From positions 62,001-126,000 of the forward strand of contig NZ_FUYR01000006.1 of NCBI RefSeq assembly GCF_900168015.1: a stretch of 64,000 nucleotides of DNA, read 5' to 3'. A program made the translations under genes and the position numbers. Below the pieces are notes generated by a model, which saw only the letters and a list, made by a program, of their open reading frames with translations, searched no databases and had not been told where the DNA came from. Shown here piece by piece: positions 1 through 64,000 of this stretch. This stretch comes from Daejeonella lutea (GTDB taxonomy: Bacteria > Bacteroidota > Bacteroidia > Sphingobacteriales > Sphingobacteriaceae). How positions within the stretch are numbered: position 1 is the stretch's first letter; every line of letters starts with the position of its first letter.

Positions 1-474
1 CTTTTTTACGTTGCAATAACACGGGCAGGCAAAAAGCTGAATCTATCATACGCGACTTCGAGATATCGCTGGGGAACGCTCACCAGCTGCGAACCCAGCA
101 GATTTATTGATGAGATTGATGCCAGTTATCTGGAACTGGACTTTAAGCCACAATTGAAAGGTTCCGGCAATCCATTTTTTGATGATGAAAGGTCAGCGTG
201 GCAGCAAAAAGAAACGTTCAGCAGGCCAAAGCCAGCTCCACCGCAAAAAACTACATCAATCTTACCAAAGGCCCATGTACCGAGTGCTGACTTCGCCCCT
301 TCCGACACCTCTGGCCTTCAGGTAGGTATGGAAGTTGAACACGAACGCTTTGGCTTCGGAAAAGTAATAAACCTTGAAGGGAGTAAACCCGATGTCAAGG
401 CCACGATATTTTTTAAAGATTTAGGGCAGAAGCAATTATTGCTAAAATTTGCTAAATTGAAAATTGTAAAATAA
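1..474 (+). CDS. UvrD/PcrA-type DNA helicase, C-terminal part (5' truncated by window)
   Basis: This is the 3' end of a superfamily 1 DNA helicase of the UvrD/PcrA/Rep type, an ATP-dependent enzyme of DNA repair and replication. Frame 1 is open from the first base. It begins with LFYVAITRAGKKLNLSYA, which matches helicase motif VI (VAxTRA), followed by the typical SRYRWG and EPSRFIDEID segments. The last 50 or so residues (VEHERFGFGKVINLEG and onward) form the small Tudor-like tail seen at the end of PcrA-type helicases. About 157 residues are visible; the Walker motifs lie upstream of the window. The stop is followed 64 bp later by a DUF4290 gene on the same strand. The family call is secure; the exact paralogue is not. 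Confidence 0.88.
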   Translation, partial: LFYVAITRAGKKLNLSYATSRYRWGTLTSCEPSRFIDEIDASYLELDFKPQLKGSGNPFFDDERSAWQQKETFSRPKPAPPQKTTSILPKAHVPSADFAPSDTSGLQVGMEVEHERFGFGKVINLEGSKPDVKATIFFKDLGQKQLLLKFAKLKIVK

Positions 475-538
475 AACCAAAATGCCGCTCTGAAGCTCAC
501 AAACCACATATTTGAGTTAGCGGAATTAATGAATTACC

Positions 539-1225
539 ATGACATTTGATTATAATACCACCAGGAAAAAACTGATTCTTGCGGAATACGGCCGGAATGT
601 ACAGAATATGGTAAAATATATCGTCGATTTGCCTACTAAAGACGAGCGGAATCGTTATGCCCAGGTTGTAATTGACTTGATGGGCTTTTTAAACCCACAC
701 CTGCGCGATGTAGCTGATTTCAAACATAAACTTTGGGATCATTTGCATATCATATCGGATTTTAAAATTGACGTTGATTCACCATATCCAAAACCGTCTG
801 AAGATGCGATCCGCTTTAAACCAGCGCCACTATCATACCCTCAGCAACGAATAAAGTATAAACATTACGGAAAAACCGTTGAGCTGATGATCAGTCGCGC
901 AAAAGCTATTGAGGAGCCACAACGCAAGCAGCTTATGATTCAGTCCATTGCTAACTTTATGAAAATGGCATATGTAACCTGGAATAAAGACAGTGTTGCT
1001 GATGAAACGATTATAAAAGATCTTCGTGAGATGTCTAACGGTGCACTGCAACTGGAAGATAACGTCAACCTGCAACGAATCGAAGTAAGAACACCTGCCC
1101 CGGCGAATAACAGACAGAGAAATAGCAACCAGAACAATAAAAACAGGAATAATACAAATAGCAGGAATAATGCCGGCGGATCAAATCGCCAACGGTCAAA
1201 TAATTCGGGAGGCAAAAGATATTAG
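539..1225 (+). CDS. DUF4290 domain-containing protein
   Basis: This 228-residue protein starts MTFDYNTTRKKLILAEYGRN, the signature opening of DUF4290, a family of unknown function found in Bacteroidota. The first 180 or so residues look like a helical globular domain. Residues from about 188 to the end are a low-complexity tail rich in Asn, Arg, Ser and Gly with RQRN/NNKNRNN runs, probably disordered and basic and possibly nucleic-acid binding. There is no signal peptide or membrane segment, so it is probably cytoplasmic. It sits 138 bp upstream of murA, and this DUF4290-murA order is familiar in Bacteroidota. No biochemical function can be stated. Confidence 0.85.
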   Translation: MTFDYNTTRKKLILAEYGRNVQNMVKYIVDLPTKDERNRYAQVVIDLMGFLNPHLRDVADFKHKLWDHLHIISDFKIDVDSPYPKPSEDAIRFKPAPLSYPQQRIKYKHYGKTVELMISRAKAIEEPQRKQLMIQSIANFMKMAYVTWNKDSVADETIIKDLREMSNGALQLEDNVNLQRIEVRTPAPANNRQRNSNQNNKNRNNTNSRNNAGGSNRQRSNNSGGKRY

Positions 1226-1324
1226 TCAGTGCCGGTGAGTAAAGCGCTTTGAGAAATGAGCTTAGCCCAGGTAAAAAAGGAATTTATAAATTTTAACAGA
1301 AAACGGCGCTCGGTGCTCGAAGCT

Positions 1325-1362
1325 TATAGCTCTTAGCCCATAGCCATAGCACATAGCCCATA
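1325..1362. repeat. degenerate heptamer tract (ATAGCCC-like) in the murA leader
   Basis: About five imperfect copies of a 7-base unit, variants of ATAGCCC (for example ttagccc, atagccc), run directly up to the murA ATG at 1364. The tract occupies the position where a ribosome binding site would be expected. It is probably a short slippage-derived repeat. Confidence 0.5.
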
Positions 1363-1363
1363 A

Positions 1364-2689
1364 ATGAACGCATTTGAAATTGTTGGTGGTAAGCCATTAA
1401 AGGGAGAAATAATCCCTCAAGGAGCAAAAAACGAAGCATTGCAGATTATTTCTGCCGTATTACTTACACCAGAGAAAATTACAATAAGCAATATTCCTGA
1501 CATAAAGGATGTAAATAAACTGATTGAACTGATTCGTGATTTGGGAGTAAAGGTTGAACGCTTAAGCAAAGACACCTATACTTTTGAAGCCGCTAATATC
1601 GATCTTGACTTTTTCCACTCAGAATCATTTCGTTCGAAAGGTGGAAGCCTAAGGGGTTCCATTATGATAGTCGGTCCCCTGCTGGCCCGCTTTGGCAAGG
1701 CAGCTATTCCAAAGCCTGGAGGCGACAAAATTGGACGCAGGCGTCTCGACACACACTTTCTTGGCTTTGAGAAATTGGGTGCAAAGTTCGTTTACGACAA
1801 AAAAACTAACTTTTTCAATGTTGATGCAAGTGATTTAAAAGGCGCTTATATCCTCCTGGATGAAGCTTCAGTAACAGGAACAGCCAATGTGGTAATGGCA
1901 GCTGTTCTTGCTAAGGGAGTTACGACTATTTACAACGCTGCATGTGAACCATATCTACAGCAGTTATGTAAAATGCTTAACCGGATGGGCGCTAAAATTA
2001 CCGGTGTAGGTTCAAACTTGCTGACCATAGAAGGTGTAGAAAAGTTAGGTGGAACCGACCACAGGCTGCTTCCCGACATGATTGAAATTGGATCTTTTAT
2101 TGGCCTGGCAGCAATGACAGAATCAGAGATTACGATCAAAGATGTAAGATTTGAGGAACTAGGTATGATACCAGAAGTTTTCAGAAAACTGGGTATTCAA
2201 TTCGAACTTCGGGGTGACGATATTTACATCCCATCTCAAAAACACTATGAAGTTGATACCTTCATTGACGGATCGATCATGACGATAGCTGATGCACCCT
2301 GGCCAGGATTTACCCCCGATTTGTTAAGTATTATGCTTGTTGTTGCTACTCAGGCTAAAGGCAACGTACTGATTCACCAAAAAATGTTTGAAAGCAGGCT
2401 CTTCTTTGTCGATAAGTTAATTGACATGGGCGCACAGATTATTTTATGTGACCCGCATCGTGCTACTGTAATTGGTCTTGACAAAAAAGTTAAGCTTCGT
2501 GGGATTTCTATGACATCACCGGATATTCGCGCCGGTGTTTCACTTCTTATTGCTGCCCTCTCGGCGCAGGGAACTTCAACGATTTTTAACATTGAACAAA
2601 TTGAACGCGGGTACCAGGATATCGATATTCGCCTTAGGGCTATCGGAGCTAATATAAAGCGTATTACTGCGAATGACAGCGGACATTAA
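1364..2689 (+). CDS. murA: UDP-N-acetylglucosamine 1-carboxyvinyltransferase (Asp-type active site)
   Basis: MurA transfers enolpyruvate from phosphoenolpyruvate to UDP-GlcNAc, the first committed step of peptidoglycan synthesis, in the cytoplasm. The 441-residue protein has the normal two-domain length of the family. The N-terminal active-site motif with Lys22 and Asn23 (AKNEAL) is intact. The fosfomycin-target loop reads KPGGDKIGRR, so the residue equivalent to E. coli Cys115 is Asp121, with codon gac at 1724-1726. Asp at this site is known from mycobacterial and chlamydial MurA and makes those enzymes insensitive to fosfomycin; the same is inferred here. The gene follows DUF4290 and ends 20 bp before a rho-independent terminator. 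Confidence 0.95.
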   Translation: MNAFEIVGGKPLKGEIIPQGAKNEALQIISAVLLTPEKITISNIPDIKDVNKLIELIRDLGVKVERLSKDTYTFEAANIDLDFFHSESFRSKGGSLRGSIMIVGPLLARFGKAAIPKPGGDKIGRRRLDTHFLGFEKLGAKFVYDKKTNFFNVDASDLKGAYILLDEASVTGTANVVMAAVLAKGVTTIYNAACEPYLQQLCKMLNRMGAKITGVGSNLLTIEGVEKLGGTDHRLLPDMIEIGSFIGLAAMTESEITIKDVRFEELGMIPEVFRKLGIQFELRGDDIYIPSQKHYEVDTFIDGSIMTIADAPWPGFTPDLLSIMLVVATQAKGNVLIHQKMFESRLFFVDKLIDMGAQIILCDPHRATVIGLDKKVKLRGISMTSPDIRAGVSLLIAALSAQGTSTIFNIEQIERGYQDIDIRLRAIGANIKRITANDSGH

Positions 2690-2708
2690 GCTTCAAATGC
2701 TTTGTTAG

Positions 2709-2740
2709 AAAACGGATTGAAATTTCAATCCGTTTTTTTG
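2709..2740 (+). terminator. rho-independent terminator after murA
   Basis: A near-perfect palindrome (aacggattgaaa / tttcaatccgtt) at 2711-2734 runs into seven T residues. It lies 20 bp after the murA stop, on the murA strand. Confidence 0.85.
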
Positions 2741-2765
2741 TAGATTTAATTTTAATCCAGTCTCA

Positions 2766-4304
2766 ATGTCTTTCTATCAAAGAAACGCAAAAGAAATCCA
2801 GGTCGTCCTTTTCTTTTCATTCCTCAAACTGGTTTTACATCTCGTGTCTAATAGTAATTTCGGATTTCACCGGGATGAATTGCTATATATGGCAATGTCT
2901 GAACATATTGATTGGGGATACAAAGAAGTTCCACCTTTTATAGCAGGTATTTCCTGGTTCTCCTACGCTTTTCTGGGTGATAGTGTTTTTGCCATGAGAA
3001 TTTTGCCCTCTATTGCGAGCGCATTAATTGTTTTCATTACGGGGCTGCTTGTAATCTCCATGAACGGCAAGCGATTTTCCGTGATCGTAGCTTGCGGAGC
3101 CATGGTGATTTCCCCGTCGTTTTTAGCTTCAGGGTATTTACTTCAACCCGTGGTTTTTGATCAATTATTCTGGGTGATAACGGCCTATCTGCTCCTCAAA
3201 CACATTCAAACAAGAAAAACAAGCTATGTCTATTTATTGGGATTAACAGTCGGTGTCGGGATGCTAACTAAGTACACCATGGCATTTTTCATACTGTCGC
3301 TGATTGTCGGTGTCCTCATAAGCCCTCAAAGAAGGATTCTGCTAAACAAATCCTGGATTGTTGCATTTTTAATTGCTTTCGTCATTTTCCTGCCCAATCT
3401 CATCTGGCAGATAACACATGACTTGCCGGTTGTGTCCCATATGAAAGAATTGAAGGAGACGCAACTCGACTATATCGACCCTTTGAAATTTCTTGTTCAA
3501 CTGTTGATAATCCACGCTTCTGCATCCGTTATTTGGCTGTCCGGACTCATTTATCTTTTCTTTACCAAAAGCAATAAAAGGTACATCTTCATGGCGTATT
3601 CATTTATTGTGGTTGTGGTCCTTTTACTCGCTCTTAACGGCAAAGTCTATTACAGTTTTGGAGCATTTCCAATGTTGTTCGCGGCAGGTGGCATTTGTCT
3701 TCATAAAGTATTGGGGAGTATTGTAGCACCGTTCAGGTATGCGGCAGTTTGTTTATTGCTAGCACCTTCCCTATTACTTGTGCCCACCGTTATTCCTATT
3801 TTACCCTTCGCTTCTACCCTTCGTTTTTTTGAATTCACTACTGATAGGGGCCTGGAATTTCCTGTTAAATGGGAAGATCAAAAGACCCACGCTACCACAC
3901 AGGACTACGCTGACATGCTTGGCTGGGAGGAAATAGCAAAACATGCGAAAGCTGCATATCAGAAAATCCCGAAAGAAGAACGATCAAAGACTACGCTCAT
4001 CGCCGGGAATTATGGGCTGGCCGGTGCAATTCAGCATTACGGGGAAAAGTATGATTTGCCTGATCCCGTGAGTTTAAGCAGTAGTTTTGCGTTATGGTCA
4101 CCTGACTCCATCGAAACTAAATACATCATTATGATCGACGATGATATTGATAAAATAGCTGGGGCTTTTGGCAGCAAGGTAGATATTGGCAAAGTGGAAA
4201 ATCCCTATGCACGCGAAAAGGACACAGGAATTTATCTTTTATCGGAGCCACTAATTGACGTTAACAATTTTTACAAAACAGAGCGATCAAAAGAGTTGAA
4301 CTGA
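2766..4304 (+). CDS. GT39-family membrane glycosyltransferase
   Basis: This is a 512-residue polytopic inner-membrane protein of the PMT/ArnT-like glycosyltransferase family 39, which moves a sugar from a polyprenyl-phosphate donor to a periplasmic acceptor. The evidence is the N-terminal loop FHRDELLYMAMSEHIDWGY with the acidic Asp-Glu pair used for catalysis in the family, an EVPPF motif after it, and about ten hydrophobic segments up to residue 370. A soluble periplasmic domain of about 140 residues follows. It starts 26 bp after the murA terminator, so it probably has its own promoter. The acceptor (lipid A, protein or surface polysaccharide) cannot be read from the sequence. Confidence 0.82.
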   Translation: MSFYQRNAKEIQVVLFFSFLKLVLHLVSNSNFGFHRDELLYMAMSEHIDWGYKEVPPFIAGISWFSYAFLGDSVFAMRILPSIASALIVFITGLLVISMNGKRFSVIVACGAMVISPSFLASGYLLQPVVFDQLFWVITAYLLLKHIQTRKTSYVYLLGLTVGVGMLTKYTMAFFILSLIVGVLISPQRRILLNKSWIVAFLIAFVIFLPNLIWQITHDLPVVSHMKELKETQLDYIDPLKFLVQLLIIHASASVIWLSGLIYLFFTKSNKRYIFMAYSFIVVVVLLLALNGKVYYSFGAFPMLFAAGGICLHKVLGSIVAPFRYAAVCLLLAPSLLLVPTVIPILPFASTLRFFEFTTDRGLEFPVKWEDQKTHATTQDYADMLGWEEIAKHAKAAYQKIPKEERSKTTLIAGNYGLAGAIQHYGEKYDLPDPVSLSSSFALWSPDSIETKYIIMIDDDIDKIAGAFGSKVDIGKVENPYAREKDTGIYLLSEPLIDVNNFYKTERSKELN

Positions 4305-4364
4305 TCCCATCACCATTTTGATGCATGTTGAACCTAATTCAACAATGCATTCGTTTAATTGCTG

Positions 4365-4532
4365 ATTGTCTGCAGTTATTTTCTCAATCACTGTAGTAAT
4401 TTACTCCATCACTGCAGCAATTTACTCGGGCGTTGCAGTAATTTACTCCATCACTGTAGTAATTTACTCGGGCGTTGCAGCAATTTACTGCATCACTGCA
4501 GTGATTAACTTCAGCGTTGCAGTGAGGTGCAC
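4365..4532. repeat. 21-bp imperfect tandem repeat, about 8 copies
   Basis: Eight consecutive 21-base units lie between the GT39 gene and the convergent cystathionine beta-synthase gene. A consensus core is ctgcagtaatttactc, and the units alternate between an atcact and a ggcgtt start. The outermost copies are the most diverged. Because 21 is a multiple of 3, one plus-strand frame stays open and would encode a hydrophobic heptapeptide repeat (like AVIYSIT). That frame starts only with TTG, lacks a ribosome site and runs into the neighbouring gene, so the tract is listed as a repeat and not as a gene. Confidence 0.85.
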
Positions 4533-4556
4533 CGATATTTGTACCCTCAGCTCTAC

Positions 4557-5918
4557 TTAGGCTGAAATAGCATTGATTATATCATATTGAGTTATGATCT
4601 CAATCTTGCCGGCTTCGTCTTCGACTAATACAGCCATATTGTCTTTATTGATGATCGACGAAATTTTATCAATTGAAGTGTTCAAGTCAATGAATGGGAA
4701 CGAAGCGGTCATAATTTCTTTGATACTACCGGATTTTAAGCCTGGATTTTCGAGCACCGAATTTAAAATATCACTTTCAGTAAGTTTGCCGATGATCATC
4801 CCTTGCTGAGTTACTGGAATCTGAGATATATTTAGCGACTTTATCGTATTTATCGCTTCAAGCACAGATTTTTCACAGTCAATTGTGATGATATCCTGGC
4901 GATCCCTTCTAGACAGGATCGATTTTGCTGTAAGCTTCTCGTCGGCCAGGAAACCTCGCTCACGAAGCCAATCCTCATTGTACATTTTGCCCATATACCT
5001 GGAGCCATGATCATGAAAGATAATTACTACAATGTCACCCTCCTTTAATTCACCTTTCAGCTGCATAAGTCCGGCAAGGGCCGACCCTGCTGAATTACCT
5101 GCGAAAATACCTTCTTTACGTGCTATCTCACGTGTCATCAAGGCTGCATCCTTATCGGTAACTTTTTCAAAACGATCGATTACATCAAAGTCTACATTTT
5201 TTGGTAAAAAATCTTCGCCAATGCCCTCTGTTATATAAGGATATATCTCATTCTTGTCGAACTCTCCGGTTTCCTTGTATTTTTTGAACACCGAACCATA
5301 AGTGTCTATTCCCCAAACCTTGATGTTCGGGTTCTTTTCCTTCAAATATTTTCCTGCTCCCGAAATTGTCCCCCCCGTTCCAACGCCGACTACCAGATGA
5401 GTGATCTTTCCTTCAGTTTGTTCCCAGATCTCCGGGCCGGTTTGTTCGTAATGAGCTTTAGAATTTGAGAGATTATCATATTGGTTCGGTTTCCATGAAT
5501 TTGGTACTTCACGTTCGAGCCGGGTAGAAACAGAATAATATGAACGGGGATCTTCAGGATCAACATTTGTTGGACAAACTATCACTTCGGCACCAAATGC
5601 CCTTAGGGCATCAACCTTCTCCTTTGATTGCTTATCTGTTGTAGTAAAAATACATCTGTATCCCTTAATCACGGCTGCAATGGCGAGACCCATTCCGGTA
5701 TTTCCGGATGTCCCTTCGATAATGGTTCCTCCCGGTTTGAGGCGCCCGTCTCTCTCCGCATCTTCAATCATCTTTACTGCCATCCGGTCCTTAATGGAAT
5801 TGCCTGGGTTGGTAGTCTCGATCTTCGCCAAGACAGTCGCTTTAACGTCTTTCGTGATCGCATTTAACCTGACCAGGGGAGTATTACCTATCGTTTCGAG
5901 AATATTGTTATACCACAT
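4557..5918 (-). CDS. cystathionine beta-synthase (PLP enzyme with CBS-domain pair)
   Basis: This 453-residue cytoplasmic enzyme condenses serine (or O-acetylserine) with homocysteine or sulfide in transsulfuration or cysteine synthesis. The N-terminal 330 residues form a fold-type II PLP domain. Lys43 in NPGNSIKDRMA is the expected Schiff-base lysine, GTSGNTG binds the substrate carboxylate, and GVGTGGTISG cradles the PLP phosphate. Residues of about 340-453 hold two CBS motifs, which sense adenosyl ligands in related enzymes. The domain order fits cystathionine beta-synthase better than plain CysK, which lacks CBS domains. A TAATTTTG -7-like box at 5930-5923 suggests a nearly leaderless transcript, but no clear -33 box was found. 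A Cys/Met-type PLP partner enzyme lies at 48.5-49.6 kb. Confidence 0.88.
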   Translation of the reverse strand: MWYNNILETIGNTPLVRLNAITKDVKATVLAKIETTNPGNSIKDRMAVKMIEDAERDGRLKPGGTIIEGTSGNTGMGLAIAAVIKGYRCIFTTTDKQSKEKVDALRAFGAEVIVCPTNVDPEDPRSYYSVSTRLEREVPNSWKPNQYDNLSNSKAHYEQTGPEIWEQTEGKITHLVVGVGTGGTISGAGKYLKEKNPNIKVWGIDTYGSVFKKYKETGEFDKNEIYPYITEGIGEDFLPKNVDFDVIDRFEKVTDKDAALMTREIARKEGIFAGNSAGSALAGLMQLKGELKEGDIVVIIFHDHGSRYMGKMYNEDWLRERGFLADEKLTAKSILSRRDRQDIITIDCEKSVLEAINTIKSLNISQIPVTQQGMIIGKLTESDILNSVLENPGLKSGSIKEIMTASFPFIDLNTSIDKISSIINKDNMAVLVEDEAGKIEIITQYDIINAISA

Positions 5919-6209
5919 GATGCAAAATTACGGAAATACTATGAAGGTTAATTGTTATTCTACCGGCTATTAACAAGAGTGGGGATTAATTGTGACACAA
6001 CAATTGGAAAGCATCATCGGCTTTAGGTCAGCTTTGCCCGAATTTTAACATCTGAATTGGATTGTCTATTGGATTCAGCAAGTAATAATTTGGATATAAA
6101 CAATTTATGTCGATTAGGTTAATAATATTTAAATAAATCCACCTAAATCATTTAACTTAAAGAGATTATCAGGAAAATTATCTGCTCACGCCTTATATAC
6201 TGTCGAAAT
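5919..6209. other. divergent intergenic region
   Basis: This 291-bp AT-rich spacer separates the divergent cystathionine beta-synthase and GH20-like genes and must hold both promoters. No complete TTTG-N19-TAnnTTTG pair was found for the plus strand. No open frame or RNA gene was recognised. Confidence 0.4.
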
Positions 6210-7349
6210 ATGAAACACAGCTTCATGCTATTCGCCCTTTTTTTAACAATATCGTTTTCCGATGTAAGGGCTCAGGAAAAGTTGGATGAACTTTTGCCTA
6301 TCCGGGGTTTCGCAATTGCTGCGCCGAAGCCCAGCGGATTGAATGATTTTATAAAGTTCATTGAAGAAGAATTGGGCCCAAAGAAAGTAAATACCCTTAT
6401 TTTAAGGGTTGATTACAACTACCAGTTTAAAAGCCACCCTGAACTCCGGGATTCGGCAGCACTTTCCAGGTCGGACGTTAGGAAACTGGTTAATGCGGCC
6501 AAAAAGTTTAATATTCGAATTATACCCCAGATCAACTTGTTAGGCCACCAATCCTGGGCAGGCAAACTAGAAAATCTGTTAAAAGTCTATCCGGAATTTG
6601 ATGAAACCCCATCAGTGAAAATGCCAGCCGATTACAAATGGCCCAACCCCGATGGCCTGTACTGTAAAAGCTATTGTCCTCTTCACCCCGGCGTGCATAA
6701 AGTTGTTTTTGCTTTAGTCGACGAAATAACAGAAGCCTTTGAAACCAATGCATTCCATGCAGGTATGGATGAAGTATTTTACATCGGAGACGACAAATGT
6801 CCGCGCTGCGGGGGCAGAGACAAAGCAGAATTGTTTGCAGGTGAGGTGCGAAAGATCCGTGACCATCTGGCTCTAAGTGGTAAGGAGCTTTGGATTTGGG
6901 GTGACCGTCTCATAGATGGAAAAACTACAGGTATTGGAATGTGGGCTGCAAGCTTAAACAATACTCATAAGGCCATCGACATGATCCCGAAAGATGTGAT
7001 CATTTGCGACTGGCAATACGGTCGCCCCAATCAAACTGCTGTCTATTTTGCGCTAAAAGGGTTCAGAGTGGTAAGCTGCCCGTGGGATAAACCAAATGTT
7101 GCGCTAGTGCAGATTGACGATATGATTCGGTCACGTCAGTATGCAACTAAAGAAGTTAAGCCTAATTTTTATGGTGTAGCGCACACGGTCTGGTCTGGGC
7201 CTGTTCCATTTTTTAATGGATATTATGGACGAACTCCAGTTACAGCCGCTGCATCAGACGGAACCCGTCCGGTCGATCCGAATGAAACACCCTGGAATAC
7301 GTTCAAAGTTATGTACGATAAAATAGGCAAATTAGAACTTAAGCCATGA
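6210..7349 (+). CDS. secreted GH20-like glycoside hydrolase
   Basis: This 379-residue protein has an N-terminal signal peptide (hydrophobic core LFALFLTISF, probable cut after VRAQ). It is followed by a TIM-barrel domain resembling glycoside hydrolase family 20 (beta-N-acetylhexosaminidases). The segment HAGMDEVFYIGDD carries the Asp-Glu pair that in GH20 positions the substrate acetamido group and donates the proton. The tryptophan-rich WIWGDR and WAASL stretches fit barrel strands. The usual GH20b N-terminal domain is absent and the protein is short for the family, so it may belong to a divergent GH20 clan member. Its TGA overlaps the ATG of the next gene (a deacetylase) by 4 bp, indicating coupled translation. 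The substrate is inferred to contain N-acetylated amino sugar. Confidence 0.7.
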   Translation: MKHSFMLFALFLTISFSDVRAQEKLDELLPIRGFAIAAPKPSGLNDFIKFIEEELGPKKVNTLILRVDYNYQFKSHPELRDSAALSRSDVRKLVNAAKKFNIRIIPQINLLGHQSWAGKLENLLKVYPEFDETPSVKMPADYKWPNPDGLYCKSYCPLHPGVHKVVFALVDEITEAFETNAFHAGMDEVFYIGDDKCPRCGGRDKAELFAGEVRKIRDHLALSGKELWIWGDRLIDGKTTGIGMWAASLNNTHKAIDMIPKDVIICDWQYGRPNQTAVYFALKGFRVVSCPWDKPNVALVQIDDMIRSRQYATKEVKPNFYGVAHTVWSGPVPFFNGYYGRTPVTAAASDGTRPVDPNETPWNTFKVMYDKIGKLELKP

Positions 7350-8656
7350 AAATTCTTTGCAGCCTAATTCTACCAACGGCATCCCTGCTCCTATCGGTCG
7401 GTGCAATTGCGCAAACAACTATCACCAAATGGCAGGACGGAAAACGAGGTGCAGTGTCTATTACTTACGATGATGGATCCATAAATCAGTTCAGAAAGGC
7501 ATTGCCAATTATGAACAGGATGAATATTCCCGCCACTTTCTTTATCATCACGGGACAAATTCCCGGTTCAGATTACCAGGGCAGGTTTATTGGAAGGCCC
7601 GTTAAAACAATCATTGAAGAGACTGCCACGATTGCGACGAACAAAGATAATTTCTATGAACGATCATCGGCAGCTGGCTTTCTGGGTTTTAGCGGAACTT
7701 TAGATTATCATACCAATGCAGGTGCTCAAATTGATGCGGGCAGGCCGGCCGAGGCTTACAAAATAATAGACGATCTATATAAAAAAGTCCGGGCAGGTGA
7801 GTTCACATCCGGAAATAAAACAAACAATGAAGTAGACGAAGCACGAGGTGTTACATGGGACGATATACGAACTTATGCTGCCCAGGGTCATGAATTTGCA
7901 AGTCATACAGTCACTCACCCCAGGCTGGCTGCACTGGATGAGCTGAACATGATGTATGAGCTTGAAAAAAGCAAAGCAGATATCCTGAAACAATTAGGAT
8001 CCAGGTATACATTTTCTGCTGAGGGTCCTTATGGTACGGAAAACGAACGGGTAATGGAATATGCCCATAAAGTTTATCCCGCGCTTCGAAACCGGATGCC
8101 TGAAACTTTCATGGAGGAGTTGAATCGTTCGAGCCGCAAAAATCCGGGCTTGTTTAAAAAAGAATATGTACAATGGCAGCGTGGTGCAACTACCAAAACG
8201 CCAATGCCACTCATGAAATCGTGGATTGATACAACTGCAGTTAAGGATAACATCTGGTTAGTTTTAGTTATCCATGGTGTAGATGGAATTGGTTGGGAGG
8301 CTCTTACAAGCCAAGCCCTTGATGAGTATTTCCAATACATGAAAGCCAGGGATAAAGACCTTTGGATCGCCACGTTTGCGGATGCTACAAAGTATATGCG
8401 TGAACGGATGAATGCTGAAATTAAAACCACCACCAAAAAGAACAGCGTATCTGTTAGACTTACACATGGCCTGGATAAGATGATGTATGATATCCCTTTG
8501 ACCTTAAAAACTTATGTACCTGCCGGATGGAAAGAAATACAAGTTAAACAGGGAAAGCAAAACACCCGCCACAAAGTTCAGCAGGATGGAAATGGAAGCT
8601 TTGTTTTGTACCGCGCGGTGCCAAATTCGGATCAAATAATTCTTTCAAAAATATAA
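7346..8656 (+). CDS. secreted polysaccharide deacetylase (CE4 family)
   Basis: This 436-residue protein has a signal peptide (hydrophobic run ASLLLSVGAIAQ). It is followed by a NodB-type deacetylase domain that removes N- or O-acetyl groups from polysaccharides with a divalent metal. Motif 1 is ITYDDGS with the Asp-Asp pair, and motif 2 is SHTVTH with the two metal-binding histidines. PATFFIITG follows motif 1 as in other CE4 enzymes. A C-terminal extension of about 100 residues looks beta-rich and may bind carbohydrate. It overlaps the upstream GH20-like gene by 4 bp and is followed after 27 bp by a NagX-like membrane protein, so the three probably act on one amino-sugar substrate. Confidence 0.85.
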   Translation: MKILCSLILPTASLLLSVGAIAQTTITKWQDGKRGAVSITYDDGSINQFRKALPIMNRMNIPATFFIITGQIPGSDYQGRFIGRPVKTIIEETATIATNKDNFYERSSAAGFLGFSGTLDYHTNAGAQIDAGRPAEAYKIIDDLYKKVRAGEFTSGNKTNNEVDEARGVTWDDIRTYAAQGHEFASHTVTHPRLAALDELNMMYELEKSKADILKQLGSRYTFSAEGPYGTENERVMEYAHKVYPALRNRMPETFMEELNRSSRKNPGLFKKEYVQWQRGATTKTPMPLMKSWIDTTAVKDNIWLVLVIHGVDGIGWEALTSQALDEYFQYMKARDKDLWIATFADATKYMRERMNAEIKTTTKKNSVSVRLTHGLDKMMYDIPLTLKTYVPAGWKEIQVKQGKQNTRHKVQQDGNGSFVLYRAVPNSDQIILSKI

Positions 8657-8683
8657 TCCGCTAAGATCCCTAAACGTAAACTA

Positions 8684-9928
8684 ATGACCAAAACAAAAAC
8701 CCTGGAAGACTCTCCTATAAGTTCAGCACCAAAGCAAGGATTCGTCCCGCGCATCGCTTCGATTGATATACTTCGGGCTCTTACAATGGTCCTTATGATC
8801 TTTGTAAACGACCTGTGGTCATTAAAGGATATACCAGCCTGGCTAGGTCATGTCGAAAGGGGCGTCGACGGAATAGGACTGGCAGATGTTGTTTTTCCGG
8901 CCTTTCTTTTTATAGTTGGATTATCACTGCCATTTGCCGTTAATAACCGGCGAAAAAAGGGAGATACAGATTTGGAATTAGTTACCCATGTTATCTTACG
9001 CACCATTGCACTGTTGGTAATGGGTGTTTTTCTTGTAAATGGTGAAACGTTTAACGCTGACGCAACGGGAATGCCCCGCTACCTCTGGAACCCATTGTGC
9101 TGCCTGTCGTTTATATTGATTTGGAATAGTTATCCGCAGGACAACAAAAAGGCACTTTGGCTGATACTAAAAGGAATCGGAATTATCACGCTGGTCGTAT
9201 TGGCATTCATATATCGTGGCGGCGGCGAGGATGGAAAAGAAGTCTACCGGTTCTCCCCGCAATGGTGGGGTATTTTGGGTTTAATTGGCTGGGCTTACCT
9301 GGCAAGCTCATTGATCACAATTTTCGCAAAAAACAGGTTCGCTCCCTTACTCATTGGTTGGGTTTTCTTCTGTGTTCTTAGCATGGTAATGAAGGCTCAG
9401 CTGCTTCCTCGCGGCACGCTATCACTAATACCAAGTGCCATCAGCGGTGGTACCTTGGCCGGTCTGACGATGGGCGGCGTACTTGCATCCTGGGCTTTCA
9501 TTTACTATCGTGAACGAAAAGACAATAAGTCTATGACCATTATCTTCACTGCCGCCATTGTAGTGCTGGTCTTTCTTTCTTTACTTACGCGTCCTTATTG
9601 GGGCCTGGCAAAGCTTGGTGCCACTCCAGCATGGCTGTTTTTATGCAGCGCATTTACTTTGGGCGCATTTGTGATTATTTACTGGATCTCCGATGTTAAA
9701 GGAAAATCTCACTGGTTTAAGGTCATCAAACCTGCAGGCACCGACACCTTACTGTGTTACCTTATGCCCTACCTGATTGGGCTCATTCTGCGAAAAGTGT
9801 TACATATCGAATACCCTGAATGGCTCATCACAGGCGGGGTCGGTTTACTGAAGTCTTTTCTTTTTGCCATGCTTTGTGTCCTCCTGACATCAATGCTTAA
9901 TAAGGCGGGCATTAAATTAAAACTTTAG
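8684..9928 (+). CDS. NagX/HGSNAT-like membrane acyltransferase (DUF5009 type), copy 1
   Basis: This 414-residue polytopic membrane protein opens with RIASIDILRALTMVLMIFVND, then GLADVVFPAFLFIVGLSLPF, the hallmark of the heparan-alpha-glucosaminide N-acetyltransferase/NagX group. In that family the eukaryotic member acetylates glucosamine across the lysosomal membrane, and bacterial NagX proteins occur in GlcNAc-use loci. About ten hydrophobic segments are visible. It is the third gene of a cassette with a GH20-like hydrolase and a CE4 deacetylase. A clear paralogue lies at 34378-35553 beside a GH9 gene. The acyl-transfer role is inferred from family context. Confidence 0.78.
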   Translation: MTKTKTLEDSPISSAPKQGFVPRIASIDILRALTMVLMIFVNDLWSLKDIPAWLGHVERGVDGIGLADVVFPAFLFIVGLSLPFAVNNRRKKGDTDLELVTHVILRTIALLVMGVFLVNGETFNADATGMPRYLWNPLCCLSFILIWNSYPQDNKKALWLILKGIGIITLVVLAFIYRGGGEDGKEVYRFSPQWWGILGLIGWAYLASSLITIFAKNRFAPLLIGWVFFCVLSMVMKAQLLPRGTLSLIPSAISGGTLAGLTMGGVLASWAFIYYRERKDNKSMTIIFTAAIVVLVFLSLLTRPYWGLAKLGATPAWLFLCSAFTLGAFVIIYWISDVKGKSHWFKVIKPAGTDTLLCYLMPYLIGLILRKVLHIEYPEWLITGGVGLLKSFLFAMLCVLLTSMLNKAGIKLKL

Positions 9929-9949
9929 AATAAAGAAAACCCAGCTCTG

Positions 9950-10816
9950 TTAAAATTTTAGATGCTTCACAGTTAGTCCATTATTGCTGAGCTGCTTTAG
10001 TGAATCTATACCAACCCTCAAATGAGTTTCAACGTATTGCTCTGTCACCTTTGAATCGCTCTCGGCTGTTTTCACACCTTCAGGAATCATTGGCTGATCC
10101 GAAACCAGAAGTAGGGCCCCTGTAGGAATCTTGTTTGCAAAGCCTGTCGTAAAAATCGTAGCGGTCTCCATATCAACTGCCATTGCCCGCAGGCTTTTCA
10201 GGTACTTTTTAAATACTTTATCATGCTCCCAGACACGTCTGTTTGTCGTGTAAACGGTTCCTGTCCAGTAATCACGAGAATGATCGCGTATAGTTGTGGA
10301 AATTGCTTTTTGAAGGGCAAATGAGGGTAGTGCCGGGACTTCAGGCGGAAAATAATCATTTGATGTCCCCTCTCCCCGTATTGCTGCAATTGGAAGAATC
10401 AGGTCACCAATGCTATTGTTCTTTTTTAACCCTCCGCATTTGCCGAGGAATAACACTGCTTTAGGTTTTATCGCAGTTAACAAATCCATCATTGTAGCAG
10501 CCATAGGACTTCCCATACCAAAATTGATCAGAGTGATGCCATTAGCAGCCACACTTTGCATTGGCTTATCCAGACCCACGATAGGTGCGTTATCATTCCA
10601 TTCTGAAAATAAATTCAGGTATCGCGAGAAGTTGGTAAGCAATATAAACCCGGTAAACTCGCTTAATGGCCTACCTGTATATCGTGGCAGCCAATTATTA
10701 ACAATATCTTCTTTGTTCTTCAGACCTGCCTTTACGGGCGATTCTACTTCCTTAATTTTTTTGGTTTTAGTTGCGCCTTCTACAGGATCCTTTTTTACGT
10801 CTTTTTCTTCGTTCAT
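9950..10816 (-). CDS. amn: AMP nucleosidase
   Basis: This 288-residue cytoplasmic enzyme is of the purine-nucleoside phosphorylase fold. It is predicted to hydrolyse AMP to adenine and ribose-5-phosphate and so help set adenylate levels. Visible motifs are FGMGSPMAATMMD, LFLGKCGGL (phosphate-site glycine loop), RGEGTSNDYFPPEVPA, and AVDMETATIF with the Met-Glu pair that holds ribose. The first 30 residues are Lys/Glu-rich and probably disordered. The length fits the compact Bacteroidota form; the E. coli enzyme is much longer because of an extra N-terminal domain. A hairpin separates it from the clpX stop, so it probably has its own transcription unit. Confidence 0.85.
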   Translation of the reverse strand: MNEEKDVKKDPVEGATKTKKIKEVESPVKAGLKNKEDIVNNWLPRYTGRPLSEFTGFILLTNFSRYLNLFSEWNDNAPIVGLDKPMQSVAANGITLINFGMGSPMAATMMDLLTAIKPKAVLFLGKCGGLKKNNSIGDLILPIAAIRGEGTSNDYFPPEVPALPSFALQKAISTTIRDHSRDYWTGTVYTTNRRVWEHDKVFKKYLKSLRAMAVDMETATIFTTGFANKIPTGALLLVSDQPMIPEGVKTAESDSKVTEQYVETHLRVGIDSLKQLSNNGLTVKHLKF

Positions 10817-10837
10817 AATTAATTTCTTTTAAACAAA

Positions 10838-10862
10838 GAACCCCGCAGGTGCGGGGCTCTTT
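10838..10862 (-). terminator. hairpin between clpX and amn
   Basis: A G+C-rich stem (ccccgc 10841-10846 with gcgggg 10851-10856, 4-base loop) is followed on the minus strand by TTCTTTGTTT. It lies directly after the clpX stop and before the amn start, so it probably ends clpX transcription. The mixed T-tract makes it moderately convincing. Confidence 0.6.
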
Positions 10863-12100
10863 TATGCTACTTTTAATTTCTTGAGGTCGGATTTTTCAAA
10901 TTTGTCCGTTGCATAATCGAGTGTGATGAACAGGTCCTTCGTGTTCTTCCCCGAGGGAGTTTCATACATTGCATCGATCATTATGGCTTCACAGATAGAG
11001 CGAAGACCACGGGCCCCCAGCTTAAATTCCATTGCTTTATCAACCACAAATTCCATCACGTCCTGCTCGAACTCAAGTTTTACATTCTCATATTCAAACA
11101 ATTTTTTGTATTGCTTGATCAGAGAGTTTTTAGGCTCAGTAAGAATATTCAGGAGTGTTTCTCTATCTAGTGGATTTAAATGAGTAATCACTGGTAACCG
11201 TCCGATAAGCTCAGGTATAAGTCCGAAGGATTTAAGATCCTGAGGAGTGATATACTTGTAAAGATTTTTCAGGTCTATATTTAAATCCTCCTTATCAACC
11301 TTGTAACCTACCGTTTGCGTCCGCAGTCTGTTGGCAATCTTCTTTTCGATACCATCGAAAGCACCACCGCAGATAAACAGGATGTTATTAGTATTTACCG
11401 CGATCATTTTCTGATCCGGATGTTTTCTTCCTCCCTGAGGCGGAACATTTACAATCGTCCCCTCAAGGATTTTGAGTAAGGCCTGTTGAACACCTTCTCC
11501 TGATACATCACGGGTAATAGAAGGATTATCGCTCTTACGAGCGATTTTATCTACCTCGTCGATGTAAACTATTCCGCGTTCAGCCGCTGTAACATCGTAA
11601 TCTGCAGCTTGCAATAATCGCGTCAGAATACTTTCAACATCCTCGCCAACATAGCCTGCTTCAGTCAGAACTGTTGCATCACAAATACAGAAGGGTACGT
11701 TTAAGACCCGGGCAATGGTCTTAGCTAAAAGAGTTTTTCCTGTTCCCGTTTCACCCACCATAATTATGTTGGATTTTTCAATCTCAACCTCATCTTTGCC
11801 TACCTTTTGATTAAGGCGTTTATAGTGGTTGTAAACGGCTACAGACAAAATTTTCTTCGCCTGATCCTGTCCGATAACGTATTGGTCGAGATGGGTTTTT
11901 ATCTCAATCGGCTTTAACAGAGTTTCGAACGTTTGAGTGGATTTTGTTTTACGGACATTAAGTTCTTCCGCCAAAATTTGATTAGCCTGCGCAACGCACT
12001 TATCACAAATGTGTGCATCAAGCCCAGCTATCAACATTAATGTATCCTGCTTGCCTGAGCCGCAGAAGGAGCACTTAATATCTTTATTTCCTTTACTCAT
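10862..12100 (-). CDS. clpX: ClpX, ATPase subunit of the ClpXP protease
   Basis: ClpX unfolds tagged proteins and feeds them to ClpP. The 412-residue protein has the N-terminal C4 zinc-binding domain (CSFCGSG and CDKC), the Walker A motif GETGTGKT, Walker B IVYIDEVDKI, sensor and arginine-finger regions, and ELIGRLPV in the C-terminal small domain. Length and order are normal. The ClpP-docking loop near GLIPELIGR is of the usual type. Its start overlaps the clpP stop by one base, so the pair is translationally coupled, and trigger factor lies just upstream in the same direction, an arrangement common across bacteria. Confidence 0.97.
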   Translation of the reverse strand: MSKGNKDIKCSFCGSGKQDTLMLIAGLDAHICDKCVAQANQILAEELNVRKTKSTQTFETLLKPIEIKTHLDQYVIGQDQAKKILSVAVYNHYKRLNQKVGKDEVEIEKSNIIMVGETGTGKTLLAKTIARVLNVPFCICDATVLTEAGYVGEDVESILTRLLQAADYDVTAAERGIVYIDEVDKIARKSDNPSITRDVSGEGVQQALLKILEGTIVNVPPQGGRKHPDQKMIAVNTNNILFICGGAFDGIEKKIANRLRTQTVGYKVDKEDLNIDLKNLYKYITPQDLKSFGLIPELIGRLPVITHLNPLDRETLLNILTEPKNSLIKQYKKLFEYENVKLEFEQDVMEFVVDKAMEFKLGARGLRSICEAIMIDAMYETPSGKNTKDLFITLDYATDKFEKSDLKKLKVA

Positions 12101-12801
12101 TATTTTTTATCTCCGGTTCCAACTAACACCTCATCAATCATACCATATTCTTTTGCCTCGTCAGCGATCATCCAATAATCACGATCTGAAGCTTTCTCAA
12201 CCCATTCGTAAGTTTGGCCTGAATGTTTGGCAATGATATCGTAAAGTTCTTTCTTCAATTTAAGCATTTCCCTCAGATTAATCTCCATATCTGAAGCAAC
12301 ACCTTGAGCACCTCCTGAAGGCTGGTGAATCATCACCCTTGAATGTGGTAACGCTGCTCTTTTCCCTTTAGTACCAGCGCACAACAATACTGCTGCCATT
12401 GATGCAGCCATTCCGGTGCAAATTGTCGCAACATCAGGTGCGATATACTGCATGGTATCGTAAATACCAAGACCTGCATAAACAGAGCCACCCGGTGAGT
12501 TAATATAAATCTGAATATCTCTTTTGTTATCTGTTGACTGAAGAAATAACAGTTGTGCCTGAATAATGTTGGCAATACCTTCATGTACCGCATCGCCAAG
12601 GAAAATTATACGATCCATCATCAGACGTGAGAACACATCCATTTGTGCTACGTTTAACTGACGCTCCTCAATGATATAAGGTGTCATCGCACTTGGTAAA
12701 GAAGCATTATTCACGCGGCCAATGAAGCTATCTACGTGTTGGCTGCCAATACGATGGTGTTTTACTGCGTATTTCCGGAATTCGTTTTTATCGATGTTCA
12801 T
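12100..12801 (-). CDS. clpP: ClpP, proteolytic subunit
   Basis: ClpP is the serine peptidase that forms the two stacked heptameric rings of ClpXP. This 233-residue protein shows the catalytic Ser134 in TGMAASMAAV and His159 in HSRVMIHQPSGG, with the Asp expected in the ASDRDYWM region. The INSPGGSV oxyanion strand is intact. About 35 extra residues precede the conserved core, typical of the propeptide-like N-terminus of Bacteroidota ClpP. The gene ends at the clpX start and begins 92 bp downstream of tig. No TAnnTTTG promoter was seen directly upstream, so read-through from tig is possible. Confidence 0.97.
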   Translation of the reverse strand: MNIDKNEFRKYAVKHHRIGSQHVDSFIGRVNNASLPSAMTPYIIEERQLNVAQMDVFSRLMMDRIIFLGDAVHEGIANIIQAQLLFLQSTDNKRDIQIYINSPGGSVYAGLGIYDTMQYIAPDVATICTGMAASMAAVLLCAGTKGKRAALPHSRVMIHQPSGGAQGVASDMEINLREMLKLKKELYDIIAKHSGQTYEWVEKASDRDYWMIADEAKEYGMIDEVLVGTGDKK

Positions 12802-12893
12802 ATTGAATATTATAATTTAAGGTATGAGTTATTTTGTAATTTATAATGAATTTCAAAATTTTAGACTTCAATAACCCACATTTAAATCATAGG

Positions 12894-14240
12894 CTATTTC
12901 AATTCTAAAAATTTATTGTACTCTATTTCTTTTGTATCTAAAGTGATTACACTCTTCAGATAATCAAATACGTGCTGTGCTTTTACTTCTTCAAAAATTC
13001 TATTCGCATTTTCTTTATCCTGCAAGAATTGAGCCGTATACTGACCCAATTGTTCTTCTGAAAGTGGCTGCGGGCTGTACATTCTGAACTGTGCATCCAA
13101 ACGCTTTTTAGCTGTTTCAAAAACCTGATCATATTTAATCTCAAGTTTATTATCCTTGATGATGCGGTTCTCGATAAGTGTCCATCTCAGGTTTCGGGCA
13201 AAGTCATCATAACCTTGTGCCAACTCCTCATCACTTAGCTTTTCGTTTGTTGCCTTCAACCAGCGCTTTAAAAATTCATCAGGAAGGTTCATCGTAACTT
13301 TATCCAAACCAAACTTCAACATATCTGCCTGAAGCTTTTGGTCTGCATTCTGAACCATCATTGATTCAAGTTCTTCCCTGATCTTGTTCCTGAATTCTTC
13401 CTCTGTTTTTACAACATCAGCACCAAATAGTTTATCAAAGAACTCCTGATTAAGATCTCCTTCCTCTAAACGGTTAATATTCTTAACTGTTACCTGGAAT
13501 TTGGATTTCAGGTCTTGCGCATCTTCTTCAGAAATATTCAAAAGCTTCGCTATAATAGTTGCATTACCATCAAACGCTTTCTGAAGATCCAGCTCAACTA
13601 CATCATCCTTCTTCAAACCGACCAATGATTTTTTGATCTTGTCATCGGTCACCTGATCCAAACGAATAGATGCAGTATTGCTAATTCCCTCTTCAAAAAC
13701 AGAACCATCAGCAGAAAGCTGCTTCAAATCTGCGTACAAAACATCTTCGTCTGCCGATACGTCAGGATTTGACATTTTGCCATAAGATTTGCGAAGATTC
13801 GTGATTCTTGACGCCAATGTCTCTTCGTCAACTTTAACTTTATAATAAGTGATTTTGTCTTTGGATGAGAAATCAAGATTAAACTCAGGAGCCAGGCCTA
13901 GTTCATAAATGAATTCAAATTCGTCAGTGAAGTCCCAATTGAATTCTTTGCTGTCATCGATCTTAGGCAGGGGTTGCCCCAAAACTTCCAGCTTATTTTC
14001 AGTGATGTAATTATTAAGGGTGTCGTTCAGGATATTGTTGATTTCATCAACCAAAATATTCTTTCCATACATTTTTTTAATGTGAGATGCAGGAACCATT
14101 CCTTTACGAAATCCCGGCAGTTGTGCCTTCTTTGCTTGTGTTTTTATCGCCTTCTCTACGCGCTCTTTGTAATCGTCAGGATTAATCTTTACCGTTAGTA
14201 CAGAATTCAGATTGTCAATTTTGTCCTGTGTAATGTTCAT
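12894..14240 (-). CDS. tig: trigger factor, ribosome-associated chaperone
   Basis: Trigger factor binds nascent chains at the ribosome exit tunnel. The 448-residue protein has the ribosome-binding N-terminal domain with the signature GFRKGMVPASHI. A middle region follows in which the FKBP-like prolyl isomerase domain is only weakly recognisable (YADLKQLSADGSVFEEG, QVTVKNINRLEEGDLNQEF). A long helical C-terminal chaperone domain completes it. Divergent middle domains are usual in Bacteroidota. It heads the tig-clpP-clpX cluster on the minus strand, downstream of the tRNA-Leu gene and its terminator. Confidence 0.92.
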   Translation of the reverse strand: MNITQDKIDNLNSVLTVKINPDDYKERVEKAIKTQAKKAQLPGFRKGMVPASHIKKMYGKNILVDEINNILNDTLNNYITENKLEVLGQPLPKIDDSKEFNWDFTDEFEFIYELGLAPEFNLDFSSKDKITYYKVKVDEETLASRITNLRKSYGKMSNPDVSADEDVLYADLKQLSADGSVFEEGISNTASIRLDQVTDDKIKKSLVGLKKDDVVELDLQKAFDGNATIIAKLLNISEEDAQDLKSKFQVTVKNINRLEEGDLNQEFFDKLFGADVVKTEEEFRNKIREELESMMVQNADQKLQADMLKFGLDKVTMNLPDEFLKRWLKATNEKLSDEELAQGYDDFARNLRWTLIENRIIKDNKLEIKYDQVFETAKKRLDAQFRMYSPQPLSEEQLGQYTAQFLQDKENANRIFEEVKAQHVFDYLKSVITLDTKEIEYNKFLELK

Positions 14241-14270
14241 TTTATGAGATTTTATCGTTTCTTTTTATAC

Positions 14271-14301
14271 AAAAATTCCCCGGTTTTGTAACCGGGGAAT
14301 T
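14271..14301 (-). terminator. rho-independent terminator after tRNA-Leu
   Basis: A perfect 11-bp stem (attccccggtt / aaccggggaat, 14275-14285 with 14290-14300) with a 4-base loop is followed on the minus strand by TTTTTG. It sits 7 bases beyond the tRNA 3' end and 30 bases before tig, so it separates the tRNA from the tig unit. Confidence 0.85.
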
Positions 14302-14307
14302 AATCAG

Positions 14308-14389
14308 TGCGGATGAAGGGACTCGAACCCCCACGCCGTGAAGCGCCAGATCCTAAGTCTGGTGCGGCTACCAATTACGCCACATCCGC
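14308..14389 (-). tRNA. tRNA-Leu (anticodon UAG)
   Basis: An 82-base class II tRNA was read from the minus strand. The acceptor stem is GCGGATG/CATCCGC with discriminator A. The anticodon stem CCAGA/TCTGG encloses loop CTTAGGA, giving anticodon TAG (reads CUN Leu codons). The T-arm carries TTCGAGT, and a long variable arm (about 13 bases) is typical of tRNA-Leu. The CCA end is not encoded. A terminator follows at once. Confidence 0.93.
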
Positions 14390-14518
14390 ATATTTAGGAT
14401 TTATGTTCGAAACAAATTTTAACGTGCTGAGAACAGCCATTTATCAGATATTTCGGTCGGCAAAAATAACGTTTTTCCCGATAAGTACAAAATCTAATCA
14501 GTTAATTCTTTCAATAAT

Positions 14519-15310
14519 TTATTTTAGAAGTCCCTTAAGAGTTTTCAAATAAGAGCTTGTATGAAGCAGGCGGCTACCATACCAGGAGAACATCTCACCA
14601 TCGACAATAAGCACTTCGGCACCAGGGCAAATTCCTTGCATTTCGCTAACGTGCACATCTTTAAAAGGATACGGCTCTGATGAAAGCATTATAATATCCG
14701 GCTTTGCTTCTTTAAGCTGTTGCAGCGTTAGCTCGGGGTACCTCATTTCCTGTGAAAAGTTTTCGAAACCAGCATGTTTCAAAATGCTGTCTATGAATGT
14801 GTCTTTGCCGGCAATCATGAAGGGGTCTTTCCATATAAAGTATGCAACTGACTTGCCGACTATATTGTCATCCCTTAAAGAATTGAATCCGGCCAGAATT
14901 TCGCTGCAAATTGAATTGGCACGGTGTGATTTCCCCGTGATGCTTCCCAATTGAGTAATCATTTCAAGAGCATCTTCAAGCGTTGAAATGTCACTCATCC
15001 AAACGGGAAATTCGTTCATCAGCTCTTCAATCTGTAGCTTTTCATTTTCTTCCTTATTGCCAATGATAAGATCGGGCTTCAGTTCCCTTATTGCTGGAAA
15101 ATTTAGCTTTTTCGTGCCGCCTATCTTTGTGGTCGACTTAAACCTACTCGCAGGATGAATGCAAAATTTTGTAATTCCTATTATTTCTTCATCCAGCCCA
15201 AGATCGAAGAGGAGTTCTGTCTGAGATGGAACAAGTGAAATTATGCGCTTAGGGGGGTCCTTAACGCAGACTAGCCTCCCCATTTGGTCTTCAACTTGCA
15301 TCAAAGGCAT
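14519..15310 (-). CDS. BtuF/TroA-fold substrate-binding-like protein without signal peptide
   Basis: This 263-residue protein has the helical-backbone metal-receptor fold used by cobalamin (BtuF) and siderophore-binding proteins of ABC importers. It shows RIISLVPSQTELLFDLGLD, GTKKLNFPAIRELKPDLII, and a second half with KDTFIDSILKHAGFEN and LQQLKEAKPDIIMLSSEP. The protein begins directly with the binding domain (MPLMQVEDQMGRLV). No signal peptide or lipobox is present, and no permease or ATPase gene adjoins it. It may be a cytoplasmic ligand-binding or sensor protein and not a transport component. It lies 2 bp from an SRPBCC gene upstream, so the two are co-transcribed. Confidence 0.78.
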   Translation of the reverse strand: MPLMQVEDQMGRLVCVKDPPKRIISLVPSQTELLFDLGLDEEIIGITKFCIHPASRFKSTTKIGGTKKLNFPAIRELKPDLIIGNKEENEKLQIEELMNEFPVWMSDISTLEDALEMITQLGSITGKSHRANSICSEILAGFNSLRDDNIVGKSVAYFIWKDPFMIAGKDTFIDSILKHAGFENFSQEMRYPELTLQQLKEAKPDIIMLSSEPYPFKDVHVSEMQGICPGAEVLIVDGEMFSWYGSRLLHTSSYLKTLKGLLK

Positions 15311-15312
15311 TT

Positions 15313-15693
15313 CTATTCCTCGTAGAAGTCCTGCAGTGAACCAAAATAATTGAGATTCCAGCCTTCTATCATATCATCTATGTCAGAATCAGGAATATTT
15401 GTATGTCTTAATTCTACCGATGTTCCATTTTTATCGGGGTGGAGAATAAATGTAACAATGGATGCTTCGGGCTGGTCACCAAAATACCATTGCTGTACAA
15501 TCTTCTTATTTTCGATAAACTCCAGATTTTTTCCTGCGATGCTGTCATCCCAAAGTGAAAACTCTGAACCAGGTTCCGTGCTCATTATTGCTTCCGCGCC
15601 AGTCCACAATGAAATGGTCAGGGGATTAGTTAGCGCCAGATAAACATCCTCGGGTGGTGCCTGTACGAGGTAATAGTTTTTGTAATTTTTCAT
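15313..15693 (-). CDS. SRPBCC/START-like domain protein
   Basis: This 126-residue single-domain protein is of the SRPBCC (AHSA1-like) hydrophobic-pocket superfamily. The pattern is typical: an early PPEDVYLALTNPLTISLWTG helix region, a central ISGK-like strand, then KIVQQWYFGD and a C-terminal helix with MIEGWNLNYFGSLQDF. There is no signal peptide. The ligand is unknown. It is the first gene of a two-gene unit with the BtuF-fold protein. A TAAATTTG -7-like box is present at 15766-15759 on the minus strand, about 65 bases before the start codon, without an obvious -33 box. Confidence 0.8.
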   Translation of the reverse strand: MKNYKNYYLVQAPPEDVYLALTNPLTISLWTGAEAIMSTEPGSEFSLWDDSIAGKNLEFIENKKIVQQWYFGDQPEASIVTFILHPDKNGTSVELRHTNIPDSDIDDMIEGWNLNYFGSLQDFYEE

Positions 15694-16130
15694 CAGACTT
15701 CCTTTTTGCTATTACCGCAGTCCAATTAAACTGGTTGGAAAGAAGATAGTAGACAGCGCAAATTTAACATAAAAGGACGTACATCGGCTTGAAGGATTCG
15801 ATTTCAATTCATCCGTCACATTTTTAAAGCTTCCCGTCACATTTTGTATGCTATTAATTATTTCAGGGGTAACATTGCCTTAATAGCTGGGGCATTACTT
15901 AGTCGTTGGGAAATTATGTTGGATTTGATTCAGAATACACCTTACAAGTACAAAAATCAAATGCGTGTGAATGTTTTTAACAAAAGTATGCGAAAATCAC
16001 TTTTTTTAAAATTTCCAGCAACATTTCATAAAACATCTCGTCCTATACTCGAAGTTGAAGCGATGTGATTGATAATTACCAGACATGAATTAATTTTCTA
16101 CCAAAAAAGACATCAAAACCGATAGCAATT
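15694..16130. other. intergenic region with paired direct repeat
   Basis: This 437-bp spacer lies between the minus-strand SRPBCC gene and the plus-strand small gene at 16131. It holds two copies of CCGTCACATTTT (15812-15823 and 15834-15845), 22 bp start to start, about two helical turns. A TTG-initiated frame at 15844-16068 has no ribosome site or recognisable similarity and is not called. Confidence 0.45.
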
Positions 16131-16562
16131 ATGTTAAGCGAATTCTATAACGACAACGAACAAGCTGAAATACTGCAACCGAAAACCATATCACTTAAAA
16201 TTAGCTGTAATCCAGCCTTGACCAACAAACTCAACACCGCTTTACGTTTTGTAACCCTTAAAATGGGATATGTCATGCTGGAAGACTTTAATTATGTAGA
16301 AAACCAGGACCAGTACATCCTTTTAACGACAAATCGAAATAAAGTTAGTGTGGAACTGAATATCACAAAGCCTGGAACAAGTTCTGAAAATATCATATTC
16401 CACACCGACGACTGCCTTCGTGACTATCATAAATATATAATGCTGGGTGTAGAGTTTGTAAACCGTCCGGAGTACAGTAATTGTGGCCTTCAGGTGAAAT
16501 TTATAGATGACCACGACAATCATTATACCCTACTTGAAGAACGATATTACAACGAATCCTAA
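16131..16562 (+). CDS. small protein, possibly a degenerate VOC (glyoxalase-fold) domain
   Basis: This 143-residue soluble protein lacks a signal peptide. The C-terminal half (DCLRDYHKYIMLGVEF, then GLQVKFIDDHDNHYTLLEERY) follows the pattern of the last strands of vicinal-oxygen-chelate domains, where a Glu in the final strand is a metal ligand. The N-terminal half is too diverged to confirm the fold, and no clear first metal ligand is visible. It is followed after 11 bp by an AraC-family regulator on the same strand, so the two probably form a unit. Family membership is tentative. Confidence 0.6.
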   Translation: MLSEFYNDNEQAEILQPKTISLKISCNPALTNKLNTALRFVTLKMGYVMLEDFNYVENQDQYILLTTNRNKVSVELNITKPGTSSENIIFHTDDCLRDYHKYIMLGVEFVNRPEYSNCGLQVKFIDDHDNHYTLLEERYYNES

Positions 16563-16573
16563 TCTACGCCTAT

Positions 16574-17443
16574 ATGAAATTTCTACGAGTGCTTAAGAAT
16601 GAAAACAGGATCTCCAGCGAAACTGTACAGCAGGCCTACTATCCTGAACATAAGAGTGATTTCTCGATCAAGACTGTATTTAGTGGTCATAGAACATTTC
16701 AACTAGGTAAACGTCAGTTAAATCTATATCCGGAGAGCTTTCTGGTGATCAAGAATGGCACGTCGTACTCAAGTGAGATCGATTCATCTGTACCGGTTAA
16801 TAATCTATCTATTTCATTTTCTCCATCATTTCTTCAGGATTTTGACAGAGTGCAGAAATATAATCACGCAGATTTGCTTGACGAACCTTTCCAGGATGGG
16901 GACCACCCGGAATTCTCTTTTATGGAAACGATATACCCTTTCTCTGGCGACATGAAGTACAACATCATGCATCTCAAAGATCATTTAGAAAAAGGCACTC
17001 CAGATGACCTTCTTATAAACGAATACCTGCATCATTGCCTGATAAATTATTATAAAGTGTACAATAAAGAAGTTGTTGATAAATCCGAAAAATTAAACTT
17101 CTTGAATAGCAGCACCAAAGTCGAGATCCTTAAAAGATTGACTCTTGCCAAAGAATTTATTATAAGCAATTACAATAAAGGCATCGATTTGGAGGATATT
17201 GCACGACACGCTTGTTTATCAGTAAATCATTTACTCCGGACATTCAAACAAGCCTACGGACAATCACCGCATCAATTTCTAATAAAAACCAAAATTGACC
17301 GGGCAAAATATTTTCTAAGAAACACTAACTACACCATCAACGAAATAGTGGAAATAATTGGCTTCGAATGCCCGAGCTCCTTCATCAGGCTTTTCAAAAG
17401 CATGAACAATATCACACCTGGCAAATTTAGAATGTATAGTTAG
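16574..17443 (+). CDS. AraC-family transcriptional regulator
   Basis: This 289-residue DNA-binding protein has an N-terminal sensor-like domain of about 180 residues with no recognised ligand signature. The C-terminal double helix-turn-helix of the AraC/XylS family spans residues 190-289. The family pattern is clear in IDLEDIARHACLSVNHLLRTF, split here as IDLEDIARHACLS then VNHLLRTFKQAYGQSPHQFL, and in INEIVEIIGFECPSSFIRLFK with the terminal GKFR. It follows the VOC-like gene by 11 bp. An 8-bp inverted repeat lies 148 bp beyond its stop, upstream of the DUF4136 lipoprotein gene, and could be a target, but this is untested. Confidence 0.88.
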   Translation: MKFLRVLKNENRISSETVQQAYYPEHKSDFSIKTVFSGHRTFQLGKRQLNLYPESFLVIKNGTSYSSEIDSSVPVNNLSISFSPSFLQDFDRVQKYNHADLLDEPFQDGDHPEFSFMETIYPFSGDMKYNIMHLKDHLEKGTPDDLLINEYLHHCLINYYKVYNKEVVDKSEKLNFLNSSTKVEILKRLTLAKEFIISNYNKGIDLEDIARHACLSVNHLLRTFKQAYGQSPHQFLIKTKIDRAKYFLRNTNYTINEIVEIIGFECPSSFIRLFKSMNNITPGKFRMYS

Positions 17444-17590
17444 GTTCGGATATCATGAATTTTATCGACATGTATTCGAATTTAAATGCAATCAATCCTC
17501 TCCACTTCATTTCTCCAAATTAACTCCTTACTATAACCAGGAATTTACTTTCATTTCCTTCAATTATCACGGTAACGTAAGCCTAGTGTA

Positions 17591-17617
17591 ACTTACTTAT
17601 AACATACACAAGTAAGT
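17591..17617. promoter_or_regulatory. inverted repeat upstream of the DUF4136 lipoprotein gene
   Basis: ACTTACTT (17591-17598) and AAGTAAGT (17610-17617) are perfect 8-bp inverted arms with centres 19 bp apart, about 50 bp before the start at 17665. No T-tract follows, so an operator is more likely than a terminator. Confidence 0.4.
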
Positions 17618-17664
17618 ATATTATATGCGTTATATGTGTAATAACAAAATAAAAGAAGGAGATT

Positions 17665-18255
17665 ATGAAAAAGTTGATGTTATTATTTGCTTTGAGCACT
17701 ATTATGCTTGGAGCTTGTTCACCATACAATTATTATTCATACAAGAGCGACAAAACTGATTTCTCTAAATATCGCACCTTTGCCTGGCTTCCGTCAAAAG
17801 ACGCTAAAGGAAACGGCATATTTGACAATAGCATTGCTGAGGAAAGGATAATTGAAGCGACAAGTCAGGCATTAAGTAAAAAAGGGCTGGAGTTAAATAA
17901 TGAGCAGCCTGACCTGCTTATTAAATACACAGCCGTTGTGGATGACAAAACGAGAACGACCAGCAATCCGGTCTATTATCGAGCACCCTCCTATTATGTC
18001 CCTAGAGTAGCTTATTCAGGAGGGAGACGTTATTATTACTACCAATTTGTTAACCCCTTTCCTGTATATGTGGGGTCGGAAATGCGAAAAGAAAATTTCG
18101 AAGAAGGCAGTGTAATGATTGACCTTATCGACAGAGCAACTTCAAAAGTGATCTGGAGAGGCTGGGGAAAAGGACAGGTTAACGATCCTGAAAAAGCCGT
18201 AGAAGATATACCCGAAGTTATTGAAAAAATCTTCGGCAAGTTCCCGGCAACATAA
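17665..18255 (+). CDS. DUF4136 lipoprotein
   Basis: This 196-residue envelope protein starts MKKLMLLFALSTIMLGACS, a lipoprotein signal with a lipobox ending at Cys18. The mature part matches the DUF4136 pattern: DFSKYRTFAWLP near the N-terminus, ERIIEATSQALSKKGLEL, LLIKYTAVVDD, then GSVMIDLIDRATSKVIWRGW. A Tyr-rich stretch lies between residues 93 and 120. Function is unknown in the family. The start is preceded by AAGGAGA, one of the few real Shine-Dalgarno sequences in this window. A strong terminator follows 20 bp after the stop, so the gene is monocistronic. Confidence 0.88.
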   Translation: MKKLMLLFALSTIMLGACSPYNYYSYKSDKTDFSKYRTFAWLPSKDAKGNGIFDNSIAEERIIEATSQALSKKGLELNNEQPDLLIKYTAVVDDKTRTTSNPVYYRAPSYYVPRVAYSGGRRYYYYQFVNPFPVYVGSEMRKENFEEGSVMIDLIDRATSKVIWRGWGKGQVNDPEKAVEDIPEVIEKIFGKFPAT

Positions 18256-18652
18256 GATAGTGTGTGTGTGTGATTAGCCCGTCGTGAATTTTTACGGCGG
18301 GCTTTTTTGCGTTTTTAGCAGAAATCTGCACGTGTTTTATAACGACTCATAAATCCAAAATAATTGACCAAAAGACCATCATAAAATGACATTTCGCATG
18401 TCGTTAACACATTTTAACAAAGTATATTTTGAGATCAATGGGTAATTTTCCACGGTTCTAGCAACTCAAATAAATTGAAATTTATTTAAAGCCTCACTAT
18501 CACATACTTAAGTCAAAATCTTTGACGCAAATCCAAGCTAAATTTACACATTTTACCCTCCTAACATTTAAGTTACAGACCGCGAATGGTGATTTCTGCC
18601 TATATAAAACAATGTTTTGTAGCAGACATTTGAGGTATAAAATCACACCATT
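18256..18652. other. intergenic region
   Basis: This 397-bp spacer holds a (gt)n run at 18260-18271, the terminator at 18276-18308 and an AT-rich remainder leading to the NTF2-like gene. A short palindrome (aaataaattgaaatttattt) occurs near 18470. No open frame, RNA gene or clear TTTG-N19-TAnnTTTG promoter was recognised. Confidence 0.4.
18276..18308 (+). terminator. rho-independent terminator after the DUF4136 gene
   Basis: A 10-bp stem (agcccgtcgt / acggcgggct, one G-T pair) with an 8-base loop is followed by six T residues. Confidence 0.85.
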
Positions 18653-19108
18653 ATGAAACTTAAATCTTTCTTGTTATGTACAGTACTGGGTGCTGTTCTA
18701 ACCACCGCAACTTTTGCAAATACTCCACCTTCTGCTGAGGCCAAAAATGTACTGGACGCTTACGCTGAAAGTCATGTAAATACCGACGCCAGTAAGCTCG
18801 AGAAAATCCTTAGTTATGATGCTCTCATGAAATTTTCAAAAGGAAGTGAAGTAATGTCACAGGGTCAGGCTGCTATCATTAAGCTTATGCGCCAGAATCA
18901 GGGAATTAAGCAGAACTGCTCTACCGTGGTTGATGTACTTGCCAGCAGCGACGCTATGGTTTTAGCAAAAGTAAACTTCGTATATGAAGGGTTCGTTATC
19001 GAAAACTACCTCACGCTGGAACTGGATAGAAATCAGAACTGGAAAATTACTCGCATCAATAAGTTCTACACTGAAGCGGGGTCTCCAAAAGTTTTGACAC
19101 AAGAATAA
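18653..19108 (+). CDS. secreted NTF2/SnoaL-like protein (DUF4440 type)
   Basis: This 151-residue protein has a signal peptide (hydrophobic run SFLLCTVLGAVLTTATFA, probable cut after TFA). A small alpha+beta cone fold of the NTF2-like superfamily follows: NVLDAYAESHVNTDASKLEKIL, given here as the helix NVLDAYAESHVN and the strand DASKLEKILSYDA, then MSQGQAAIIKLM and the paired strands LAKVNFVYEG and ENYLTLELDRNQNWKITRI. Such proteins may bind small ligands; no catalytic residues are evident. It stands alone, followed by a hairpin terminator. Confidence 0.78.
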   Translation: MKLKSFLLCTVLGAVLTTATFANTPPSAEAKNVLDAYAESHVNTDASKLEKILSYDALMKFSKGSEVMSQGQAAIIKLMRQNQGIKQNCSTVVDVLASSDAMVLAKVNFVYEGFVIENYLTLELDRNQNWKITRINKFYTEAGSPKVLTQE

Positions 19109-19130
19109 CAAATCGCTTGTAGCAAAGTAA

Positions 19131-19170
19131 AAAGAGCGCTCGTATCACTTTATTACGAGGGCTCTCCTTT
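19131..19170 (+). terminator. probable terminator after the NTF2-like gene
   Basis: agagcgctcgta and tacgagggctct pair with one mismatch around an 11-base loop, followed by CCTTTATT. The weak T-tract lowers confidence. Confidence 0.6.
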
Positions 19171-19208
19171 ATTAAAATAAGAAACGATGCAAACCTCATT
19201 CCTTTTAT

Positions 19209-20117
19209 ATGAATAATTCCAACAAAGATGTCGTCAGATCCGAGAGGTACAGCAGCAGATATACGAGAGGCTTTTTAAAAATGCTGATAAATGATGGCCA
19301 GGCGGAGACCGATCAATACGTCGATCAGTTTTACACTTCGAAAAATTATCAAGGCAGATTAGAAGCCATAAAATACCTCATTAGGGTTTCTGGAAAATTT
19401 ACCTTCCCGGAAAGTATATTTATCGATGCCTTAAACGATTTCTGCTCGCAGGTAAAAGTTTATGTGCTCCAAAACTATGATTTTAAGAATGTGAACGACC
19501 GTGAAATTCAAAGTTGCCTTGCCGATATAGCAAAGAACGACGAAAAAATTCAAGTGCGTGCACTTGCTATGGACAGGCTTTCCGGAATGAATGCCGCAGA
19601 ACATCACGACCTGTTCTTTTCAACCTCATTACTAAAAAGTTCTAAAGAATCTGCATCCGGACTGCGGGGACTTTTTAAGCTGGATAAAGAAAAAGCCTAC
19701 CAAATGGCAAAGTTCCGCGCTGAAGGATCAAGTGGAAATCTCGATCTAGCAATTGCTGAAATATTCCAGGCTGAAGGTAATACCGATGACCTGCACTTTT
19801 TTAAAACGCGCTTAAAGAGCAGAACGAAATTTAACAAAATAGATCTCGTGCGAATCTATTTTAAAATGCTGGGAAAAATTCAGATAGAAGCCGTTATAAA
19901 AAGCCATGTCATTTTTATCTGTGAAGATATTTCTTCCACCGGCAATACAGAACTTGTGCAACGCCTGATAATGGAACTATACCAGTTTATTTCTGACCAT
20001 AAGATTTTACTTGGCCAGCATGAAGATCTTCAACGGTTTGTTAATAAAACCATCGATTTGCTTTTGGAAAAAGATTACCTGAAAACCAAAAAAGCTGACC
20101 CGTTTGGTCCGATTTAA
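19209..20117 (+). CDS. hypothetical helical protein (HEAT-repeat-like)
   Basis: This 302-residue cytoplasmic protein has no signal peptide or membrane segment. The sequence is almost entirely predicted helix, with paired-helix units such as RLEAIKYLIRVSGKFTFPESI, noted here by its core EAIKYLIRVSGKF, then FIDALNDFCSQVKVYVL and QVRALAMDRLSGM, resembling HEAT/armadillo-type scaffolds. No enzymatic motif is evident. It starts 100 bp after the NTF2-like gene and converges with the GlxA-type regulator only 6 bp away. I do not recognise a named family; a protein-protein interaction role is only a guess. Confidence 0.7.
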   Translation: MNNSNKDVVRSERYSSRYTRGFLKMLINDGQAETDQYVDQFYTSKNYQGRLEAIKYLIRVSGKFTFPESIFIDALNDFCSQVKVYVLQNYDFKNVNDREIQSCLADIAKNDEKIQVRALAMDRLSGMNAAEHHDLFFSTSLLKSSKESASGLRGLFKLDKEKAYQMAKFRAEGSSGNLDLAIAEIFQAEGNTDDLHFFKTRLKSRTKFNKIDLVRIYFKMLGKIQIEAVIKSHVIFICEDISSTGNTELVQRLIMELYQFISDHKILLGQHEDLQRFVNKTIDLLLEKDYLKTKKADPFGPI

Positions 20118-20123
20118 TCTAAT

Positions 20124-21095
20124 TTAGGCAGCCTGGAATTTCGCACGATAACCCGTGGGTGTCATCCCTACAGTTTTTCTAAAGATCTTTCGGAAAGCCT
20201 TAGGATCATTGTACCCTGAATTAAGCATAATTTCCAGCATCTGTTGGTTCGTTTGCTCAAGTAATTTCTTGGCGGCTTCAATTCGGGTTTTTTGTAGATA
20301 CTCTATTGGTGTAATGCCGGTCACCAGCTTAAACCTTCTGGCAATATTTCTTCTGCTTGCAGGTACATCCTTAATAATTTCCTCAATTGTACAGGCGTTA
20401 TGATAGGCTGCTTCGATCTTTTGCTGAGCCATAGCAACAAGCTCATCATTATGGTCCTGTGCCGGCTGAAACGTCCCGAAATAGGATTGATTAGCTCTAT
20501 CCATATCAATTGCGAACAATTTGGCCGTTTTAATGGCAGTCTCCTTGCCGCAATAACCCTGAATTAAGTGAAGCAGCAGGTGAAAGCTTGATGTTGCACC
20601 ACCGCTTGTAAATAAACCATTATCACCGGTTACTACTTTATCACGCAGCAATCGCACATCAGGAAAATTGAGGCTAAAAGCCTCGCAAGCGTCTATATGG
20701 GTTGTCGCATGACGTCCATTTAACATGCCCGTGGCACCAAGCAGAAAGGCCCCGGTACAAAATGTTGCAATTTCAGTTCCTGCTTCGAAACGAGCCTTTA
20801 ACCATGGAATAAACTTTTCATTTTCGTGAATGGCATTTTTGATGTTTTCAGTTGAAAACGCAGGAATTAATAAAAGATCCATATGCTCCGCCCGTTCAAG
20901 CGAAGAAACGGGGTATTTCGAGAACGCAGTGTCTCGTGCAGACTCATCGGAAGAGATCATCGTAATCAGGAATGGATTCCCTTTATCCTCCTTGCGGTAT
21001 ATACTGTTTACACTCTCAAAAATGTCGAGGATTGCAGCTACACTTAATAACCGATAATGCTTCGTAAGAATGATGCCTAATTTAACCATGAGCAA
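20124..21095 (-). CDS. GlxA-type transcriptional regulator (DJ-1/PfpI domain plus AraC HTH)
   Basis: This 323-residue regulator has an N-terminal class I amidotransferase-like (DJ-1/PfpI) domain, residues 1 to about 180, whose nucleophile-elbow motif is IATFCTGAFLLG. An AraC-type double helix-turn-helix occupies residues 215-323 (IEEIIKDVPASRRNIARRF; MLEIMLNSGYNDPKAFRKIF). Family members act as transcription regulators. A second ATG two codons downstream (21089) is an equally possible start. The ligand and regulon are unknown; the flanking genes give no direct clue. Confidence 0.88.
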   Translation of the reverse strand: MLMVKLGIILTKHYRLLSVAAILDIFESVNSIYRKEDKGNPFLITMISSDESARDTAFSKYPVSSLERAEHMDLLLIPAFSTENIKNAIHENEKFIPWLKARFEAGTEIATFCTGAFLLGATGMLNGRHATTHIDACEAFSLNFPDVRLLRDKVVTGDNGLFTSGGATSSFHLLLHLIQGYCGKETAIKTAKLFAIDMDRANQSYFGTFQPAQDHNDELVAMAQQKIEAAYHNACTIEEIIKDVPASRRNIARRFKLVTGITPIEYLQKTRIEAAKKLLEQTNQQMLEIMLNSGYNDPKAFRKIFRKTVGMTPTGYRAKFQAA

Positions 21096-21204
21096 CAGGG
21101 TTGATGTAAAGTAAAAATAGCATTTTTTGTCTTAAATGACCCCTATCGGAGATTTTTTGGATAAGACCTAGATTTCTTAACTTAAGTGGTCATGTTTAAT
21201 TCAA

Positions 21205-21240
21205 AAAAAAGCCCGCTCCATTTAATTGGGCGGGCTTTTA
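21205..21240 (-). terminator. rho-independent terminator after the Hc1-like gene
   Basis: A 10-bp stem (AAAAGCCCGC 21207-21216 with GCGGGCTTTT 21230-21239) gives a run of T residues on the minus strand after the hairpin. It lies 20 bp after the stop of the histone-like gene. Confidence 0.85.
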
Positions 21241-21259
21241 ATATCTGAAAAAGGGTATA

Positions 21260-21439
21260 TTATTTACCGCTATTTTTTTTCGCAGTTACTTCAGTTCTGA
21301 TCTCCTGAGCAAGGTTTTTAAGATCCTGCATACCTTTACGAACACGAGTTCCAGCTGCGCTGTTGCCTGAATTGTAGAATTTATTAGCGTCAGCCTCAAC
21401 AGAAGCGAACAGGTCTTTCATTTTTGTAAACTTATCCAT
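21260..21439 (-). CDS. histone H1-like DNA-binding protein (Hc1 family)
   Basis: This is a 59-residue basic protein beginning MDKFTKMKDLFASVEADANK and containing AAGTRVRKGMQDLKNLAQEIR, the pattern of the small Hc1/H1-like proteins of Bacteroidota. They are thought to coat DNA. The open frame extends upstream to an ATG at 21517, but the start at 21439 is preferred for two reasons: family members begin here, and a good promoter (21506-21476) places transcription start near 21469, downstream of the longer start. A terminator follows, so the gene is a single-gene unit, probably highly expressed. Confidence 0.88.
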   Translation of the reverse strand: MDKFTKMKDLFASVEADANKFYNSGNSAAGTRVRKGMQDLKNLAQEIRTEVTAKKNSGK

Positions 21440-21475
21440 TGTTTTTTCTTTTTTAATAATTTGATTAAGGTTTAA

Positions 21476-21506
21476 CAAATCTAAATTATTTACAGGTATT
21501 GCCAAA
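21476..21506 (-). promoter_or_regulatory. Bacteroidota-type promoter of the Hc1-like gene
   Basis: On the minus strand TTTG (21506-21503), a 19-base spacer and TAGATTTG (21483-21476) match the -33/-7 consensus of Bacteroidota. The predicted leader is about 30 bases. Confidence 0.75.
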
Positions 21507-21696
21507 TCCTTTTTCAATTATTTTTCATTGCGATTTAATTATTTTCCATATCTGATGGACTGAAGAAATTGTATTACAGGCCGATTACTGTTATAATATG
21601 TAATATTTTATACACTAAGCGCTTGAAATCAATGAATTATCGCATATTTAGTATCAATTTACAATAGTTTAAAAACCGAACCCCTATTTTCAAGAG

Positions 21697-22908
21697 ATGA
21701 AATTATGGTTATCTATATATGCGTTTTTTCTGCCATGCATGCTATTGGCAGGCAATAAACCCCACCCTTTTAGCGCTCAGGATGGTAATAGCCACATTAA
21801 TCTCAGAGTAAAAGCCCGGAATTCAGACCTTTTATATTTACTAGATTGTTCAGAGAACTCTAAAACCGTCAAACTAGGGAATAATTGGAAAACACTTTAT
21901 TTTGAGTTCAAACCTGAGAATATTGGGAACTTTGAATATTCGCATAAACTTAATGGCATCGATGAAAACTGGTCGCGATGGTCAGCTAGTCCCTATGCTG
22001 ACTACGAGGGCTTGCCAAACGGAAACTATAAACTATCAGTTCAGATTCGAAATACCTCTGGTGCTATTGTTCAGCAATTATCCTTTCCTTTTATTATTTC
22101 TACTCCATGGTACCTGACTAGCTGGGCTATTCTGGCATTTTTATCATCGTTATGCATTCTCTTTTATCTGATATTTCAACAACGGCTCCAACATGCAAAT
22201 CCCGGTATAAAAGCAGAACACCCGGAATTTTATCACATTGAAACTGATAAAGTGATTAGCTCGCTGCAGAAAGAAGAACTTGTTGTTGAGGTAAACACGA
22301 AAAATAAAGAACTTGCCACGGTTACAATGCACCTTGTTGAGCGCGGAAAGTTATTATCCCGGGTGCGGGAAGAATTGGCTTTAGCTTTGAAGAATAATCT
22401 GCAGCTTGCCGACTCAAACGATTTTAAGATTATCCTTCGGATGCTCACTGATGCTGAAAAAAATCGTCACGATTGGGAGCAGTTTTCGATACACTTTGAT
22501 GACGTACATCGAAATTTCCTGTCGGTGCTAAAGTCGCAATATCCAGCACTAAGCACGACCGACCTTAAACTATGTGCTTACCTGAAATTAAACCTGAGTT
22601 CCAAAGAAATCGCTCAATCGATGAATATCACCGTAAAAGGTGTTGAGGTAAGTCGATACCGGCTTCGCAAGAAATTAAATATCTCCAAAGACGTCAACTT
22701 ATTTGATTTCCTGCATAAAATTTCCAACTCAAATCTCCCGGCCAAGGCTACGGAAAGCACTGAAACAGACCAGCAAGCGGACGAACTGGCCAGGTTCCTG
22801 TCATTTTTTAACAAGAGCATGACCGCCAAATTCATTACGCAGGGCGGCTACGATTTTTCCAGCGAAGGAATCATCTTCAAGGGATCGATAGCGCATAATA
22901 AGGGATAA
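21697..22908 (+). CDS. Y_Y_Y/LuxR-HTH regulator lacking the beta-propeller sensor
   Basis: This 403-residue membrane regulator has a signal-like N-terminus followed by a Y_Y_Y (immunoglobulin-like) domain at about residues 55-125 (NWKTLYFEFKPENIG, YSHKLNGIDENWSRWS, YADYEGLPNGNYKLSV). A single transmembrane segment (near 138-160), a coiled-coil region and a LuxR-type helix-turn-helix around 285-345 (SSKEIAQSMNITVKGVEVSR) come next. Bacteroidota proteins of this architecture normally carry a two-bladed-repeat propeller of 600 or more residues before Y_Y_Y; it is absent here. The last 36 codons overlap the 3' end of gnd on the other strand. It faces the 11-gene sugar operon and could regulate it; this is inference. 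Confidence 0.8.
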   Translation: MKLWLSIYAFFLPCMLLAGNKPHPFSAQDGNSHINLRVKARNSDLLYLLDCSENSKTVKLGNNWKTLYFEFKPENIGNFEYSHKLNGIDENWSRWSASPYADYEGLPNGNYKLSVQIRNTSGAIVQQLSFPFIISTPWYLTSWAILAFLSSLCILFYLIFQQRLQHANPGIKAEHPEFYHIETDKVISSLQKEELVVEVNTKNKELATVTMHLVERGKLLSRVREELALALKNNLQLADSNDFKIILRMLTDAEKNRHDWEQFSIHFDDVHRNFLSVLKSQYPALSTTDLKLCAYLKLNLSSKEIAQSMNITVKGVEVSRYRLRKKLNISKDVNLFDFLHKISNSNLPAKATESTETDQQADELARFLSFFNKSMTAKFITQGGYDFSSEGIIFKGSIAHNKG

Positions 22909-23697
22909 AGCAATAACAGGTGTAGCAATTTGCTTTTCAAGTGCAGTTTCGAGTGTCCATTTGCCTTCGCCAGAAGAATTCATAATGCCCTTAATTGAAG
23001 CGAGATCGGGCTCCTTTGTCAGTGCCCGTTCGGTAAGTTCCATGAGCCAGCTTCGTACTACAGAGCCCTGATTCCAAAGTCCTGCGATCTTTGCAAGATC
23101 AAGGTCCATATCGCTTTTCTGAAGCATCTCAAAGCCCTCGGCTATGGCCTGCATCATACCATACTCTATACCGTTATGGATCATTTTAACATAATGACCC
23201 GATCCGGCAGGGCCGCAATGTAGATATGCACCCGGCTGAGAAATGTCTTTGATCACGGATTCAATCCTTTCAAATCCTTCCTTGCTGCCCCCTATCATGG
23301 CACATATGCCATTCAGTGCCCCCTCCGTACCACCGCTCGTTCCGCAGTCGAGATAATGAACACCTAAAGGCTCCCATTCTCCAGATCTCCTTATTGAATC
23401 TTTATAGTTAGAATTACCTCCCTCAACAATTATATCGCCCTTTATTAATAATGGCTTTAAGTCTGATAATGCCGACTCCACAAACTCACCAGAAGGAATC
23501 ATCATCCAAATGACCCGGTTTGCACCAAGCTTACCTACAAGATCAGAGAGAGAGCTTGCAGTTTCAACCCCGTCTGTATTTATACTCTCCATAATAGCCT
23601 GATTTACATCATAACCAATTACGTCATGTCCGTTCCTTTTCAGGTTGAGTGCCAGGTTATACCCCATCTTGCCCAGGCCTATAAGTCCGATCTTCAT
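22801..23697 (-). CDS. gnd: 6-phosphogluconate dehydrogenase, decarboxylating (short GntZ/YqeC type)
   Basis: This 298-residue cytoplasmic enzyme oxidises and decarboxylates 6-phosphogluconate to ribulose-5-phosphate. The N-terminal Rossmann motif is GLIGLGKMGYNLALNL. The substrate signature DCGTSGGTEGALNG and the catalytic Lys in GSGHYVKMIHNGIEYGMMQ are intact, and the C-terminus ends FGGHALVKK as expected. The short form lacks the second helical half of the long dimeric enzyme and is often NAD-dependent. It is the last gene of the minus-strand run, 6 bp after GntP and downstream of gluconokinase, completing gluconate use. Its 3' 108 bp overlap the convergent regulator gene. Confidence 0.92.
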   Translation of the reverse strand: MKIGLIGLGKMGYNLALNLKRNGHDVIGYDVNQAIMESINTDGVETASSLSDLVGKLGANRVIWMMIPSGEFVESALSDLKPLLIKGDIIVEGGNSNYKDSIRRSGEWEPLGVHYLDCGTSGGTEGALNGICAMIGGSKEGFERIESVIKDISQPGAYLHCGPAGSGHYVKMIHNGIEYGMMQAIAEGFEMLQKSDMDLDLAKIAGLWNQGSVVRSWLMELTERALTKEPDLASIKGIMNSSGEGKWTLETALEKQIATPVIALSLIMRYRSLEDDSFAGKIVAALRNEFGGHALVKK

Positions 23698-23703
23698 TTT
23701 ATT

Positions 23704-24993
23704 TTATATAAATTGATTTATTATTAAAACGCCTGCCAACCCAAGAAGGGAAACAATACTTTCCATAATCGTCCAGGTGCCGAATGTTTGCTTCAAAGTC
23801 AGATTGAAATACTCTTTAAACATCCAGAATCCTGTATCATTAACATGAGAAAACATCAGACTCCCTGCTCCTACAGACAATACCATAAGTTCAGGTGACA
23901 CGCCCTCTCCTACCAGGGGCAAAACGATCCCTGAAGCTGTTAGACCAGCAACCGTTGCCGATCCCAATGTGACTCTTAGAAGTGCTGTGATTAGCCATGC
24001 GAGAAATAGCGGTGACAGTTCCAGCGAAGCAGACATGCTTTTTACCGTATCGCCGACACCACTGTCTATCAGCACCTGTTTAAATGCACCTCCGGCTGCT
24101 ATGATCAAAATTATCATTGCGATGCTTTTTACCCCTTCTGTACAGGAATCCATAGCTTTCGTTATCGGAATTCTTTGAACAATAATTGTTACAAGAACAG
24201 CTATGAGCAACGCAACTGTCGGATCTGACAAAAAAACAAACAGTGGCTTAGCAGCTCCTGCTGATAGGAAATTTGTACCAATAGTCCCTATGATGATCAG
24301 CACTACCGGAAGTAATGCCGTAGTGAAACTTCTTAAACCAGAGGGAAGCAATTCCTCTCCTTCGGGATTGAATTCACTTGGGATATCTCCCATATTGCTT
24401 TTTAGAATAAGTCGCGGAAATATAATCCCGCCAGCAATGGCTATTGGAACGCTTAATATCAATCCATAAATAAGAATATATCCCACATCCGCTTTGAATA
24501 TCGATGCCAGAGCAATCGGTCCTGGATGTGGAGGGAGAAAACCATGTGTAACAGACAAAGAGGCAGCCATTGGCAAGGCGAGATATAATAGCGGCAATCG
24601 GGTAGCGGAAGCAATCGCAAAAACTAAGGGTACAAGCACAACAAATCCGGCATTATAGAACAATGGAATTCCCACCAGGAGACCGGTAAGCAAGATTGCC
24701 CACTGGATATTTTTATATCCAAAGAACCGAATCAATATAAAGACGATCTTTTTTGCCGCCCCCGTATCCTCAATCAATTTCCCCATCATTGCTCCTAGGG
24801 CGAGAACCATAACCATGCTCCCCAACGTACCGCCTATTCCGGCCCCTATTGTAGTCATAACTTTAGCAACAGGCATCCCTAGTAATAAGCCGGTTATGAT
24901 GGAGACTAGCAACAAGGCTATCATTGGGCTTAGCTTCCTGACAATAAGGACCAGCAAAAGAATGAGCCCGAAAAGGACAATAAGTAGTGACAT
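23704..24993 (-). CDS. GntP-family gluconate:H+ symporter
   Basis: This 429-residue polytopic inner-membrane permease is of the GntP family, which imports gluconate or related aldonates with protons. It shows the family segments GAGIGGTLGSMVMVLALGAM and the conserved FLPPHPGP motif. About twelve hydrophobic segments are visible. It lies 6 bp upstream of gnd and 2 bp downstream of the FGGY kinase, so uptake, phosphorylation and oxidation are encoded together. Exact substrate (gluconate, idonate or another aldonate) cannot be read from the sequence alone. Confidence 0.92.
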   Translation of the reverse strand: MSLLIVLFGLILLLVLIVRKLSPMIALLLVSIITGLLLGMPVAKVMTTIGAGIGGTLGSMVMVLALGAMMGKLIEDTGAAKKIVFILIRFFGYKNIQWAILLTGLLVGIPLFYNAGFVVLVPLVFAIASATRLPLLYLALPMAASLSVTHGFLPPHPGPIALASIFKADVGYILIYGLILSVPIAIAGGIIFPRLILKSNMGDIPSEFNPEGEELLPSGLRSFTTALLPVVLIIIGTIGTNFLSAGAAKPLFVFLSDPTVALLIAVLVTIIVQRIPITKAMDSCTEGVKSIAMIILIIAAGGAFKQVLIDSGVGDTVKSMSASLELSPLFLAWLITALLRVTLGSATVAGLTASGIVLPLVGEGVSPELMVLSVGAGSLMFSHVNDTGFWMFKEYFNLTLKQTFGTWTIMESIVSLLGLAGVLIINQFI

Positions 24994-24995
24994 GA

Positions 24996-26483
24996 TCAGT
25001 AACTGATATTGTTTAATTGGTGCATGCTATCTTTTAAACCTAGATATAAACTTTTATATACAGCGAAGTTCTTACTATATAATTTATGTTTTTCAGGATC
25101 AGATTTAATGATAACTTCCTCGGCATTTTCAGCTTCGGCCGGGTATTTTCCGCCATTCAAGCCAAGCACCTTCATTGCCATAAATGCCGCTCCGTTAGCT
25201 GAAGCGTCTTCCGTTTGCTTGAGAATTAAATCCTTGCCAGTAATATCAGCCAGCAGGTGCATCCAAAGCCTGGAATTAACGAAACCTCCGCTAACGTTTA
25301 TCTGCCTGATCTCTTGTGATTTTGATTCGACCGCCTGCAGAACTTCAAATAAAGCAAAACATACACCTTCCAGGACCGCCCTGCAAAAGTGTGCCTGTGT
25401 ATGAATAGAACGGACCCCTACAAAAGCACCTGAGCTGTTTGAATCCCAAACAGGCGCGCGTTCACCATTTATGTATGGCAAAAAAAGTAATCCTTCTGAA
25501 CCGGGAGAAATTCCATCAGCCATCATAAAAACTTCTTCAAAAGTATCCAGATTGGCAATTTTCCCTAAGAAATTTGTCACTAACCATTGCAACACATTCC
25601 CGCCATTATTGACCGGCCCGCCGCATATGAAAGTATCCTCGTCCAGGCAATAACTAAAGGTGAATGCTTCTCTGTTAAAAATCGGCTTTTCGCTAGAGAT
25701 TCTCACAGCCCCACTAGTACCAATTGTCACCGCAGCGACTCCTCGTTGAATTGCAAAACTTCCAAGGTTTGCCAAACACCCGTCACTTGCCCCAATCACG
25801 AAAGGCGTCCCTTCCTCCAGTATTGCCGGCAGGAATTGCGCTCCGCTTCTGGTATAGGTTGTACTTACCGGCCTTGATAACCGATCCTCTGTAATACCTG
25901 CTAGAGCTAATAAATCTTTATTCCAGGTCCTTGACAACAAATCGAGCATCCCGGTAGCGCAAGCGATTGAATGATCTACAACATATTCGCCGAATAATCT
26001 GAACCAAATAAACTCTTTTATTGAAATGAATTTATGGGCCGCGTCGAAGACATCAGGCATATTTTCTTTAAGCCATATAATCTTACATAAGGGCGACATT
26101 GCATGCAATGGCATACCTGATGACTCATACATGCGTATTGCTCCAGGCGAGGCTTTTAGTCTGGTCGCAACATAATCGCTTCTACTATCCGCCCATGTTA
26201 TCATATTCATGAGCTTCTTTCCCTGCTTGTCGACAGGAATTAGACTGTGCATAGCACTGCTGAAACATATCGCTGCAGGACAGCATTTCAATTTACTATG
26301 TACTTCTATAAGACAAGCCTGTAAAGCCTGCCAAATAAGTTCAGGGTCTTGCTCACTGGTTCCGGAACGGGGTGAATACGTTTGATAATGATGTTGGGAA
26401 ACAGCAATGGATTGTGAATAAAAATCTACGGCAACAGCTTTTGTGCTACCGGTGCCAATATCAATACCCAGAACGTATTCCAT
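24996..26483 (-). CDS. FGGY-family gluconokinase
   Basis: This 495-residue cytoplasmic sugar-acid kinase of the FGGY family has the N-terminal phosphate-binding motif GIDIGTGSTKAVAVD and the second-domain motif GTSGAVRI. The FGGY signature region reads FLPYINGERAPVWDS, followed by INVSGGFVNSRLWMHLLADI. Tightly linked GntP and Gnd make gluconate the most likely substrate, yielding 6-phosphogluconate; other FGGY substrates (xylulose, glycerol) fit the context less well. The stop lies 2 bp before GntP and the start 10 bp after the TIM-barrel gene. Confidence 0.88.
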   Translation of the reverse strand: MEYVLGIDIGTGSTKAVAVDFYSQSIAVSQHHYQTYSPRSGTSEQDPELIWQALQACLIEVHSKLKCCPAAICFSSAMHSLIPVDKQGKKLMNMITWADSRSDYVATRLKASPGAIRMYESSGMPLHAMSPLCKIIWLKENMPDVFDAAHKFISIKEFIWFRLFGEYVVDHSIACATGMLDLLSRTWNKDLLALAGITEDRLSRPVSTTYTRSGAQFLPAILEEGTPFVIGASDGCLANLGSFAIQRGVAAVTIGTSGAVRISSEKPIFNREAFTFSYCLDEDTFICGGPVNNGGNVLQWLVTNFLGKIANLDTFEEVFMMADGISPGSEGLLFLPYINGERAPVWDSNSSGAFVGVRSIHTQAHFCRAVLEGVCFALFEVLQAVESKSQEIRQINVSGGFVNSRLWMHLLADITGKDLILKQTEDASANGAAFMAMKVLGLNGGKYPAEAENAEEVIIKSDPEKHKLYSKNFAVYKSLYLGLKDSMHQLNNISY

Positions 26484-26493
26484 CTACAGCCCG

Positions 26494-27360
26494 CTACAGA
26501 ATATTGCCTTTAACATGCTGAAAGCTCCTGGTTATGCTCTGAAAATGATCTATTTTAATCACATCCTGCTCGACAAAGAAATGCTTCATTCCCGATAACT
26601 TCGCTTTTGCAAATATCTGTTTATAGTCTATCGTTCCGGATCCAACCTCTGTGTAGGATTTGTCTGTCTTGTCCATATCCTTCACATGCCACATCACGTA
26701 TCTTCCGGGGCTCTGCTCAAATAATGCGATAGGATCCTTTCCAGCTTTTACTGTCCAGTAAATATCCAGTTCGAACTTGAGGTCTGACGGGTCAGTCTCA
26801 CGCAGCAGGATGTCATAACCCGTAGTGCCATTAAAGTCTTTGAATTCAAAATCATGATTATGATACACCAATTGAAGCCCGGCCTTTCTGGCAAGTATTG
26901 CTGCCTGATTCAGCTTTGCAGCCAAAACTTTGTAACTGTCAAGATTCTTGCGTAAGGGTTCGCTCAAATACGGTACTGTAAGATACTTCTGGCCAATTCC
27001 CTGAGCGGCTTCAATGTTCTCTTTCAGGCTATCAAGATTGTTATTTCCGAGGTATGGATCAAAATTGTAATGCCCGCTGGGCGATTTAAGGCCATGGCTT
27101 TTTAACAGAGATTTAAACTCTTTAATGTTAAGGCCCCAGAATCCACCCTTAAGAGAATAACCATAGGTTTCCACTTCACGAAAGCCAATGTCAGCAACTT
27201 TGGCAATCACGCCGTGCACATCTTTCGAAATTTGATCCCGGAGGGTATATAACTGCAATCCAACCTTTTGATTGGGCTTACTAAAGAGATCTACCGGATT
27301 TGCCAGCACTCCCGCACCGATTAATGCTGCCTGCTGGAGGAATATTCTTCTGTTACTCAT
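26494..27360 (-). CDS. exported sugar phosphate isomerase/epimerase-like TIM barrel
   Basis: This 288-residue protein begins SNRRIFLQQAALIGAGVL, a twin-arginine-type export signal, followed by an AP endonuclease 2-like TIM barrel (xylose isomerase-like). Metal-binding positions typical of the fold are visible in QLVYHNHDFEF, KFELDIYW, MWHVKDMDK and FVEQD. The export signal indicates periplasmic action, so the substrate is probably a free sugar or an oxidised (keto) sugar rather than a phosphate ester. It sits between the pectate-lyase-fold protein and gluconokinase. Such barrels commonly accompany ThuA proteins in Bacteroidota sugar loci. Confidence 0.82.
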   Translation of the reverse strand: MSNRRIFLQQAALIGAGVLANPVDLFSKPNQKVGLQLYTLRDQISKDVHGVIAKVADIGFREVETYGYSLKGGFWGLNIKEFKSLLKSHGLKSPSGHYNFDPYLGNNNLDSLKENIEAAQGIGQKYLTVPYLSEPLRKNLDSYKVLAAKLNQAAILARKAGLQLVYHNHDFEFKDFNGTTGYDILLRETDPSDLKFELDIYWTVKAGKDPIALFEQSPGRYVMWHVKDMDKTDKSYTEVGSGTIDYKQIFAKAKLSGMKHFFVEQDVIKIDHFQSITRSFQHVKGNIL

Positions 27361-27388
27361 AGATATTATTATGACCGTATTTGGTTAC

Positions 27389-30300
27389 TTATTTAATTCT
27401 AACACTATAAAGTGAATTTCTGCCTGTAATATATAGAGTTTGATGGTCATTTCCACCAAAAACTATTGTAGATGGCCGTTCGGGAACTTCAATCTCGCCT
27501 ATTTGGATTCCCTGCGGATTATAAACGTAAATTTGTCCGTCAGCAACATACACATTGCCATCTTTATCCACTGCGGAGCTGAATTCTCCTTTCTCAGCAA
27601 ATATCTTAGGGTCAGAAAGATAACCTTCAGAGCCAACATTAAATTTAACAGTTCTTTTTAGATACTCATCAGTTGCATAGAGGGATTTCCCCGGATAGCC
27701 TTCCACCAGGGAATTGGATCTTGCCAGATCGTAAACGACCGGAATGGCTGTTACCCCATCTGGTGCCATAAAATAATGGGTAAAGTGATTTGTACTTACT
27801 TTGTTGAAATCGCCTGAATCACGGCGCCTGTTTGCCGGGTTTAAAGTCTTATAGATTTTCGGTAAATCCTGAACAGGAACTTTATCAAGCAGTTTAATGG
27901 ATTCCTCCGGGCGGTTGGGATTTATTGAATAAACCAAAGTTCCGAACCCGGAATTTCCCCAGCCGCTGAAAGAAGTACCAGCCGCATCAGGAGGGTTTGG
28001 AAAACTTTCAGGTTTGCCATCTACCAGATAGCCAGCACGCGGAACGTATTTAAAAACAACCAGAAGATTATCATTTTTGTCTGTTCCAAGCGATAGTGGT
28101 TCCCAGGGAAAATCCGCGATCAGGCTTAGGCTCTTTGATTGCGGCGACCATCTGTAAATGCGCCTCATCCGCGACTCGCTGAAATAAATATTTCCTTTAC
28201 TGTCGCTTGTAATTCCATCAGCGAATTCAAAACCTTTCACCAATTCCTTCACCTCGCCGACCATTTCTGCCTTGGTTCCTGGATCGATCGATCCGCTAAT
28301 GAAAAGTCTGTTAAACTCCCATGGCCGCACCTGTATCTTACTGTTTACATCGTACAAGGGGAGATTGGTCGTGTATTTTATCTGGCTATAATTATGAACG
28401 TTCAAAAATTCCACGTTCTTATTATTGCTTGCGCGAATAGAATAGGGATATGGGGTTCCAATCCGGATAACCCTGAACATATAAAGATTTGCAAATACCA
28501 TGTTGCTGCAGCCCTCCAATTCCATTGGCTGGCAGTCGGAACTCTCACGGCTTTCTTCCTCCAGTTGCAAAGCATAAACTTTCCAGTTGGAAACATTCTT
28601 GAGCCTTACTTCATTGCGAACGTGGTGTTCTACAGACATAGCATAAATCCGTCCCGGAGTGGAAGTATCAGAGACATAAATGCCTGAAGTGGCGTAGGTA
28701 TTGGCCGTCCAGATGTTCTTAAATGTTCCCCCTCCATTATTTGTTATCCAGAGACTCCAATATTGAGTATCCCACAAAGAATCCTTCCCTGGCAAAACTG
28801 TGGAAGAGTTTCTCTGGGCTCCCTGGCCGCTCCCGCCTGAAATTGGCTGCGGGCGCGACATAGTTCCGTGACCGCCAACGAACTTGACATCGTTCATGTA
28901 AGAATCCGCCCCGGCCATCCATTTGCAAGCTACAGCCCTCGGATTGCTGGTTCCGGTAAACAAACCAATACCGCTCACAACGGTCGAGCCGCCAACTGCA
29001 GTTTCAAGCAGAGACTTCGGCGGGCCGAAACTGCCGAATGCCAGCTCGTTATCAGTAATTATAAACTGCGTAGAAATCGGATTAAGTCCAATAAGAACCG
29101 ACTTCGGCTTAAGCTTGATTGTTTGTGTGACACGGTACCAACCCTGCGGAATATATACAGCAATATTTTGATCTATAGCGTCCTGAATTATTTTCGTGTC
29201 ATCAGTTGTTCCATCTCCCTTGGCCCCGAGTGCGCGAATGTTCACCCATGTGCTCATATCCGGCAGGGCAGGAATGTCTTTTTTAACGGCAGCTGGAATA
29301 GATGCCAGAGCTATTATTTCTTCCCTAACTTGATAAACAGGCTTGGATCCCAGGTCGTCCATTTGCAGTCCATAATTGTAGTTTTCTACTTTGTAAATAG
29401 CTGCTGACTGCTTAAATTCTTTTCCACTATTTCGAAGTTTTGCCAGAACCGGAACGTTCTTACAATCTACATTCCGAAGGCTGATCTGCGTATAGGCATT
29501 ACCCTCATTACTTATTATAATTGCTGGCCCACTTATATTTTCCAACTGACTGTCTTCCATGAATAATTTCTCATAGAAATCCCGGTTGGTCTCAATCACT
29601 GTTGGGGTATTCTTAACTTTCATTCTGATGATTGTAAGGCCGGCTTCCTGAGTTTTTACAGCGGCCTTCCGTTGACCTTCAAAGTAAGTATCTACCATTA
29701 CAAACTGCCATCCGGGCGATGGTTTAGTCGTGTAGATCCCATAGTCCCCTCCAAAAAAACGAACATCTTCCATCTCATTCCCTACATCGAACATGCCTGC
29801 AAGCCCTTTACCAATATGAATATCAACATGAGCAATAAAACTGTGCTGTGCATAGTGAGTCCGCAAGGCAACAGCAGCCGGATTACCATCAGAAATACGT
29901 AAATCAATGTTAGACATGGCGCTATAGAAAGTACCCGCACCAGCATCGGAGACTGGCCTGCCCGGCTGCACGATTCCGCTTGTAAACCAAAACATATACT
30001 TCGCCTTTCCTTTATCTGCCTGATCAGGCGTTTGAAAACCAGGCGAATTCGAAGCTAGAATGATTTCAGGTCTTTTACTGCCATATCCAATAATCCGAAT
30101 AGCCTGTGGCACATAGATCGTCTTAGATATGAGGTACTTCCCCTCAGGTATAAAAACAATTCCAAAATTATATATTGTCTTAACCTGATTAATCGCTTTT
30201 TGTAACTCATCTGAAACATCTGTTCGGCCGTCTGCCTTAATATCAAAGTTTTCCGCGCTAAAATAAGCGGCCTCCGGATCGACAGGCATCACAGTATAGA

Positions 30301-30394
30301 ACGATGTACTTGGAGCCGGGTTTACGAGAGCTTTCTGCGCAAAGCACACCGCATTGATGAAAACAAGATAAATGATGGGGAGAAGTTTTTTCAT
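27389..30394 (-). CDS. large secreted pectate-lyase-fold protein with C-terminal propeller-like domain
   Basis: This 1001-residue protein has a signal peptide (LLPIIYLVFINAVCFA). Two right-handed beta-helix segments of the Pectate_lyase_3/GH28-related type begin near residue 48 (DIKADGRTDVSDELQKAI) and near 388 (NIRALGAKGDGTTDDTKII); each shows the ADGxTDD-like entry motif and a GxYxVxxTI strand. The last 300 or so residues resemble an SMP-30/NHL propeller (GFEFADGITSDSKGNIYFSE, SAVDKDGNVYVADGQIYVYN). Double beta-helix proteins of this kind are glycan lyases or hydrolases; no catalytic residues can be assigned with confidence. It is the seventh gene of the GH9-to-gnd run. The propeller resembles gluconolactonases, which would fit the gluconate genes downstream. 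Confidence 0.78.
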   Translation of the reverse strand: MKKLLPIIYLVFINAVCFAQKALVNPAPSTSFYTVMPVDPEAAYFSAENFDIKADGRTDVSDELQKAINQVKTIYNFGIVFIPEGKYLISKTIYVPQAIRIIGYGSKRPEIILASNSPGFQTPDQADKGKAKYMFWFTSGIVQPGRPVSDAGAGTFYSAMSNIDLRISDGNPAAVALRTHYAQHSFIAHVDIHIGKGLAGMFDVGNEMEDVRFFGGDYGIYTTKPSPGWQFVMVDTYFEGQRKAAVKTQEAGLTIIRMKVKNTPTVIETNRDFYEKLFMEDSQLENISGPAIIISNEGNAYTQISLRNVDCKNVPVLAKLRNSGKEFKQSAAIYKVENYNYGLQMDDLGSKPVYQVREEIIALASIPAAVKKDIPALPDMSTWVNIRALGAKGDGTTDDTKIIQDAIDQNIAVYIPQGWYRVTQTIKLKPKSVLIGLNPISTQFIITDNELAFGSFGPPKSLLETAVGGSTVVSGIGLFTGTSNPRAVACKWMAGADSYMNDVKFVGGHGTMSRPQPISGGSGQGAQRNSSTVLPGKDSLWDTQYWSLWITNNGGGTFKNIWTANTYATSGIYVSDTSTPGRIYAMSVEHHVRNEVRLKNVSNWKVYALQLEEESRESSDCQPMELEGCSNMVFANLYMFRVIRIGTPYPYSIRASNNKNVEFLNVHNYSQIKYTTNLPLYDVNSKIQVRPWEFNRLFISGSIDPGTKAEMVGEVKELVKGFEFADGITSDSKGNIYFSESRMRRIYRWSPQSKSLSLIADFPWEPLSLGTDKNDNLLVVFKYVPRAGYLVDGKPESFPNPPDAAGTSFSGWGNSGFGTLVYSINPNRPEESIKLLDKVPVQDLPKIYKTLNPANRRRDSGDFNKVSTNHFTHYFMAPDGVTAIPVVYDLARSNSLVEGYPGKSLYATDEYLKRTVKFNVGSEGYLSDPKIFAEKGEFSSAVDKDGNVYVADGQIYVYNPQGIQIGEIEVPERPSTIVFGGNDHQTLYITGRNSLYSVRIK

Positions 30395-30418
30395 TTGTAA
30401 AATATAGACGGGATAAAT

Positions 30419-31918
30419 TCAATCTGATGCAACCCTAAATCCTTTATTAAAATTACTGCGGGAAGGCAGCAGGATATTCCTGTAAGTGATCCGGCTTTTG
30501 AAAGCTTCATTGTCAAATCCTCCGCTTCTTAGGACGTAAAACCTCGCGTTCGGCGTCCCCTTCGGATTTTCTTTCGGACTTGATGCATAAGACGCGGGAT
30601 CATAGCCACCACTAACCCATTCGTAAACATTCCCGGCCATATCAAAAAGCCCAAGTTCGTTGGGTAGCTTCTTTGCCACAGCTTTGGTTCCATATCCGCC
30701 TTTGCCGCCATACCAGGCAACTGAGTCTATAATATCACCTCCGCTGTATTTATAAGATTTTGTTTTTACACCCCCTCTGGCCGCAAATTCCCATTCGGCT
30801 TCTGTGGGCAATCTAAATTTCGCTCCTTTTTCATTGAGCCAATAGCAGTATGCGATGGCGTCATCGTAACTAACGTTGACTATGGGATGATCTTCCTGCC
30901 ACCCAAAAGCTGGTTCAGCAGGCATAGCGCGATTCGTAGCGTTACAGAAGGCCCTCCATTGAGCAACCGTCGTTTCAGTTTTCGCGATTTTAAAGGTCGT
31001 AAGCTTAACCTCATGCACCGGCATCTCATCTTTATTACCCAGTCCGGTTTCATCGCCCATCATAAAGGCACCGCCTTGAACCGTTATCATTTCTGGGATT
31101 TCAATTGTAGGAGTGCTGATTGTTTGGATTAACGCAACAGGATTGGTAGTTGACGGGTTTTTCTTCTTTCCAACCCATAATACTGCGTCTGTAATCATAT
31201 TATTCTGCATATAATCGCTCATCACTTTGTCGCCATGACCCATATTCATGTAGATCATATTGTACTTCGTATTAGTCCAAACCACCGGGTTATCTCCTCC
31301 TGTTAAGATGTCTTTAATACCAAGAGGATAATTCTCAGGGTCCAGAGAAACAAGCACCTTTACATCTTTATTCTCCCGCGGGCTCGGCTTCCACTGATAC
31401 CATTCGTTTACTGGAGAAGCAAAAGCTGCCGAAACTCGCTTCGTTACTGGGTGGTTTGTGTCGTCAACTAATAAGCGTGCAGGAATTGGCGGCCAGCTGT
31501 TACTGTGAAACACGCCGCCACCTAAAAAGCTCAGGAACCAGGGCCATTTGGTAGTTTTATCATTATATCCCGCCACATGAAAGCCAAGCCAGCCCCCGCC
31601 GTTTTCCATGTATCTCTGAAAGGTTGATCTCTGATTTTCACTGTGCGGGAAATCATTGATCCAGATCACTACCTGATAATTCCTGAGAAGTGTGTCATTA
31701 AGGTTTGTCCAGTCTGTTGTAGCGTCAAATGTGAAATTCTTTTGTACCGCAAGATTTTTCAGGAAAGCACGGACATCATTAGAAAAATCTACATGATCTG
31801 ATTCAACTTTTGTAGAGTAAAATGCAAGCACTTTAAATTCCGGCTTTTGAGCGAAAGCTGAGAGATTCATAATCGTACACAGCTGCAGAATTACTATGAA
31901 AACTAAATATCTTTTCAT
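30419..31918 (-). CDS. ThuA domain fused to a SUMF1/formylglycine-enzyme-like domain
   Basis: This 499-residue secreted protein has a signal peptide (cut near SAFA-Q), a ThuA domain (glutamine-amidotransferase-like flavodoxin fold) over about residues 25-250, and a SUMF1/FGE-type domain over about 275-499. The second domain shows VQGGAFMMGDE, PTEAEWEFAARGG, GLFDMAGNVYEWV and NKGFRVASD. The two cysteines that FGE uses to oxidise sulfatase cysteine are absent near the C-terminus (YVLRSGGFDNEAFKSR has none), so sulfatase maturation is unlikely and a binding or other enzymatic role is probable. Its ThuA part is closely similar to that of the next gene upstream, indicating a recent duplication. 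Confidence 0.85.
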   Translation of the reverse strand: MKRYLVFIVILQLCTIMNLSAFAQKPEFKVLAFYSTKVESDHVDFSNDVRAFLKNLAVQKNFTFDATTDWTNLNDTLLRNYQVVIWINDFPHSENQRSTFQRYMENGGGWLGFHVAGYNDKTTKWPWFLSFLGGGVFHSNSWPPIPARLLVDDTNHPVTKRVSAAFASPVNEWYQWKPSPRENKDVKVLVSLDPENYPLGIKDILTGGDNPVVWTNTKYNMIYMNMGHGDKVMSDYMQNNMITDAVLWVGKKKNPSTTNPVALIQTISTPTIEIPEMITVQGGAFMMGDETGLGNKDEMPVHEVKLTTFKIAKTETTVAQWRAFCNATNRAMPAEPAFGWQEDHPIVNVSYDDAIAYCYWLNEKGAKFRLPTEAEWEFAARGGVKTKSYKYSGGDIIDSVAWYGGKGGYGTKAVAKKLPNELGLFDMAGNVYEWVSGGYDPASYASSPKENPKGTPNARFYVLRSGGFDNEAFKSRITYRNILLPSRSNFNKGFRVASD

Positions 31919-31939
31919 TGGTATGAGATTGATTCAATT

Positions 31940-32731
31940 CTATCTAACATTTTCTTTTCTCACACCGCCCCCGAGCCATATCACCGCATCAGTGATCATG
32001 TTATTCTGATCCCGGTTTGAAAAGATTTTATTGCCATGGCCCATATTCATATATAACATTTTATACCTGGTGTTGGTCCAAACCACAGGAGTGTCACCTC
32101 CGCTGATGAAGCTCTTTATCCCTAAGGGATAATTATCCGGCGCCAGAGTTACCAAGACTTTAACATCAGGGTTTAAACGCGGACTGGGTTCCCACTGGTA
32201 CCATTCACCCGAAGGTGACTCAAAAGTTGCCGGCAGCCGTTTGGTAATGGGATGGGTTCGGTCATCAACAATAACTTTGGCAGGAAGAGGAGGCCAGTTG
32301 TTGCTTTTGAACATAGCACCTCCCAGAAAAGTATTGAACCATTTCCATCTTGAACTTGCTAAATTAAATGCTGAAACATGGCATCCGAACCATGCACCTC
32401 CCTTGTCGACATATCTTTGAAAAGCAGCCTGCTGATCAGCACCGCCGGGAGAATTATTCAGCCAGATCACAACCTGGTAATTACTAAGAAAGTCATCATT
32501 CAAATTAGTCCAGTCCGTAGTTGCATCAAAGGTGAAATTCTGCTGACCAGCAATAAGCTTAAAAAAATAGAGTGCATCATTAGCAAAGTTTGCATGATCC
32601 ATTTCCACATTCGTTGTATAAAATGCAACAACCTTAAACTGCGGCTTTTGCTCCTGGGCAAAAGCTGATGAGAATATGGCCGCTAGAATGATCGAACAGA
32701 ACAAGCTCAGCCTGATAAAAGTTTTAATCAT
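31940..32731 (-). CDS. secreted ThuA-domain protein (copy 3 in transcription order)
   Basis: This 263-residue protein has a signal peptide (SIILAAIFSSAFAQ) and a single ThuA domain with FKVVAFYTTNVEMDH, QVVIWLNNSPGG, GAWFGCHVSAFN, WFNTFLGGAMF and VVWTNTRYKMLYMNMGHG. The ThuA family is linked to trehalose and other disaccharide use; a precise reaction is not established here. The HxxxF and GHG histidines align with those of the three neighbours. It lies 21 bp from the fused ThuA-SUMF1 gene, with which it shares much of its sequence. Confidence 0.85.
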   Translation of the reverse strand: MIKTFIRLSLFCSIILAAIFSSAFAQEQKPQFKVVAFYTTNVEMDHANFANDALYFFKLIAGQQNFTFDATTDWTNLNDDFLSNYQVVIWLNNSPGGADQQAAFQRYVDKGGAWFGCHVSAFNLASSRWKWFNTFLGGAMFKSNNWPPLPAKVIVDDRTHPITKRLPATFESPSGEWYQWEPSPRLNPDVKVLVTLAPDNYPLGIKSFISGGDTPVVWTNTRYKMLYMNMGHGNKIFSNRDQNNMITDAVIWLGGGVRKENVR

Positions 32732-32755
32732 TGATTTAATATTCGTGAAGCATCA

Positions 32756-33532
32756 TTATTTCTTTTTAGAGGCCGCCCAAAAAATAGCATTCCGGTACAT
32801 GGTGGTATATGAGGGGTTTTCGAAGAGCTCAGGTGCATGTCCCATGAAAATATAGACGTTCCTTGCTTTCATCTTTGTGTTTGTCCAGATCACCGGGTGA
32901 TCACCCATTTTAATATCCCGTACAGGAGTGTATGTGTCTTCATCAACACTGGCCAGCACCTGGATATTCTTACTCAGCCTTGGACTCTTATCATAGGTAT
33001 ACCATTCTTCCTTGATGATCGGAAAAGAAGCCGGAACACCTTTCATAATCGGATGCTTCTTGTTCTCTACATTCACCGAAGCTGCTGCAAAATCTGCAAT
33101 GTAGTTTTTGTATTTAATGCCGCCCATAAAGTCGGAGAACCATTGCCATAAGGGAAAGCCGTCAAAAGTGCCAAGCAGTGTTGCATGGTGAAAGCCTATC
33201 CATCCGCCCTTACCCTGCTCTATATATTCAATAAAAGCATTTTCGGATTCTTTACTCCAGGTATACGGTGGATAATCTATTTGTATGAACAGCTGATACT
33301 GCTCAAGGAATGCCTTCGTTATTGGCTTTGAGTTGGAATAATAATCAATAGTGAAATTACTATCCGCCGCCAGTTTATTCAGCCAAATCTTCGCAGCTTT
33401 GGTGTGAAGAATGTGATGGCCTCCATTTTCGCCGATTGCTAAAACTTTGAATCTTGGTGTCTTATCCTGGGCCCAGGCAGCGCCTCCCAAAAGCAGTGCG
33501 CAGATAAATAAAACTACATATATGCGTTTCAT
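32756..33532 (-). CDS. secreted ThuA-domain protein (copy 2)
   Basis: This 258-residue protein has a signal peptide (LFICALLLGGAAWAQ) and one ThuA domain: FKVLAIGENGGHHILH, GKGGWIGFHHATLLG, WFSDFMGGIKY, EEWYTYDKSPR, HPVIWTNTKMKARNVYIFMGHAP. It is more distant from the 31940 copy than that copy is from the fused one, and closest to the 33551 copy. The glycine-histidine motif GFHHA is a likely ligand-site element. It is co-directional and separated by 24 and 18 bp from its neighbours. Confidence 0.85.
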   Translation of the reverse strand: MKRIYVVLFICALLLGGAAWAQDKTPRFKVLAIGENGGHHILHTKAAKIWLNKLAADSNFTIDYYSNSKPITKAFLEQYQLFIQIDYPPYTWSKESENAFIEYIEQGKGGWIGFHHATLLGTFDGFPLWQWFSDFMGGIKYKNYIADFAAASVNVENKKHPIMKGVPASFPIIKEEWYTYDKSPRLSKNIQVLASVDEDTYTPVRDIKMGDHPVIWTNTKMKARNVYIFMGHAPELFENPSYTTMYRNAIFWAASKKK

Positions 33533-33550
33533 ATCAATTTAAATTTTTCC

Positions 33551-34315
33551 TTAATATTTCTTCTTCTTTGAGGCACCCCATAAGATGGAATTCTTAAGCA
33601 GGGCTACGTAATCTTTATTTTCCAGTACCGAAGGATCATGACCGACCCCAATATAAATCGTCTTAGGATATTTCTCATTGGTCCATATCAAGGGGTGATC
33701 ACCCATCACAATTGTTTGTTTGTAGCTTGACTCGTCGGCAACAGCCAGCACCCGCACATTTGCACGGGGACTCTTACTCCACTCGTACCACTCATCTGAA
33801 ATTTCTATTGTGGGTGGCATACCTTTAGTGGCCGGATGCTTGCGGTCTTCAATGATCAGTCTTCCTTTCTGAAAGGCAGGATGAGGCGAATAGGTTATCC
33901 CTCCCATAAAGTCTTCAAACCATTGCCAATACGGCTGAACACGGGCATTACCAAAGGTCTGGCCAGTCAGACCGGCGGCATGGATCCCAACCCATCCTTT
34001 ACCCTGTTCAATAAACCGCTGTAGTGCCGCCTGTTCTTCAGGTTTCATATCGAAGGGAGCCAGATGCAGCATCACAAAAACCTGGTAACGTGATAAGTTC
34101 AGATCGTTTATTATACTTGAGTCGTCGGTAAAGTCAACTGCGAATTCATTCTCTTTTCCAAGATTCATAAAAAAGGGACGTGCAGCAGTAATCATTTTGA
34201 CATGATCCTTCGCATCAGACGCAACTACCAATACTCTGAATTTAGGCTTTTGCGCCATGGCTGCCAAAGTAAGAACCGACAGCAGTGTACTAATAAAAAG
34301 AGCTCTAATTTTCAT
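33551..34315 (-). CDS. secreted ThuA-domain protein (copy 1)
   Basis: This 254-residue protein has a signal peptide (LLSVLTLAAMAQ) and one ThuA domain: FRVLVVASDAKDHVKM, QVFVMLHLAPFDM, GKGWVGIHAAGLTG, WFEDFMGGITYSPHPAFQKG, DHPLIWTNEKYPKTIYIGVGHD. It is the first of four consecutive ThuA genes in the direction of transcription and follows the NagX-like gene by 62 bp, the largest gap inside this run. An internal promoter there cannot be excluded. The role is inferred to be in periplasmic processing of a sugar or sugar derivative. Confidence 0.85.
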   Translation of the reverse strand: MKIRALFISTLLSVLTLAAMAQKPKFRVLVVASDAKDHVKMITAARPFFMNLGKENEFAVDFTDDSSIINDLNLSRYQVFVMLHLAPFDMKPEEQAALQRFIEQGKGWVGIHAAGLTGQTFGNARVQPYWQWFEDFMGGITYSPHPAFQKGRLIIEDRKHPATKGMPPTIEISDEWYEWSKSPRANVRVLAVADESSYKQTIVMGDHPLIWTNEKYPKTIYIGVGHDPSVLENKDYVALLKNSILWGASKKKKY

Positions 34316-34377
34316 TTGATTATCTTTAAATATTCAAATAACCTCAGCAAGACTTCACAAAATGGAGTTCAATCATA

Positions 34378-35553
34378 TTATACCTTTAACCGTATCCTTC
34401 TTTTTTCCATCAGCCCAACAAGTAAGATGACCGCAAACGCGAAAGCGAAAGAGCGGAATATCCCCCAGCCGCCGGTACTGAAAAAGGGTGGAAACCAGGT
34501 ATCAAAAAGGCCCATTACAGAATAAGCAAGATAGGGGATGAGATAACAGGTCAGGGTACTTGTTCCTGCCGGACTGATTGCCTTGAACCAGTTTTTCTGG
34601 CCTTTTACATCAATCAAATATATCAGCAACTCAAAAACAAGGATAGCCGTACCAATGCTGATAAGCACCCAGGCAGGCGTAGACCTGATCTTCGAAATGC
34701 CATCCGCAAATGGCCGTACAACATGGCCCGCGGCTAACGTCAATACGCCAAGTGCCGCAAAAACTCCCAACAGCTTCCTGTCCTGTCCCTTGCTGATGAT
34801 CTCAGAATAAAGCAGCGAAATCACCGCACCAGCCATAATTAGAGATACCGACGAGGCATCCCCGATCAGCCAGATATCCACATTTAGTTGATCCATATGT
34901 TTCAAAATATTGATCCCCATGAAGATGATGAATGCAGCAATCACAGCATTCAAATTTCCTTTTACCAATAAAAATACAGTTGCACATACCAGATACGCCC
35001 ATCCGATGATACCAAGGATACCCCACCAGGATGGTCGGAGGCCGTGCAGCTTTTCAGCATCTCCTCCTTTAAAGATGGATGCCATCAGCATCAGGATGCC
35101 AACTCCGATTCCAATTAAAATGAACTTCTTCATCTTATCCATAGTTTCAGGATAATCCAGCCAGATCAGGAAAAAACTGATGGTAACGAGGATCACATAC
35201 CAGCTATATGACAGCCCTGCAGCTTCGGCATTGTAACTACCAAAATTTACATGGAAGAAGCCCATAATGATCAGTGCCGCCGATCTCAACAGAATGTAAG
35301 CAGCAATATTCAGGAAGGATTCGCCCTTCTTCATTTTATTTTGTAAGGCGAAGGGTAGCGACAATCCTACAATAAACAAAAAGGTAGGGAATATGGTATC
35401 GGCAAAACCCATCCCGTCATCTTTACCAGAAACATGCTCTATCCATTCCGGGATATTCTTTACTCCACTTACATCATTCACAAAGATCATCAGGAGCATA
35501 GTTATGGCCCTGAACACATCGATGGACAATAGACGATTTGGTAATTGCTTCAT
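34378..35553 (-). CDS. NagX/HGSNAT-like membrane acyltransferase (DUF5009 type), copy 2
   Basis: This 391-residue polytopic membrane protein opens RLLSIDVFRAITMLLMIFVND and continues GFADTIFPTFLFIVGLSLPF, collinear with the copy at 8684-9928. About ten hydrophobic segments are visible, with the PSWWGILGIIGWAYL and AISPAGTSTLTCYLIPYL segments shared by both copies. The predicted role is acyl (probably acetyl) transfer to an amino sugar across the inner membrane, by analogy with HGSNAT; this is inference. It sits 23 bp after the GH9 gene and before the ThuA array. Confidence 0.78.
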   Translation of the reverse strand: MKQLPNRLLSIDVFRAITMLLMIFVNDVSGVKNIPEWIEHVSGKDDGMGFADTIFPTFLFIVGLSLPFALQNKMKKGESFLNIAAYILLRSAALIIMGFFHVNFGSYNAEAAGLSYSWYVILVTISFFLIWLDYPETMDKMKKFILIGIGVGILMLMASIFKGGDAEKLHGLRPSWWGILGIIGWAYLVCATVFLLVKGNLNAVIAAFIIFMGINILKHMDQLNVDIWLIGDASSVSLIMAGAVISLLYSEIISKGQDRKLLGVFAALGVLTLAAGHVVRPFADGISKIRSTPAWVLISIGTAILVFELLIYLIDVKGQKNWFKAISPAGTSTLTCYLIPYLAYSVMGLFDTWFPPFFSTGGWGIFRSFAFAFAVILLVGLMEKRRIRLKV

Positions 35554-35576
35554 TTCGACGGTTTAGAATGCGTTAT

Positions 35577-37352
35577 TTATTTAGAGGGTTCCTCTGCTAT
35601 TGCGGCTATTGCCTGAAGGAACCAAGCGGCATGCGGGATCCATTGTTCAGTCCATCGCCACTCATTTCCATCTGCATGCAGTTTAAAATCTATTCCGGAA
35701 CCGTCTCCGTTGCCATCCTTCCCGGTTATACCATTTGATATTCCCCCAGCCTGCGAGCCATGTCCAAATAATGCCGCCATATATGGGACATTATTCTTCC
35801 CAAAACCATACATAAAACACATAGCATAAGGATTTGATCCCAATACCCACGACAATTGCTGTGAGGCATATTCCGCGAGCGGAGCTTTCACTCCCCAATT
35901 GCCCTGTGCGGGATATACCAGCCGTCCGCCAACTAATGCAGCTGTTGCCAAAGAACCTAATCGTGCGTTTTCCCCCTGCCACCACCAGCCTGTCTCATTT
36001 TCATGGGGAATAAAAAATCCTTCTTTTATAGTACCCTTATGTTTGAATGTTTGCCGGGCATAACCGAAGGGATTGGCAACTTTATTAGTTACCGCCAGGT
36101 TGTAATCCAGAGCTTTCCTGATCACATTTAACGCAGCAGTACGTAAGGTTGCATCTTTTTCTTTTTTCAAATAACGCGACAATGCCACTACCGGCAAACC
36201 CGCATCAGAAGCATGAAAGTAAGGCCGGTCACCATCATCGGAACGGAAATATCCTTCCGGAGTCATCCTTGCTGTCAGATTTGCCGCACGCTTCCTGGCC
36301 TCATCGCGATAAAGCGGCTCGTCGGTTGCAATCCAGAGCTCAGTAGCCGCCATCAGAGCACAGTAATCATCGATGATATTATCCTTGCCGTCATCGGCAT
36401 ATTTGCTGTTATTAACTAGCAGATGTGCAAAGGCACGTTTGGCCCCATCCAAATATTGGTCTGCAGTAAATACGCCATTCTTCTTCCATTGAGAAATCCT
36501 GGCTAAAGAGGCAATAGCAATCCCGCCTCCTTCGCGGAAAGCACTCTGGTAATCTGTGGTAGTAACACTATTTGCCAGCAGTCCGACAATATCCCTTGCC
36601 GCCGGATCCTTTTTAAAATGACTGAAGATGATCATGTAGAAGTAATCATCAGACGACAAGGAACGCATCATGTAATCTGCTCCGTAAAGTGCTTCGTCTT
36701 TTATCGAATCCTGGATCCCCAGAGATGTCAGCATCTTTGGTATTGCCTCCGTAGTATTGATCAATGACCAGGTAACAAGCGGGATCTGCTGCGGCGACAT
36801 AAAATTGGCATAGGCCAGATGTGAGAAATACTTACTGATATCACCCGATGCATCTGCCCATCCCCCGCGCATATCCACTTCCTTAGTGCTGCCTTTAGGT
36901 TTAATCTTGATATCTGCCCCAAGCTCCTCCGGAGTATTTGCCCGTTGCTTATTATAGTATCTTACAATGGCAGGCATTGTAAGCTTAGCCAATGCATTCT
37001 CATCGATTCTAAATTCTTCTGAAACGGTTTGAGTTCCATCAATCGATACGGCAATTTTATAATTTCCCGCTTTACTGTAGGATGAGAAATCTGCTTTGTG
37101 AAAAAACTTACCTGGAAACCAATCCCTGATTTCCATTGGCTCACCAAGCAACGCCGTATAGACCGCCTTCGAAGTTTGGGCATCTAGTAAGCTAAAGGAA
37201 ACCTTTGACTTATTCTCAGCGTCCAGCCTGACAACCGCCAGTTTCGGTCCGCGGCTATCAAAACCCACCTGGTTTGTAAAAATTGCAGTCTGCGCGAAAC
37301 CCATCACAGGGAATAGGAAAGTCAGAACAATGGACTTTATAAGTTTCTTCAT
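35577..37352 (-). CDS. secreted glycoside hydrolase family 9 protein
   Basis: This 591-residue protein has a signal peptide (MKKLIKSIVLTFLFPVMGFA). An ATG three codons upstream (37361) is an alternative start but spoils the signal n-region. An N-terminal Ig-like cellulase domain spans about 22-110 (AIFTNQVGFDSRGPKLAVV; WFPGKFFHKADFSSY). The (alpha/alpha)6 catalytic domain follows with DMRGGWADASGDISKYF, whose two Asp residues match the GH9 nucleophile-water pair. The C-terminus has QLSWVLGSNPYAMCFMYGFG and NEWRWTEQW, where the catalytic Glu is expected. GH9 includes endoglucanases and exo-beta-glucosaminidases; the linked amino-sugar genes make the latter worth testing. It is the first gene of the minus-strand run. 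Confidence 0.84.
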   Translation of the reverse strand: MKKLIKSIVLTFLFPVMGFAQTAIFTNQVGFDSRGPKLAVVRLDAENKSKVSFSLLDAQTSKAVYTALLGEPMEIRDWFPGKFFHKADFSSYSKAGNYKIAVSIDGTQTVSEEFRIDENALAKLTMPAIVRYYNKQRANTPEELGADIKIKPKGSTKEVDMRGGWADASGDISKYFSHLAYANFMSPQQIPLVTWSLINTTEAIPKMLTSLGIQDSIKDEALYGADYMMRSLSSDDYFYMIIFSHFKKDPAARDIVGLLANSVTTTDYQSAFREGGGIAIASLARISQWKKNGVFTADQYLDGAKRAFAHLLVNNSKYADDGKDNIIDDYCALMAATELWIATDEPLYRDEARKRAANLTARMTPEGYFRSDDGDRPYFHASDAGLPVVALSRYLKKEKDATLRTAALNVIRKALDYNLAVTNKVANPFGYARQTFKHKGTIKEGFFIPHENETGWWWQGENARLGSLATAALVGGRLVYPAQGNWGVKAPLAEYASQQLSWVLGSNPYAMCFMYGFGKNNVPYMAALFGHGSQAGGISNGITGKDGNGDGSGIDFKLHADGNEWRWTEQWIPHAAWFLQAIAAIAEEPSK

Positions 37353-37737
37353 AGCGGTCATTTAATTCTTCCCTCAAAAGTTAATTAGTTAGCCTTATGT
37401 AAATCTCTTATTAAAGAGCATTCGATGCTATTTTTGAGGCACTACATTACCACTACAAAGTCCAGCACTTTTTAAAGAAGTTCCAGAATCAATCATCTCT
37501 TCGGCAGCTTCGTGCTCCTTCGCCAGAAGTATACCTCTGTTGAATCTAAAAACAGCATGAAAACAGCAAGATTCAGCTTTATCCGATAACACACGCTCAA
37601 CACAGTGATGGTACTGAGATCACACTGAGATCACACTGAGATGAGCCTCAAATTGAGAGGTCGAAACACTATTGATTTTGCGATATTTTGCTGTTCTACT
37701 CTGATATTAAATTCTCCATGCTGTTTTGCCGCAAGCT
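37353..37737. other. intergenic region between nagB-like and GH9 genes
   Basis: This 385-bp spacer should hold the promoter of the GH9-to-gnd run, but no exact TTTG-N19-TAnnTTTG was found on the minus strand. It contains two and a half copies of an 11-base tandem repeat (actgagatcac, 37613-37642). A GTG-started minus-strand frame of 54 codons (37592-37428) has no recognised similarity and is not called. Confidence 0.4.
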
Positions 37738-38493
37738 TTATTTAGAATATTTCGCTCTGGCCCAGTCCGGAATCCCTTTGCCCGCATCTGCATCAAGCAG
37801 AATTTCACAGTTAGGATGCATCTGAACAATCGAAGCAGGAATATCTATTGTGACTGGACCCATAATGGCTTGCTCGACGATGTCTGCTTTATGTGCACCC
37901 TTTGCTATGAGGATAAGCTTGCGGGTATGCATGATATTCTTAATGCCTCGTGTAAGTCCGCCTAACTCTATATTTTCGGGCACCTGCGTTTCTCTTCTCA
38001 CCCGGGCCTCAAAGTCAGGATCCATCGGCGATACCCAGGTTTCACTTTCAAAGGGAGTACCTGGCTGGTTAATGCCTATATGCCCGTTACTTCCAATCCC
38101 CAGCATTTGTAGATCTGCACCACCACGCTCGGCTAAACGCTCTTCAAATAAGCGGCTCTCTGCTTCAAAATCATCAGATAATGTTGGAGGCATAATAAAA
38201 TTTTCATCGGGAATTCCGAGGGGTCCCGCAATCTGGTTGACGATCATGGTATAACAGCTGCCCGCATAATCCCGCGATAGATTTGTTAACTCATCGACGT
38301 TGAACAATGTAATTTTTGATACATCAAAAGGATACTCAGCGTATATTTTTGAAACAATTGCATGCATATCTATCGTTGTCTGACCGGTCGACAGCCCTAT
38401 CACAGCGTTAGGCTTTTCGAGCATCTGTGCGATGATCCGCCATGCTGCAGTAACATTAAATTCGTGCTCGTTCTTTGTAATGGTGATCTTCAT
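37738..38493 (-). CDS. glucosamine-6-phosphate deaminase-like enzyme (NagB/AgaI family)
   Basis: This 251-residue cytoplasmic enzyme of the NagB family converts an amino-hexose-6-phosphate to ketose-6-phosphate and ammonia. Asp67 in FNVDELTN matches the ring-opening/enolisation Asp. The active-site loop is GIGSNGHIGINQPGTPF: His138 is kept and the Asn at 136 is as in Bacillus-type NagB. The position that is Glu in NagB proteins (FNEP) is Gln143 here, codon CAG. This may shift rate or substrate, for example toward galactosamine-6-phosphate. It is last in the PTS cluster, 15 bp after HPr. No NagA deacetylase gene is present, so an unacetylated amino sugar is the likely substrate. Confidence 0.85.
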   Translation of the reverse strand: MKITITKNEHEFNVTAAWRIIAQMLEKPNAVIGLSTGQTTIDMHAIVSKIYAEYPFDVSKITLFNVDELTNLSRDYAGSCYTMIVNQIAGPLGIPDENFIMPPTLSDDFEAESRLFEERLAERGGADLQMLGIGSNGHIGINQPGTPFESETWVSPMDPDFEARVRRETQVPENIELGGLTRGIKNIMHTRKLILIAKGAHKADIVEQAIMGPVTIDIPASIVQMHPNCEILLDADAGKGIPDWARAKYSK

Positions 38494-38508
38494 TATGATT
38501 TTAAAGGT

Positions 38509-38775
38509 TTAAAGGTTTTTTAATTGTTCTTGGAAGAATTGTTCAACAGCGGCAGCGGCTTCCTGCTCATCATGTCCTTCTATGATTAATGAGATTGAGT
38601 CACCATATTTCAGCGTGAGGCCGAGGACATTCAATAGGCTGTTGAGCTCTATCTGTTTATCATCCTTTTTGATCTGCATGGATGATTTGAATTTCTTAGC
38701 CAGCCGGACTAAGGTAGTTGCAGGACGGGCATGCAATCCGTCTGCTGATTGGATGGTGTATTCCTTAATTATCAT
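38509..38775 (-). CDS. HPr phosphocarrier protein
   Basis: This 88-residue cytoplasmic carrier passes phosphate from Enzyme I to the sugar-specific IIA. The active-site motif is ADGLHARPAT with His15. Ser46 in ELNSLLNVLG corresponds to the regulatory serine phosphorylated by HPr kinase in many bacteria. Length and motif order are typical. It lies 15 bp upstream of the deaminase and 90 bp downstream of the EI gene. Confidence 0.94.
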   Translation of the reverse strand: MIIKEYTIQSADGLHARPATTLVRLAKKFKSSMQIKKDDKQIELNSLLNVLGLTLKYGDSISLIIEGHDEQEAAAAVEQFFQEQLKNL

Positions 38776-38865
38776 GTATGTGATTTAGCTTATTATTCTC
38801 AAAAGTGATCCGCGAACGCATTGCGAACGATATAATAGATTTCAATCCCCTGAAAAGCTTTTTAA

Positions 38866-40584
38866 TTACCGCGCTCTGTTCTGTTCCTTCAGGTATTTGA
38901 CAATACTGTCCGAATCGGTCATTTCCATTACCCTTCCACATAATTCCTTTGCGTTCTCGATGTCTGTGTTAAGGATAATTTCCTTCACTTCAGATATTGA
39001 ACCTGCATTCATAGAAAGTTCCCGAAGTCCCATTCCCAGCAGAAGTTGAACAGCCAGCGGCTCAGAAGCCATTTCCCCACATATGCCAACATGGATATTG
39101 TTCTTTTCGGCCTGTTCAATCGTGTACTTTATAAGCCTGAGAACACCCGGGTTGAACGGATCGTACAGGTGTTCGATCTTTTCATTCATCCGGTCGACAG
39201 CAAGGGTATACTGACAAAGGTCATTAGTTCCTATACTGAAGAAATCAACTTCCTTTGCAAAAATGTCTGCCATGATAGCTGCCGAGGGTATTTCTATCAT
39301 GATACCCGTTTGAAGATTTTCATCGAAAGCTATGTTACCCGCCCTGAGGGATTCTTTGGCTTGTTCGAGCAGTTCCTTTGCTCGTCTCAGCTCGCTGATA
39401 TTTGATATCATTGGGAACATGATCTTGAAATTCCCGAATGCGCTTGCCCTGAGGATCGCTTTAAGCTGGGCAATGAAAAGATCGGGCTGATCAAGCGAGA
39501 TCCGTATCGCACGGTAACCCAAAAAAGGGTTTCGCTCCTTCGCTAAGCCTAGATATTTTATCTCTTTATCACCTCCAATGTCAATGGTCCTGACTACAAC
39601 AGGGCAGTTATTGGAGTTATCTGCAACCTTCTTATAAAAGGCAAATTGTTCGTCCTCTGAGGGCAAGGAGCTACGCCCCATGAATAGTATTTCAGTTCTG
39701 AAGAGCCCTACACCTTCTCCGCCATTGTCAAAAACGTTATTTAGACCCTCTGCATCCGAGATATTTCCCATAAGGGATATTTCAGTGCCGTCGACCGTTA
39801 CGGCAGAAACATCCATCAACGACTTCAAAGCTTCGGTCATCCTGATATGGTCGGTTCTCAAACGGATATACTCATTCAGACTCGCGTTATCAGGATTAAC
39901 CAGCACATAACCACTCTTCCCATCCAGAATTATTACATCATTATTTTTGATGAGACTCAGTCTGTCTCCGCATCCTACTACGGCCGGGATTCCCTTGGCT
40001 TTGGCGAGGATAGCGGTGTGTGATGTCCTGCTGCCAGCGCCTGTGGCAAAACCTATAACATGCTCCAGGTCCATCGTAATGGTATCCGAAGGAGAAATAT
40101 CTTCTGCGATAATGATAGTGTCCTTCTCCAGCGTAATTGCAGCACTATGAAATGAATTATTCAAGTGTTTTAGGATCCTGTAGCCTATGTCCTGAATATC
40201 TGCCGACCGCGCGCTCATGTACTCATCATCCATGTTCTTGAACATTTCAACAAGCTTATGTATCACCAGTATTAATGAATCATGTGCCGTGCTGTGATTG
40301 TTCTGGATCTTATCAAGTACATCGATCCTGATCTGCGGGTCACTCAAAAATTCAATCTGAGTTTCCAGTATCGCAATCTCCTCTTCCTGCAGTTTCAGAT
40401 CTTTATTCGAGATGATCAATTGCACTTCCTGTACAGATGTCGCCACCGCCTGATCGAACTTGGCAATCTCTGAGAATGTACCGGAGTCACTGCTTAGTAG
40501 TATACCCGTTAATGCATGCTCGCTCTTTTTAATAACGAACGCCTTGCCTATAGCTATTCCAGAAGAAACTCCTATTCCTTTCAT
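38866..40584 (-). CDS. ptsI: PTS Enzyme I (phosphoenolpyruvate-protein phosphotransferase)
   Basis: This 572-residue cytoplasmic enzyme takes phosphate from PEP and gives it to HPr. The phosphohistidine motif is TGAGSRTSHTAILAKAKGIP with His189, the same residue number as in E. coli. The PEP-binding C-terminal barrel shows GVGLFRTEILFMGR, EIPSAAIMADIFAKEVDFFSIG (the core EIPSAA and FSIGTNDLCQY), and the catalytic Cys in HVGICGEMASEP. Full length and all key residues present, so it should be active. It lies 7 bp downstream of the IIC-IID gene. Confidence 0.96.
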   Translation of the reverse strand: MKGIGVSSGIAIGKAFVIKKSEHALTGILLSSDSGTFSEIAKFDQAVATSVQEVQLIISNKDLKLQEEEIAILETQIEFLSDPQIRIDVLDKIQNNHSTAHDSLILVIHKLVEMFKNMDDEYMSARSADIQDIGYRILKHLNNSFHSAAITLEKDTIIIAEDISPSDTITMDLEHVIGFATGAGSRTSHTAILAKAKGIPAVVGCGDRLSLIKNNDVIILDGKSGYVLVNPDNASLNEYIRLRTDHIRMTEALKSLMDVSAVTVDGTEISLMGNISDAEGLNNVFDNGGEGVGLFRTEILFMGRSSLPSEDEQFAFYKKVADNSNNCPVVVRTIDIGGDKEIKYLGLAKERNPFLGYRAIRISLDQPDLFIAQLKAILRASAFGNFKIMFPMISNISELRRAKELLEQAKESLRAGNIAFDENLQTGIMIEIPSAAIMADIFAKEVDFFSIGTNDLCQYTLAVDRMNEKIEHLYDPFNPGVLRLIKYTIEQAEKNNIHVGICGEMASEPLAVQLLLGMGLRELSMNAGSISEVKEIILNTDIENAKELCGRVMEMTDSDSIVKYLKEQNRAR

Positions 40585-40591
40585 ATCATTT

Positions 40592-42163
40592 CTACGTTAA
40601 GATATGAAATATACTTCCTAGAAATCCAAAAAGAAGCAGTCCAAACAGCAGATATGTCGTTTTAACATTCCTCCGCACCAGGTAATAAACAAAAAACGTC
40701 AGGGCAAGCGGCAGGATATTTGGAACTATCTGATCGAGGATACCTTGTAACTTGACTACCGAGCCACCAGCACCTAAGGCCAAAGGAGTTTTGATTGACA
40801 TCAGCAGCGCAGGCATAGCACCGACTACCATTAATCCAAGGATCGATGCCCCGAAGGTAAGCTTGTCCATCACATTGCTCTGCGACAATTTCTGCAGGAA
40901 TTTATTTCCCTGATTATAGCCGATAAAAGTTAAATTATATCTCAGCACAAGATGGGGCACATTGAATATTAGAAGGAACAGAATTGGTCCCAGGATATTC
41001 CCCTCTAAAGCCAGCGACGTTCCAACCCCAGCAGCGATAACTTTTAATGTTCCCCAGAACAAAGAATCAAATACCCCGGCCAATGGACCCATTAAACCCA
41101 TTTTGACGGCATTAATAGATTCAGAGTCGAAATTATCGTCTTTACTGTTCTGCTCCTCCATTGCTGCGGTCATGCCAAGGATCAGCGTAGAGCCATGTGG
41201 GGCCGTATTGAAGAACTGCAAGTGCCTTTTGAGGGCAATTCTCATTGCATCCTGTTTTGGGTAAAGCCGTTTGAGGATGGGTAGTATAGAAAATGCAAAG
41301 CCGGTATTCTGCCATGTTTCAAAGTTAAAGTTTGCTTCCAGGGCCATCGATCTGAAGAAAACATTTCTTATATCACCCCTCGTAACTTTTGATGCTGACT
41401 TTCCCGACGCACTATCTTTGGGAGGTGCTGATTGTTCATCTTCTTTATGCGTGATACTTGTAATAATTAGGGCAGTTATCACACCCAGTGCACCAATCGC
41501 TATCATTGGCAGTTTAAGGTAACTGCTAAGAACAAATCCCAGAAAAAAATAGGGGGCAACCTTCTTATTAAACATCAGATTCATTAGCAAGGCAAAGCCG
41601 AGCGCAGGAAGCATGTTTCCTGCGACCCCTAAACCTTCATGCACCCAATCAGGGATAGATTCCAGAAAGCCTTTAATCACACCAGAGCCAAGCTGCAAAG
41701 ATAGATATGCGATTACACCCATCAACAGGGGCTTTAATAGTCCGGAGGCAATATGGAGTCGCTCGATCTTTCTATAGTTTCCTTCTTCTGCATATTGATT
41801 GAATTTCTTGTTGAATACTGGCCTGAAGACGAAAAGTCCGCTGATAACCATTTCTGCAAATATAGATATTGGCACTGCCAGTGCGAGTGCTATAGCTGGA
41901 CCCTGACCCGACATGATTGCAAAAGCCGTCCCGAGCACGCCGCCCGTAATGACATCAGGCGGAATAGCCGCACCCACCTTGATGTTCCCCATAAATATGA
42001 GCTCAAGTGTTGCGCCAATCACCACCCCCTGATTTACGTCGCCAAGAACAAGGCCAACAAGCGGTCCTAGCACAAGTGGCCTGCTGAGCAAGGTTGTGCC
42101 CAGAAAATCTTCCATGTGTCCAAACATGGCGATCAATGTGATTAGTATGTAGTTTACCTGCAA
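40592..42163 (-). CDS. PTS mannose-family IIC-IID fusion permease
   Basis: This 523-residue membrane protein joins two PTS subunits that are usually separate. Residues 1 to about 238 are IIC (GPLVGLVLGDVNQGVVIGATLE; short form GDVNQGVVIGATLELIFMG; PDVITGGVLGTAFA). Residues 239-260 are a polar Ser/Lys/Pro linker. Residues of about 261-523 are IID (FFRSMALEANFNFETWQNTGF, noted by its core ANFNFETWQNTGFAF; FNTAPHGSTLILGMTAAME; MGPLAGVFDSLFWGT). The frame is continuous with no internal start signal visible at the junction. Together with IIA and IIB upstream it forms a full mannose-family permease, importing and phosphorylating a hexose or amino sugar. Confidence 0.93.
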   Translation of the reverse strand: MQVNYILITLIAMFGHMEDFLGTTLLSRPLVLGPLVGLVLGDVNQGVVIGATLELIFMGNIKVGAAIPPDVITGGVLGTAFAIMSGQGPAIALALAVPISIFAEMVISGLFVFRPVFNKKFNQYAEEGNYRKIERLHIASGLLKPLLMGVIAYLSLQLGSGVIKGFLESIPDWVHEGLGVAGNMLPALGFALLMNLMFNKKVAPYFFLGFVLSSYLKLPMIAIGALGVITALIITSITHKEDEQSAPPKDSASGKSASKVTRGDIRNVFFRSMALEANFNFETWQNTGFAFSILPILKRLYPKQDAMRIALKRHLQFFNTAPHGSTLILGMTAAMEEQNSKDDNFDSESINAVKMGLMGPLAGVFDSLFWGTLKVIAAGVGTSLALEGNILGPILFLLIFNVPHLVLRYNLTFIGYNQGNKFLQKLSQSNVMDKLTFGASILGLMVVGAMPALLMSIKTPLALGAGGSVVKLQGILDQIVPNILPLALTFFVYYLVRRNVKTTYLLFGLLLFGFLGSIFHILT

Positions 42164-42202
42164 GTCTGCTTATTTTATAAATATGATCGGAAATGTCATG
42201 TG

Positions 42203-42673
42203 CTATACAAGGTCCATAAACATTTGCTTCTTGTCTCCCGGCACCTGACGCACCTCCAGCTCGATACCTTTATCCAGAAGTTTTTTACTTATTTCAATAT
42301 CGGCCTCAGTAACGGCCACAGCTTTAGAGATAAGTTTTGATCCTTCTTTACCGCGCAAGCCTCCGAAATTTATTGATGTGATCTCAGGTATTGCATCCGA
42401 CAAGGTTAAAGCATCCTGTACTGAATTTATGATAAGTAGCACACTGAGGCTCTCATTTTCTGGATTATTCAGAAACTCCGCAGTTTCATCAAGAGATTTG
42501 ATCAGCAGCTTCGCATTTGCCGGCTTGGCAAATCCTAAAGTCATTTTAAGAAAATCGTCCTTCGCCACTTTATCATTCGCAACGATCAAACAGTCTGCTG
42601 ACAGTGAAGGTGTCCAAACCAAAGCAACCTGACCATGAACTAGTCTGTCGTCAATCCGTGTTAGTTTAATCAT
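42203..42673 (-). CDS. PTS mannose/fructose/sorbose-family IIB
   Basis: This 156-residue cytoplasmic protein accepts phosphate from IIA and passes it to the incoming sugar. The motif LTRIDDRLVHGQVALVW carries the phosphorylated His13. The pattern DCLIVANDKVAKDDFLKMTL and the INFGGLRG motif are typical of the family. Its start overlaps the end of the IIA gene by 8 bp, so translation is coupled, and the IIC-IID gene follows after 39 bp. Confidence 0.94.
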   Translation of the reverse strand: MIKLTRIDDRLVHGQVALVWTPSLSADCLIVANDKVAKDDFLKMTLGFAKPANAKLLIKSLDETAEFLNNPENESLSVLLIINSVQDALTLSDAIPEITSINFGGLRGKEGSKLISKAVAVTEADIEISKKLLDKGIELEVRQVPGDKKQMFMDLV

Positions 42674-43094
42674 GATTCAATTTTTCCTTACTCGAGTTAA
42701 TCATCCGGTTAACATACGCCATTTGCGATTTTGCGTTATTTACCGCACTTTCTATTACTGCAGCAATCGGGGCTTCCGCATCTGAGAGTAAAACCTCAAT
42801 TATTAATGCCAGATTAAACCCAGCCACCAGATGAACATTGTCATTTCCGGTAAAAACTGCCATTTGATTTGTCACGCTGCCACCCAGAAGATCAGTGAAG
42901 ATAATAAGTTCATCCTCATTGCCGAGCGTATTCATCACCTCATTTACCTCTTCCTCAATGGATTTATTTTCAGCCAGATAAGCTTCTATCAAGAAAACAT
43001 TGTCCATTTCACCGACTATAATATCCAGCGACGATTTTATCCCGCTCGCCAGGCTACCATGTGATGCAATCAAAAACTTACGCGTTCCGTTCAT
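42666..43094 (-). CDS. PTS mannose-family IIA
   Basis: This 142-residue cytoplasmic phosphocarrier has the active-site His12 in FLIASHGSLASGI, as in EIIA-Man. LIIFTDLLGGSVTNQM matches the conserved DLxGGSP-like loop, and AGFNLALIIEVLL follows. It is the first gene of the PTS cluster, with 193 bp to the next gene upstream, including an 11-copy heptamer array. No TAnnTTTG promoter was found in that gap, so either a non-consensus promoter or read-through from the LamG gene drives the operon. Confidence 0.93.
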   Translation of the reverse strand: MNGTRKFLIASHGSLASGIKSSLDIIVGEMDNVFLIEAYLAENKSIEEEVNEVMNTLGNEDELIIFTDLLGGSVTNQMAVFTGNDNVHLVAGFNLALIIEVLLSDAEAPIAAVIESAVNNAKSQMAYVNRMINSSKEKLNHD

Positions 43095-43180
43095 AGTTCA
43101 TTAATGCAAGCTGATAAATTGATAATAGGCAATTGACAATCCACATTATCATTAAAAAATCCTAACTTATACAGTTTCCA

Positions 43181-43257
43181 CTCTCCACTCTCCACTCTCC
43201 ACTCTCCACTCTCCACTCTCCACTCTCCACTCTCCACTCTCCACTCTCCACTCTCCA
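43181..43257. repeat. heptanucleotide tandem repeat, 11 perfect copies
   Basis: Eleven perfect, uninterrupted copies of ctctcca (TGGAGAG on the minus strand), with a partial copy before and related cactctcca/actctcc variants after (to about 43287). The array lies 87-163 bp upstream of the IIA start codon and 30 bp after the LamG stop. Perfect repeats of this length are prone to slippage. Confidence 0.95.
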
Positions 43258-43287
43258 CTTCCCCCTTTGAATTCTCAACTCTCCACC

Positions 43288-44424
43288 CTAAAATTTAACC
43301 TCCTTCTGCTTCCACGTTAAAAACTGCTGCCCTTCTTTCTGGCTCTCATAATCCAATTTTATCCAATTCTCATCTTTAGGAAGATTGTACACCCTTGCCT
43401 CATCTAAGATACCGTCCCACGAGCGCCCATTGTCGGGAAATTGACTTTGATTCCCAATCCCTACCGGATGGACATCTGATATCCAATTTGTTTGAAGATT
43501 TGCGGTGTTGTCGAGGACCCCATTTACGTATAATTTGAGATTAGGATAATCGTGCACAGCAACAATGTGAAACCACTTCTTCGGAACCATATCAGTCCTA
43601 CCAACCAGGCAAAGATCAGCGTGCGGCGGCTCTTCTACACAAATCTCTATCAGATCAGCCGGAGGATTATGCCAGCTCTTTATCCCAAACTTCTGAAGAC
43701 GCCAGGAGTTGTCTCCTTTGGCGAACATGGTTTCGTAACCACCTTTATTCGGATAACTATTGGCCATCGCCCAGATCGAAAAGGTCATTTTGTTAGTGAG
43801 ATCAAATATTTTACGGTCTCCGGCGTCAATTCGAATCCATTCCTTTTCCGAATTAATCAATGCGGCGGCCTTGCCCAAACGGCCGTTTACTGATGAACCC
43901 TTTTTTATATTTATGCCTGTCCCGTGAGCAGCATTTGCTGTTGCGTCCTTATAATGATCTTTTATAGTATCACTCGTTTCACCAAGATGCCACACAGAAA
44001 CAAAACCTTCTTTATTATTAAATACAGCCTTCGAATCACTCATATTCTGAGCAGCTACATCACCCCAATGCATAAAAATAGTCTGCCCCGATTTATTACC
44101 ACTCACATCCATTTTCACCCAGATCAAAGCGCTTTTATTTTCCTTGTCCCAAAGCTCTACACTATGCGCCAGCAATCCGGTGTCTTTGCCCCTTGAAAAA
44201 CGTATATCAGAACCATTTCCATTCGCTTCGGAGAAATTGAAGTTCTTCTCATTCAGGCTTATGGCAACAGGAAAATTATAAACATCACCTTTAACATTAG
44301 CTCCATTGGGACTCGTGTTCAGTTCAAAAGTCTGCCTGAACCTGGATTTAGCAAAATCCTGTGCACTTGCAACAGAGACCAGAAGGATCGCATAAACAGA
44401 AGTAACGTGTCGTAAAGAATTCAT
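43288..44424 (-). CDS. secreted DUF2341 plus LamG (concanavalin-like) protein
   Basis: This 378-residue protein has a signal peptide (SVYAILLVSVASAQ). Residues of about 40-145 resemble DUF2341 (NFPVAISLNEKNFNFSEANG; GSDIRFSRGKDTGLLAHSVE, core DIRFSRGKDTGLLAHSVELW; IFMHWGD). Residues of about 150-370 form a LamG/laminin G-like domain (VSVWHLGE, MTFSIWAMANSY, KKWFHIVAVHDYPNLKLYVNG). Such proteins bind or process glycans at the surface; no catalytic residues are evident. It is upstream of, and in the same direction as, the PTS operon, from which it is separated by the heptamer array. Confidence 0.8.
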   Translation of the reverse strand: MNSLRHVTSVYAILLVSVASAQDFAKSRFRQTFELNTSPNGANVKGDVYNFPVAISLNEKNFNFSEANGNGSDIRFSRGKDTGLLAHSVELWDKENKSALIWVKMDVSGNKSGQTIFMHWGDVAAQNMSDSKAVFNNKEGFVSVWHLGETSDTIKDHYKDATANAAHGTGINIKKGSSVNGRLGKAAALINSEKEWIRIDAGDRKIFDLTNKMTFSIWAMANSYPNKGGYETMFAKGDNSWRLQKFGIKSWHNPPADLIEICVEEPPHADLCLVGRTDMVPKKWFHIVAVHDYPNLKLYVNGVLDNTANLQTNWISDVHPVGIGNQSQFPDNGRSWDGILDEARVYNLPKDENWIKLDYESQKEGQQFLTWKQKEVKF

Positions 44425-44606
44425 AATTATCAGAATTTCGGTATAGGTTCTAGCTGCCCGCCGCTGGCTAATTAAAACCTAAACTAAATAAAGAACCCTT
44501 AATATTTTTACAATCTGATCTCTTTGATGACAGCTGAGGCTGCTTGTAGTGCTTAAGTAGGGTGGCACAACTGAAGTACTTTTGCGTTGAGGGATAAGAT
44601 TACGCT

Positions 44607-46052
44607 CTATTCGAGTATAGTGACTGGTCCACTGTAAGATTTCTCCCCCGTTTTCAGGTCGATTAAATAATAGTAGGTGCCAACAGGTAGAGTTTTTGAA
44701 TCGTATTTTCCATCCCAGGGTAAATCATAACCACGAGAGGTATAGACAAGATCGCCGTACCGATTAAATATTTTTACTATCGCGTCAGAATAAGATATCA
44801 GGCCTCCAATATTCCATACGTCGTTTACCCCATCTCCATTAGGGCTGAAGGTATTAGGTATCTTTATCTCAAGATAAACCTTGACCACCATCTCGTCGCG
44901 CACAGTCACATTGCACGCATTGGTAACCTCAAGTGTATAAGTCGTTTCAACCGGCGGACTTGCAAGCGGATTAAGCTTAGTAGGATCGTCAAGGTAATTG
45001 GGCGGGCTCCATAAATAACTAACATCGTTCCCGCCCGCTTTCCCATCTAGTTGCGCGGGGATTCCCTTAAAAAATGATTTATCAGGCCCCGCATCAACTG
45101 TCGGCCGGTCAATGACCACCACTTCCCGGGCTTCCGATAATGCCCTGCATTTTACAGAACCTATGTTTGCCTGCTCCGCTACGGTGAGTCTATATTTGTA
45201 TCCTCCAGCTGCAGCTGATGGGATCGTAACTGTTAAGTTTTTTGTATTACCTCCGGGTATATCAGTCCAGACTGTATTATCAATGCTGATCTGCCATTGA
45301 TATGCGGGTGCGTTGTAACCGGCAGACACATCGGCACTTAACAATATTGTGCTCTTTTCCCCCTCACACAATGAAACGGGGACTATTCCCCCATTTATTT
45401 TAGCCTCAATTACAGGACCACACGCTCTGAAGGTAATATCATCAATAGCGAGGTCATTACCATTGCCACCAGGCGCATTGTTTATAATTTTTAATGTGAC
45501 CTGCGAAATACCTACTGGGGTAGTAAAGATCATTCCGTATTTCTTCCCTTCTGGACTAGGTGTTTCGAGGATGTTACCTGTAGAATATTTACCTAATTCT
45601 GTTCCATCAGTTGATTCAATAATGAACGTTAAATTAGGTTTATTTCCGGCTGCAGTTGGTTTTAACACATTTATGACATAGGCAGAGAATTCAAAAATTG
45701 TCCCTGTACACAAACCACCAATAGTTTCCTTGAAAAATTCGCCTGGCGCGGTCGATGCGTTTACAAGCATCATATTTCCATTGTTGTCATTTGGTGTGTG
45801 ATCCTGCGAAATCGTATGCCAATTACCTCCAAAGCAGCCACTTGTGATCCCTGTGAGTGTGTAGCTTCCATCAGGTGGACAGGTAGTTGAAGTGGCCGTA
45901 TAATTGGTAAAACTGCCGGAAACTGGATTGGCTACCGTGCCGAAAGTAAGATTGACCACGGGTTCCCCGAAGCTCCCGGTACATGTTTGGCTCATGGATA
46001 TAAGCGGCAGGAAGGCCAACAAAATAAGACAAACTGAAATCCTTATTAGCAT
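44607..46052 (-). CDS. T9SS-sorted surface protein with CHU_C-type C-terminal domain
   Basis: This 481-residue protein has a signal peptide (LILLAFLPLISMSQ) and an N-terminal jelly-roll-like domain (VTLKIINNAPGGNGNDLAIDDI region) ending near 210. An Ig/PKD-like part follows (YKYRLTVAEQANIG; TVDAGPDKSFFKG; YLWSPPNYLDDP). The C-terminal gliding-motility-associated type B sorting domain spans about 395-481: IPNTFSPNGDGVNDVWNIGG, IFNRYGDLVYTS, WDGKYDSKTLPVGTYYY. That domain directs export by the type IX secretion system and surface attachment, and is restricted to Bacteroidota. Likely an adhesin-like or binding protein; no enzyme motif was seen. Confidence 0.87.
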   Translation of the reverse strand: MLIRISVCLILLAFLPLISMSQTCTGSFGEPVVNLTFGTVANPVSGSFTNYTATSTTCPPDGSYTLTGITSGCFGGNWHTISQDHTPNDNNGNMMLVNASTAPGEFFKETIGGLCTGTIFEFSAYVINVLKPTAAGNKPNLTFIIESTDGTELGKYSTGNILETPSPEGKKYGMIFTTPVGISQVTLKIINNAPGGNGNDLAIDDITFRACGPVIEAKINGGIVPVSLCEGEKSTILLSADVSAGYNAPAYQWQISIDNTVWTDIPGGNTKNLTVTIPSAAAGGYKYRLTVAEQANIGSVKCRALSEAREVVVIDRPTVDAGPDKSFFKGIPAQLDGKAGGNDVSYLWSPPNYLDDPTKLNPLASPPVETTYTLEVTNACNVTVRDEMVVKVYLEIKIPNTFSPNGDGVNDVWNIGGLISYSDAIVKIFNRYGDLVYTSRGYDLPWDGKYDSKTLPVGTYYYLIDLKTGEKSYSGPVTILE

Positions 46053-46167
46053 CGCTCAATGTAGATGTCTAAAACTAAGACTTTAATGAGTAGTTGACAG
46101 GCTGTTTTTTAAATTAATCCCGGGATGAAATGCAGTAGCCTAAAATTTAAAAGTTTTTTGCTGAAAA

Positions 46168-46199
46168 TTTGCGTAACCACTTAATTACATATAAATTTG
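46168..46199 (+). promoter_or_regulatory. Bacteroidota-type promoter of the ArsR/AHSA1 operon
   Basis: TTTG (46168-46171), a 20-base spacer and TAAATTTG (46192-46199) match the -33/-7 consensus. Start of transcription would fall near 46206, inside a palindrome, about 13 bases before the ATG. Confidence 0.72.
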
Positions 46200-46214
46200 T
46201 AACCATACGGTTAC
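46199..46214 (+). promoter_or_regulatory. probable autoregulatory operator of the ArsR repressor
   Basis: The palindrome GTAACC-atac-GGTTAC overlaps the -7 box and predicted transcription start. A further GTAACC half-site occurs at 46173-46178 in the spacer. Position and symmetry suit a dimeric winged-helix repressor. Confidence 0.6.
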
Positions 46215-46218
46215 CTAT

Positions 46219-46542
46219 ATGGAATTAAGGAGAGACATTTTTCAGGCAATATCCGATCCCACACGGAGAGATATAATTAAATTGCTTAGCCAGCAATCGC
46301 TGAATTTAAATGCGGTCGCAGGTCACTTTGCCATCAGCAGGCCCGCAATTTCAAAGCACATTAAGATTTTAACCGAATGCGGAGTAATTATAATCCGCCA
46401 GGATGGCCGGGATCGGTACTGCCGTGCAGATCTGCAAAAACTTAAAGAGGTTGATAAGTGGCTTGATACTTACCGAAAATTCTGGAACAAGAAACTAGAT
46501 GCTCTGGGAGATTTCCTGGAACAGGAAAATGGTGAAAAATAA
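46219..46542 (+). CDS. ArsR-family transcriptional repressor
   Basis: This 107-residue winged-helix regulator has the family pattern RDIFQAISDPTRRDIIKLLS, then LNAVAGHFAISRPAISKHIK as recognition helix region and IIIRQDGRDRYCRADLQKL as the wing. No metal-binding Cys/His cluster typical of ArsR/SmtB is evident, so it belongs to the metal-independent group usually paired with an AHSA1-type protein. It is followed after 20 bp by such a gene. A palindrome overlapping its promoter suggests autorepression. Confidence 0.9.
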   Translation: MELRRDIFQAISDPTRRDIIKLLSQQSLNLNAVAGHFAISRPAISKHIKILTECGVIIIRQDGRDRYCRADLQKLKEVDKWLDTYRKFWNKKLDALGDFLEQENGEK

Positions 46543-46562
46543 AAATATCAATAAAATAAAAA

Positions 46563-46994
46563 ATGGAAACGAAACCACTGATTGTAGAACGCACATACAA
46601 CGCGTCGATTGAAAAAGTATGGAATGCCATTACCAACAAAGATCAAATGAAAGAATGGTACTTTGACCTAAAGGAATTTAAGGCTGAGAAAGGCTTTAAG
46701 TTCAGCTTTACCGGCGGCGATGAACATGTACAGTATGTTCATAACTGTGAGGTACTTGAAGTTGACCCGCCAAATAAGCTCAGTCATACCTGGACCTATG
46801 AAAAAAATGCAGGATATTCGGTGGTGACCTGGGAACTTACGAAAGTGGGTGAAAATAAAACACGTGTTATACTAACACACGATGGACTTAGCAGCTTTTC
46901 AAATGGAGATCCAAATTTCGAGGTGGCAAGCTTTACCAAAGGCTGGAACTCTATCCTTGGCGAATCCCTGAAAAACTACGTTGAAGCTTTGTGA
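46563..46994 (+). CDS. AHSA1/SRPBCC-family protein
   Basis: This 143-residue soluble protein has the SRPBCC helix-grip fold of the AHSA1 type: IVERTYNASIEKVWNAITNK, MKEWYFDLKEFKAEKGFKF, PNKLSHTWTYE, VTWELTKVGENKTRVILTHDG and FTKGWNSILGESLKNYV. Members bind hydrophobic ligands or act in detoxification; the bacterial function is generally unknown. Its pairing with an upstream ArsR-type gene is widespread and implies that the regulator controls it. It ends near an inverted-repeat region at 47013-47080. Confidence 0.88.
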   Translation: METKPLIVERTYNASIEKVWNAITNKDQMKEWYFDLKEFKAEKGFKFSFTGGDEHVQYVHNCEVLEVDPPNKLSHTWTYEKNAGYSVVTWELTKVGENKTRVILTHDGLSSFSNGDPNFEVASFTKGWNSILGESLKNYVEAL

Positions 46995-47012
46995 AAATGA
47001 TTGTGTAAGTGA

Positions 47013-47080
47013 TTAGTTGGTTAGTAGTTAGCCTGGGCGACGTAGAGGCATTGCCTGACAAACTAACAACTAACCACTAA
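47013..47080. repeat. imperfect inverted repeat of TTAG-rich units between convergent genes
   Basis: The left arm ttagttggttagtagttag (47013-47031) and right arm actaacaactaaccactaa (47062-47080) are imperfect reverse complements around a 30-base centre; further actaac units continue to about 47100. It lies between the convergent AHSA1 and serine hydrolase genes and may serve as a bidirectional terminator. Confidence 0.6.
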
Positions 47081-47101
47081 AAACCAATTTACTACTAACA
47101 C

Positions 47102-48364
47102 CTATCTAACTTTACTGCTACTTATCAGATTATCATACAAACTGTTAATAGTAGTATACATAATGGTCCGCAGTCCTTTGGTATATTTATCAGCTGTACT
47201 GCTGCCATTTACAATCACCACAAATCCGAAATCTTTCTGTTGATTGAAAAACATCGTGCTATAAAGGCCGTAGGATGATCCGGTATGGCCGGTCATCTTT
47301 TCTCCAGGGATGATGTCTTCACGATTTGTCCCAAGGGCAAGACCATAATTCTCTTCATCAGCAATTTTGGTTTGCATGATCTTAGAACTCTTTTTTGAGA
47401 TTATTTGAGTGCCATTTGCTTTACCATTGTGCATATGCATGATCATATATTTTGCAAGATCAATTGCAGATATTTTCATTCCTCCCGTCGGCGAAAAAAT
47501 GGGGGTTGAATACCCCATAACATATTTGGAGATCTCTTCTCTACGCGGGGCATATGCCTGTGGTGATGGAGTGAATTTTTTGTTTTTAGAATCGTAGTCA
47601 TATAGCGTGACGAATTTCTGATTATCCAGAGAATCGACGTTATAACCGGCATATAAACCCAGCGGCTTTATGATATGGTTCTTTACATAATTGTCAAAAC
47701 GCTCACCAGAAACCCGTTCAATGACAGTACCCACCATATTATAGTTCAAGTTGCAGTACTGATAATCCGCTCCTGGAGCGTAATCATTGTAGCATTTTGC
47801 CCAGTCAGGGTTTTTATCTGGGTTTATTACATCGAGATTGAAGTATCCCTGACTATCATTGATACTGGAAGTATGTGACATGACCATTCGCAGCGTGATA
47901 ACCTGATCGGGGAATTTGGGATTTCTAATCCTGAATCCAACCAGTTTTCCAAAATCATCGTCGAGAGATATTTTCTTTGCGTCGACCAGTTGCATGATCG
48001 AGGTTGCTGAGAATGACTTAGAAATAGATGCGATCCGGAAGATGTCATCATTTTTAAGCATCCTAACTTGGTCGATATTGTTATAGCCAAATGAATTAGC
48101 ATAGATGATTTTACCATGTTTAACCACAGCCAGCGACATTCCAATGATGTCCTGAACTTTCATGATCGCTTTTATATCCTTTTCTGTCTTTTCAGACAAA
48201 AATGCGTTTATAAATTTACGATTCTCTCTCCAATCTCTTGCAGCAATCTGACCTTCAGAATAGCGAATTACGTCGTCCCGGGGGCCATCTGGTTGTGAAT
48301 ACGAAGAGAAAGCAATTGTCAGGAAACAGGCGACTAAAGAAATTATCTTGGAATGCTTATGCAT
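47102..48364 (-). CDS. secreted serine hydrolase (beta-lactamase/DD-peptidase fold)
   Basis: This 420-residue protein has a signal peptide (IISLVACFLTIAFSSYSQ). The class C beta-lactamase-like domain shows SxxK as SISKSF, the YxN-type YCNLNY and the third motif HTGSS. MVMSHTSSINDSQGYF follows the usual early pattern. The fold includes DD-carboxypeptidases, esterases and peptide hydrolases; true beta-lactamase activity is not implied. It acts in the periplasm. It is transcribed alone, converging with the ArsR/AHSA1 operon. A second, longer paralogue is at 53208. Confidence 0.88.
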   Translation of the reverse strand: MHKHSKIISLVACFLTIAFSSYSQPDGPRDDVIRYSEGQIAARDWRENRKFINAFLSEKTEKDIKAIMKVQDIIGMSLAVVKHGKIIYANSFGYNNIDQVRMLKNDDIFRIASISKSFSATSIMQLVDAKKISLDDDFGKLVGFRIRNPKFPDQVITLRMVMSHTSSINDSQGYFNLDVINPDKNPDWAKCYNDYAPGADYQYCNLNYNMVGTVIERVSGERFDNYVKNHIIKPLGLYAGYNVDSLDNQKFVTLYDYDSKNKKFTPSPQAYAPRREEISKYVMGYSTPIFSPTGGMKISAIDLAKYMIMHMHNGKANGTQIISKKSSKIMQTKIADEENYGLALGTNREDIIPGEKMTGHTGSSYGLYSTMFFNQQKDFGFVVIVNGSSTADKYTKGLRTIMYTTINSLYDNLISSSKVR

Positions 48365-48459
48365 GAAACTAAACTATTATTGAAATATGAATATAAGAAT
48401 AAAAATCCCTTTGTTCGAACTGTGAAATAATATCCCAGCAGGAAATTTAGGTGTCAGGA

Positions 48460-49641
48460 TTAAAGCCTGTCCAGCCCCTGTTCCAAATCGCTCAACAAAT
48501 CATCCACATTTTCAATCCCAACTGAGTACCTTACCAAACTTTCGGGTATTCCCAATAGCGCCCTTTGCTCGGTCGTCAATTCAACGTGACTTGTTGTACG
48601 CGGCGGACCAGCCAGCGTGCTTACCGAACCGAGGCTTGCTGCAAGGTGGACAAGCTTTAATGCAGGCAGGAATTTCTCGACAAGATCGTAACCTCCGTCA
48701 AGCGCGAAGCTCAGCATACCTCCAAATCCACGCATTTGCGATTTGGCAATTTCATGACCTGTATGGGTTTCCAGTCCCGGATAAAACACATCACTAACTT
48801 TTGAATGGCTTTTCAAATAACGTGCGATTTTTAAAGCAGATTCATTCTGACGTGATATTCGAAGTTCCAAAGTTTTCATACCCCTGGCGATCATATAAGC
48901 GGGATCCGCCTGTAAGCTTGCACCATTTATTTCACGAAAGTGGAAAACCTGCTGAACAAGATCTTTCTTACCTGCAAGAAGTCCGCCCATAGCATCGGAG
49001 TGGCCGCAAAGATATTTGGTGGCACTATGAAGTACAAGATCGGCACCCAGTTCCAGCGGATTTTGGTTGATAGGAGTAGCAAAAGTGTTATCAACAACTA
49101 CAACTGCGCCGACTTTCTTTGCGGCAGCCGCGATACGTTTGATGTCAATGATTTTCAGCGTTGGATTCGTAGGTGTTTCAAGGTATACCAGATCGCAGCC
49201 TTTATCTATCTCTAGTTCCAGCTCGTCATGATTCCCGGTTTCGCAAAGCTTAATTTCTACGTGGTATGCAGGAAAAAAATCCAGGAAAAGTTTGCTTGTT
49301 CCGCCGTAGGTATCCTTTACAGAAACAACCCGCTTGCCTGGTTTTAGAAAAGTAAAAAGTGTATTGCTGATTGCTGCCATACCAGTAGCAAATGCCGTTG
49401 CTGCCTCCGCGTTCTCTAATACCCTGATCTTTTCTTCCAATGCTGCTACTGTTGGGTTGGTATTTCGGCTGTATATGAACCCTTCGGATTTTCCAACTGA
49501 TACGTCATACCATTCGTCAAGGTCGGTGTATGCAAATGCTACGCTGTTGACGATAGGAGTAGTCGCTGCCCCTTTAAAATAAGGACTGTCTTCTCCTGCC
49601 CATACAGCTTCTGTTGATTTGGAGTATTTTTTTTGTTCCAT
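48460..49641 (-). CDS. Cys/Met-metabolism PLP enzyme (cystathionine gamma-synthase/lyase type)
   Basis: This 393-residue cytoplasmic fold-type I PLP enzyme has YSRNTNPTVAALEEKIRVLE, VYLETPTNPTLKIIDI, VVDNTFATPINQNPLELGAD, and the Schiff-base Lys in HSATKYLCGHSDAMGG. The C-terminal SVGIENVDDLLSDLEQGL is typical. The family interconverts cystathionine, homocysteine and cysteine or releases methanethiol; the exact member cannot be fixed by sequence reading. It is last in a four-gene operon, 4 bp after an APC permease and downstream of a dipeptide epimerase, so the substrate may come from peptide or amino-acid uptake. It could pair functionally with the cystathionine beta-synthase at 4557. Confidence 0.88.
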   Translation of the reverse strand: MEQKKYSKSTEAVWAGEDSPYFKGAATTPIVNSVAFAYTDLDEWYDVSVGKSEGFIYSRNTNPTVAALEEKIRVLENAEAATAFATGMAAISNTLFTFLKPGKRVVSVKDTYGGTSKLFLDFFPAYHVEIKLCETGNHDELELEIDKGCDLVYLETPTNPTLKIIDIKRIAAAAKKVGAVVVVDNTFATPINQNPLELGADLVLHSATKYLCGHSDAMGGLLAGKKDLVQQVFHFREINGASLQADPAYMIARGMKTLELRISRQNESALKIARYLKSHSKVSDVFYPGLETHTGHEIAKSQMRGFGGMLSFALDGGYDLVEKFLPALKLVHLAASLGSVSTLAGPPRTTSHVELTTEQRALLGIPESLVRYSVGIENVDDLLSDLEQGLDRL

Positions 49642-49645
49642 GGTA

Positions 49646-51031
49646 CTATTCTATTAAAGGATCTGTGGTATTTCGGCTTGAAAAATAAAGGTAAACCGGA
49701 ACTCCGGAAAATATAAGTATCAAACCCACCAGGGCTTGTACTGGATTTTGAATGACCGTAACGACAACAAGTGTCATGCAAAACAGTGTAAAGATAACAG
49801 GTAAAAGAGGATAGGCAATCACTTTATATGGCCGGTCCGCTTTCGGAAATTTGTAACGCATTACAATTACTCCTAAAGCTGTTGCACCGTAAAAAATAAA
49901 TGAGGCGAATATTAACAGATCTGTAAGCTGGTCAAAACTACCTGACCAGACTAGTATAATGGACCAGCCGCATTGCCACCATAATGCGTGTGATGGTGAA
50001 TGATATTTTGGGTGAACTTCTCCTGCCTTTTTGAAGAATAATTTATCCCTGCCAATGGCATACACCATTCGGGACGACATCAGAATCGTACTGTTCGTAC
50101 AGGTGAAAGTAGCCAAAACAATTAGAGCCGATAACAGGATTGCACCTCCACTCCCACTGATTACACGCGCTACCTCCACGGCAGCAATTTTGTTAGCCAT
50201 TGTGTTCAGGGCTGCTAAATCTGCAACCGGCAAAATATAGATGTAAGCCGCATTAACCATCATATAGAGAATGATTACGCTAAAGGTTCCAACCGTCAGT
50301 GCCAGAGGAATATTTTTTTGGGGTTCTTTAACTTCTTCCCCCAGATAACCAATATTATTCCAGCCTTCATAGCCCCAAAATGCACTAACAGAAGCTGCGA
50401 AAAATGCCGCAATCATGGGCCAGCCTGTCGGTGCATTTGCTCCAGTAGTAAAATGGCTTCTACTTCCCTCAGAGGATACAAACGCTGCAACACAAAATCC
50501 CAATATAGCGATGATAATTCCGGCGATAAGAAATCTGCTCAACCTCTCCCCGAAGACCACGCCCCGATGATTAATGAAGCTGAGAAAAAAAATAAGTAGA
50601 GATGCGATGATCTTTGCTCCGGCGTTTAATCCTAAAAACCCCAGAACCGGGAGATCTAAAACTGGGAGATTAAAAAGACTGTAGGCAGATTCCGAAAATA
50701 TGTAGGCAAGAGCTGCTATCGAAGCCGATTTCATCACTGTCAAGTTACCCCAGCCATACAAAAAGGCAAAAAATTTACCGTAGATCTTCTTGAAATAAAC
50801 ATATTCGCCGCCTGACCCTGGCATCATGGCAGCAAGCTCTGCGGTACATAAAGCACCAATCAGGCTAAGCACCCCGGCAGTGAGCCAACAAATCAATATC
50901 CAGCCGGAGGATTGCAAAGAATCCGACATAGGCGCAATTTTCTTAAACACGCCCGAGCCTACAATAGCACTTACTACCAGAAGTATTGCCGGCCACCTGG
51001 TTATGGTCCTGTCGAGCGTTGGTGCTGCCAT
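49646..51031 (-). CDS. APC-superfamily amino acid permease
   Basis: This 461-residue inner-membrane transporter is of the amino acid-polyamine-organocation superfamily. The first helix carries the unwound-region motif VSAIVGSGVF, followed by LIGALCTAELAAMMPGSGGEY. The AFWGYEGWNNIGYLGEEVKEPQKNIP region matches TM6-7 of the family (core GYEGWNNIGYLGEE). About twelve hydrophobic segments are visible. It lies 1 bp after the epimerase gene and 4 bp before the PLP enzyme. The cargo is probably an amino acid linked to this pathway, such as glutamate, alanine or a sulfur amino acid; this is inference. Confidence 0.9.
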   Translation of the reverse strand: MAAPTLDRTITRWPAILLVVSAIVGSGVFKKIAPMSDSLQSSGWILICWLTAGVLSLIGALCTAELAAMMPGSGGEYVYFKKIYGKFFAFLYGWGNLTVMKSASIAALAYIFSESAYSLFNLPVLDLPVLGFLGLNAGAKIIASLLIFFLSFINHRGVVFGERLSRFLIAGIIIAILGFCVAAFVSSEGSRSHFTTGANAPTGWPMIAAFFAASVSAFWGYEGWNNIGYLGEEVKEPQKNIPLALTVGTFSVIILYMMVNAAYIYILPVADLAALNTMANKIAAVEVARVISGSGGAILLSALIVLATFTCTNSTILMSSRMVYAIGRDKLFFKKAGEVHPKYHSPSHALWWQCGWSIILVWSGSFDQLTDLLIFASFIFYGATALGVIVMRYKFPKADRPYKVIAYPLLPVIFTLFCMTLVVVTVIQNPVQALVGLILIFSGVPVYLYFSSRNTTDPLIE

Positions 51032-51032
51032 T

Positions 51033-52097
51033 TTATAATTTAGTTAGGCCTAAACCGCTTTTACTATTTGTGGTGAGAAAACCGTCTTCCAAAACGAAAC
51101 CTCCTTCAGCCAGATCTTCCGCCAGATCAAAGCTTCCATCAAGATCAAGAAATCGCGTATGACTACAAGATAATGCTGCATGTAGTGCAGCTGTGATGCT
51201 AATAAGACTCTCATCGTTGCATCCCCAAAAGAGTTTAATATCGGCATGTCTCGCGATATCAGCAATCTGCAATGCAGGTCTGATTCCCCCGCACTTCATT
51301 AGCTTGATGTTAAAGATACCATAAGGCATGGCTTTGGTCAGTGACAGTGCGGTAGCAGGACTAGTTAACGACTCATCCGCTGTGAATACGCTTCTAAGCT
51401 CTTCCGAAAATTGGAGTAAATCATTTTCTTTGCCCGGCAAAAAAGGCTGCTCTATCACTTCCACATCGGCGTTTTTAGTAAGGTCTAAAAAATGACCAAG
51501 TTGTTGTGCATCATAGCCTGTGTTTGCGTCTACGCGGATACTAAAATGGCGATTGAACACTTCCCTCAGCTTTAAAATCCGTTCTGCATCCTCCCGAGAG
51601 TCCAGGCCGGTTTTTACTTTGAGGGCTCTAAATCCCTGATCGTAATACTCCTTTGCCTCTTCAATGGTTTCCTCAACATTTTTGATACCGATGGTGATTG
51701 ATGTAAGCATCTTCTTATGTTTCCTCCCATAAAAATCTACCACCGGAACCTCTAGCCATTGTCCAAAAGCATCGTGAAGCGCAATGTCGATAGCAGCCAT
51801 CGTCCCAGGAAAATGGCCGTAGATTTCAGCAATCTCCGAAATGTGCCCCAAAAACTCTCGGATATCTTTGCCGACCAATTGCTGGACGAGGTCTGACTCC
51901 AGATTTTTGATTGTTTTTTCTGCTGTTTCACCAACAACTGCTCCTTCAGGACAAGCTGCGCCGAGGCCAGTTATTCCATTTTGAAGTTCGATCTCAAGGA
52001 ACACATTTTCAGTATCGTAAAATGTGTCTCGGGCAATAGTATATGGCTTCTTTAGCGCAAGAGATCTCTTGTAAGCCTTGATCGACCTGATCTTCAT
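51033..52097 (-). CDS. dipeptide epimerase (L-Ala-D/L-Glu epimerase-like), enolase superfamily
   Basis: This 354-residue cytoplasmic enzyme is of the muconate-lactonizing/enolase superfamily. The catalytic KxK (ALKVKTG), the metal ligands in RVDANTG, EVIEQPF and FTADESL, and the second catalytic Lys in NIKLMKCGG are all present, as needed for a two-base racemisation. A DxD motif (FLDLDGS) near the C-terminus matches the pair that holds the free amino group in dipeptide epimerases. The start overlaps the DUF1611 stop by 4 bp (ATGA). The alternative is an N-acetyl-D-glutamate racemase (DgcA type), which also neighbours DUF1611, but the DxD motif favours dipeptides. Confidence 0.88.
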   Translation of the reverse strand: MKIRSIKAYKRSLALKKPYTIARDTFYDTENVFLEIELQNGITGLGAACPEGAVVGETAEKTIKNLESDLVQQLVGKDIREFLGHISEIAEIYGHFPGTMAAIDIALHDAFGQWLEVPVVDFYGRKHKKMLTSITIGIKNVEETIEEAKEYYDQGFRALKVKTGLDSREDAERILKLREVFNRHFSIRVDANTGYDAQQLGHFLDLTKNADVEVIEQPFLPGKENDLLQFSEELRSVFTADESLTSPATALSLTKAMPYGIFNIKLMKCGGIRPALQIADIARHADIKLFWGCNDESLISITAALHAALSCSHTRFLDLDGSFDLAEDLAEGGFVLEDGFLTTNSKSGLGLTKL

Positions 52098-53134
52098 AGA
52101 AGCTCTTTTATCAAAGGAATTAAATCGTCACATCCTTCTTCCAAAGGAAGCATGACAGGAAGGTTATATCGCCCGTGGAACTTATTCTTGAAATCCAGCG
52201 CTTCTTCCCTACTGCAATCTTCAGTATTTAAAGCGATTGCTATCACTTTTGATCCATAAAGCCTAATCAGTTCAATCTCAGATTCCAGATCAGGAATAGC
52301 GCCCCATGAGGGTTCATGTTCATAATATTTGCGCTTGGGAGCGTGTACTAATACCACATATTTTGCATTCCCCGAGATCAGCATTTCCGAGCCGCACGGG
52401 CCGCTTGGATTTCTCAACGCAGCCTGCCCTTCTATTAAGATAACATCCGGATTCGCTTCTTTCGCGCACGAAAGTATCGCGTGTTCCATCTCACCTCCAA
52501 CAAAATCGTTCAGGGTAGAATCGAACACAAAACCGTATTTGCCGCCTTGCAGCCATCCGGTCTGCCCGGTGTAAATCATCTCCGCATGGATATTATTTTC
52601 CGAACAGGCTTTTAGAATAAATCGGGTAGTAGTTCTTTTACCAAGTGAGCAATCTGTACCCAACATGGCGATAACAGGAATTTCAAGCTTTTTAATAGCT
52701 CCAGTCCAAAAATGAAGGTCCTTCCTGTTCTTTGGCCTCCTTATATCTATTAACTCGACATTATATTGCTTTGCAAGCTCTAGCATTTCGGGACGGTCAT
52801 TCAGGTAATCATGCAACCCGTTTACAATCGAGAGGCCGTTTTTTATAGCAATTTTTACATCGGCAAGCATACTGTCAGGAAATATGCCGCCCGTTGTAGC
52901 AACACCCACAACACAATATTCAGGCTTTGTATCAAGTGCCTCATTGACACTCGCGAATATCGGCAAATTGCGGTTCCGGCCATCCAGTACCTCCCCGGCA
53001 TCTTTTCCCGCGCTAGCACTGTCAACAAAGCCTACAATATTGAAGCGATTGCTTTCGCGTATTAATCCATGAGCAGTTTTAGCATCAGAAGTATGGAGTA
53101 ATCCTCCAGTAAGCACCAGGGCATTAGGTATCAT
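52094..53134 (-). CDS. DUF1611-family P-loop protein (DgcN-like)
   Basis: This 346-residue cytoplasmic protein has an N-terminal Rossmann-like domain (VLTGGLLHTSDAKTAHGLI) and a P-loop domain with GTDCSLGKRTTTRFIL, then MIYTGQTGWLQGGKYGFVFD and VILIEGQAALRNPSGPCGSE. The family was long unassigned; members next to enolase-superfamily genes have been described as D-glutamate N-acetyltransferases. The adjoining epimerase (4-bp overlap) makes D-glutamate or murein-dipeptide salvage likely. A dethiobiotin-synthase-like ATPase fold is the structural alternative. It is the first gene of a four-gene operon. Confidence 0.82.
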   Translation of the reverse strand: MIPNALVLTGGLLHTSDAKTAHGLIRESNRFNIVGFVDSASAGKDAGEVLDGRNRNLPIFASVNEALDTKPEYCVVGVATTGGIFPDSMLADVKIAIKNGLSIVNGLHDYLNDRPEMLELAKQYNVELIDIRRPKNRKDLHFWTGAIKKLEIPVIAMLGTDCSLGKRTTTRFILKACSENNIHAEMIYTGQTGWLQGGKYGFVFDSTLNDFVGGEMEHAILSCAKEANPDVILIEGQAALRNPSGPCGSEMLISGNAKYVVLVHAPKRKYYEHEPSWGAIPDLESEIELIRLYGSKVIAIALNTEDCSREEALDFKNKFHGRYNLPVMLPLEEGCDDLIPLIKELL

Positions 53135-53207
53135 TTTAATATATTAAGTTAAAAAAAAAGCAAAGAGTAAGGAGCAAAGAATGGAGACCTATTTCCATCG
53201 AATATTA

Positions 53208-54770
53208 CTATTTGACGGGTTTTAGCAATACATCCTGATACGTATGATCCGAATCAGGGTCAATTATCTTCATTTTAACCTGATCAACGGTGCCGTCGGG
53301 ATTTAACGAAAACGTAACGTATGCATCCCCTTTAAGACTTCTGTTTTTCAAAGTAGAAATGAAGGTATTGTATTGATAATACTTAAGAGTACCATTAAAA
53401 TGAGGAAGGTTCTTGAACTCCATGCTCATTCCATCGCCGGCAGGTTTCAAACTTACGTCGCCATAAACGGCATCACGATAGTTGCCTGCAAGTTTACTTA
53501 TCGGAAGGTTAAACAAGCCATCCGGGTCGGCCTGAACAACACTTTTCTGTTGTGAATCCTTTAGTCTGGCAAATGATGCTTCCTGCTCCTCTTTAAAAGC
53601 GTTGATCCAATCGAATTTATCATTCCTTGCATAGAAGTCGATTACATGATAAATTATTGCCCAATATGCTCCCGTTGATTCCTGGTTAGTAAATACGGTC
53701 ACGCCGAGTTTTAAATCTGGAACCATGGCAACCTGTGAAACAAAGCCAGCCAATTTGCCACCATGTCCCACCACTTTATGTTTTTGGTAATTGTAAGCCC
53801 GGAACCCGGATGCATAACCCCAAAAATCCATTTGAGCAGGCTTCAACCGTTCCGATACTTTTGAGATCGGGATTGGCCTGATAATATTCCATAACTGCCT
53901 GGTAGTTGCAGGCTTAAATAATTGCAGCCCCGAGGGCGTACGGCCGGAATCAAGCTGGGTGATCATCCAGTTTGAAATATCATTCGCATTGGATAGTATT
54001 CCACCGGCAGCATTACTGGCGTCGCCGGTATTTTGCTGGAGGTAGTCATCAACCAGTGTTATTTTTCCATTTATCCGGTTATGGGCAAACGATATATTTG
54101 GCCTGGTACCAAACTCGGAATATCTTGAAACGCTGCCGGGCATGCCCACTTTATCAAAAATTCTACTCTTCACAAAATCCTCCCACTCCTGCCCGCTCAC
54201 AGCTTTAATAATTTCGGCGCATGCCAGGTAGAGAATATTATCATATGCGTAAGTGCTCCTGAAGTCGTAAGCAAGGGGCAGTTTCTGCACTTTTTCAAGG
54301 ATTTCCCTGCGTGAAAACGTTGAAGGTGGAAATAGCATCAGATCTCCTGAATAAGCCAATAAGCCACTTTGATGAACAAGCAAATCTCTCACTGTTAGAT
54401 TCGTTGTGATGTAATTGTCGCCCATTTTAAACCAGGGCAAATGTTGAATTACACGGTCATCCCACTTTAACTTACCTTCCTCGATAAGGAGAGCAAGCGC
54501 CGTTCCGGTAAATGCCTTAGAATTGGAAGCGATTGAAAAAAGGGTGTTGCCGTCAACCCTGTCATCGGTATTCAGTTTTTTAACTCCGTAGCCTTTTGCA
54601 AGCAGTACCTTACCATCCTTAACAATGGAAACACTCAGCCCTGGAACTTCAAAGGTCTTAACAACCTTTTCAATATACTGATCCAGCCCGGGAGGCAAAC
54701 CCGATTGAGCCGTAGCGACGAAAGAAGTAAGAATTAATGCAAAAGATGTGAGGACGCGTTTTGGAAACAT
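53208..54770 (-). CDS. secreted serine hydrolase with C-terminal DUF3471-like domain
   Basis: This 520-residue protein has a signal peptide (LTSFALILTSFVATAQ). The beta-lactamase-fold domain has SNSKAF (SxxK motif), YDNILY (YxN-type) and GHGGKLAGF (third motif), with LTVRDLLVHQSGLL early on. The last 100 or so residues (LAGNYRDAVYGDVSLKPAG; MEFKNLPHFNGTLKYY) match a DUF3471-like beta domain frequently attached to such hydrolases. Periplasmic peptidase or esterase activity is inferred. It lies 73 bp upstream of DUF1611 in the same direction and may supply dipeptides from murein to that operon. Confidence 0.88.
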   Translation of the reverse strand: MFPKRVLTSFALILTSFVATAQSGLPPGLDQYIEKVVKTFEVPGLSVSIVKDGKVLLAKGYGVKKLNTDDRVDGNTLFSIASNSKAFTGTALALLIEEGKLKWDDRVIQHLPWFKMGDNYITTNLTVRDLLVHQSGLLAYSGDLMLFPPSTFSRREILEKVQKLPLAYDFRSTYAYDNILYLACAEIIKAVSGQEWEDFVKSRIFDKVGMPGSVSRYSEFGTRPNISFAHNRINGKITLVDDYLQQNTGDASNAAGGILSNANDISNWMITQLDSGRTPSGLQLFKPATTRQLWNIIRPIPISKVSERLKPAQMDFWGYASGFRAYNYQKHKVVGHGGKLAGFVSQVAMVPDLKLGVTVFTNQESTGAYWAIIYHVIDFYARNDKFDWINAFKEEQEASFARLKDSQQKSVVQADPDGLFNLPISKLAGNYRDAVYGDVSLKPAGDGMSMEFKNLPHFNGTLKYYQYNTFISTLKNRSLKGDAYVTFSLNPDGTVDQVKMKIIDPDSDHTYQDVLLKPVK

Positions 54771-54859
54771 AAAAGAATTACAAAATAATCACCGAAAAGG
54801 GTACATCCTTTACGGCTTTCTAAAGTAATGTTTAATCTCCAATTAATAAACCAGAGAAC

Positions 54860-55456
54860 TCAATTGATTAACTTTTCGAGCAGGAACTGTCCATTGAAAA
54901 TATAGAATCCGCATATAAAGGCTTCACCTGTAAGCAATGGTACAATCAGGTTGATAAACCGCATTCTCACTGACCCCGCAACATAGCAAACCAGATCGGT
55001 TGGGGTAAATGGCGCAAATGCCCAGAGAGTGATAAATAAAAACCCGTTTCTTCCACTTAGCTTTTCCCTTACTAGCAGAATTTTTTCAGGATAATTTCTT
55101 TCGAAATAAGTACTGAAACCCAGTTTATCAGCGAGGTAGAACATCAATCCAGATGTTACAAGCATACTGGCTAAAAACGCTGCTAATAGTAAAAAAGGAC
55201 TATCCTTGAAGAGAATGATGCCTGCGAGCAGAAAAGGGGTTCCGGGTATCATTGTCAGACCGCGAATAGTACATAACGCAAAATAAAATATGAGCACTCC
55301 GCCCTGGTATCTCTTAACAAATGAAGAAATGTTCTCAGGAGTAAGTTCCCGCGCGTATATCGCATATAAAACAATGCAGGTAGCGATGAAAAAAATCCAA
55401 ACAATACCGAGATTTCTCTTGAAATTATCGTTAGGCGGAAAGCTATTTTCTTGCAT
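54860..55456 (-). CDS. TVP38/TMEM64 (VTT domain) membrane protein
   Basis: This protein of 198 residues from the preferred start (MQENSFPPNDNFKRNLGI) is an inner-membrane member of the VTT/DedA-like family. Visible features are YAIYARELTPENISSFVKR, IRGLTMIPGTPFLLAGIILF, with the re-entrant Gly/Pro-rich loop, and LWAFAPFTPTDLVCYVAGSVRMR (core FAPFTPTDLVCYVAG). A longer start at 55498 is open but places more overlap on the upstream gene. It overlaps the methyltransferase stop by 14 bp, indicating coupling. VTT proteins are linked to lipid transport, and the upstream enzyme may modify lipids. Confidence 0.82.
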   Translation of the reverse strand: MQENSFPPNDNFKRNLGIVWIFFIATCIVLYAIYARELTPENISSFVKRYQGGVLIFYFALCTIRGLTMIPGTPFLLAGIILFKDSPFLLLAAFLASMLVTSGLMFYLADKLGFSTYFERNYPEKILLVREKLSGRNGFLFITLWAFAPFTPTDLVCYVAGSVRMRFINLIVPLLTGEAFICGFYIFNGQFLLEKLIN

Positions 55457-56000
55457 AGTAGACAAAAGCGGGAGGGAAGTTACGCAAAGTAAAATCACAA
55501 TTTACATCAGCGAAAGTCCTCTTCAACAACCTGAAATCATTGAGCGAATATTGAAATTGAATATATGAACCATAAGGTTTGAGGATACGAATACATGCGT
55601 CCAGAATGCCTGTTTTCTCAGACACCCTTATATTAGCAAGTGGGAGACCGGAAATAATATAATCAACAGATTGATCGGAAACGTAATCAGACAGCCGTGT
55701 AGCAGTGTCGTTTACATTTACGAGCCTGGCATCGTTAAATTTATTAAGTTTATCAAAGAGCTGTGGATTAATTTCAAAAGAGGTAAGCCGTGAACATGGA
55801 CTCATTTTATTCAGCAGCGACCTGGTCATTGCGCCCGTACCAGCTCCAAGTTCAACGAAATGCAAGTTCTTGCCAAATGCGATATCGTTCAACATCATAT
55901 CCGACAAATGGGCCGAACTCTCAATCACTGATCCGGTCTGACGGATATTTTTTAGGGCTTCTTTAAGGAATGTCTTCATAAGTATTTCATTTGACTGCAT
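55443..56000 (-). CDS. SAM-dependent methyltransferase, PmtA/KsgA-like
   Basis: This 185-residue cytoplasmic or membrane-associated protein runs from the preferred start MQSNEILMKTFLKEALKN; a start at 55979 (MKTFLKEAL) is equally possible, and an upstream ATG at 56093 gives an unlikely leader. The Rossmann motif I is FVELGAGTGAMTRSLL and the later YIISGLPLANI replaces the NPPY of rRNA methylases, a pattern seen in phospholipid N-methyltransferases. The opening KNIRQTGSVIESS resembles the family's N-terminal substrate loop. It overlaps the VTT gene, supporting a lipid-related role. No clear ribosome site discriminates the starts. Confidence 0.78.
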   Translation of the reverse strand: MQSNEILMKTFLKEALKNIRQTGSVIESSAHLSDMMLNDIAFGKNLHFVELGAGTGAMTRSLLNKMSPCSRLTSFEINPQLFDKLNKFNDARLVNVNDTATRLSDYVSDQSVDYIISGLPLANIRVSEKTGILDACIRILKPYGSYIQFQYSLNDFRLLKRTFADVNCDFTLRNFPPAFVYYARK

Positions 56001-56068
56001 AATGATAGAAAGAGTTACTTCGAACTTTAAATTAATGTGACGAATACCTAAAAAAGTGGGATGGAACC

Positions 56069-56130
56069 TCAATTCTCCATTATCAACCGTCAACTCTCAA
56101 CTCAAACTGTCGAACTCTCAACTTAAACTG
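56069..56130. repeat. degenerate heptamer-like tract upstream of the methyltransferase gene
   Basis: Repeated, imperfect units of the type actctca/ctcaact (for example ctcaattctcc, caactctcaactc, gaactctcaac) occur here. They resemble the perfect ctctcca array at 43181 in composition and spacing but are strongly diverged. Confidence 0.5.
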
Positions 56131-56234
56131 TTCTCTTTAAAATTACCCCCGTTTTTCCTAATTATCTCCCTGATAATGAGAGAGTACCACCTTAGTGTAC
56201 TGAGTACAACTAGCTGATTTTCAATTAGTTTTTA

Positions 56235-56265
56235 TTTGAATATATTATTGTTAGATGTAGCTTTG
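56235..56265 (+). promoter_or_regulatory. Bacteroidota-type promoter of pckA
   Basis: TTTG (56235-56238), a 19-base spacer and TAGCTTTG (56258-56265) match the consensus exactly. Transcription would start near 56272, giving a leader of about 23 bases. Confidence 0.8.
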
Positions 56266-56294
56266 CCACAACTAACCAAACTAACATAAGTGAT

Positions 56295-57902
56295 ATGAGA
56301 CGAATCACGAACAATAATGAGGTGCCTGACCTGGGCTACCTTCAACTTCACGCGCACGAGTTTTTTTATCAGCTCAGTCCTGGCGAACTTACTACAATCG
56401 CGCTGGATAACTCAGAAGGCACTTTAAGTAATTCCGGTGCTCTGGCTGTTATGACTGGAAAATTTACTGGCCGCTCACCTAAGGACAGGTTTATCGTGAA
56501 GGATAAAATCACCTCCGACTCGATTTGGTGGGGTGATGTTAATATCCCATTTGCTGAAGACGACTTTGACAGGATTTACACTAAGATGCTTTATTATTTG
56601 AAGGGTAAAGTTCTTTTCGTCAGAGACGGGGCAGTTTGCTCGGAACCTGCTTATCGCTTGAATATCAGAACGATAACAGAGACCGCTTATCAAAATCTGT
56701 TCGCACATAACTTATTTTTAAGGCCGGATGTGTCTGGATCAATCGACCCGGAGTGGACAATCATTGCTGCTCCTGGATTTGAGGCAGATCCTGAACGTGA
56801 TGGGACACGACAAAAGAATTTCTCAATTATAAACTTTAACCGAAAGATTGTGTTAATCGGCGGCACCGGGTATACCGGGGAGATCAAAAAGGCAATGTTC
56901 TCGGTGTTAAACTTCTTGCTTCCGGCCCAGGGGGTACTTTCTATGCATTGCTCGGCTAATAAAGGTGCCAAAGGTGATACTGCAATTTTCTTCGGCCTCT
57001 CGGGTACCGGCAAAACTACCCTTTCTGCTGACCCTGACAGAGACCTTATCGGTGATGATGAACATGGCTGGGGTGACCATTCGATATTTAATTTTGAAGG
57101 CGGCTGCTACGCAAAGACTGCAGGGCTAAACCCTGAGAAAGAGCCACAAATCTTTGAGGCGATCAAAGCCGGAGCCCTGCTTGAGAATATTGGATTTGTT
57201 AAAGGAACTAATGTTCCGGATTTCGATGATATCACTATTACAGAAAACACGAGGGTATCTTATCCTATGGATCACATCGCCAACGCCGCCGTACCATCCA
57301 AAGGAAGTGTCCCGGAGAACATATTCTTTCTCACTGCGGACGCCTTCGGCGTATTGCCTCCAATTTCAAAATTGAGCGTACCACAGGCGAGATATCACTT
57401 TCTTTCCGGATATACATCCAAGATCGCTGGCACAGAGGAGGGAATTAATGAACCGCAGACCACTTTTTCCGCTTGTTTTGGCAAGGCATTCTTACCTCTT
57501 CACCCTGTTAGATATGCGGAATTGCTTGGCAGAAAAATCATTGAAAACGAAGTGAATATATGGCTCATAAATACCGGCTGGACAGGCGGGCCATACGGTA
57601 CAGGGGAAAGGATCAATCTTTCATATACCCGGAGTATGATAAAAGCTGCGCTGGATGGAATGCTGGATAAGTGTGTTTTTACTGCAGACAGCGTTTTCGG
57701 TTTAATGATCCCCGAGCACTGCCCGGGTATTCCTTCAGAAATTCTAAACCCGATAAACAATTGGGCTGATCCGGCAAACTACTTGCAAAAAGCCTATAAA
57801 CTTGCCGGCTTATTTCAGGAAAATTTCAAACAGTATGAAGAGTTTGCCGATGCAGATACTAAAAATGCTGGCCCGGTTGGTCAGCCGAAAGTAAACGCCT
57901 GA
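56295..57902 (+). CDS. pckA: phosphoenolpyruvate carboxykinase (ATP)
   Basis: This 535-residue cytoplasmic enzyme interconverts oxaloacetate and PEP with ATP and is central to gluconeogenesis and the C4 node. The P-loop is FGLSGTGKTTLSADP. GDDEHGWGD holds metal-site residues, the substrate region GKFTGRSPKDRF is intact, and the C-terminal NTGWTGGPYGTGERI is diagnostic. Length is normal. It is monocistronic with its own consensus promoter and a strong bidirectional terminator. PEP produced here would also serve the PTS encoded at 38-43 kb, though no direct link is shown. Confidence 0.97.
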   Translation: MRRITNNNEVPDLGYLQLHAHEFFYQLSPGELTTIALDNSEGTLSNSGALAVMTGKFTGRSPKDRFIVKDKITSDSIWWGDVNIPFAEDDFDRIYTKMLYYLKGKVLFVRDGAVCSEPAYRLNIRTITETAYQNLFAHNLFLRPDVSGSIDPEWTIIAAPGFEADPERDGTRQKNFSIINFNRKIVLIGGTGYTGEIKKAMFSVLNFLLPAQGVLSMHCSANKGAKGDTAIFFGLSGTGKTTLSADPDRDLIGDDEHGWGDHSIFNFEGGCYAKTAGLNPEKEPQIFEAIKAGALLENIGFVKGTNVPDFDDITITENTRVSYPMDHIANAAVPSKGSVPENIFFLTADAFGVLPPISKLSVPQARYHFLSGYTSKIAGTEEGINEPQTTFSACFGKAFLPLHPVRYAELLGRKIIENEVNIWLINTGWTGGPYGTGERINLSYTRSMIKAALDGMLDKCVFTADSVFGLMIPEHCPGIPSEILNPINNWADPANYLQKAYKLAGLFQENFKQYEEFADADTKNAGPVGQPKVNA

Positions 57903-57921
57903 AAATAGTTAATATCAGAAA

Positions 57922-57966
57922 AAAAGCGTGGCCGGGATTCCAAATCGGAAGCCCGGCCACGCTTTT
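57922..57966. terminator. bidirectional terminator between pckA and the CSD protein gene
   Basis: A strong stem, aaaagcgtggccggg with cccggccacgctttt (57922-57936 and 57952-57966), encloses a 15-base loop and has T/A-rich flanks both ways. It lies between convergent genes, so it can serve both strands. Confidence 0.88.
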
Positions 57967-58008
57967 AATTTATTGATAATTTTTAAAGTCTAATATTCGA
58001 CAAATATT

Positions 58009-58461
58009 CTAGACCTTCTTAACCCTAACAGCAGTCATTCCTTTTTGTCCGGGCTCTACCTCAAACGTGACTTTGTCATTTTCACCTACCGCCTCTGAAA
58101 GTTCGTTAATATGCACAAAAATGCTTTCCTGGCTTTCTGAGTCCTTGATGAATCCATAACCTTTCGATTCGTTGAAGAAAGTTACCTTTCCTTTACGGAT
58201 TAGGTCACCCGGTTGGATGGCTTCCTGTTTTGGAGTAGCTATCAGGATGTCTTCAGTAATGATCTTCTTTTTCTTTGTTGGATCCGGTGGCGTTGATGTT
58301 ATGTTTCCATTTTCATCAACATAAGCCATCATTTCATCGAGGCTTTTTCCCTTCACCACATTTTCCTTACGCTCCTCAGCCTTTTCTCTTTTTTCCTTCT
58401 GCTTTTTAAGCCTCTTTTTTTCTTTTTCTTTTTTATTAAATGTTTCTGTCGATCTAGCCAT
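58009..58461 (-). CDS. cold-shock-domain protein with basic coiled-coil N-terminus
   Basis: This 150-residue protein has an N-terminal half that is a highly charged Lys/Glu helix (NKKEKEKKRLKKQKEKREK, residues 9-27). A linker with DENGNITSTPPDPTKKKK follows, and a cold-shock domain begins near residue 85. RNP1 (KGYGFIKD) and RNP2 (IFVHI) are intact, so single-stranded nucleic-acid binding is predicted. The extension distinguishes it from plain CspA and may contact RNA or ribosomes. It stands alone, downstream of a perfect 19-bp palindrome, and converges with pckA at a shared terminator. Confidence 0.85.
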   Translation of the reverse strand: MARSTETFNKKEKEKKRLKKQKEKREKAEERKENVVKGKSLDEMMAYVDENGNITSTPPDPTKKKKIITEDILIATPKQEAIQPGDLIRKGKVTFFNESKGYGFIKDSESQESIFVHINELSEAVGENDKVTFEVEPGQKGMTAVRVKKV

Positions 58462-58506
58462 AGTTTAATTTAGCGTACCTCTGTTTTTTTATAGTGAAAG
58501 TCTATT

Positions 58507-58525
58507 AATCAACACCCTGTTGATT
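58507..58525. promoter_or_regulatory. 19-bp palindrome upstream of the CSD protein gene
   Basis: AATCAACA-CCC-TGTTGATT is a perfect inverted repeat with a 3-base centre, 46 bp before the start codon at 58461. No T-tract follows on either side at once, so an operator or an RNA element is more likely than a terminator. Confidence 0.5.
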
Positions 58526-58605
58526 GTTTTGTTTCTCCTTATAATGATTCCAAATCCCGGTCATGGAAATTCAGATATATTCAATACAAAAAGATAATGT
58601 GTCAA

Positions 58606-58637
58606 TAAAAAAGCATCCTCCAACATGGAGAATGCTT
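58606..58637 (-). terminator. rho-independent terminator after the small cold-shock gene
   Basis: On the minus strand AAGCATTCTCC and GGAGGATGCTT pair with one mismatch around a short loop and are followed by TTTT. It lies about 25 bp after the stop of the 63-residue CSD gene. Confidence 0.78.
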
Positions 58638-58659
58638 CACGAAATAATTATATAGTATA

Positions 58660-58851
58660 CTAAGCTACTTTTACATTTACTGCGTTCAGACCTTTACGGC
58701 CTTCTTCAACGTCATACTGAACTGTATCATTCTCGCGAATGTTATCGATCAGACCTGAAGTGTGTACAAAGATTTCACTGCCACCATCATTTGGGGTGAT
58801 AAAACCGAAACCTTTAGTTTCATTAAAAAATTTTACTGTTCCTTGTTGCAT
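58660..58851 (-). CDS. cold-shock protein (CspA family)
   Basis: This 63-residue single cold-shock domain has MQQGTVKFFNETKGFGFI with RNP1 (KGFGFI), RNP2 (IFVHTSG), and the terminal GLNAVNVKV strand. It binds single-stranded RNA/DNA as an RNA chaperone. It is monocistronic with a terminator, upstream of and co-directional with the longer CSD gene. No exact TAnnTTTG box was found; TACCTTG at 58880-58874 on the minus strand is a partial match. Confidence 0.93.
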   Translation of the reverse strand: MQQGTVKFFNETKGFGFITPNDGGSEIFVHTSGLIDNIRENDTVQYDVEEGRKGLNAVNVKVA

Positions 58852-58977
58852 TATATGTTTGTTAATAAGTCTGCAAGGTACAACTAAATATCGGAATAAA
58901 CTAATTATCAGGCATTAAGTTAGTTTAGCGTTTGAGACATGATGCACGATGGAACCAAACAAGATAGTATGAGTAGG

Positions 58978-59045
58978 GCATTAGGCTTTAGACCCTAGGC
59001 AAGTGGTGTTACCCTATATACCTAATGCCTGGTATCTAAAGTCCA
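58978..59045. repeat. degenerate TTAGRCC-like repeat tract
   Basis: The segment gcattaggctttagaccctaggc and, 45 bp on, cctaatgcctggtatctaaag carry short complementary blocks (gcattagg/cctaatgc and ctttaga/tctaaag) in an order that cannot form one nested hairpin. It looks like a decayed short-repeat tract. Confidence 0.4.
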
Positions 59046-59150
59046 AAACTATGTTGACAATAATTAAATTTTCTGTGTTAATGTATGTTAAAGTTTAGAA
59101 GGACATTTTATTAACATCTACTTTCGGTTGTATCATCAAAACTAGAACAT

Positions 59151-59921
59151 ATGTTCCGAATAACTTTTATTGCAATGCTGATGTTTTCAGGGCATTTGCA
59201 GGCACAAAATTTTCGGGGAAGAGTACTGGATCTCGTTACAAAAGAACCGATATCGGGCGCGACGGTTAGGGCTAGCTCGATGACCCTTACTGATGCGAAG
59301 GGCAATTTTATTTTATCAAATGCCAAAGTTGGCGATACGATTAGAATAGTTCATTTGGGTTATAAGCCATATATTTTCACTTTCAATGCCCTTCATCCCG
59401 GGCTCGTTTCCAGTACACCGCCGGAGATCTCTCTTGAGCCAAACAGTATTGTACTCAGCGAGGTGTTCGTCAGGTCGCGTATAAATACAAAGGCAGATTC
59501 TCTTAAAAACCGTTTAGAGTTTGCATCAGAATTCAATTATAAAGGATTTAGTTTTAAAGATATTTTCGTGGTAAAATCGCCTGAAGAATCGATGGCACGC
59601 CACGTTGACGTCCACCGTGGAAATAACACGTATAGCGCCTCCTCATTGATAAAGCTTGATGTTTTAAGTGTGGTCGGCTACCTCACCAGGAATAAAACAC
59701 GTCCCTCCAGACTTCAAGAAACTTTAATACAGGATGAAAGAGATAAGTATGTGGATAATATGTTTTCTAAAAACAGAATAATCGAGCTCACGAAGCTAAG
59801 TGGTGATTCGTTGAAAAACTTCATGATCCAATACAGGCCTTCGCTGACTAAAGCGAGGAATATGACGGACTATGAGATGGTGGGATATATCAAAAGGATG
59901 TACCTGGAGTTTATTAAGTAA
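59151..59921 (+). CDS. secreted CarboxypepD_reg-like domain protein
   Basis: This 256-residue protein has a short signal peptide (FITFIAMLMFSGHLQAQ type, MFRITFIAMLMF). A carboxypeptidase-regulatory-like Ig fold of the kind found at the front of Bacteroidota outer-membrane proteins spans about 22-105 (GRVLDLVTKEPISGATVRAS; DAKGNFILSNAKVGDTIRI; LGYKPYIFTF). The remaining 150 residues are helical and basic, without a TonB receptor barrel. It is probably periplasmic. Function unknown. Confidence 0.8.
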   Translation: MFRITFIAMLMFSGHLQAQNFRGRVLDLVTKEPISGATVRASSMTLTDAKGNFILSNAKVGDTIRIVHLGYKPYIFTFNALHPGLVSSTPPEISLEPNSIVLSEVFVRSRINTKADSLKNRLEFASEFNYKGFSFKDIFVVKSPEESMARHVDVHRGNNTYSASSLIKLDVLSVVGYLTRNKTRPSRLQETLIQDERDKYVDNMFSKNRIIELTKLSGDSLKNFMIQYRPSLTKARNMTDYEMVGYIKRMYLEFIK

Positions 59922-60092
59922 GGGTGAATACCTGCCCTTTCATATGTCAATCATTCGACCTTGCCCCACCACATTCAACAGTAACGAATAAATTCTGATA
60001 TCCGATTTGATGCTATCATCCTACAACTCCTATTTATTTATACTATTGCATTATTTCTTATCATTGTGATCTAAATCCATAACCAGGTATAG

Positions 60093-61070
60093 ATGGTCAA
60101 TCCCATTTTCGAAGATTTGCACGCACAGGGTCTAATCAGCGATAAAAGCCTGGAAAACATCCAAAAAAAGGAATTAGGAGCATTTTTTTCAATTCACTGG
60201 GAACTGAAAACCTTTTTGTACCTGGGTGTCATGATGCTGAGTACAGGCTTGGGGATCCTGGTTTATAAGAATATCGACAGCATCAGCCATCAGGCTGTTC
60301 TAGGGGCGATCGGACTAATATGCATTGCTTGTTTTGCGTGGTGCTATAAGAACAAATCGCCGTTTAGTCCTGAAAAAGTGGAGTCGCCAAGTTCCTTGTT
60401 CGACTATATCCTCCTACTCGGCACGCTAAGTTTTTTAAGTTTCATAGGCTATATGCAGTTTCAATACGAGGTCTTTGGTACCAGGTACGGCATGGCAACC
60501 TTCATTCCGATGGTATTTCTTTTCTGGACTGCCTATTATTTTGACCATTTGGGTATCCTGACGATGGCAATAGCTAATCTTGCTATTTGGATGGGGATCT
60601 CGGTTACGCCGAAGAATCTTTTGCGCAGTGGCGATTTTAGCAATGAGCGTGCACTTTACACTTACCTTGCCTTGGGACTCTTCCTGCTGATACTAGCTTA
60701 TTTCAGCCGGAGTTACAACTTTAAAAAACATTTCTCCTTCAGTTATCATAACTATGGAGTGCATCTCGCCTTTATAGCAATCATTTCAGGATATTTTTAT
60801 TACGATTACCTTTATTCCCTGATCTGGCTTGCCATATTTGGTATGTTAGCTTGGTTTCTTTATCAGAACTCTTTCAAGCAGCGGTCATTCTATTTTCTCA
60901 TGATTACAGTCCTTTACAGTTATGTAGCCATTAGCGGGTTTGCGCTTAGAAGCCTATTTTTTATGGATAAAAGCATAAGCCTTCTCCTGGCTTTTCTATA
61001 CCTGATCGGGTCGGGATTCTGTCTTGTAGTAATCTTGATGGACCTTAACAAAAAACTTAAATCAGGATGA
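60093..61070 (+). CDS. DUF2157 membrane protein
   Basis: This 325-residue inner-membrane protein has an N-terminal cytoplasmic segment (GLISDKSLENIQKKELGAFF) typical of DUF2157, where a short helical domain precedes about eight to nine hydrophobic segments. No catalytic motif is evident and the function is unknown. Its stop overlaps the start of the next gene by 4 bp (ATGA), indicating that the two membrane proteins are made together. Confidence 0.8.
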   Translation: MVNPIFEDLHAQGLISDKSLENIQKKELGAFFSIHWELKTFLYLGVMMLSTGLGILVYKNIDSISHQAVLGAIGLICIACFAWCYKNKSPFSPEKVESPSSLFDYILLLGTLSFLSFIGYMQFQYEVFGTRYGMATFIPMVFLFWTAYYFDHLGILTMAIANLAIWMGISVTPKNLLRSGDFSNERALYTYLALGLFLLILAYFSRSYNFKKHFSFSYHNYGVHLAFIAIISGYFYYDYLYSLIWLAIFGMLAWFLYQNSFKQRSFYFLMITVLYSYVAISGFALRSLFFMDKSISLLLAFLYLIGSGFCLVVILMDLNKKLKSG

Positions 61071-62227
61071 TCATCTATAATAAAACCTGGCTCACAAATC
61101 TTCTTCTCATTGACTTGGTAGAAAAGGAATATGAAGCCGACCGGGTATCAGGTAATGAGTTTAATAATATAAAGGCGAAATACCCCGTCGGGTTCTACAC
61201 CCCCAATTTCTTCATTCGGGTAGGCCTGTTTATCCTGACATTCATAATATCCCAGAGTATTTCCGGATTCACCGTCTTGCTGTTAGGTGGTTCAGGTGGT
61301 TACGTTTGGCTTGCCTGCCTGGGAATTCTTAATTATTTGGCTCTTCAAACGACGGTGAAGAACAAATTTCATTACAGGTCTGGCGTAGATGATGCACTAT
61401 TATGGATAACATTTATTTACCTGGCGGCAGCGTATTATGATTTAACGAACGCTGCACGCTTTGATTCCAATCTTGCCTTTGCTACGTTTATATTTATTCT
61501 AAGCTTATACCTTACCGTCCGGTTTTCCGATTTGTTAATGAGTTTGGTCGCCTACCTCTCCTGCCTTGGCATTCTGTTTTTTGCCTGGCAAAATATCGGC
61601 CCGTGGGGGATAGCGACCATGCCATTTACACTCATGTTGTTTTCCGCGCTGATGTACTGGCTTATCAGACGAAGCCTGAAATATAGTTTTACAATGTTCT
61701 ATGCGAACTGTATGGTCGTGCTGCAGGCGATTAGTCTGATCACTTTGTATGCAGCAGGTAACTATTTTGTAGTTAAAGAACTGGGAGATATGCTAAACAA
61801 AACCTCAAGTGAATCGATTCCTTTTGGGGGACTATTCTGGACGTGGACATTGATCGTACCCCTGGCATATATCTATTGGGGAATGCTGAAAAGGGACACA
61901 ATCCTCATACGCTCCGGCCTGTTGCTATGCATCGCGGCGGCGCTCACTTTTCGCAATTATTATCATGTTATGCCTTTAGAATTAGCGTTGATCTTAAGCG
62001 GAACCGCGGTTTTGTTTATTTCCTGGTTTCTAACGAAATATTTAAAAGACCCTAAACATGGAATCACCTATCAGGATCTTTCCAACGACAGCCTGATGGA
62101 TCAGCTAAAGATCGAGTCTCTTCTAATTTCTGAAACAAGTTCAGGAATAGGCGGAGCTCCTTCTAACACTGGCACACAGATGGGTGGCGGCAAGTTTGGC
62201 GGCGGCGGGGCCAGCGGCGGCTTCTGA
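61067..62227 (+). CDS. polytopic membrane protein with Gly-rich C-terminal tail
   Basis: This 386-residue inner-membrane protein has a short N-terminal soluble stretch and about nine to ten hydrophobic segments. A cytoplasmic tail of about 60 residues ends MGGGKFGGGGASGGF. Gly-rich tails of this kind occur on TPM-domain and related membrane proteins, but the core is not TPM. It resembles DUF4401-type partners of DUF2157 proteins; I cannot confirm this. It overlaps the DUF2157 gene by 4 bp and converges with the SPFH gene at 62228, with no spacer at all. Confidence 0.75.
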   Translation: MIIYNKTWLTNLLLIDLVEKEYEADRVSGNEFNNIKAKYPVGFYTPNFFIRVGLFILTFIISQSISGFTVLLLGGSGGYVWLACLGILNYLALQTTVKNKFHYRSGVDDALLWITFIYLAAAYYDLTNAARFDSNLAFATFIFILSLYLTVRFSDLLMSLVAYLSCLGILFFAWQNIGPWGIATMPFTLMLFSALMYWLIRRSLKYSFTMFYANCMVVLQAISLITLYAAGNYFVVKELGDMLNKTSSESIPFGGLFWTWTLIVPLAYIYWGMLKRDTILIRSGLLLCIAAALTFRNYYHVMPLELALILSGTAVLFISWFLTKYLKDPKHGITYQDLSNDSLMDQLKIESLLISETSSGIGGAPSNTGTQMGGGKFGGGGASGGF

Positions 62228-63091
62228 CTATTGCGCTACATTCTTAAAGAACTGCGGCACCGTGCCGTATTGTGGAAGCTTTCCATCCCATTTCTGTATC
62301 ACCTGCTGCTGTACGAGCAGTGGAGTTAGCGACTGCTGCTTTAGGCGATTTGCTTCTGCTTCTGCCCTCGCGCGAACCAGTAGGGCTGCAGCTTCACCTT
62401 CTGCTTTGGCCTTGCTAACTGTTGCTTCAGCGATAGCTTGCTTAGCTTCGTTCTCTGCTTTGAGCCGTGCCTGGATGGAAGCATTTTTTTCATCGATCAT
62501 TTGCCTCAATGAAGCGGGCGGGCTTATAGCAGAGGTAAGCTGATCGTAAATAAATCCGTCTTTACCAAGGTTTTTTGTAAGCAGTATCTGGATCCTGTCT
62601 TCGAATTTCTCGCGATTAGACATTACCGAATCGGAAGTAAAGGAGTTGGCAACAATCCGGTAGGCATCGTAAATGGTATTGCGCATAAATTGCTGTTCGA
62701 TCTCAGCGAGTGTTTTTCGGTATTGCCGATAGATCTGCGGAACCATCGCGGGGTTAATGTGATAGTTTAGTTTTGGGTCAACCTGGAATTCTGCGGCATC
62801 CCGGGTTGTTACAACAAAAGGCTCATAATCCACCGACTGCGTAAAAGTTGGAAATTCGATAATCTTGGTGGTCCAGGTATTGTACCAAACCCTTCCGGTT
62901 ACGATGGTAATATTATCGACTCCCCGGTCAGTTCCGTAGAGATTAATCTTTATTCCCACATTACCAGCATCTATATTCTCGTAAGTAAAAGGCTGAACAA
63001 TCCACAGAACAAGCAGCGTGACTACTATCCCAACAATTCTTAATACTTTTTTGCGCAGAAGAATACTGCCTGCATCGTTTTGAAATTCCAT
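62228..63091 (-). CDS. SPFH/prohibitin-family membrane protein
   Basis: This 287-residue protein has one N-terminal transmembrane segment (IVGIVVTLLVLWIVQPF), an SPFH domain over about 35-200 (NVGIKINLYGTDRGVDNIT; DAAEFQVDPKLNYHIN), and a long Ala/Glu/Lys-rich helix (AEATVSKAKAEGEAAALLV, about 210-265) as in prohibitins and HflK/C-type proteins. They form large ring assemblies at membranes and organise proteases or lipids. It abuts the convergent membrane-protein gene, and a 57-residue membrane protein gene lies 2 bp upstream on the same strand, probably in the same operon. Confidence 0.9.
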   Translation of the reverse strand: MEFQNDAGSILLRKKVLRIVGIVVTLLVLWIVQPFTYENIDAGNVGIKINLYGTDRGVDNITIVTGRVWYNTWTTKIIEFPTFTQSVDYEPFVVTTRDAAEFQVDPKLNYHINPAMVPQIYRQYRKTLAEIEQQFMRNTIYDAYRIVANSFTSDSVMSNREKFEDRIQILLTKNLGKDGFIYDQLTSAISPPASLRQMIDEKNASIQARLKAENEAKQAIAEATVSKAKAEGEAAALLVRARAEAEANRLKQQSLTPLLVQQQVIQKWDGKLPQYGTVPQFFKNVAQ

Positions 63092-63093
63092 AC

Positions 63094-63267
63094 TTAGATT
63101 TGCTTTATGAATGTTTTAAGCGGGCTGTAAATGAGGAAAAGTGCGAGAAAGATTTCAATTATCCCAAAAGTCACCAATAAATTCGATGGCTTACTTAGAT
63201 TATCCGCACCGATAGTTAATAAGGCTATCGCCAGAATAACTTTTACGAACAGAATAAATGTTTTCAT
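63094..63267 (-). CDS. 57-residue two-helix membrane protein
   Basis: This short reading frame runs from ATG at 63267 to TAA at 63094. It begins MKTFILFVKVILAIALLTIG and contains a second hydrophobic stretch LVTFGIIEIFLALFLIY with a basic end (KTFIKQI), a two-helix hairpin topology. It ends 2 bp before the SPFH start, so co-transcription is likely. I do not recognise a family. The case rests on amino-acid make-up and tight spacing; it could be an accessory to the SPFH complex. Confidence 0.65.
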   Translation of the reverse strand: MKTFILFVKVILAIALLTIGADNLSKPSNLLVTFGIIEIFLALFLIYSPLKTFIKQI

Positions 63268-63395
63268 TTGGTATTAGGCTAAGTAAATATAATAAAGTTA
63301 CTGCCACACAATAAAACAATTGCAACCATCTGTTTTACAGGAAAATGCAATTTTATTAAATAGCATAAACGCCTGGAAAAAGCTCCCTGACAACC

Positions 63396-63427
63396 TTTAA
63401 TCATAATAAAATATATTCCTAAGTTTG
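63396..63427 (+). promoter_or_regulatory. possible promoter of the EamA exporter gene
   Basis: TTTA (63396-63399), a 20-base spacer and TAAGTTTG (63420-63427) fit the -33/-7 pattern with one -33 mismatch. The predicted start near 63434 leaves about 13 bases before the GTG at 63447. Confidence 0.55.
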
Positions 63428-63446
63428 CCACCACATTTCCATTTTA

Positions 63447-64000
63447 GTGAAAACGCGGAAAATATTTGATATCCCACCTTTCCTCGCAGTACTTTTAGCG
63501 ATTGTCAGTGTACAAGGGGGTGCCGCAATTGCAAAAAGTATCTTCCCTGTCCTGGGTGCTACAACTACCGCATCGCTTCGAATTGGCTTATCAGCAATAT
63601 TCCTTGTCCTAATGTTCCGGCCAAACTTAAGTAAGCTTTCGTCAGCTCAATGGAAATCAGTAATACCTTATGGATTGTGCCTCGGAGCGATGAACCTGGT
63701 ATTCTATCTGGCTATCGAGCGCATACCGGTTGGCTTGGGCGTAACACTCGAATTTATCGGCCCGCTTGTGCTTGCCGTTGTCACCTCAAAACGCAGCGCA
63801 GACTACCTTTGGATAGTGCTTGCTGCGGGTGGAATTGCCCTTATCGCCCCATGGAATGCGGAAAATATTGATCCGGTAGGCGCTTTACTGGCACTGCTTG
63901 CCGGGGGCTTCTGGGCAGGGTATATTCTTCTTGGCGGAAGTATTTCAAAAATAATGGATGGGACTCAGGCAGTAACCGTAGGGATGATATTTGCCAGCGC
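63447..64000 (+). CDS. EamA-family exporter (RhtA-like), 3' truncated by window
   Basis: The first 184 codons of a DMT-superfamily transporter, open to the window end, are visible. A GTG start (63447) is preferred because no ATG precedes the conserved IPPFLAVLLAIVSVQGGAAI. The EamA pattern AKSIFPVLGATTTASLRIGL (core AAIAKSIFPVLGA), then YGLCLGAMNLVFYLAIERIP and GVTLEFIGPLVLA, matches RhtA-type threonine/homoserine exporters. About five hydrophobic segments are visible. The rest lies outside the window, so substrate specificity is open. Confidence 0.85.
   Translation, partial: MKTRKIFDIPPFLAVLLAIVSVQGGAAIAKSIFPVLGATTTASLRIGLSAIFLVLMFRPNLSKLSSAQWKSVIPYGLCLGAMNLVFYLAIERIPVGLGVTLEFIGPLVLAVVTSKRSADYLWIVLAAGGIALIAPWNAENIDPVGALLALLAGGFWAGYILLGGSISKIMDGTQAVTVGMIFAS

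Follow-up and report, generated by a model that had tools for sequence, protein, structure and literature searches.

The window, a stretch of 64,000 nucleotides from Daejeonella lutea, contains a run of eleven minus-strand open reading frames between positions 22801 and 37361, whose reality was confirmed (Table 1). The intergenic gaps measure, in coordinate order, 6, 2, 10, 28, 24, 21, 24, 18, 62 and 23 bp. Eleven genes on one strand and so closely spaced are, as experience generally shows, like an operon, and they are presumably co-transcribed. The tight run described in the initial annotation, with gaps of 2-62 bp, is thus borne out; it was given an end at 37352, where the GH9 gene has its second ATG, 9 bases into the longest open reading frame. 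In transcription order, the Pfam assignments are GH9, an HGSNAT/DUF5009-like membrane protein, three ThuA and ThuA with FGE-sulfatase, followed by a beta-helix (Pect-lyase_RHGA_epim) with SGL, AP_endonuc_2, an FGGY kinase, GntP and 6PGD. Among the Pfam domains of the run there is no GH18 or chitosanase, and no C1 oxidase. BLAST with one SusC and one SusD reference, a narrow test, gave no match among the open reading frames of the window, in agreement with the absence of this pair noted previously. Upstream of the run, the same strand resumes after a gap of 376 bp with genes for a NagB-like protein, HPr, EI, IIC-IID, IIB and IIA (37738-43094), which had been overlooked. On the other strand lies a short regulator that matches residues 674-973 of a 974-aa relative (locus L096) at 44% and is related to regulators adjoining several PTS loci elsewhere; it may also act on the present locus.

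Table 1. Features of the locus, with their positions in the window and the basis of each assignment
Feature	Position	Strand	Basis
Short Y_Y_Y/LuxR regulator without sensor propeller	21697..22908	+	Pfam
NAD-type 6-phosphogluconate dehydrogenase (Gnd)	22801..23697	-	TIGR00872 403.6 bits, above cut-off 297.2
GntP-family permease	23704..24993	-	TIGR00791 463.9 bits, above cut-off 292.75
FGGY kinase, gluconokinase-like	24996..26483	-	TIGR01314 424.8 bits, under cut-off 648.55
AP_endonuc_2 TIM barrel ('sugar phosphate isomerase/epimerase')	26494..27360	-	Pfam; Tat-like N-terminus by eye
GH55-fold double beta-helix (28-700) and C-terminal SMP-30-like propeller (710-1001)	27389..30394	-	AlphaFold2, Foldseek
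ThuA4 fused to FGE-sulfatase-like domain	30419..31918	-	Pfam ThuA 29-249, FGE-sulfatase 274-497
ThuA3	31940..32731	-	Pfam; signal-like start by eye
ThuA2	32756..33532	-	Pfam; signal-like start by eye
ThuA1	33551..34315	-	Pfam ThuA E 2.5e-46; signal-like start by eye
HGSNAT/DUF5009-like transmembrane acyltransferase	34378..35553	-	DUF5009 above cut-off
GH9, exo-beta-glucosaminidase/glucosidase subgroup	35577..37361	-	Pfam GH9+CelD_N
NagB-like protein, Gln replaces active-site Glu	37738..38493	-	TIGR00502 137.5 bits, under cut-off 236.9
HPr	38509..38775	-	Pfam; ADGLHARPA with H15
PTS enzyme I (EI)	38866..40584	-	TIGR01417 above cut-off; H189 in GSRTSHTAI
Mannose-family IIC-IID fusion	40592..42163	-	Pfam EII-Sor + EIID-AGA
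Mannose-family IIB	42203..42673	-	Pfam PTSIIB_sorb
Mannose-family IIA	42666..43094	-	Pfam EIIA-man

Judged by its sequence and active-site residues, the first product of the run belongs to the exo-beta-glucosaminidase subgroup of GH9. Its best PDB matches (3h7l, 6gdt and 5dgq) are full length, with E values of 1e-126 to 1e-118, and its D170, D174, Y178 and E572 align with D140, D144, Y148 and E546 of VC0615. A study of that enzyme gives Asp140 as the catalytic base, Asp144 for the water, Tyr148, and Glu546 as the acid (PMC6096475). We predict activity towards (GlcN)n, and the protein appears to be exported, its start being signal-peptide-like by eye. The HGSNAT-like protein encoded next falls just under the HGSNAT_cat cut-off (19.8 bits against 22) and matches human HGSNAT in phmmer (E 2e-9); its N26 and H40 line up with the first-loop Asn and His, and this His, presumably catalytic, is by eye kept in 10 of 10 copies.

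The four ThuA proteins pass the Pfam cut-off for PF06283 (134-159 bits against 33.4). ThuA2, whose structure model has a pLDDT of 93.4, is the copy whose relatives co-occur with GH9, and ThuA3 shares 59% identity with the ThuA portion of the ThuA4 fusion. The hallmark of formylglycine-generating enzymes is a C-terminal pair of active-site Cys; the translation of the FGE-like domain of ThuA4 reads without any Cys in its last third. Six residues (H40, H115, E176, Y178, W216 and H232) are invariant in 59 of 59 ThuA. ThuA-GH9 and GH20-ThuA fusions occur in relatives, and contig C4 of the same genome encodes ThuA, a glucose/sorbosone dehydrogenase (GSDH) and cytochrome c in one protein.

In its AlphaFold2 model (pLDDT 88.3), the beta-helix protein has the GH55 double beta-helix fold: Foldseek retrieves 5m5z (E 7.5e-26), and comparison with 3eqn gives Z 33.1 over 614 residues (rmsd 2.9). 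In alignments, E612 falls on Glu639 in the 3eqn chain, which we take to be the GH55 catalytic acid, and is matched in 5m5z as well; the stretch alone scores only -2.1 and -3.4 bits in one alignment. The attached propeller has, according to a profile alignment, lost its metal site. At the positions of the SMP-30 ligands, assumed to be Glu18, Asn154 and Asp204 (human SMP30 numbering), Glu is found in 27/78, Asn in 15/78 and Asp in 0/78, with F, Y or M instead, which is not the ligand set of an SMP-30/gluconolactonase. The AP_endonuc_2 protein finds its best PDB match in 8tcd (E 2e-29) and also matches 8tcs and 8tct, all three of which we take to be 3-keto-glycoside lyases.

The run closes with a gluconate cassette, whose kinase misses the curated gluconokinase score and may be a gluconokinase by context. 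Among 79 loci with a related beta-helix gene, covered to at most 10 kb on either side, GntP or GntK was found in none, a Gnd-like protein in one and AP_endonuc_2 of the run's type in one; compared with these loci, a gluconate cassette within such a glycan run is seen here only. In two congeneric genomes, both without GH9 of the window's type, GntP is immediately preceded by a ThuA2 orthologue (78-82%). In other genera, GntK-GntP pairs occur without the partners of the run, one of them with a regulator whose start resembles LacI.

The mannose-family PTS upstream is complete by its predicted components (IIA, IIB, IIC, IID, EI and HPr), and the motifs that mark the phosphorylated His are present. 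Such a PTS was found in one of 395 genomes of the phylum, namely the present one. The motif NGHIGINQPG is present in all 19 copies of the neighbouring NagB-like protein, a set in which one locus figures twice. In an alignment with B. subtilis 2bkv, Gln replaces the active-site Glu (E143), presumably E148 in E. coli. This Gln and scores under the curated NagB cut-offs, TIGR00502 included, do not fit a standard NagB deaminase; a second protein encoded in this genome does score above the NagB cut-off and retains the active-site Glu. The locus couples a PTS very rare in Bacteroidota with an amino-sugar enzyme of altered active site.

We then asked how these genes are distributed in 251 genomes sampled from the host's family, calling GH9 at E<=1e-150 and ThuA2 at E<=1e-60. 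The PTS is present in 7, GH9 in 27 and ThuA2 in 50, and the carriers nest: every one of the 7 PTS genomes has GH9 (Fisher 8e-8, uncorrected for kinship), and a close ThuA2 is present in each of the 27 with GH9 (Fisher 8e-23, likewise uncorrected). In 12 of the 27, GH9 and ThuA2 adjoin on one strand, no more than 300 bp apart, and in one of these (G220) they form one continuous frame of 823 aa; in 2 more genomes they lie within 5 kb. In one genome (G025), GH9, HGSNAT-like, GH18, GH20-ThuA and ThuA form one same-strand run adjoining the PTS and NagB-like genes. All 13 PTS-bearing beta-helix loci contain GH9 (of a second type in 12), with GH18 in 7 and ThuA in 7. The window-type GH9 lies near the PTS in only 2 of the 7 PTS genomes and on another contig in five, and the PTS surroundings of G164 and of a short contig of G116 contain none of the partners. 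Recurrence of the gene set, proposed as a check of the initial annotation, is partial: the full eleven genes were not found again in the data searched, and parts of the first half recur.

The recurrence of GH9, ThuA, HGSNAT-like and GH18 proteins alongside PTS and NagB-like genes points to the entry of glucosamine. We propose, with moderate confidence, that the locus serves the use of a glucosamine-containing beta-glycan, that the run supplies its exported half and that glucosamine enters via the PTS. The substrate would most likely be chitosan or partly deacetylated chitin accompanied by beta-1,3-glucan, a combination present in fungal cell walls. The glucan would be trimmed by the GH55-fold protein, and GH9 would remove single glucosamine (or glucose) units, its ThuA partners being either enzymes acting on the amino-sugar product or holders of it. 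The HGSNAT-like protein might acetylate glucosamine across the inner membrane, and the PTS would import glucosamine as the 6-phosphate, to be handled by the NagB-like protein. In this lineage, gluconate would provide a second entry into the pentose phosphate pathway through GntP, the FGGY kinase and Gnd. Attack on an external glycan, as first suggested, is supported, and chitosan was a sensible choice of test substrate. In favour of the glucosamine reading we count the GH9 subgroup with its residues, the PTS with its His motifs and NagB-like partner, the nested distribution, the adjacency of GH9 and ThuA2, the ThuA fusions, the G025 run, the content of the 13 PTS-bearing beta-helix loci and the GH55 fold. 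These features come from comparing sequences, gene positions or folds, whereas substrate, export, the sequence of steps, ThuA chemistry and any connection of the gluconate arm with the amino-sugar arm are inferred.

Several observations were counted against the glucosamine reading: the gluconate genes, which on this reading play no part in glucosamine use; the lack of GH18 or chitosanase in the run; the distance of GH9 from the PTS in five of the seven PTS genomes; the two PTS surroundings without partners; and a NagB-like protein without the Glu and below the cut-off, while another protein of the genome passes it. A further one is that the characterised GH9 relative also cleaves beta-glucosides (PMC6096475). 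The chance is slightly under even that the FGGY kinase, GntP and Gnd are a passenger, appended to the run and serving ordinary gluconate uptake unrelated to the products of the exported enzymes. The counts in the 79 beta-helix loci and the free-standing GntK-GntP pairs of other genera are consistent with a passenger; however, the gaps of just 10, 2 and 6 bp and the ThuA2 orthologues found upstream of GntP even where GH9 is lacking speak against one. In the aldonate pathway of the initial annotation, oxidation of the glycan would take place outside the inner membrane and the resulting aldonate would enter by GntP. The oxidase would have to lie elsewhere, the C4 fusion being a candidate, and the ThuA2-GntP pairs as well as the GntP and Gnd scores above their curated cut-offs fit this route. 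Conceivable as it is, the route is unsupported, because the metal ligands are gone from the sole lactonase-like domain, the run has no C1 oxidase, recurrence favours glucosamine and GntP or GntK is absent from the 79 loci; moreover, the PTS and NagB-like protein offer an alternative route. We consider it unlikely.

Oxidation at C3 deserves mention as well, although we doubt that it takes place here. A GMC dehydrogenase encoded elsewhere would produce a 3-keto-glycoside, and the AP_endonuc_2 protein, which Tat appears to export, would then cleave it in an elimination reaction, possibly together with ThuA. The PDB matches of the AP_endonuc_2 protein agree with such a role, as do one beta-helix locus with ThuA, AP_endonuc_2, GMC and GH9 (L073), another with the same genes except GH9 (L074), and a 78% identical GMC on contig C4, near Gluconate_2-dh3, 3keto-disac_hyd and AP_endonuc_2 genes. 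The run, however, has no dehydrogenase, and GH9, which is present, does not need a lyase. As for ThuA, it is rather improbable, if worth keeping in mind, that these proteins are carbohydrate-binding modules instead of enzymes. Structural matches include Agd3 (6nwz, Z 14.3) and a levan-binding protein (8aa2, Z 14.5), and the fusions with GH9 and GH20 would suit a module; Agd3 is an amino-polysaccharide deacetylase whose N-terminal ThuA-like domain was assayed as a possible binding module (PMC7229062). The same source states that the fold is common to this domain and ThuA and that the conserved residues differ, and the six residues invariant in 59/59 ThuA form an enzyme-like pattern. At the other extreme, exported ThuA could be a new enzyme class acting on glucosamine ends that GH9 lays bare or sets free and, with the exported AP_endonuc_2 protein, diverting part of the amino-sugar flow to gluconate in the periplasm; we regard this as very unlikely. 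If true, one glycan would enter in two forms, as a phosphorylated amino sugar via the PTS and as an acid via GntP. ThuA is a common family, structurally solved and functionally obscure, for which the locus supplies a concrete partner; since ThuA2 occurs in all 27 GH9 genomes of the sample and relatives have fusions of ThuA with GH9 and GH20, the family has a concrete substrate class to test.

The locus resembles several known systems in part. It shares with the polysaccharide utilisation loci of Bacteroidota the clustering of glycan enzymes and a Y_Y_Y/LuxR regulator alongside, but no SusC/SusD pair was found in the window by the narrow BLAST search and entry looks PTS-based. Compared with the gluconate operon gntK-gntP-gnd, kinase, permease and 6-phosphogluconate dehydrogenase also stand in a row, but here they close a run of genes for glycan breakdown, and the kinase scores under the curated gluconokinase cut-off. 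The beta-helix protein has the whole double beta-helix fold of the GH55 beta-1,3-glucanases such as Lam55A (Z 33), whereas identity is 17% and the SMP-30-like propeller is extra. Systems of the aga/gam type likewise combine IIA, IIB, IIC and IID with an amino-sugar deaminase, to which the NagB-like enzyme corresponds; in the present case IIC and IID are fused, Glu is changed to Gln and the host group is one where such a PTS is very rare. A parallel in amino-sugar use is the Vibrionaceae chitin operon, with the GH9 exo-glucosaminidase VC0615 and a proposed import of (GlcN)2 by a PTS (PMC6096475). The GH9 subgroup, its catalytic residues and the presence of a PTS are the same, whereas here GH9 is apparently exported, the PTS is of the mannose family, and the locus further encodes ThuA, HGSNAT-like and GH55-fold proteins.

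The eleven genes form a closely spaced run on one strand, as the initial annotation had described, and the same strand goes on past it: a gap of 376 bp is followed by NagB-like, HPr, EI, IIC-IID, IIB and IIA genes, which are closely spaced too. In our best reading, the run would be that half of a locus for a glucosamine glycan whose proteins are predicted to be exported, with entry through the PTS, together with a gluconate cassette of uncertain connection; export was judged from the N-termini by eye only. A sigma-70 scan was uninformative (27 sites against 32.7 expected) and a terminator scan gave a weak signal (19 against 13.5, sd 3.6). What we take to be the Bacteroidota promoter pattern occurs 8 times in the window, with 2.4 expected, and none of these falls in the 376 bp that precede GH9. 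On the opposite strand, the 3' end of a Y_Y_Y/LuxR regulator gene overlaps gnd tail to tail by 108 bp; the regulator has its own signal-like start and is without its relatives' propeller. A further amino-sugar cluster lies about 13 kb from the run.

Coordinates of the features discussed (window positions unless a locus or contig is named)
Feature	Position	Strand	Remark
Eleven-gene run	22801-37361	-	gaps 2-62 bp
NagB-like to IIA genes	37738-43094	-
NagB-like	37738-38493	-	Gln at active-site Glu of NagB in 19/19 copies (one locus twice)
Y_Y_Y/LuxR regulator	21697-22908	+
GH20-like, polysaccharide deacetylase, second HGSNAT/DUF5009-like	6210-9928	+	consecutive
ThuA2-GntP pair, L174	12727-13503 and 11306-12598		same-genus genome
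ThuA2-GntP pair, L176	12240-13046 and 10819-12111		same-genus genome
Copper amine oxidase, L133 (G025)	16129-18174
ThuA-GSDH fusion region, L228	G000:C4:90000-109999		other contig of the window's genome

The closest solved structures to the GH9 protein, all matched over its full length, are 3h7l, 6gdt and 5dgq, which passages of PMC6096475 place in an exo-acting GH9 subgroup. According to the same passages, VC0615 digested (GlcN)2 at a far higher rate than cellobiose but did not digest (GlcNAc)2; its base is D140 and its acid E546, with D144 and Y148 also in the site. In our alignment the window's GH9 keeps all four residues, as D170, E572, D174 and Y178, respectively. Many Mucilaginibacter loci carry a second GH9 type (34-40% identity) with the motif GGWYDATGDYGKH or one near it, and the two types should be kept apart.

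Carriers of these genes are nested among 251 family genomes, which we take from shared handles to be one sample across the three surveys. The PTS was found in 7, GH9 in 27 (E<=1e-150) and ThuA2, the second ThuA copy of the run, in 50 (E<=1e-60); GH9 is present in 7/7 PTS genomes and ThuA2 in 27/27 GH9 genomes, with Fisher p values, kinship being ignored, of 8e-8 (PTS in GH9) and 8e-23 (GH9 in ThuA2). A within-genus test for g15 gave rough p values of 6e-4 and 7e-3 from a partial list of 45 genome handles. GH9 and ThuA2 are neighbours on the same strand, at most 300 bp apart, in 12 of the 27 genomes (as one open frame in G220); the window and genome G025 have them no more than 5 kb apart, and in the other 13 they are separate. 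Pfam confirmed ThuA-GH9 fusions at two loci (L078, L081) and a GH20-ThuA fusion at a third (L134). The same-strand run of G025 opens with GH9 and HGSNAT-like genes, like the window's, and continues with GH18, GH20-ThuA and ThuA, with PTS and NagB-like genes alongside; a copper amine oxidase gene is found there between the PTS genes and a GH9. However, the window-type GH9 is on another contig than the PTS in 5 of the 7 PTS genomes, and the PTS stands without these partners in G164 and on a short contig of G116.

The IIC-IID search matched 8 of the 251 family genomes, reduced to 7 by dropping G052 (weak partial match, E 1e-3), and across the phylum 1 of 395, namely the window's own. Judged by motif, HPr (H15), EI (H189), IIB and IIA all keep the histidines expected to carry phosphate. 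The NagB-like protein is better conserved than the PTS proteins beside it: the window's copy shares 83-89% identity with those of six other genomes, against 71-74% for IIC-IID and 51-60% for EI. Another contig of the same genome encodes a protein above the NagB cut-off that keeps the Glu (GHIGFNEPG). Our literature search found no paper that brings together a mannose PTS, glucosamine and Mucilaginibacter.

A pectin epimerase or lyase was rejected for the beta-helix protein: with a model built from 52 of 75 listed sequences (pLDDT 88.3), GH55 structures ranked first, at Z 23.5-33.1, and other beta-helices reached about 18; the top matches were the glucanases 5m5z (Foldseek, E 7.5e-26) and 3eqn (VIA, Z 33.1, 614 residues, rmsd 2.9). 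Residues 710-1001 form an SMP-30-like propeller, which was rejected as a gluconate source because its metal ligands are lost. We take these ligands to be Glu18, Asn154 and Asp204 of SMP-30. When the domain is aligned by profile with 26 propeller proteins that stand alone in the family, the Asp204 position is F, Y or M in all 78 beta-helix sequences (one locus twice), and the Glu18 and Asn154 positions hold Glu in 27 and Asn in 15 of the same set. Judging from sequence, this loss makes metal-dependent lactonase activity unlikely. The locus counted twice, here and among the NagB-like copies, is that of Mucilaginibacter SP1R1 (L072 and L137).

Neighbours of the beta-helix protein at 79 genome loci include ThuA (26), GH9 (16), GH18 (10), GH30 (6), GH5 (2), PTS IIC-IID (13), NagB-like (12), SusC-like (13), SusD-like (8) and HGSNAT-like (4) genes, and this mix of GH families suggests fungal-wall-like substrates. 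Locus L059 of Mucilaginibacter lappiensis ATCC BAA-1855, for example, combines the beta-helix gene with PTS genes, a GH9 and three ThuA genes. Genes in the neighbour surveys were taken as greedy longest ORFs and labelled by their best BLAST match in a small reference set, so that starts and weak labels are approximate. The full-length protein was found in 4/201 genomes, three of them PTS genomes (hypergeometric 3e-5), once 110 genomes that matched only in part, in most cases through the SGL domain, were left out. At twelve Dyadobacter loci (L046-L051, L053, L058, L089, L101, L102, L110) the beta-helix gene comes after a gene for an S15 peptidase-like protein, checked with Pfam in one copy, and a ThuA gene. 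Records named as Bacillota or its members, such as Neglectibacter and Lachnospiraceae, hold the GH55-fold/propeller protein as well, with identities of 36-58% (L087, L111, L113, L114, L116-L124).

The initial annotation had an external glycan converted to an aldonate entering by GntP. Gene order in relatives bears this gene set out in part: GH9, HGSNAT-like and ThuA genes recur in G025, but GntP and GntK were found at 0/79 beta-helix loci, and Gnd-like and window-type AP_endonuc_2 genes at one each, absences that are not firm because 26 of the loci are shorter than 20 kb. GntP and Gnd score above curated cut-offs and the FGGY kinase below. Some GntP is present in 162/251 family genomes, and therefore its presence alone says nothing. 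We covered the 30 best GntP loci (71-100% identity) with about 1.5 kb on either side, together with 12 stretches surrounding ten of the matches; close GntP relatives stand with GntK in several genomes, GntK adjoining GntP at 6 of 29 best loci, the window's own excluded. Two genomes of the window's genus, G104 and G109, have a ThuA2 orthologue directly upstream of GntP, with a 128-bp gap each and no GntK in the stretch read; G119 has ThuA2 alone. The window-type GH9 is absent from all three at the threshold used. The pairs of L174 and L176 lie downstream of a histidine-kinase gene (Pfam-checked in L174). This arrangement hints at a ThuA-GntP link, but G104 and G109 are relatives.

The four ThuA copies are 31-59% identical to one another, and H40, H115, E176, Y178, W216 and H232 are invariant in 59/59 sequences thinned from 75, 52 of which entered the ThuA2 model (pLDDT 93.4). 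Its top matches are the uncharacterised ThuA structures 4jqs (Z 29.5) and 1t0b (Z 20.2), followed by the glutamine amidotransferase group and by Agd3 and a levan-binding protein (Z 14.3-14.5). Agd3, PelA and the levan-binding protein have ThuA-like domains according to passages of PMC7229062, PMC12022489 and PMC7618045, so a binding rather than an enzymatic role is a serious rival. Among the papers listed on ThuA and gluconate in our literature search, none was relevant by title. Contig C4 encodes a ThuA-GSDH-PKD-cytochrome c protein, 1137 aa long, whose match to CBM6 falls below the threshold. Close by are 3-keto-sugar-type genes (GMC, Gluconate_2-dh3, 3keto-disac_hyd, AP_endonuc_2; GFO_IDH is also in the set), and therefore periplasmic sugar oxidation may be open to the cell. 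A passage of PMC13273386 treats a Bacteroides 3-keto-glycoside lyase but does not name the family of that enzyme.

The initial annotation had noted that SusC and SusD are missing, and a BLAST search of the window with one SusC and one SusD reference agreed. Because it combines this with a PTS, the glucosamine-glycan locus would be an uncommon version of the glycan-use loci already described.
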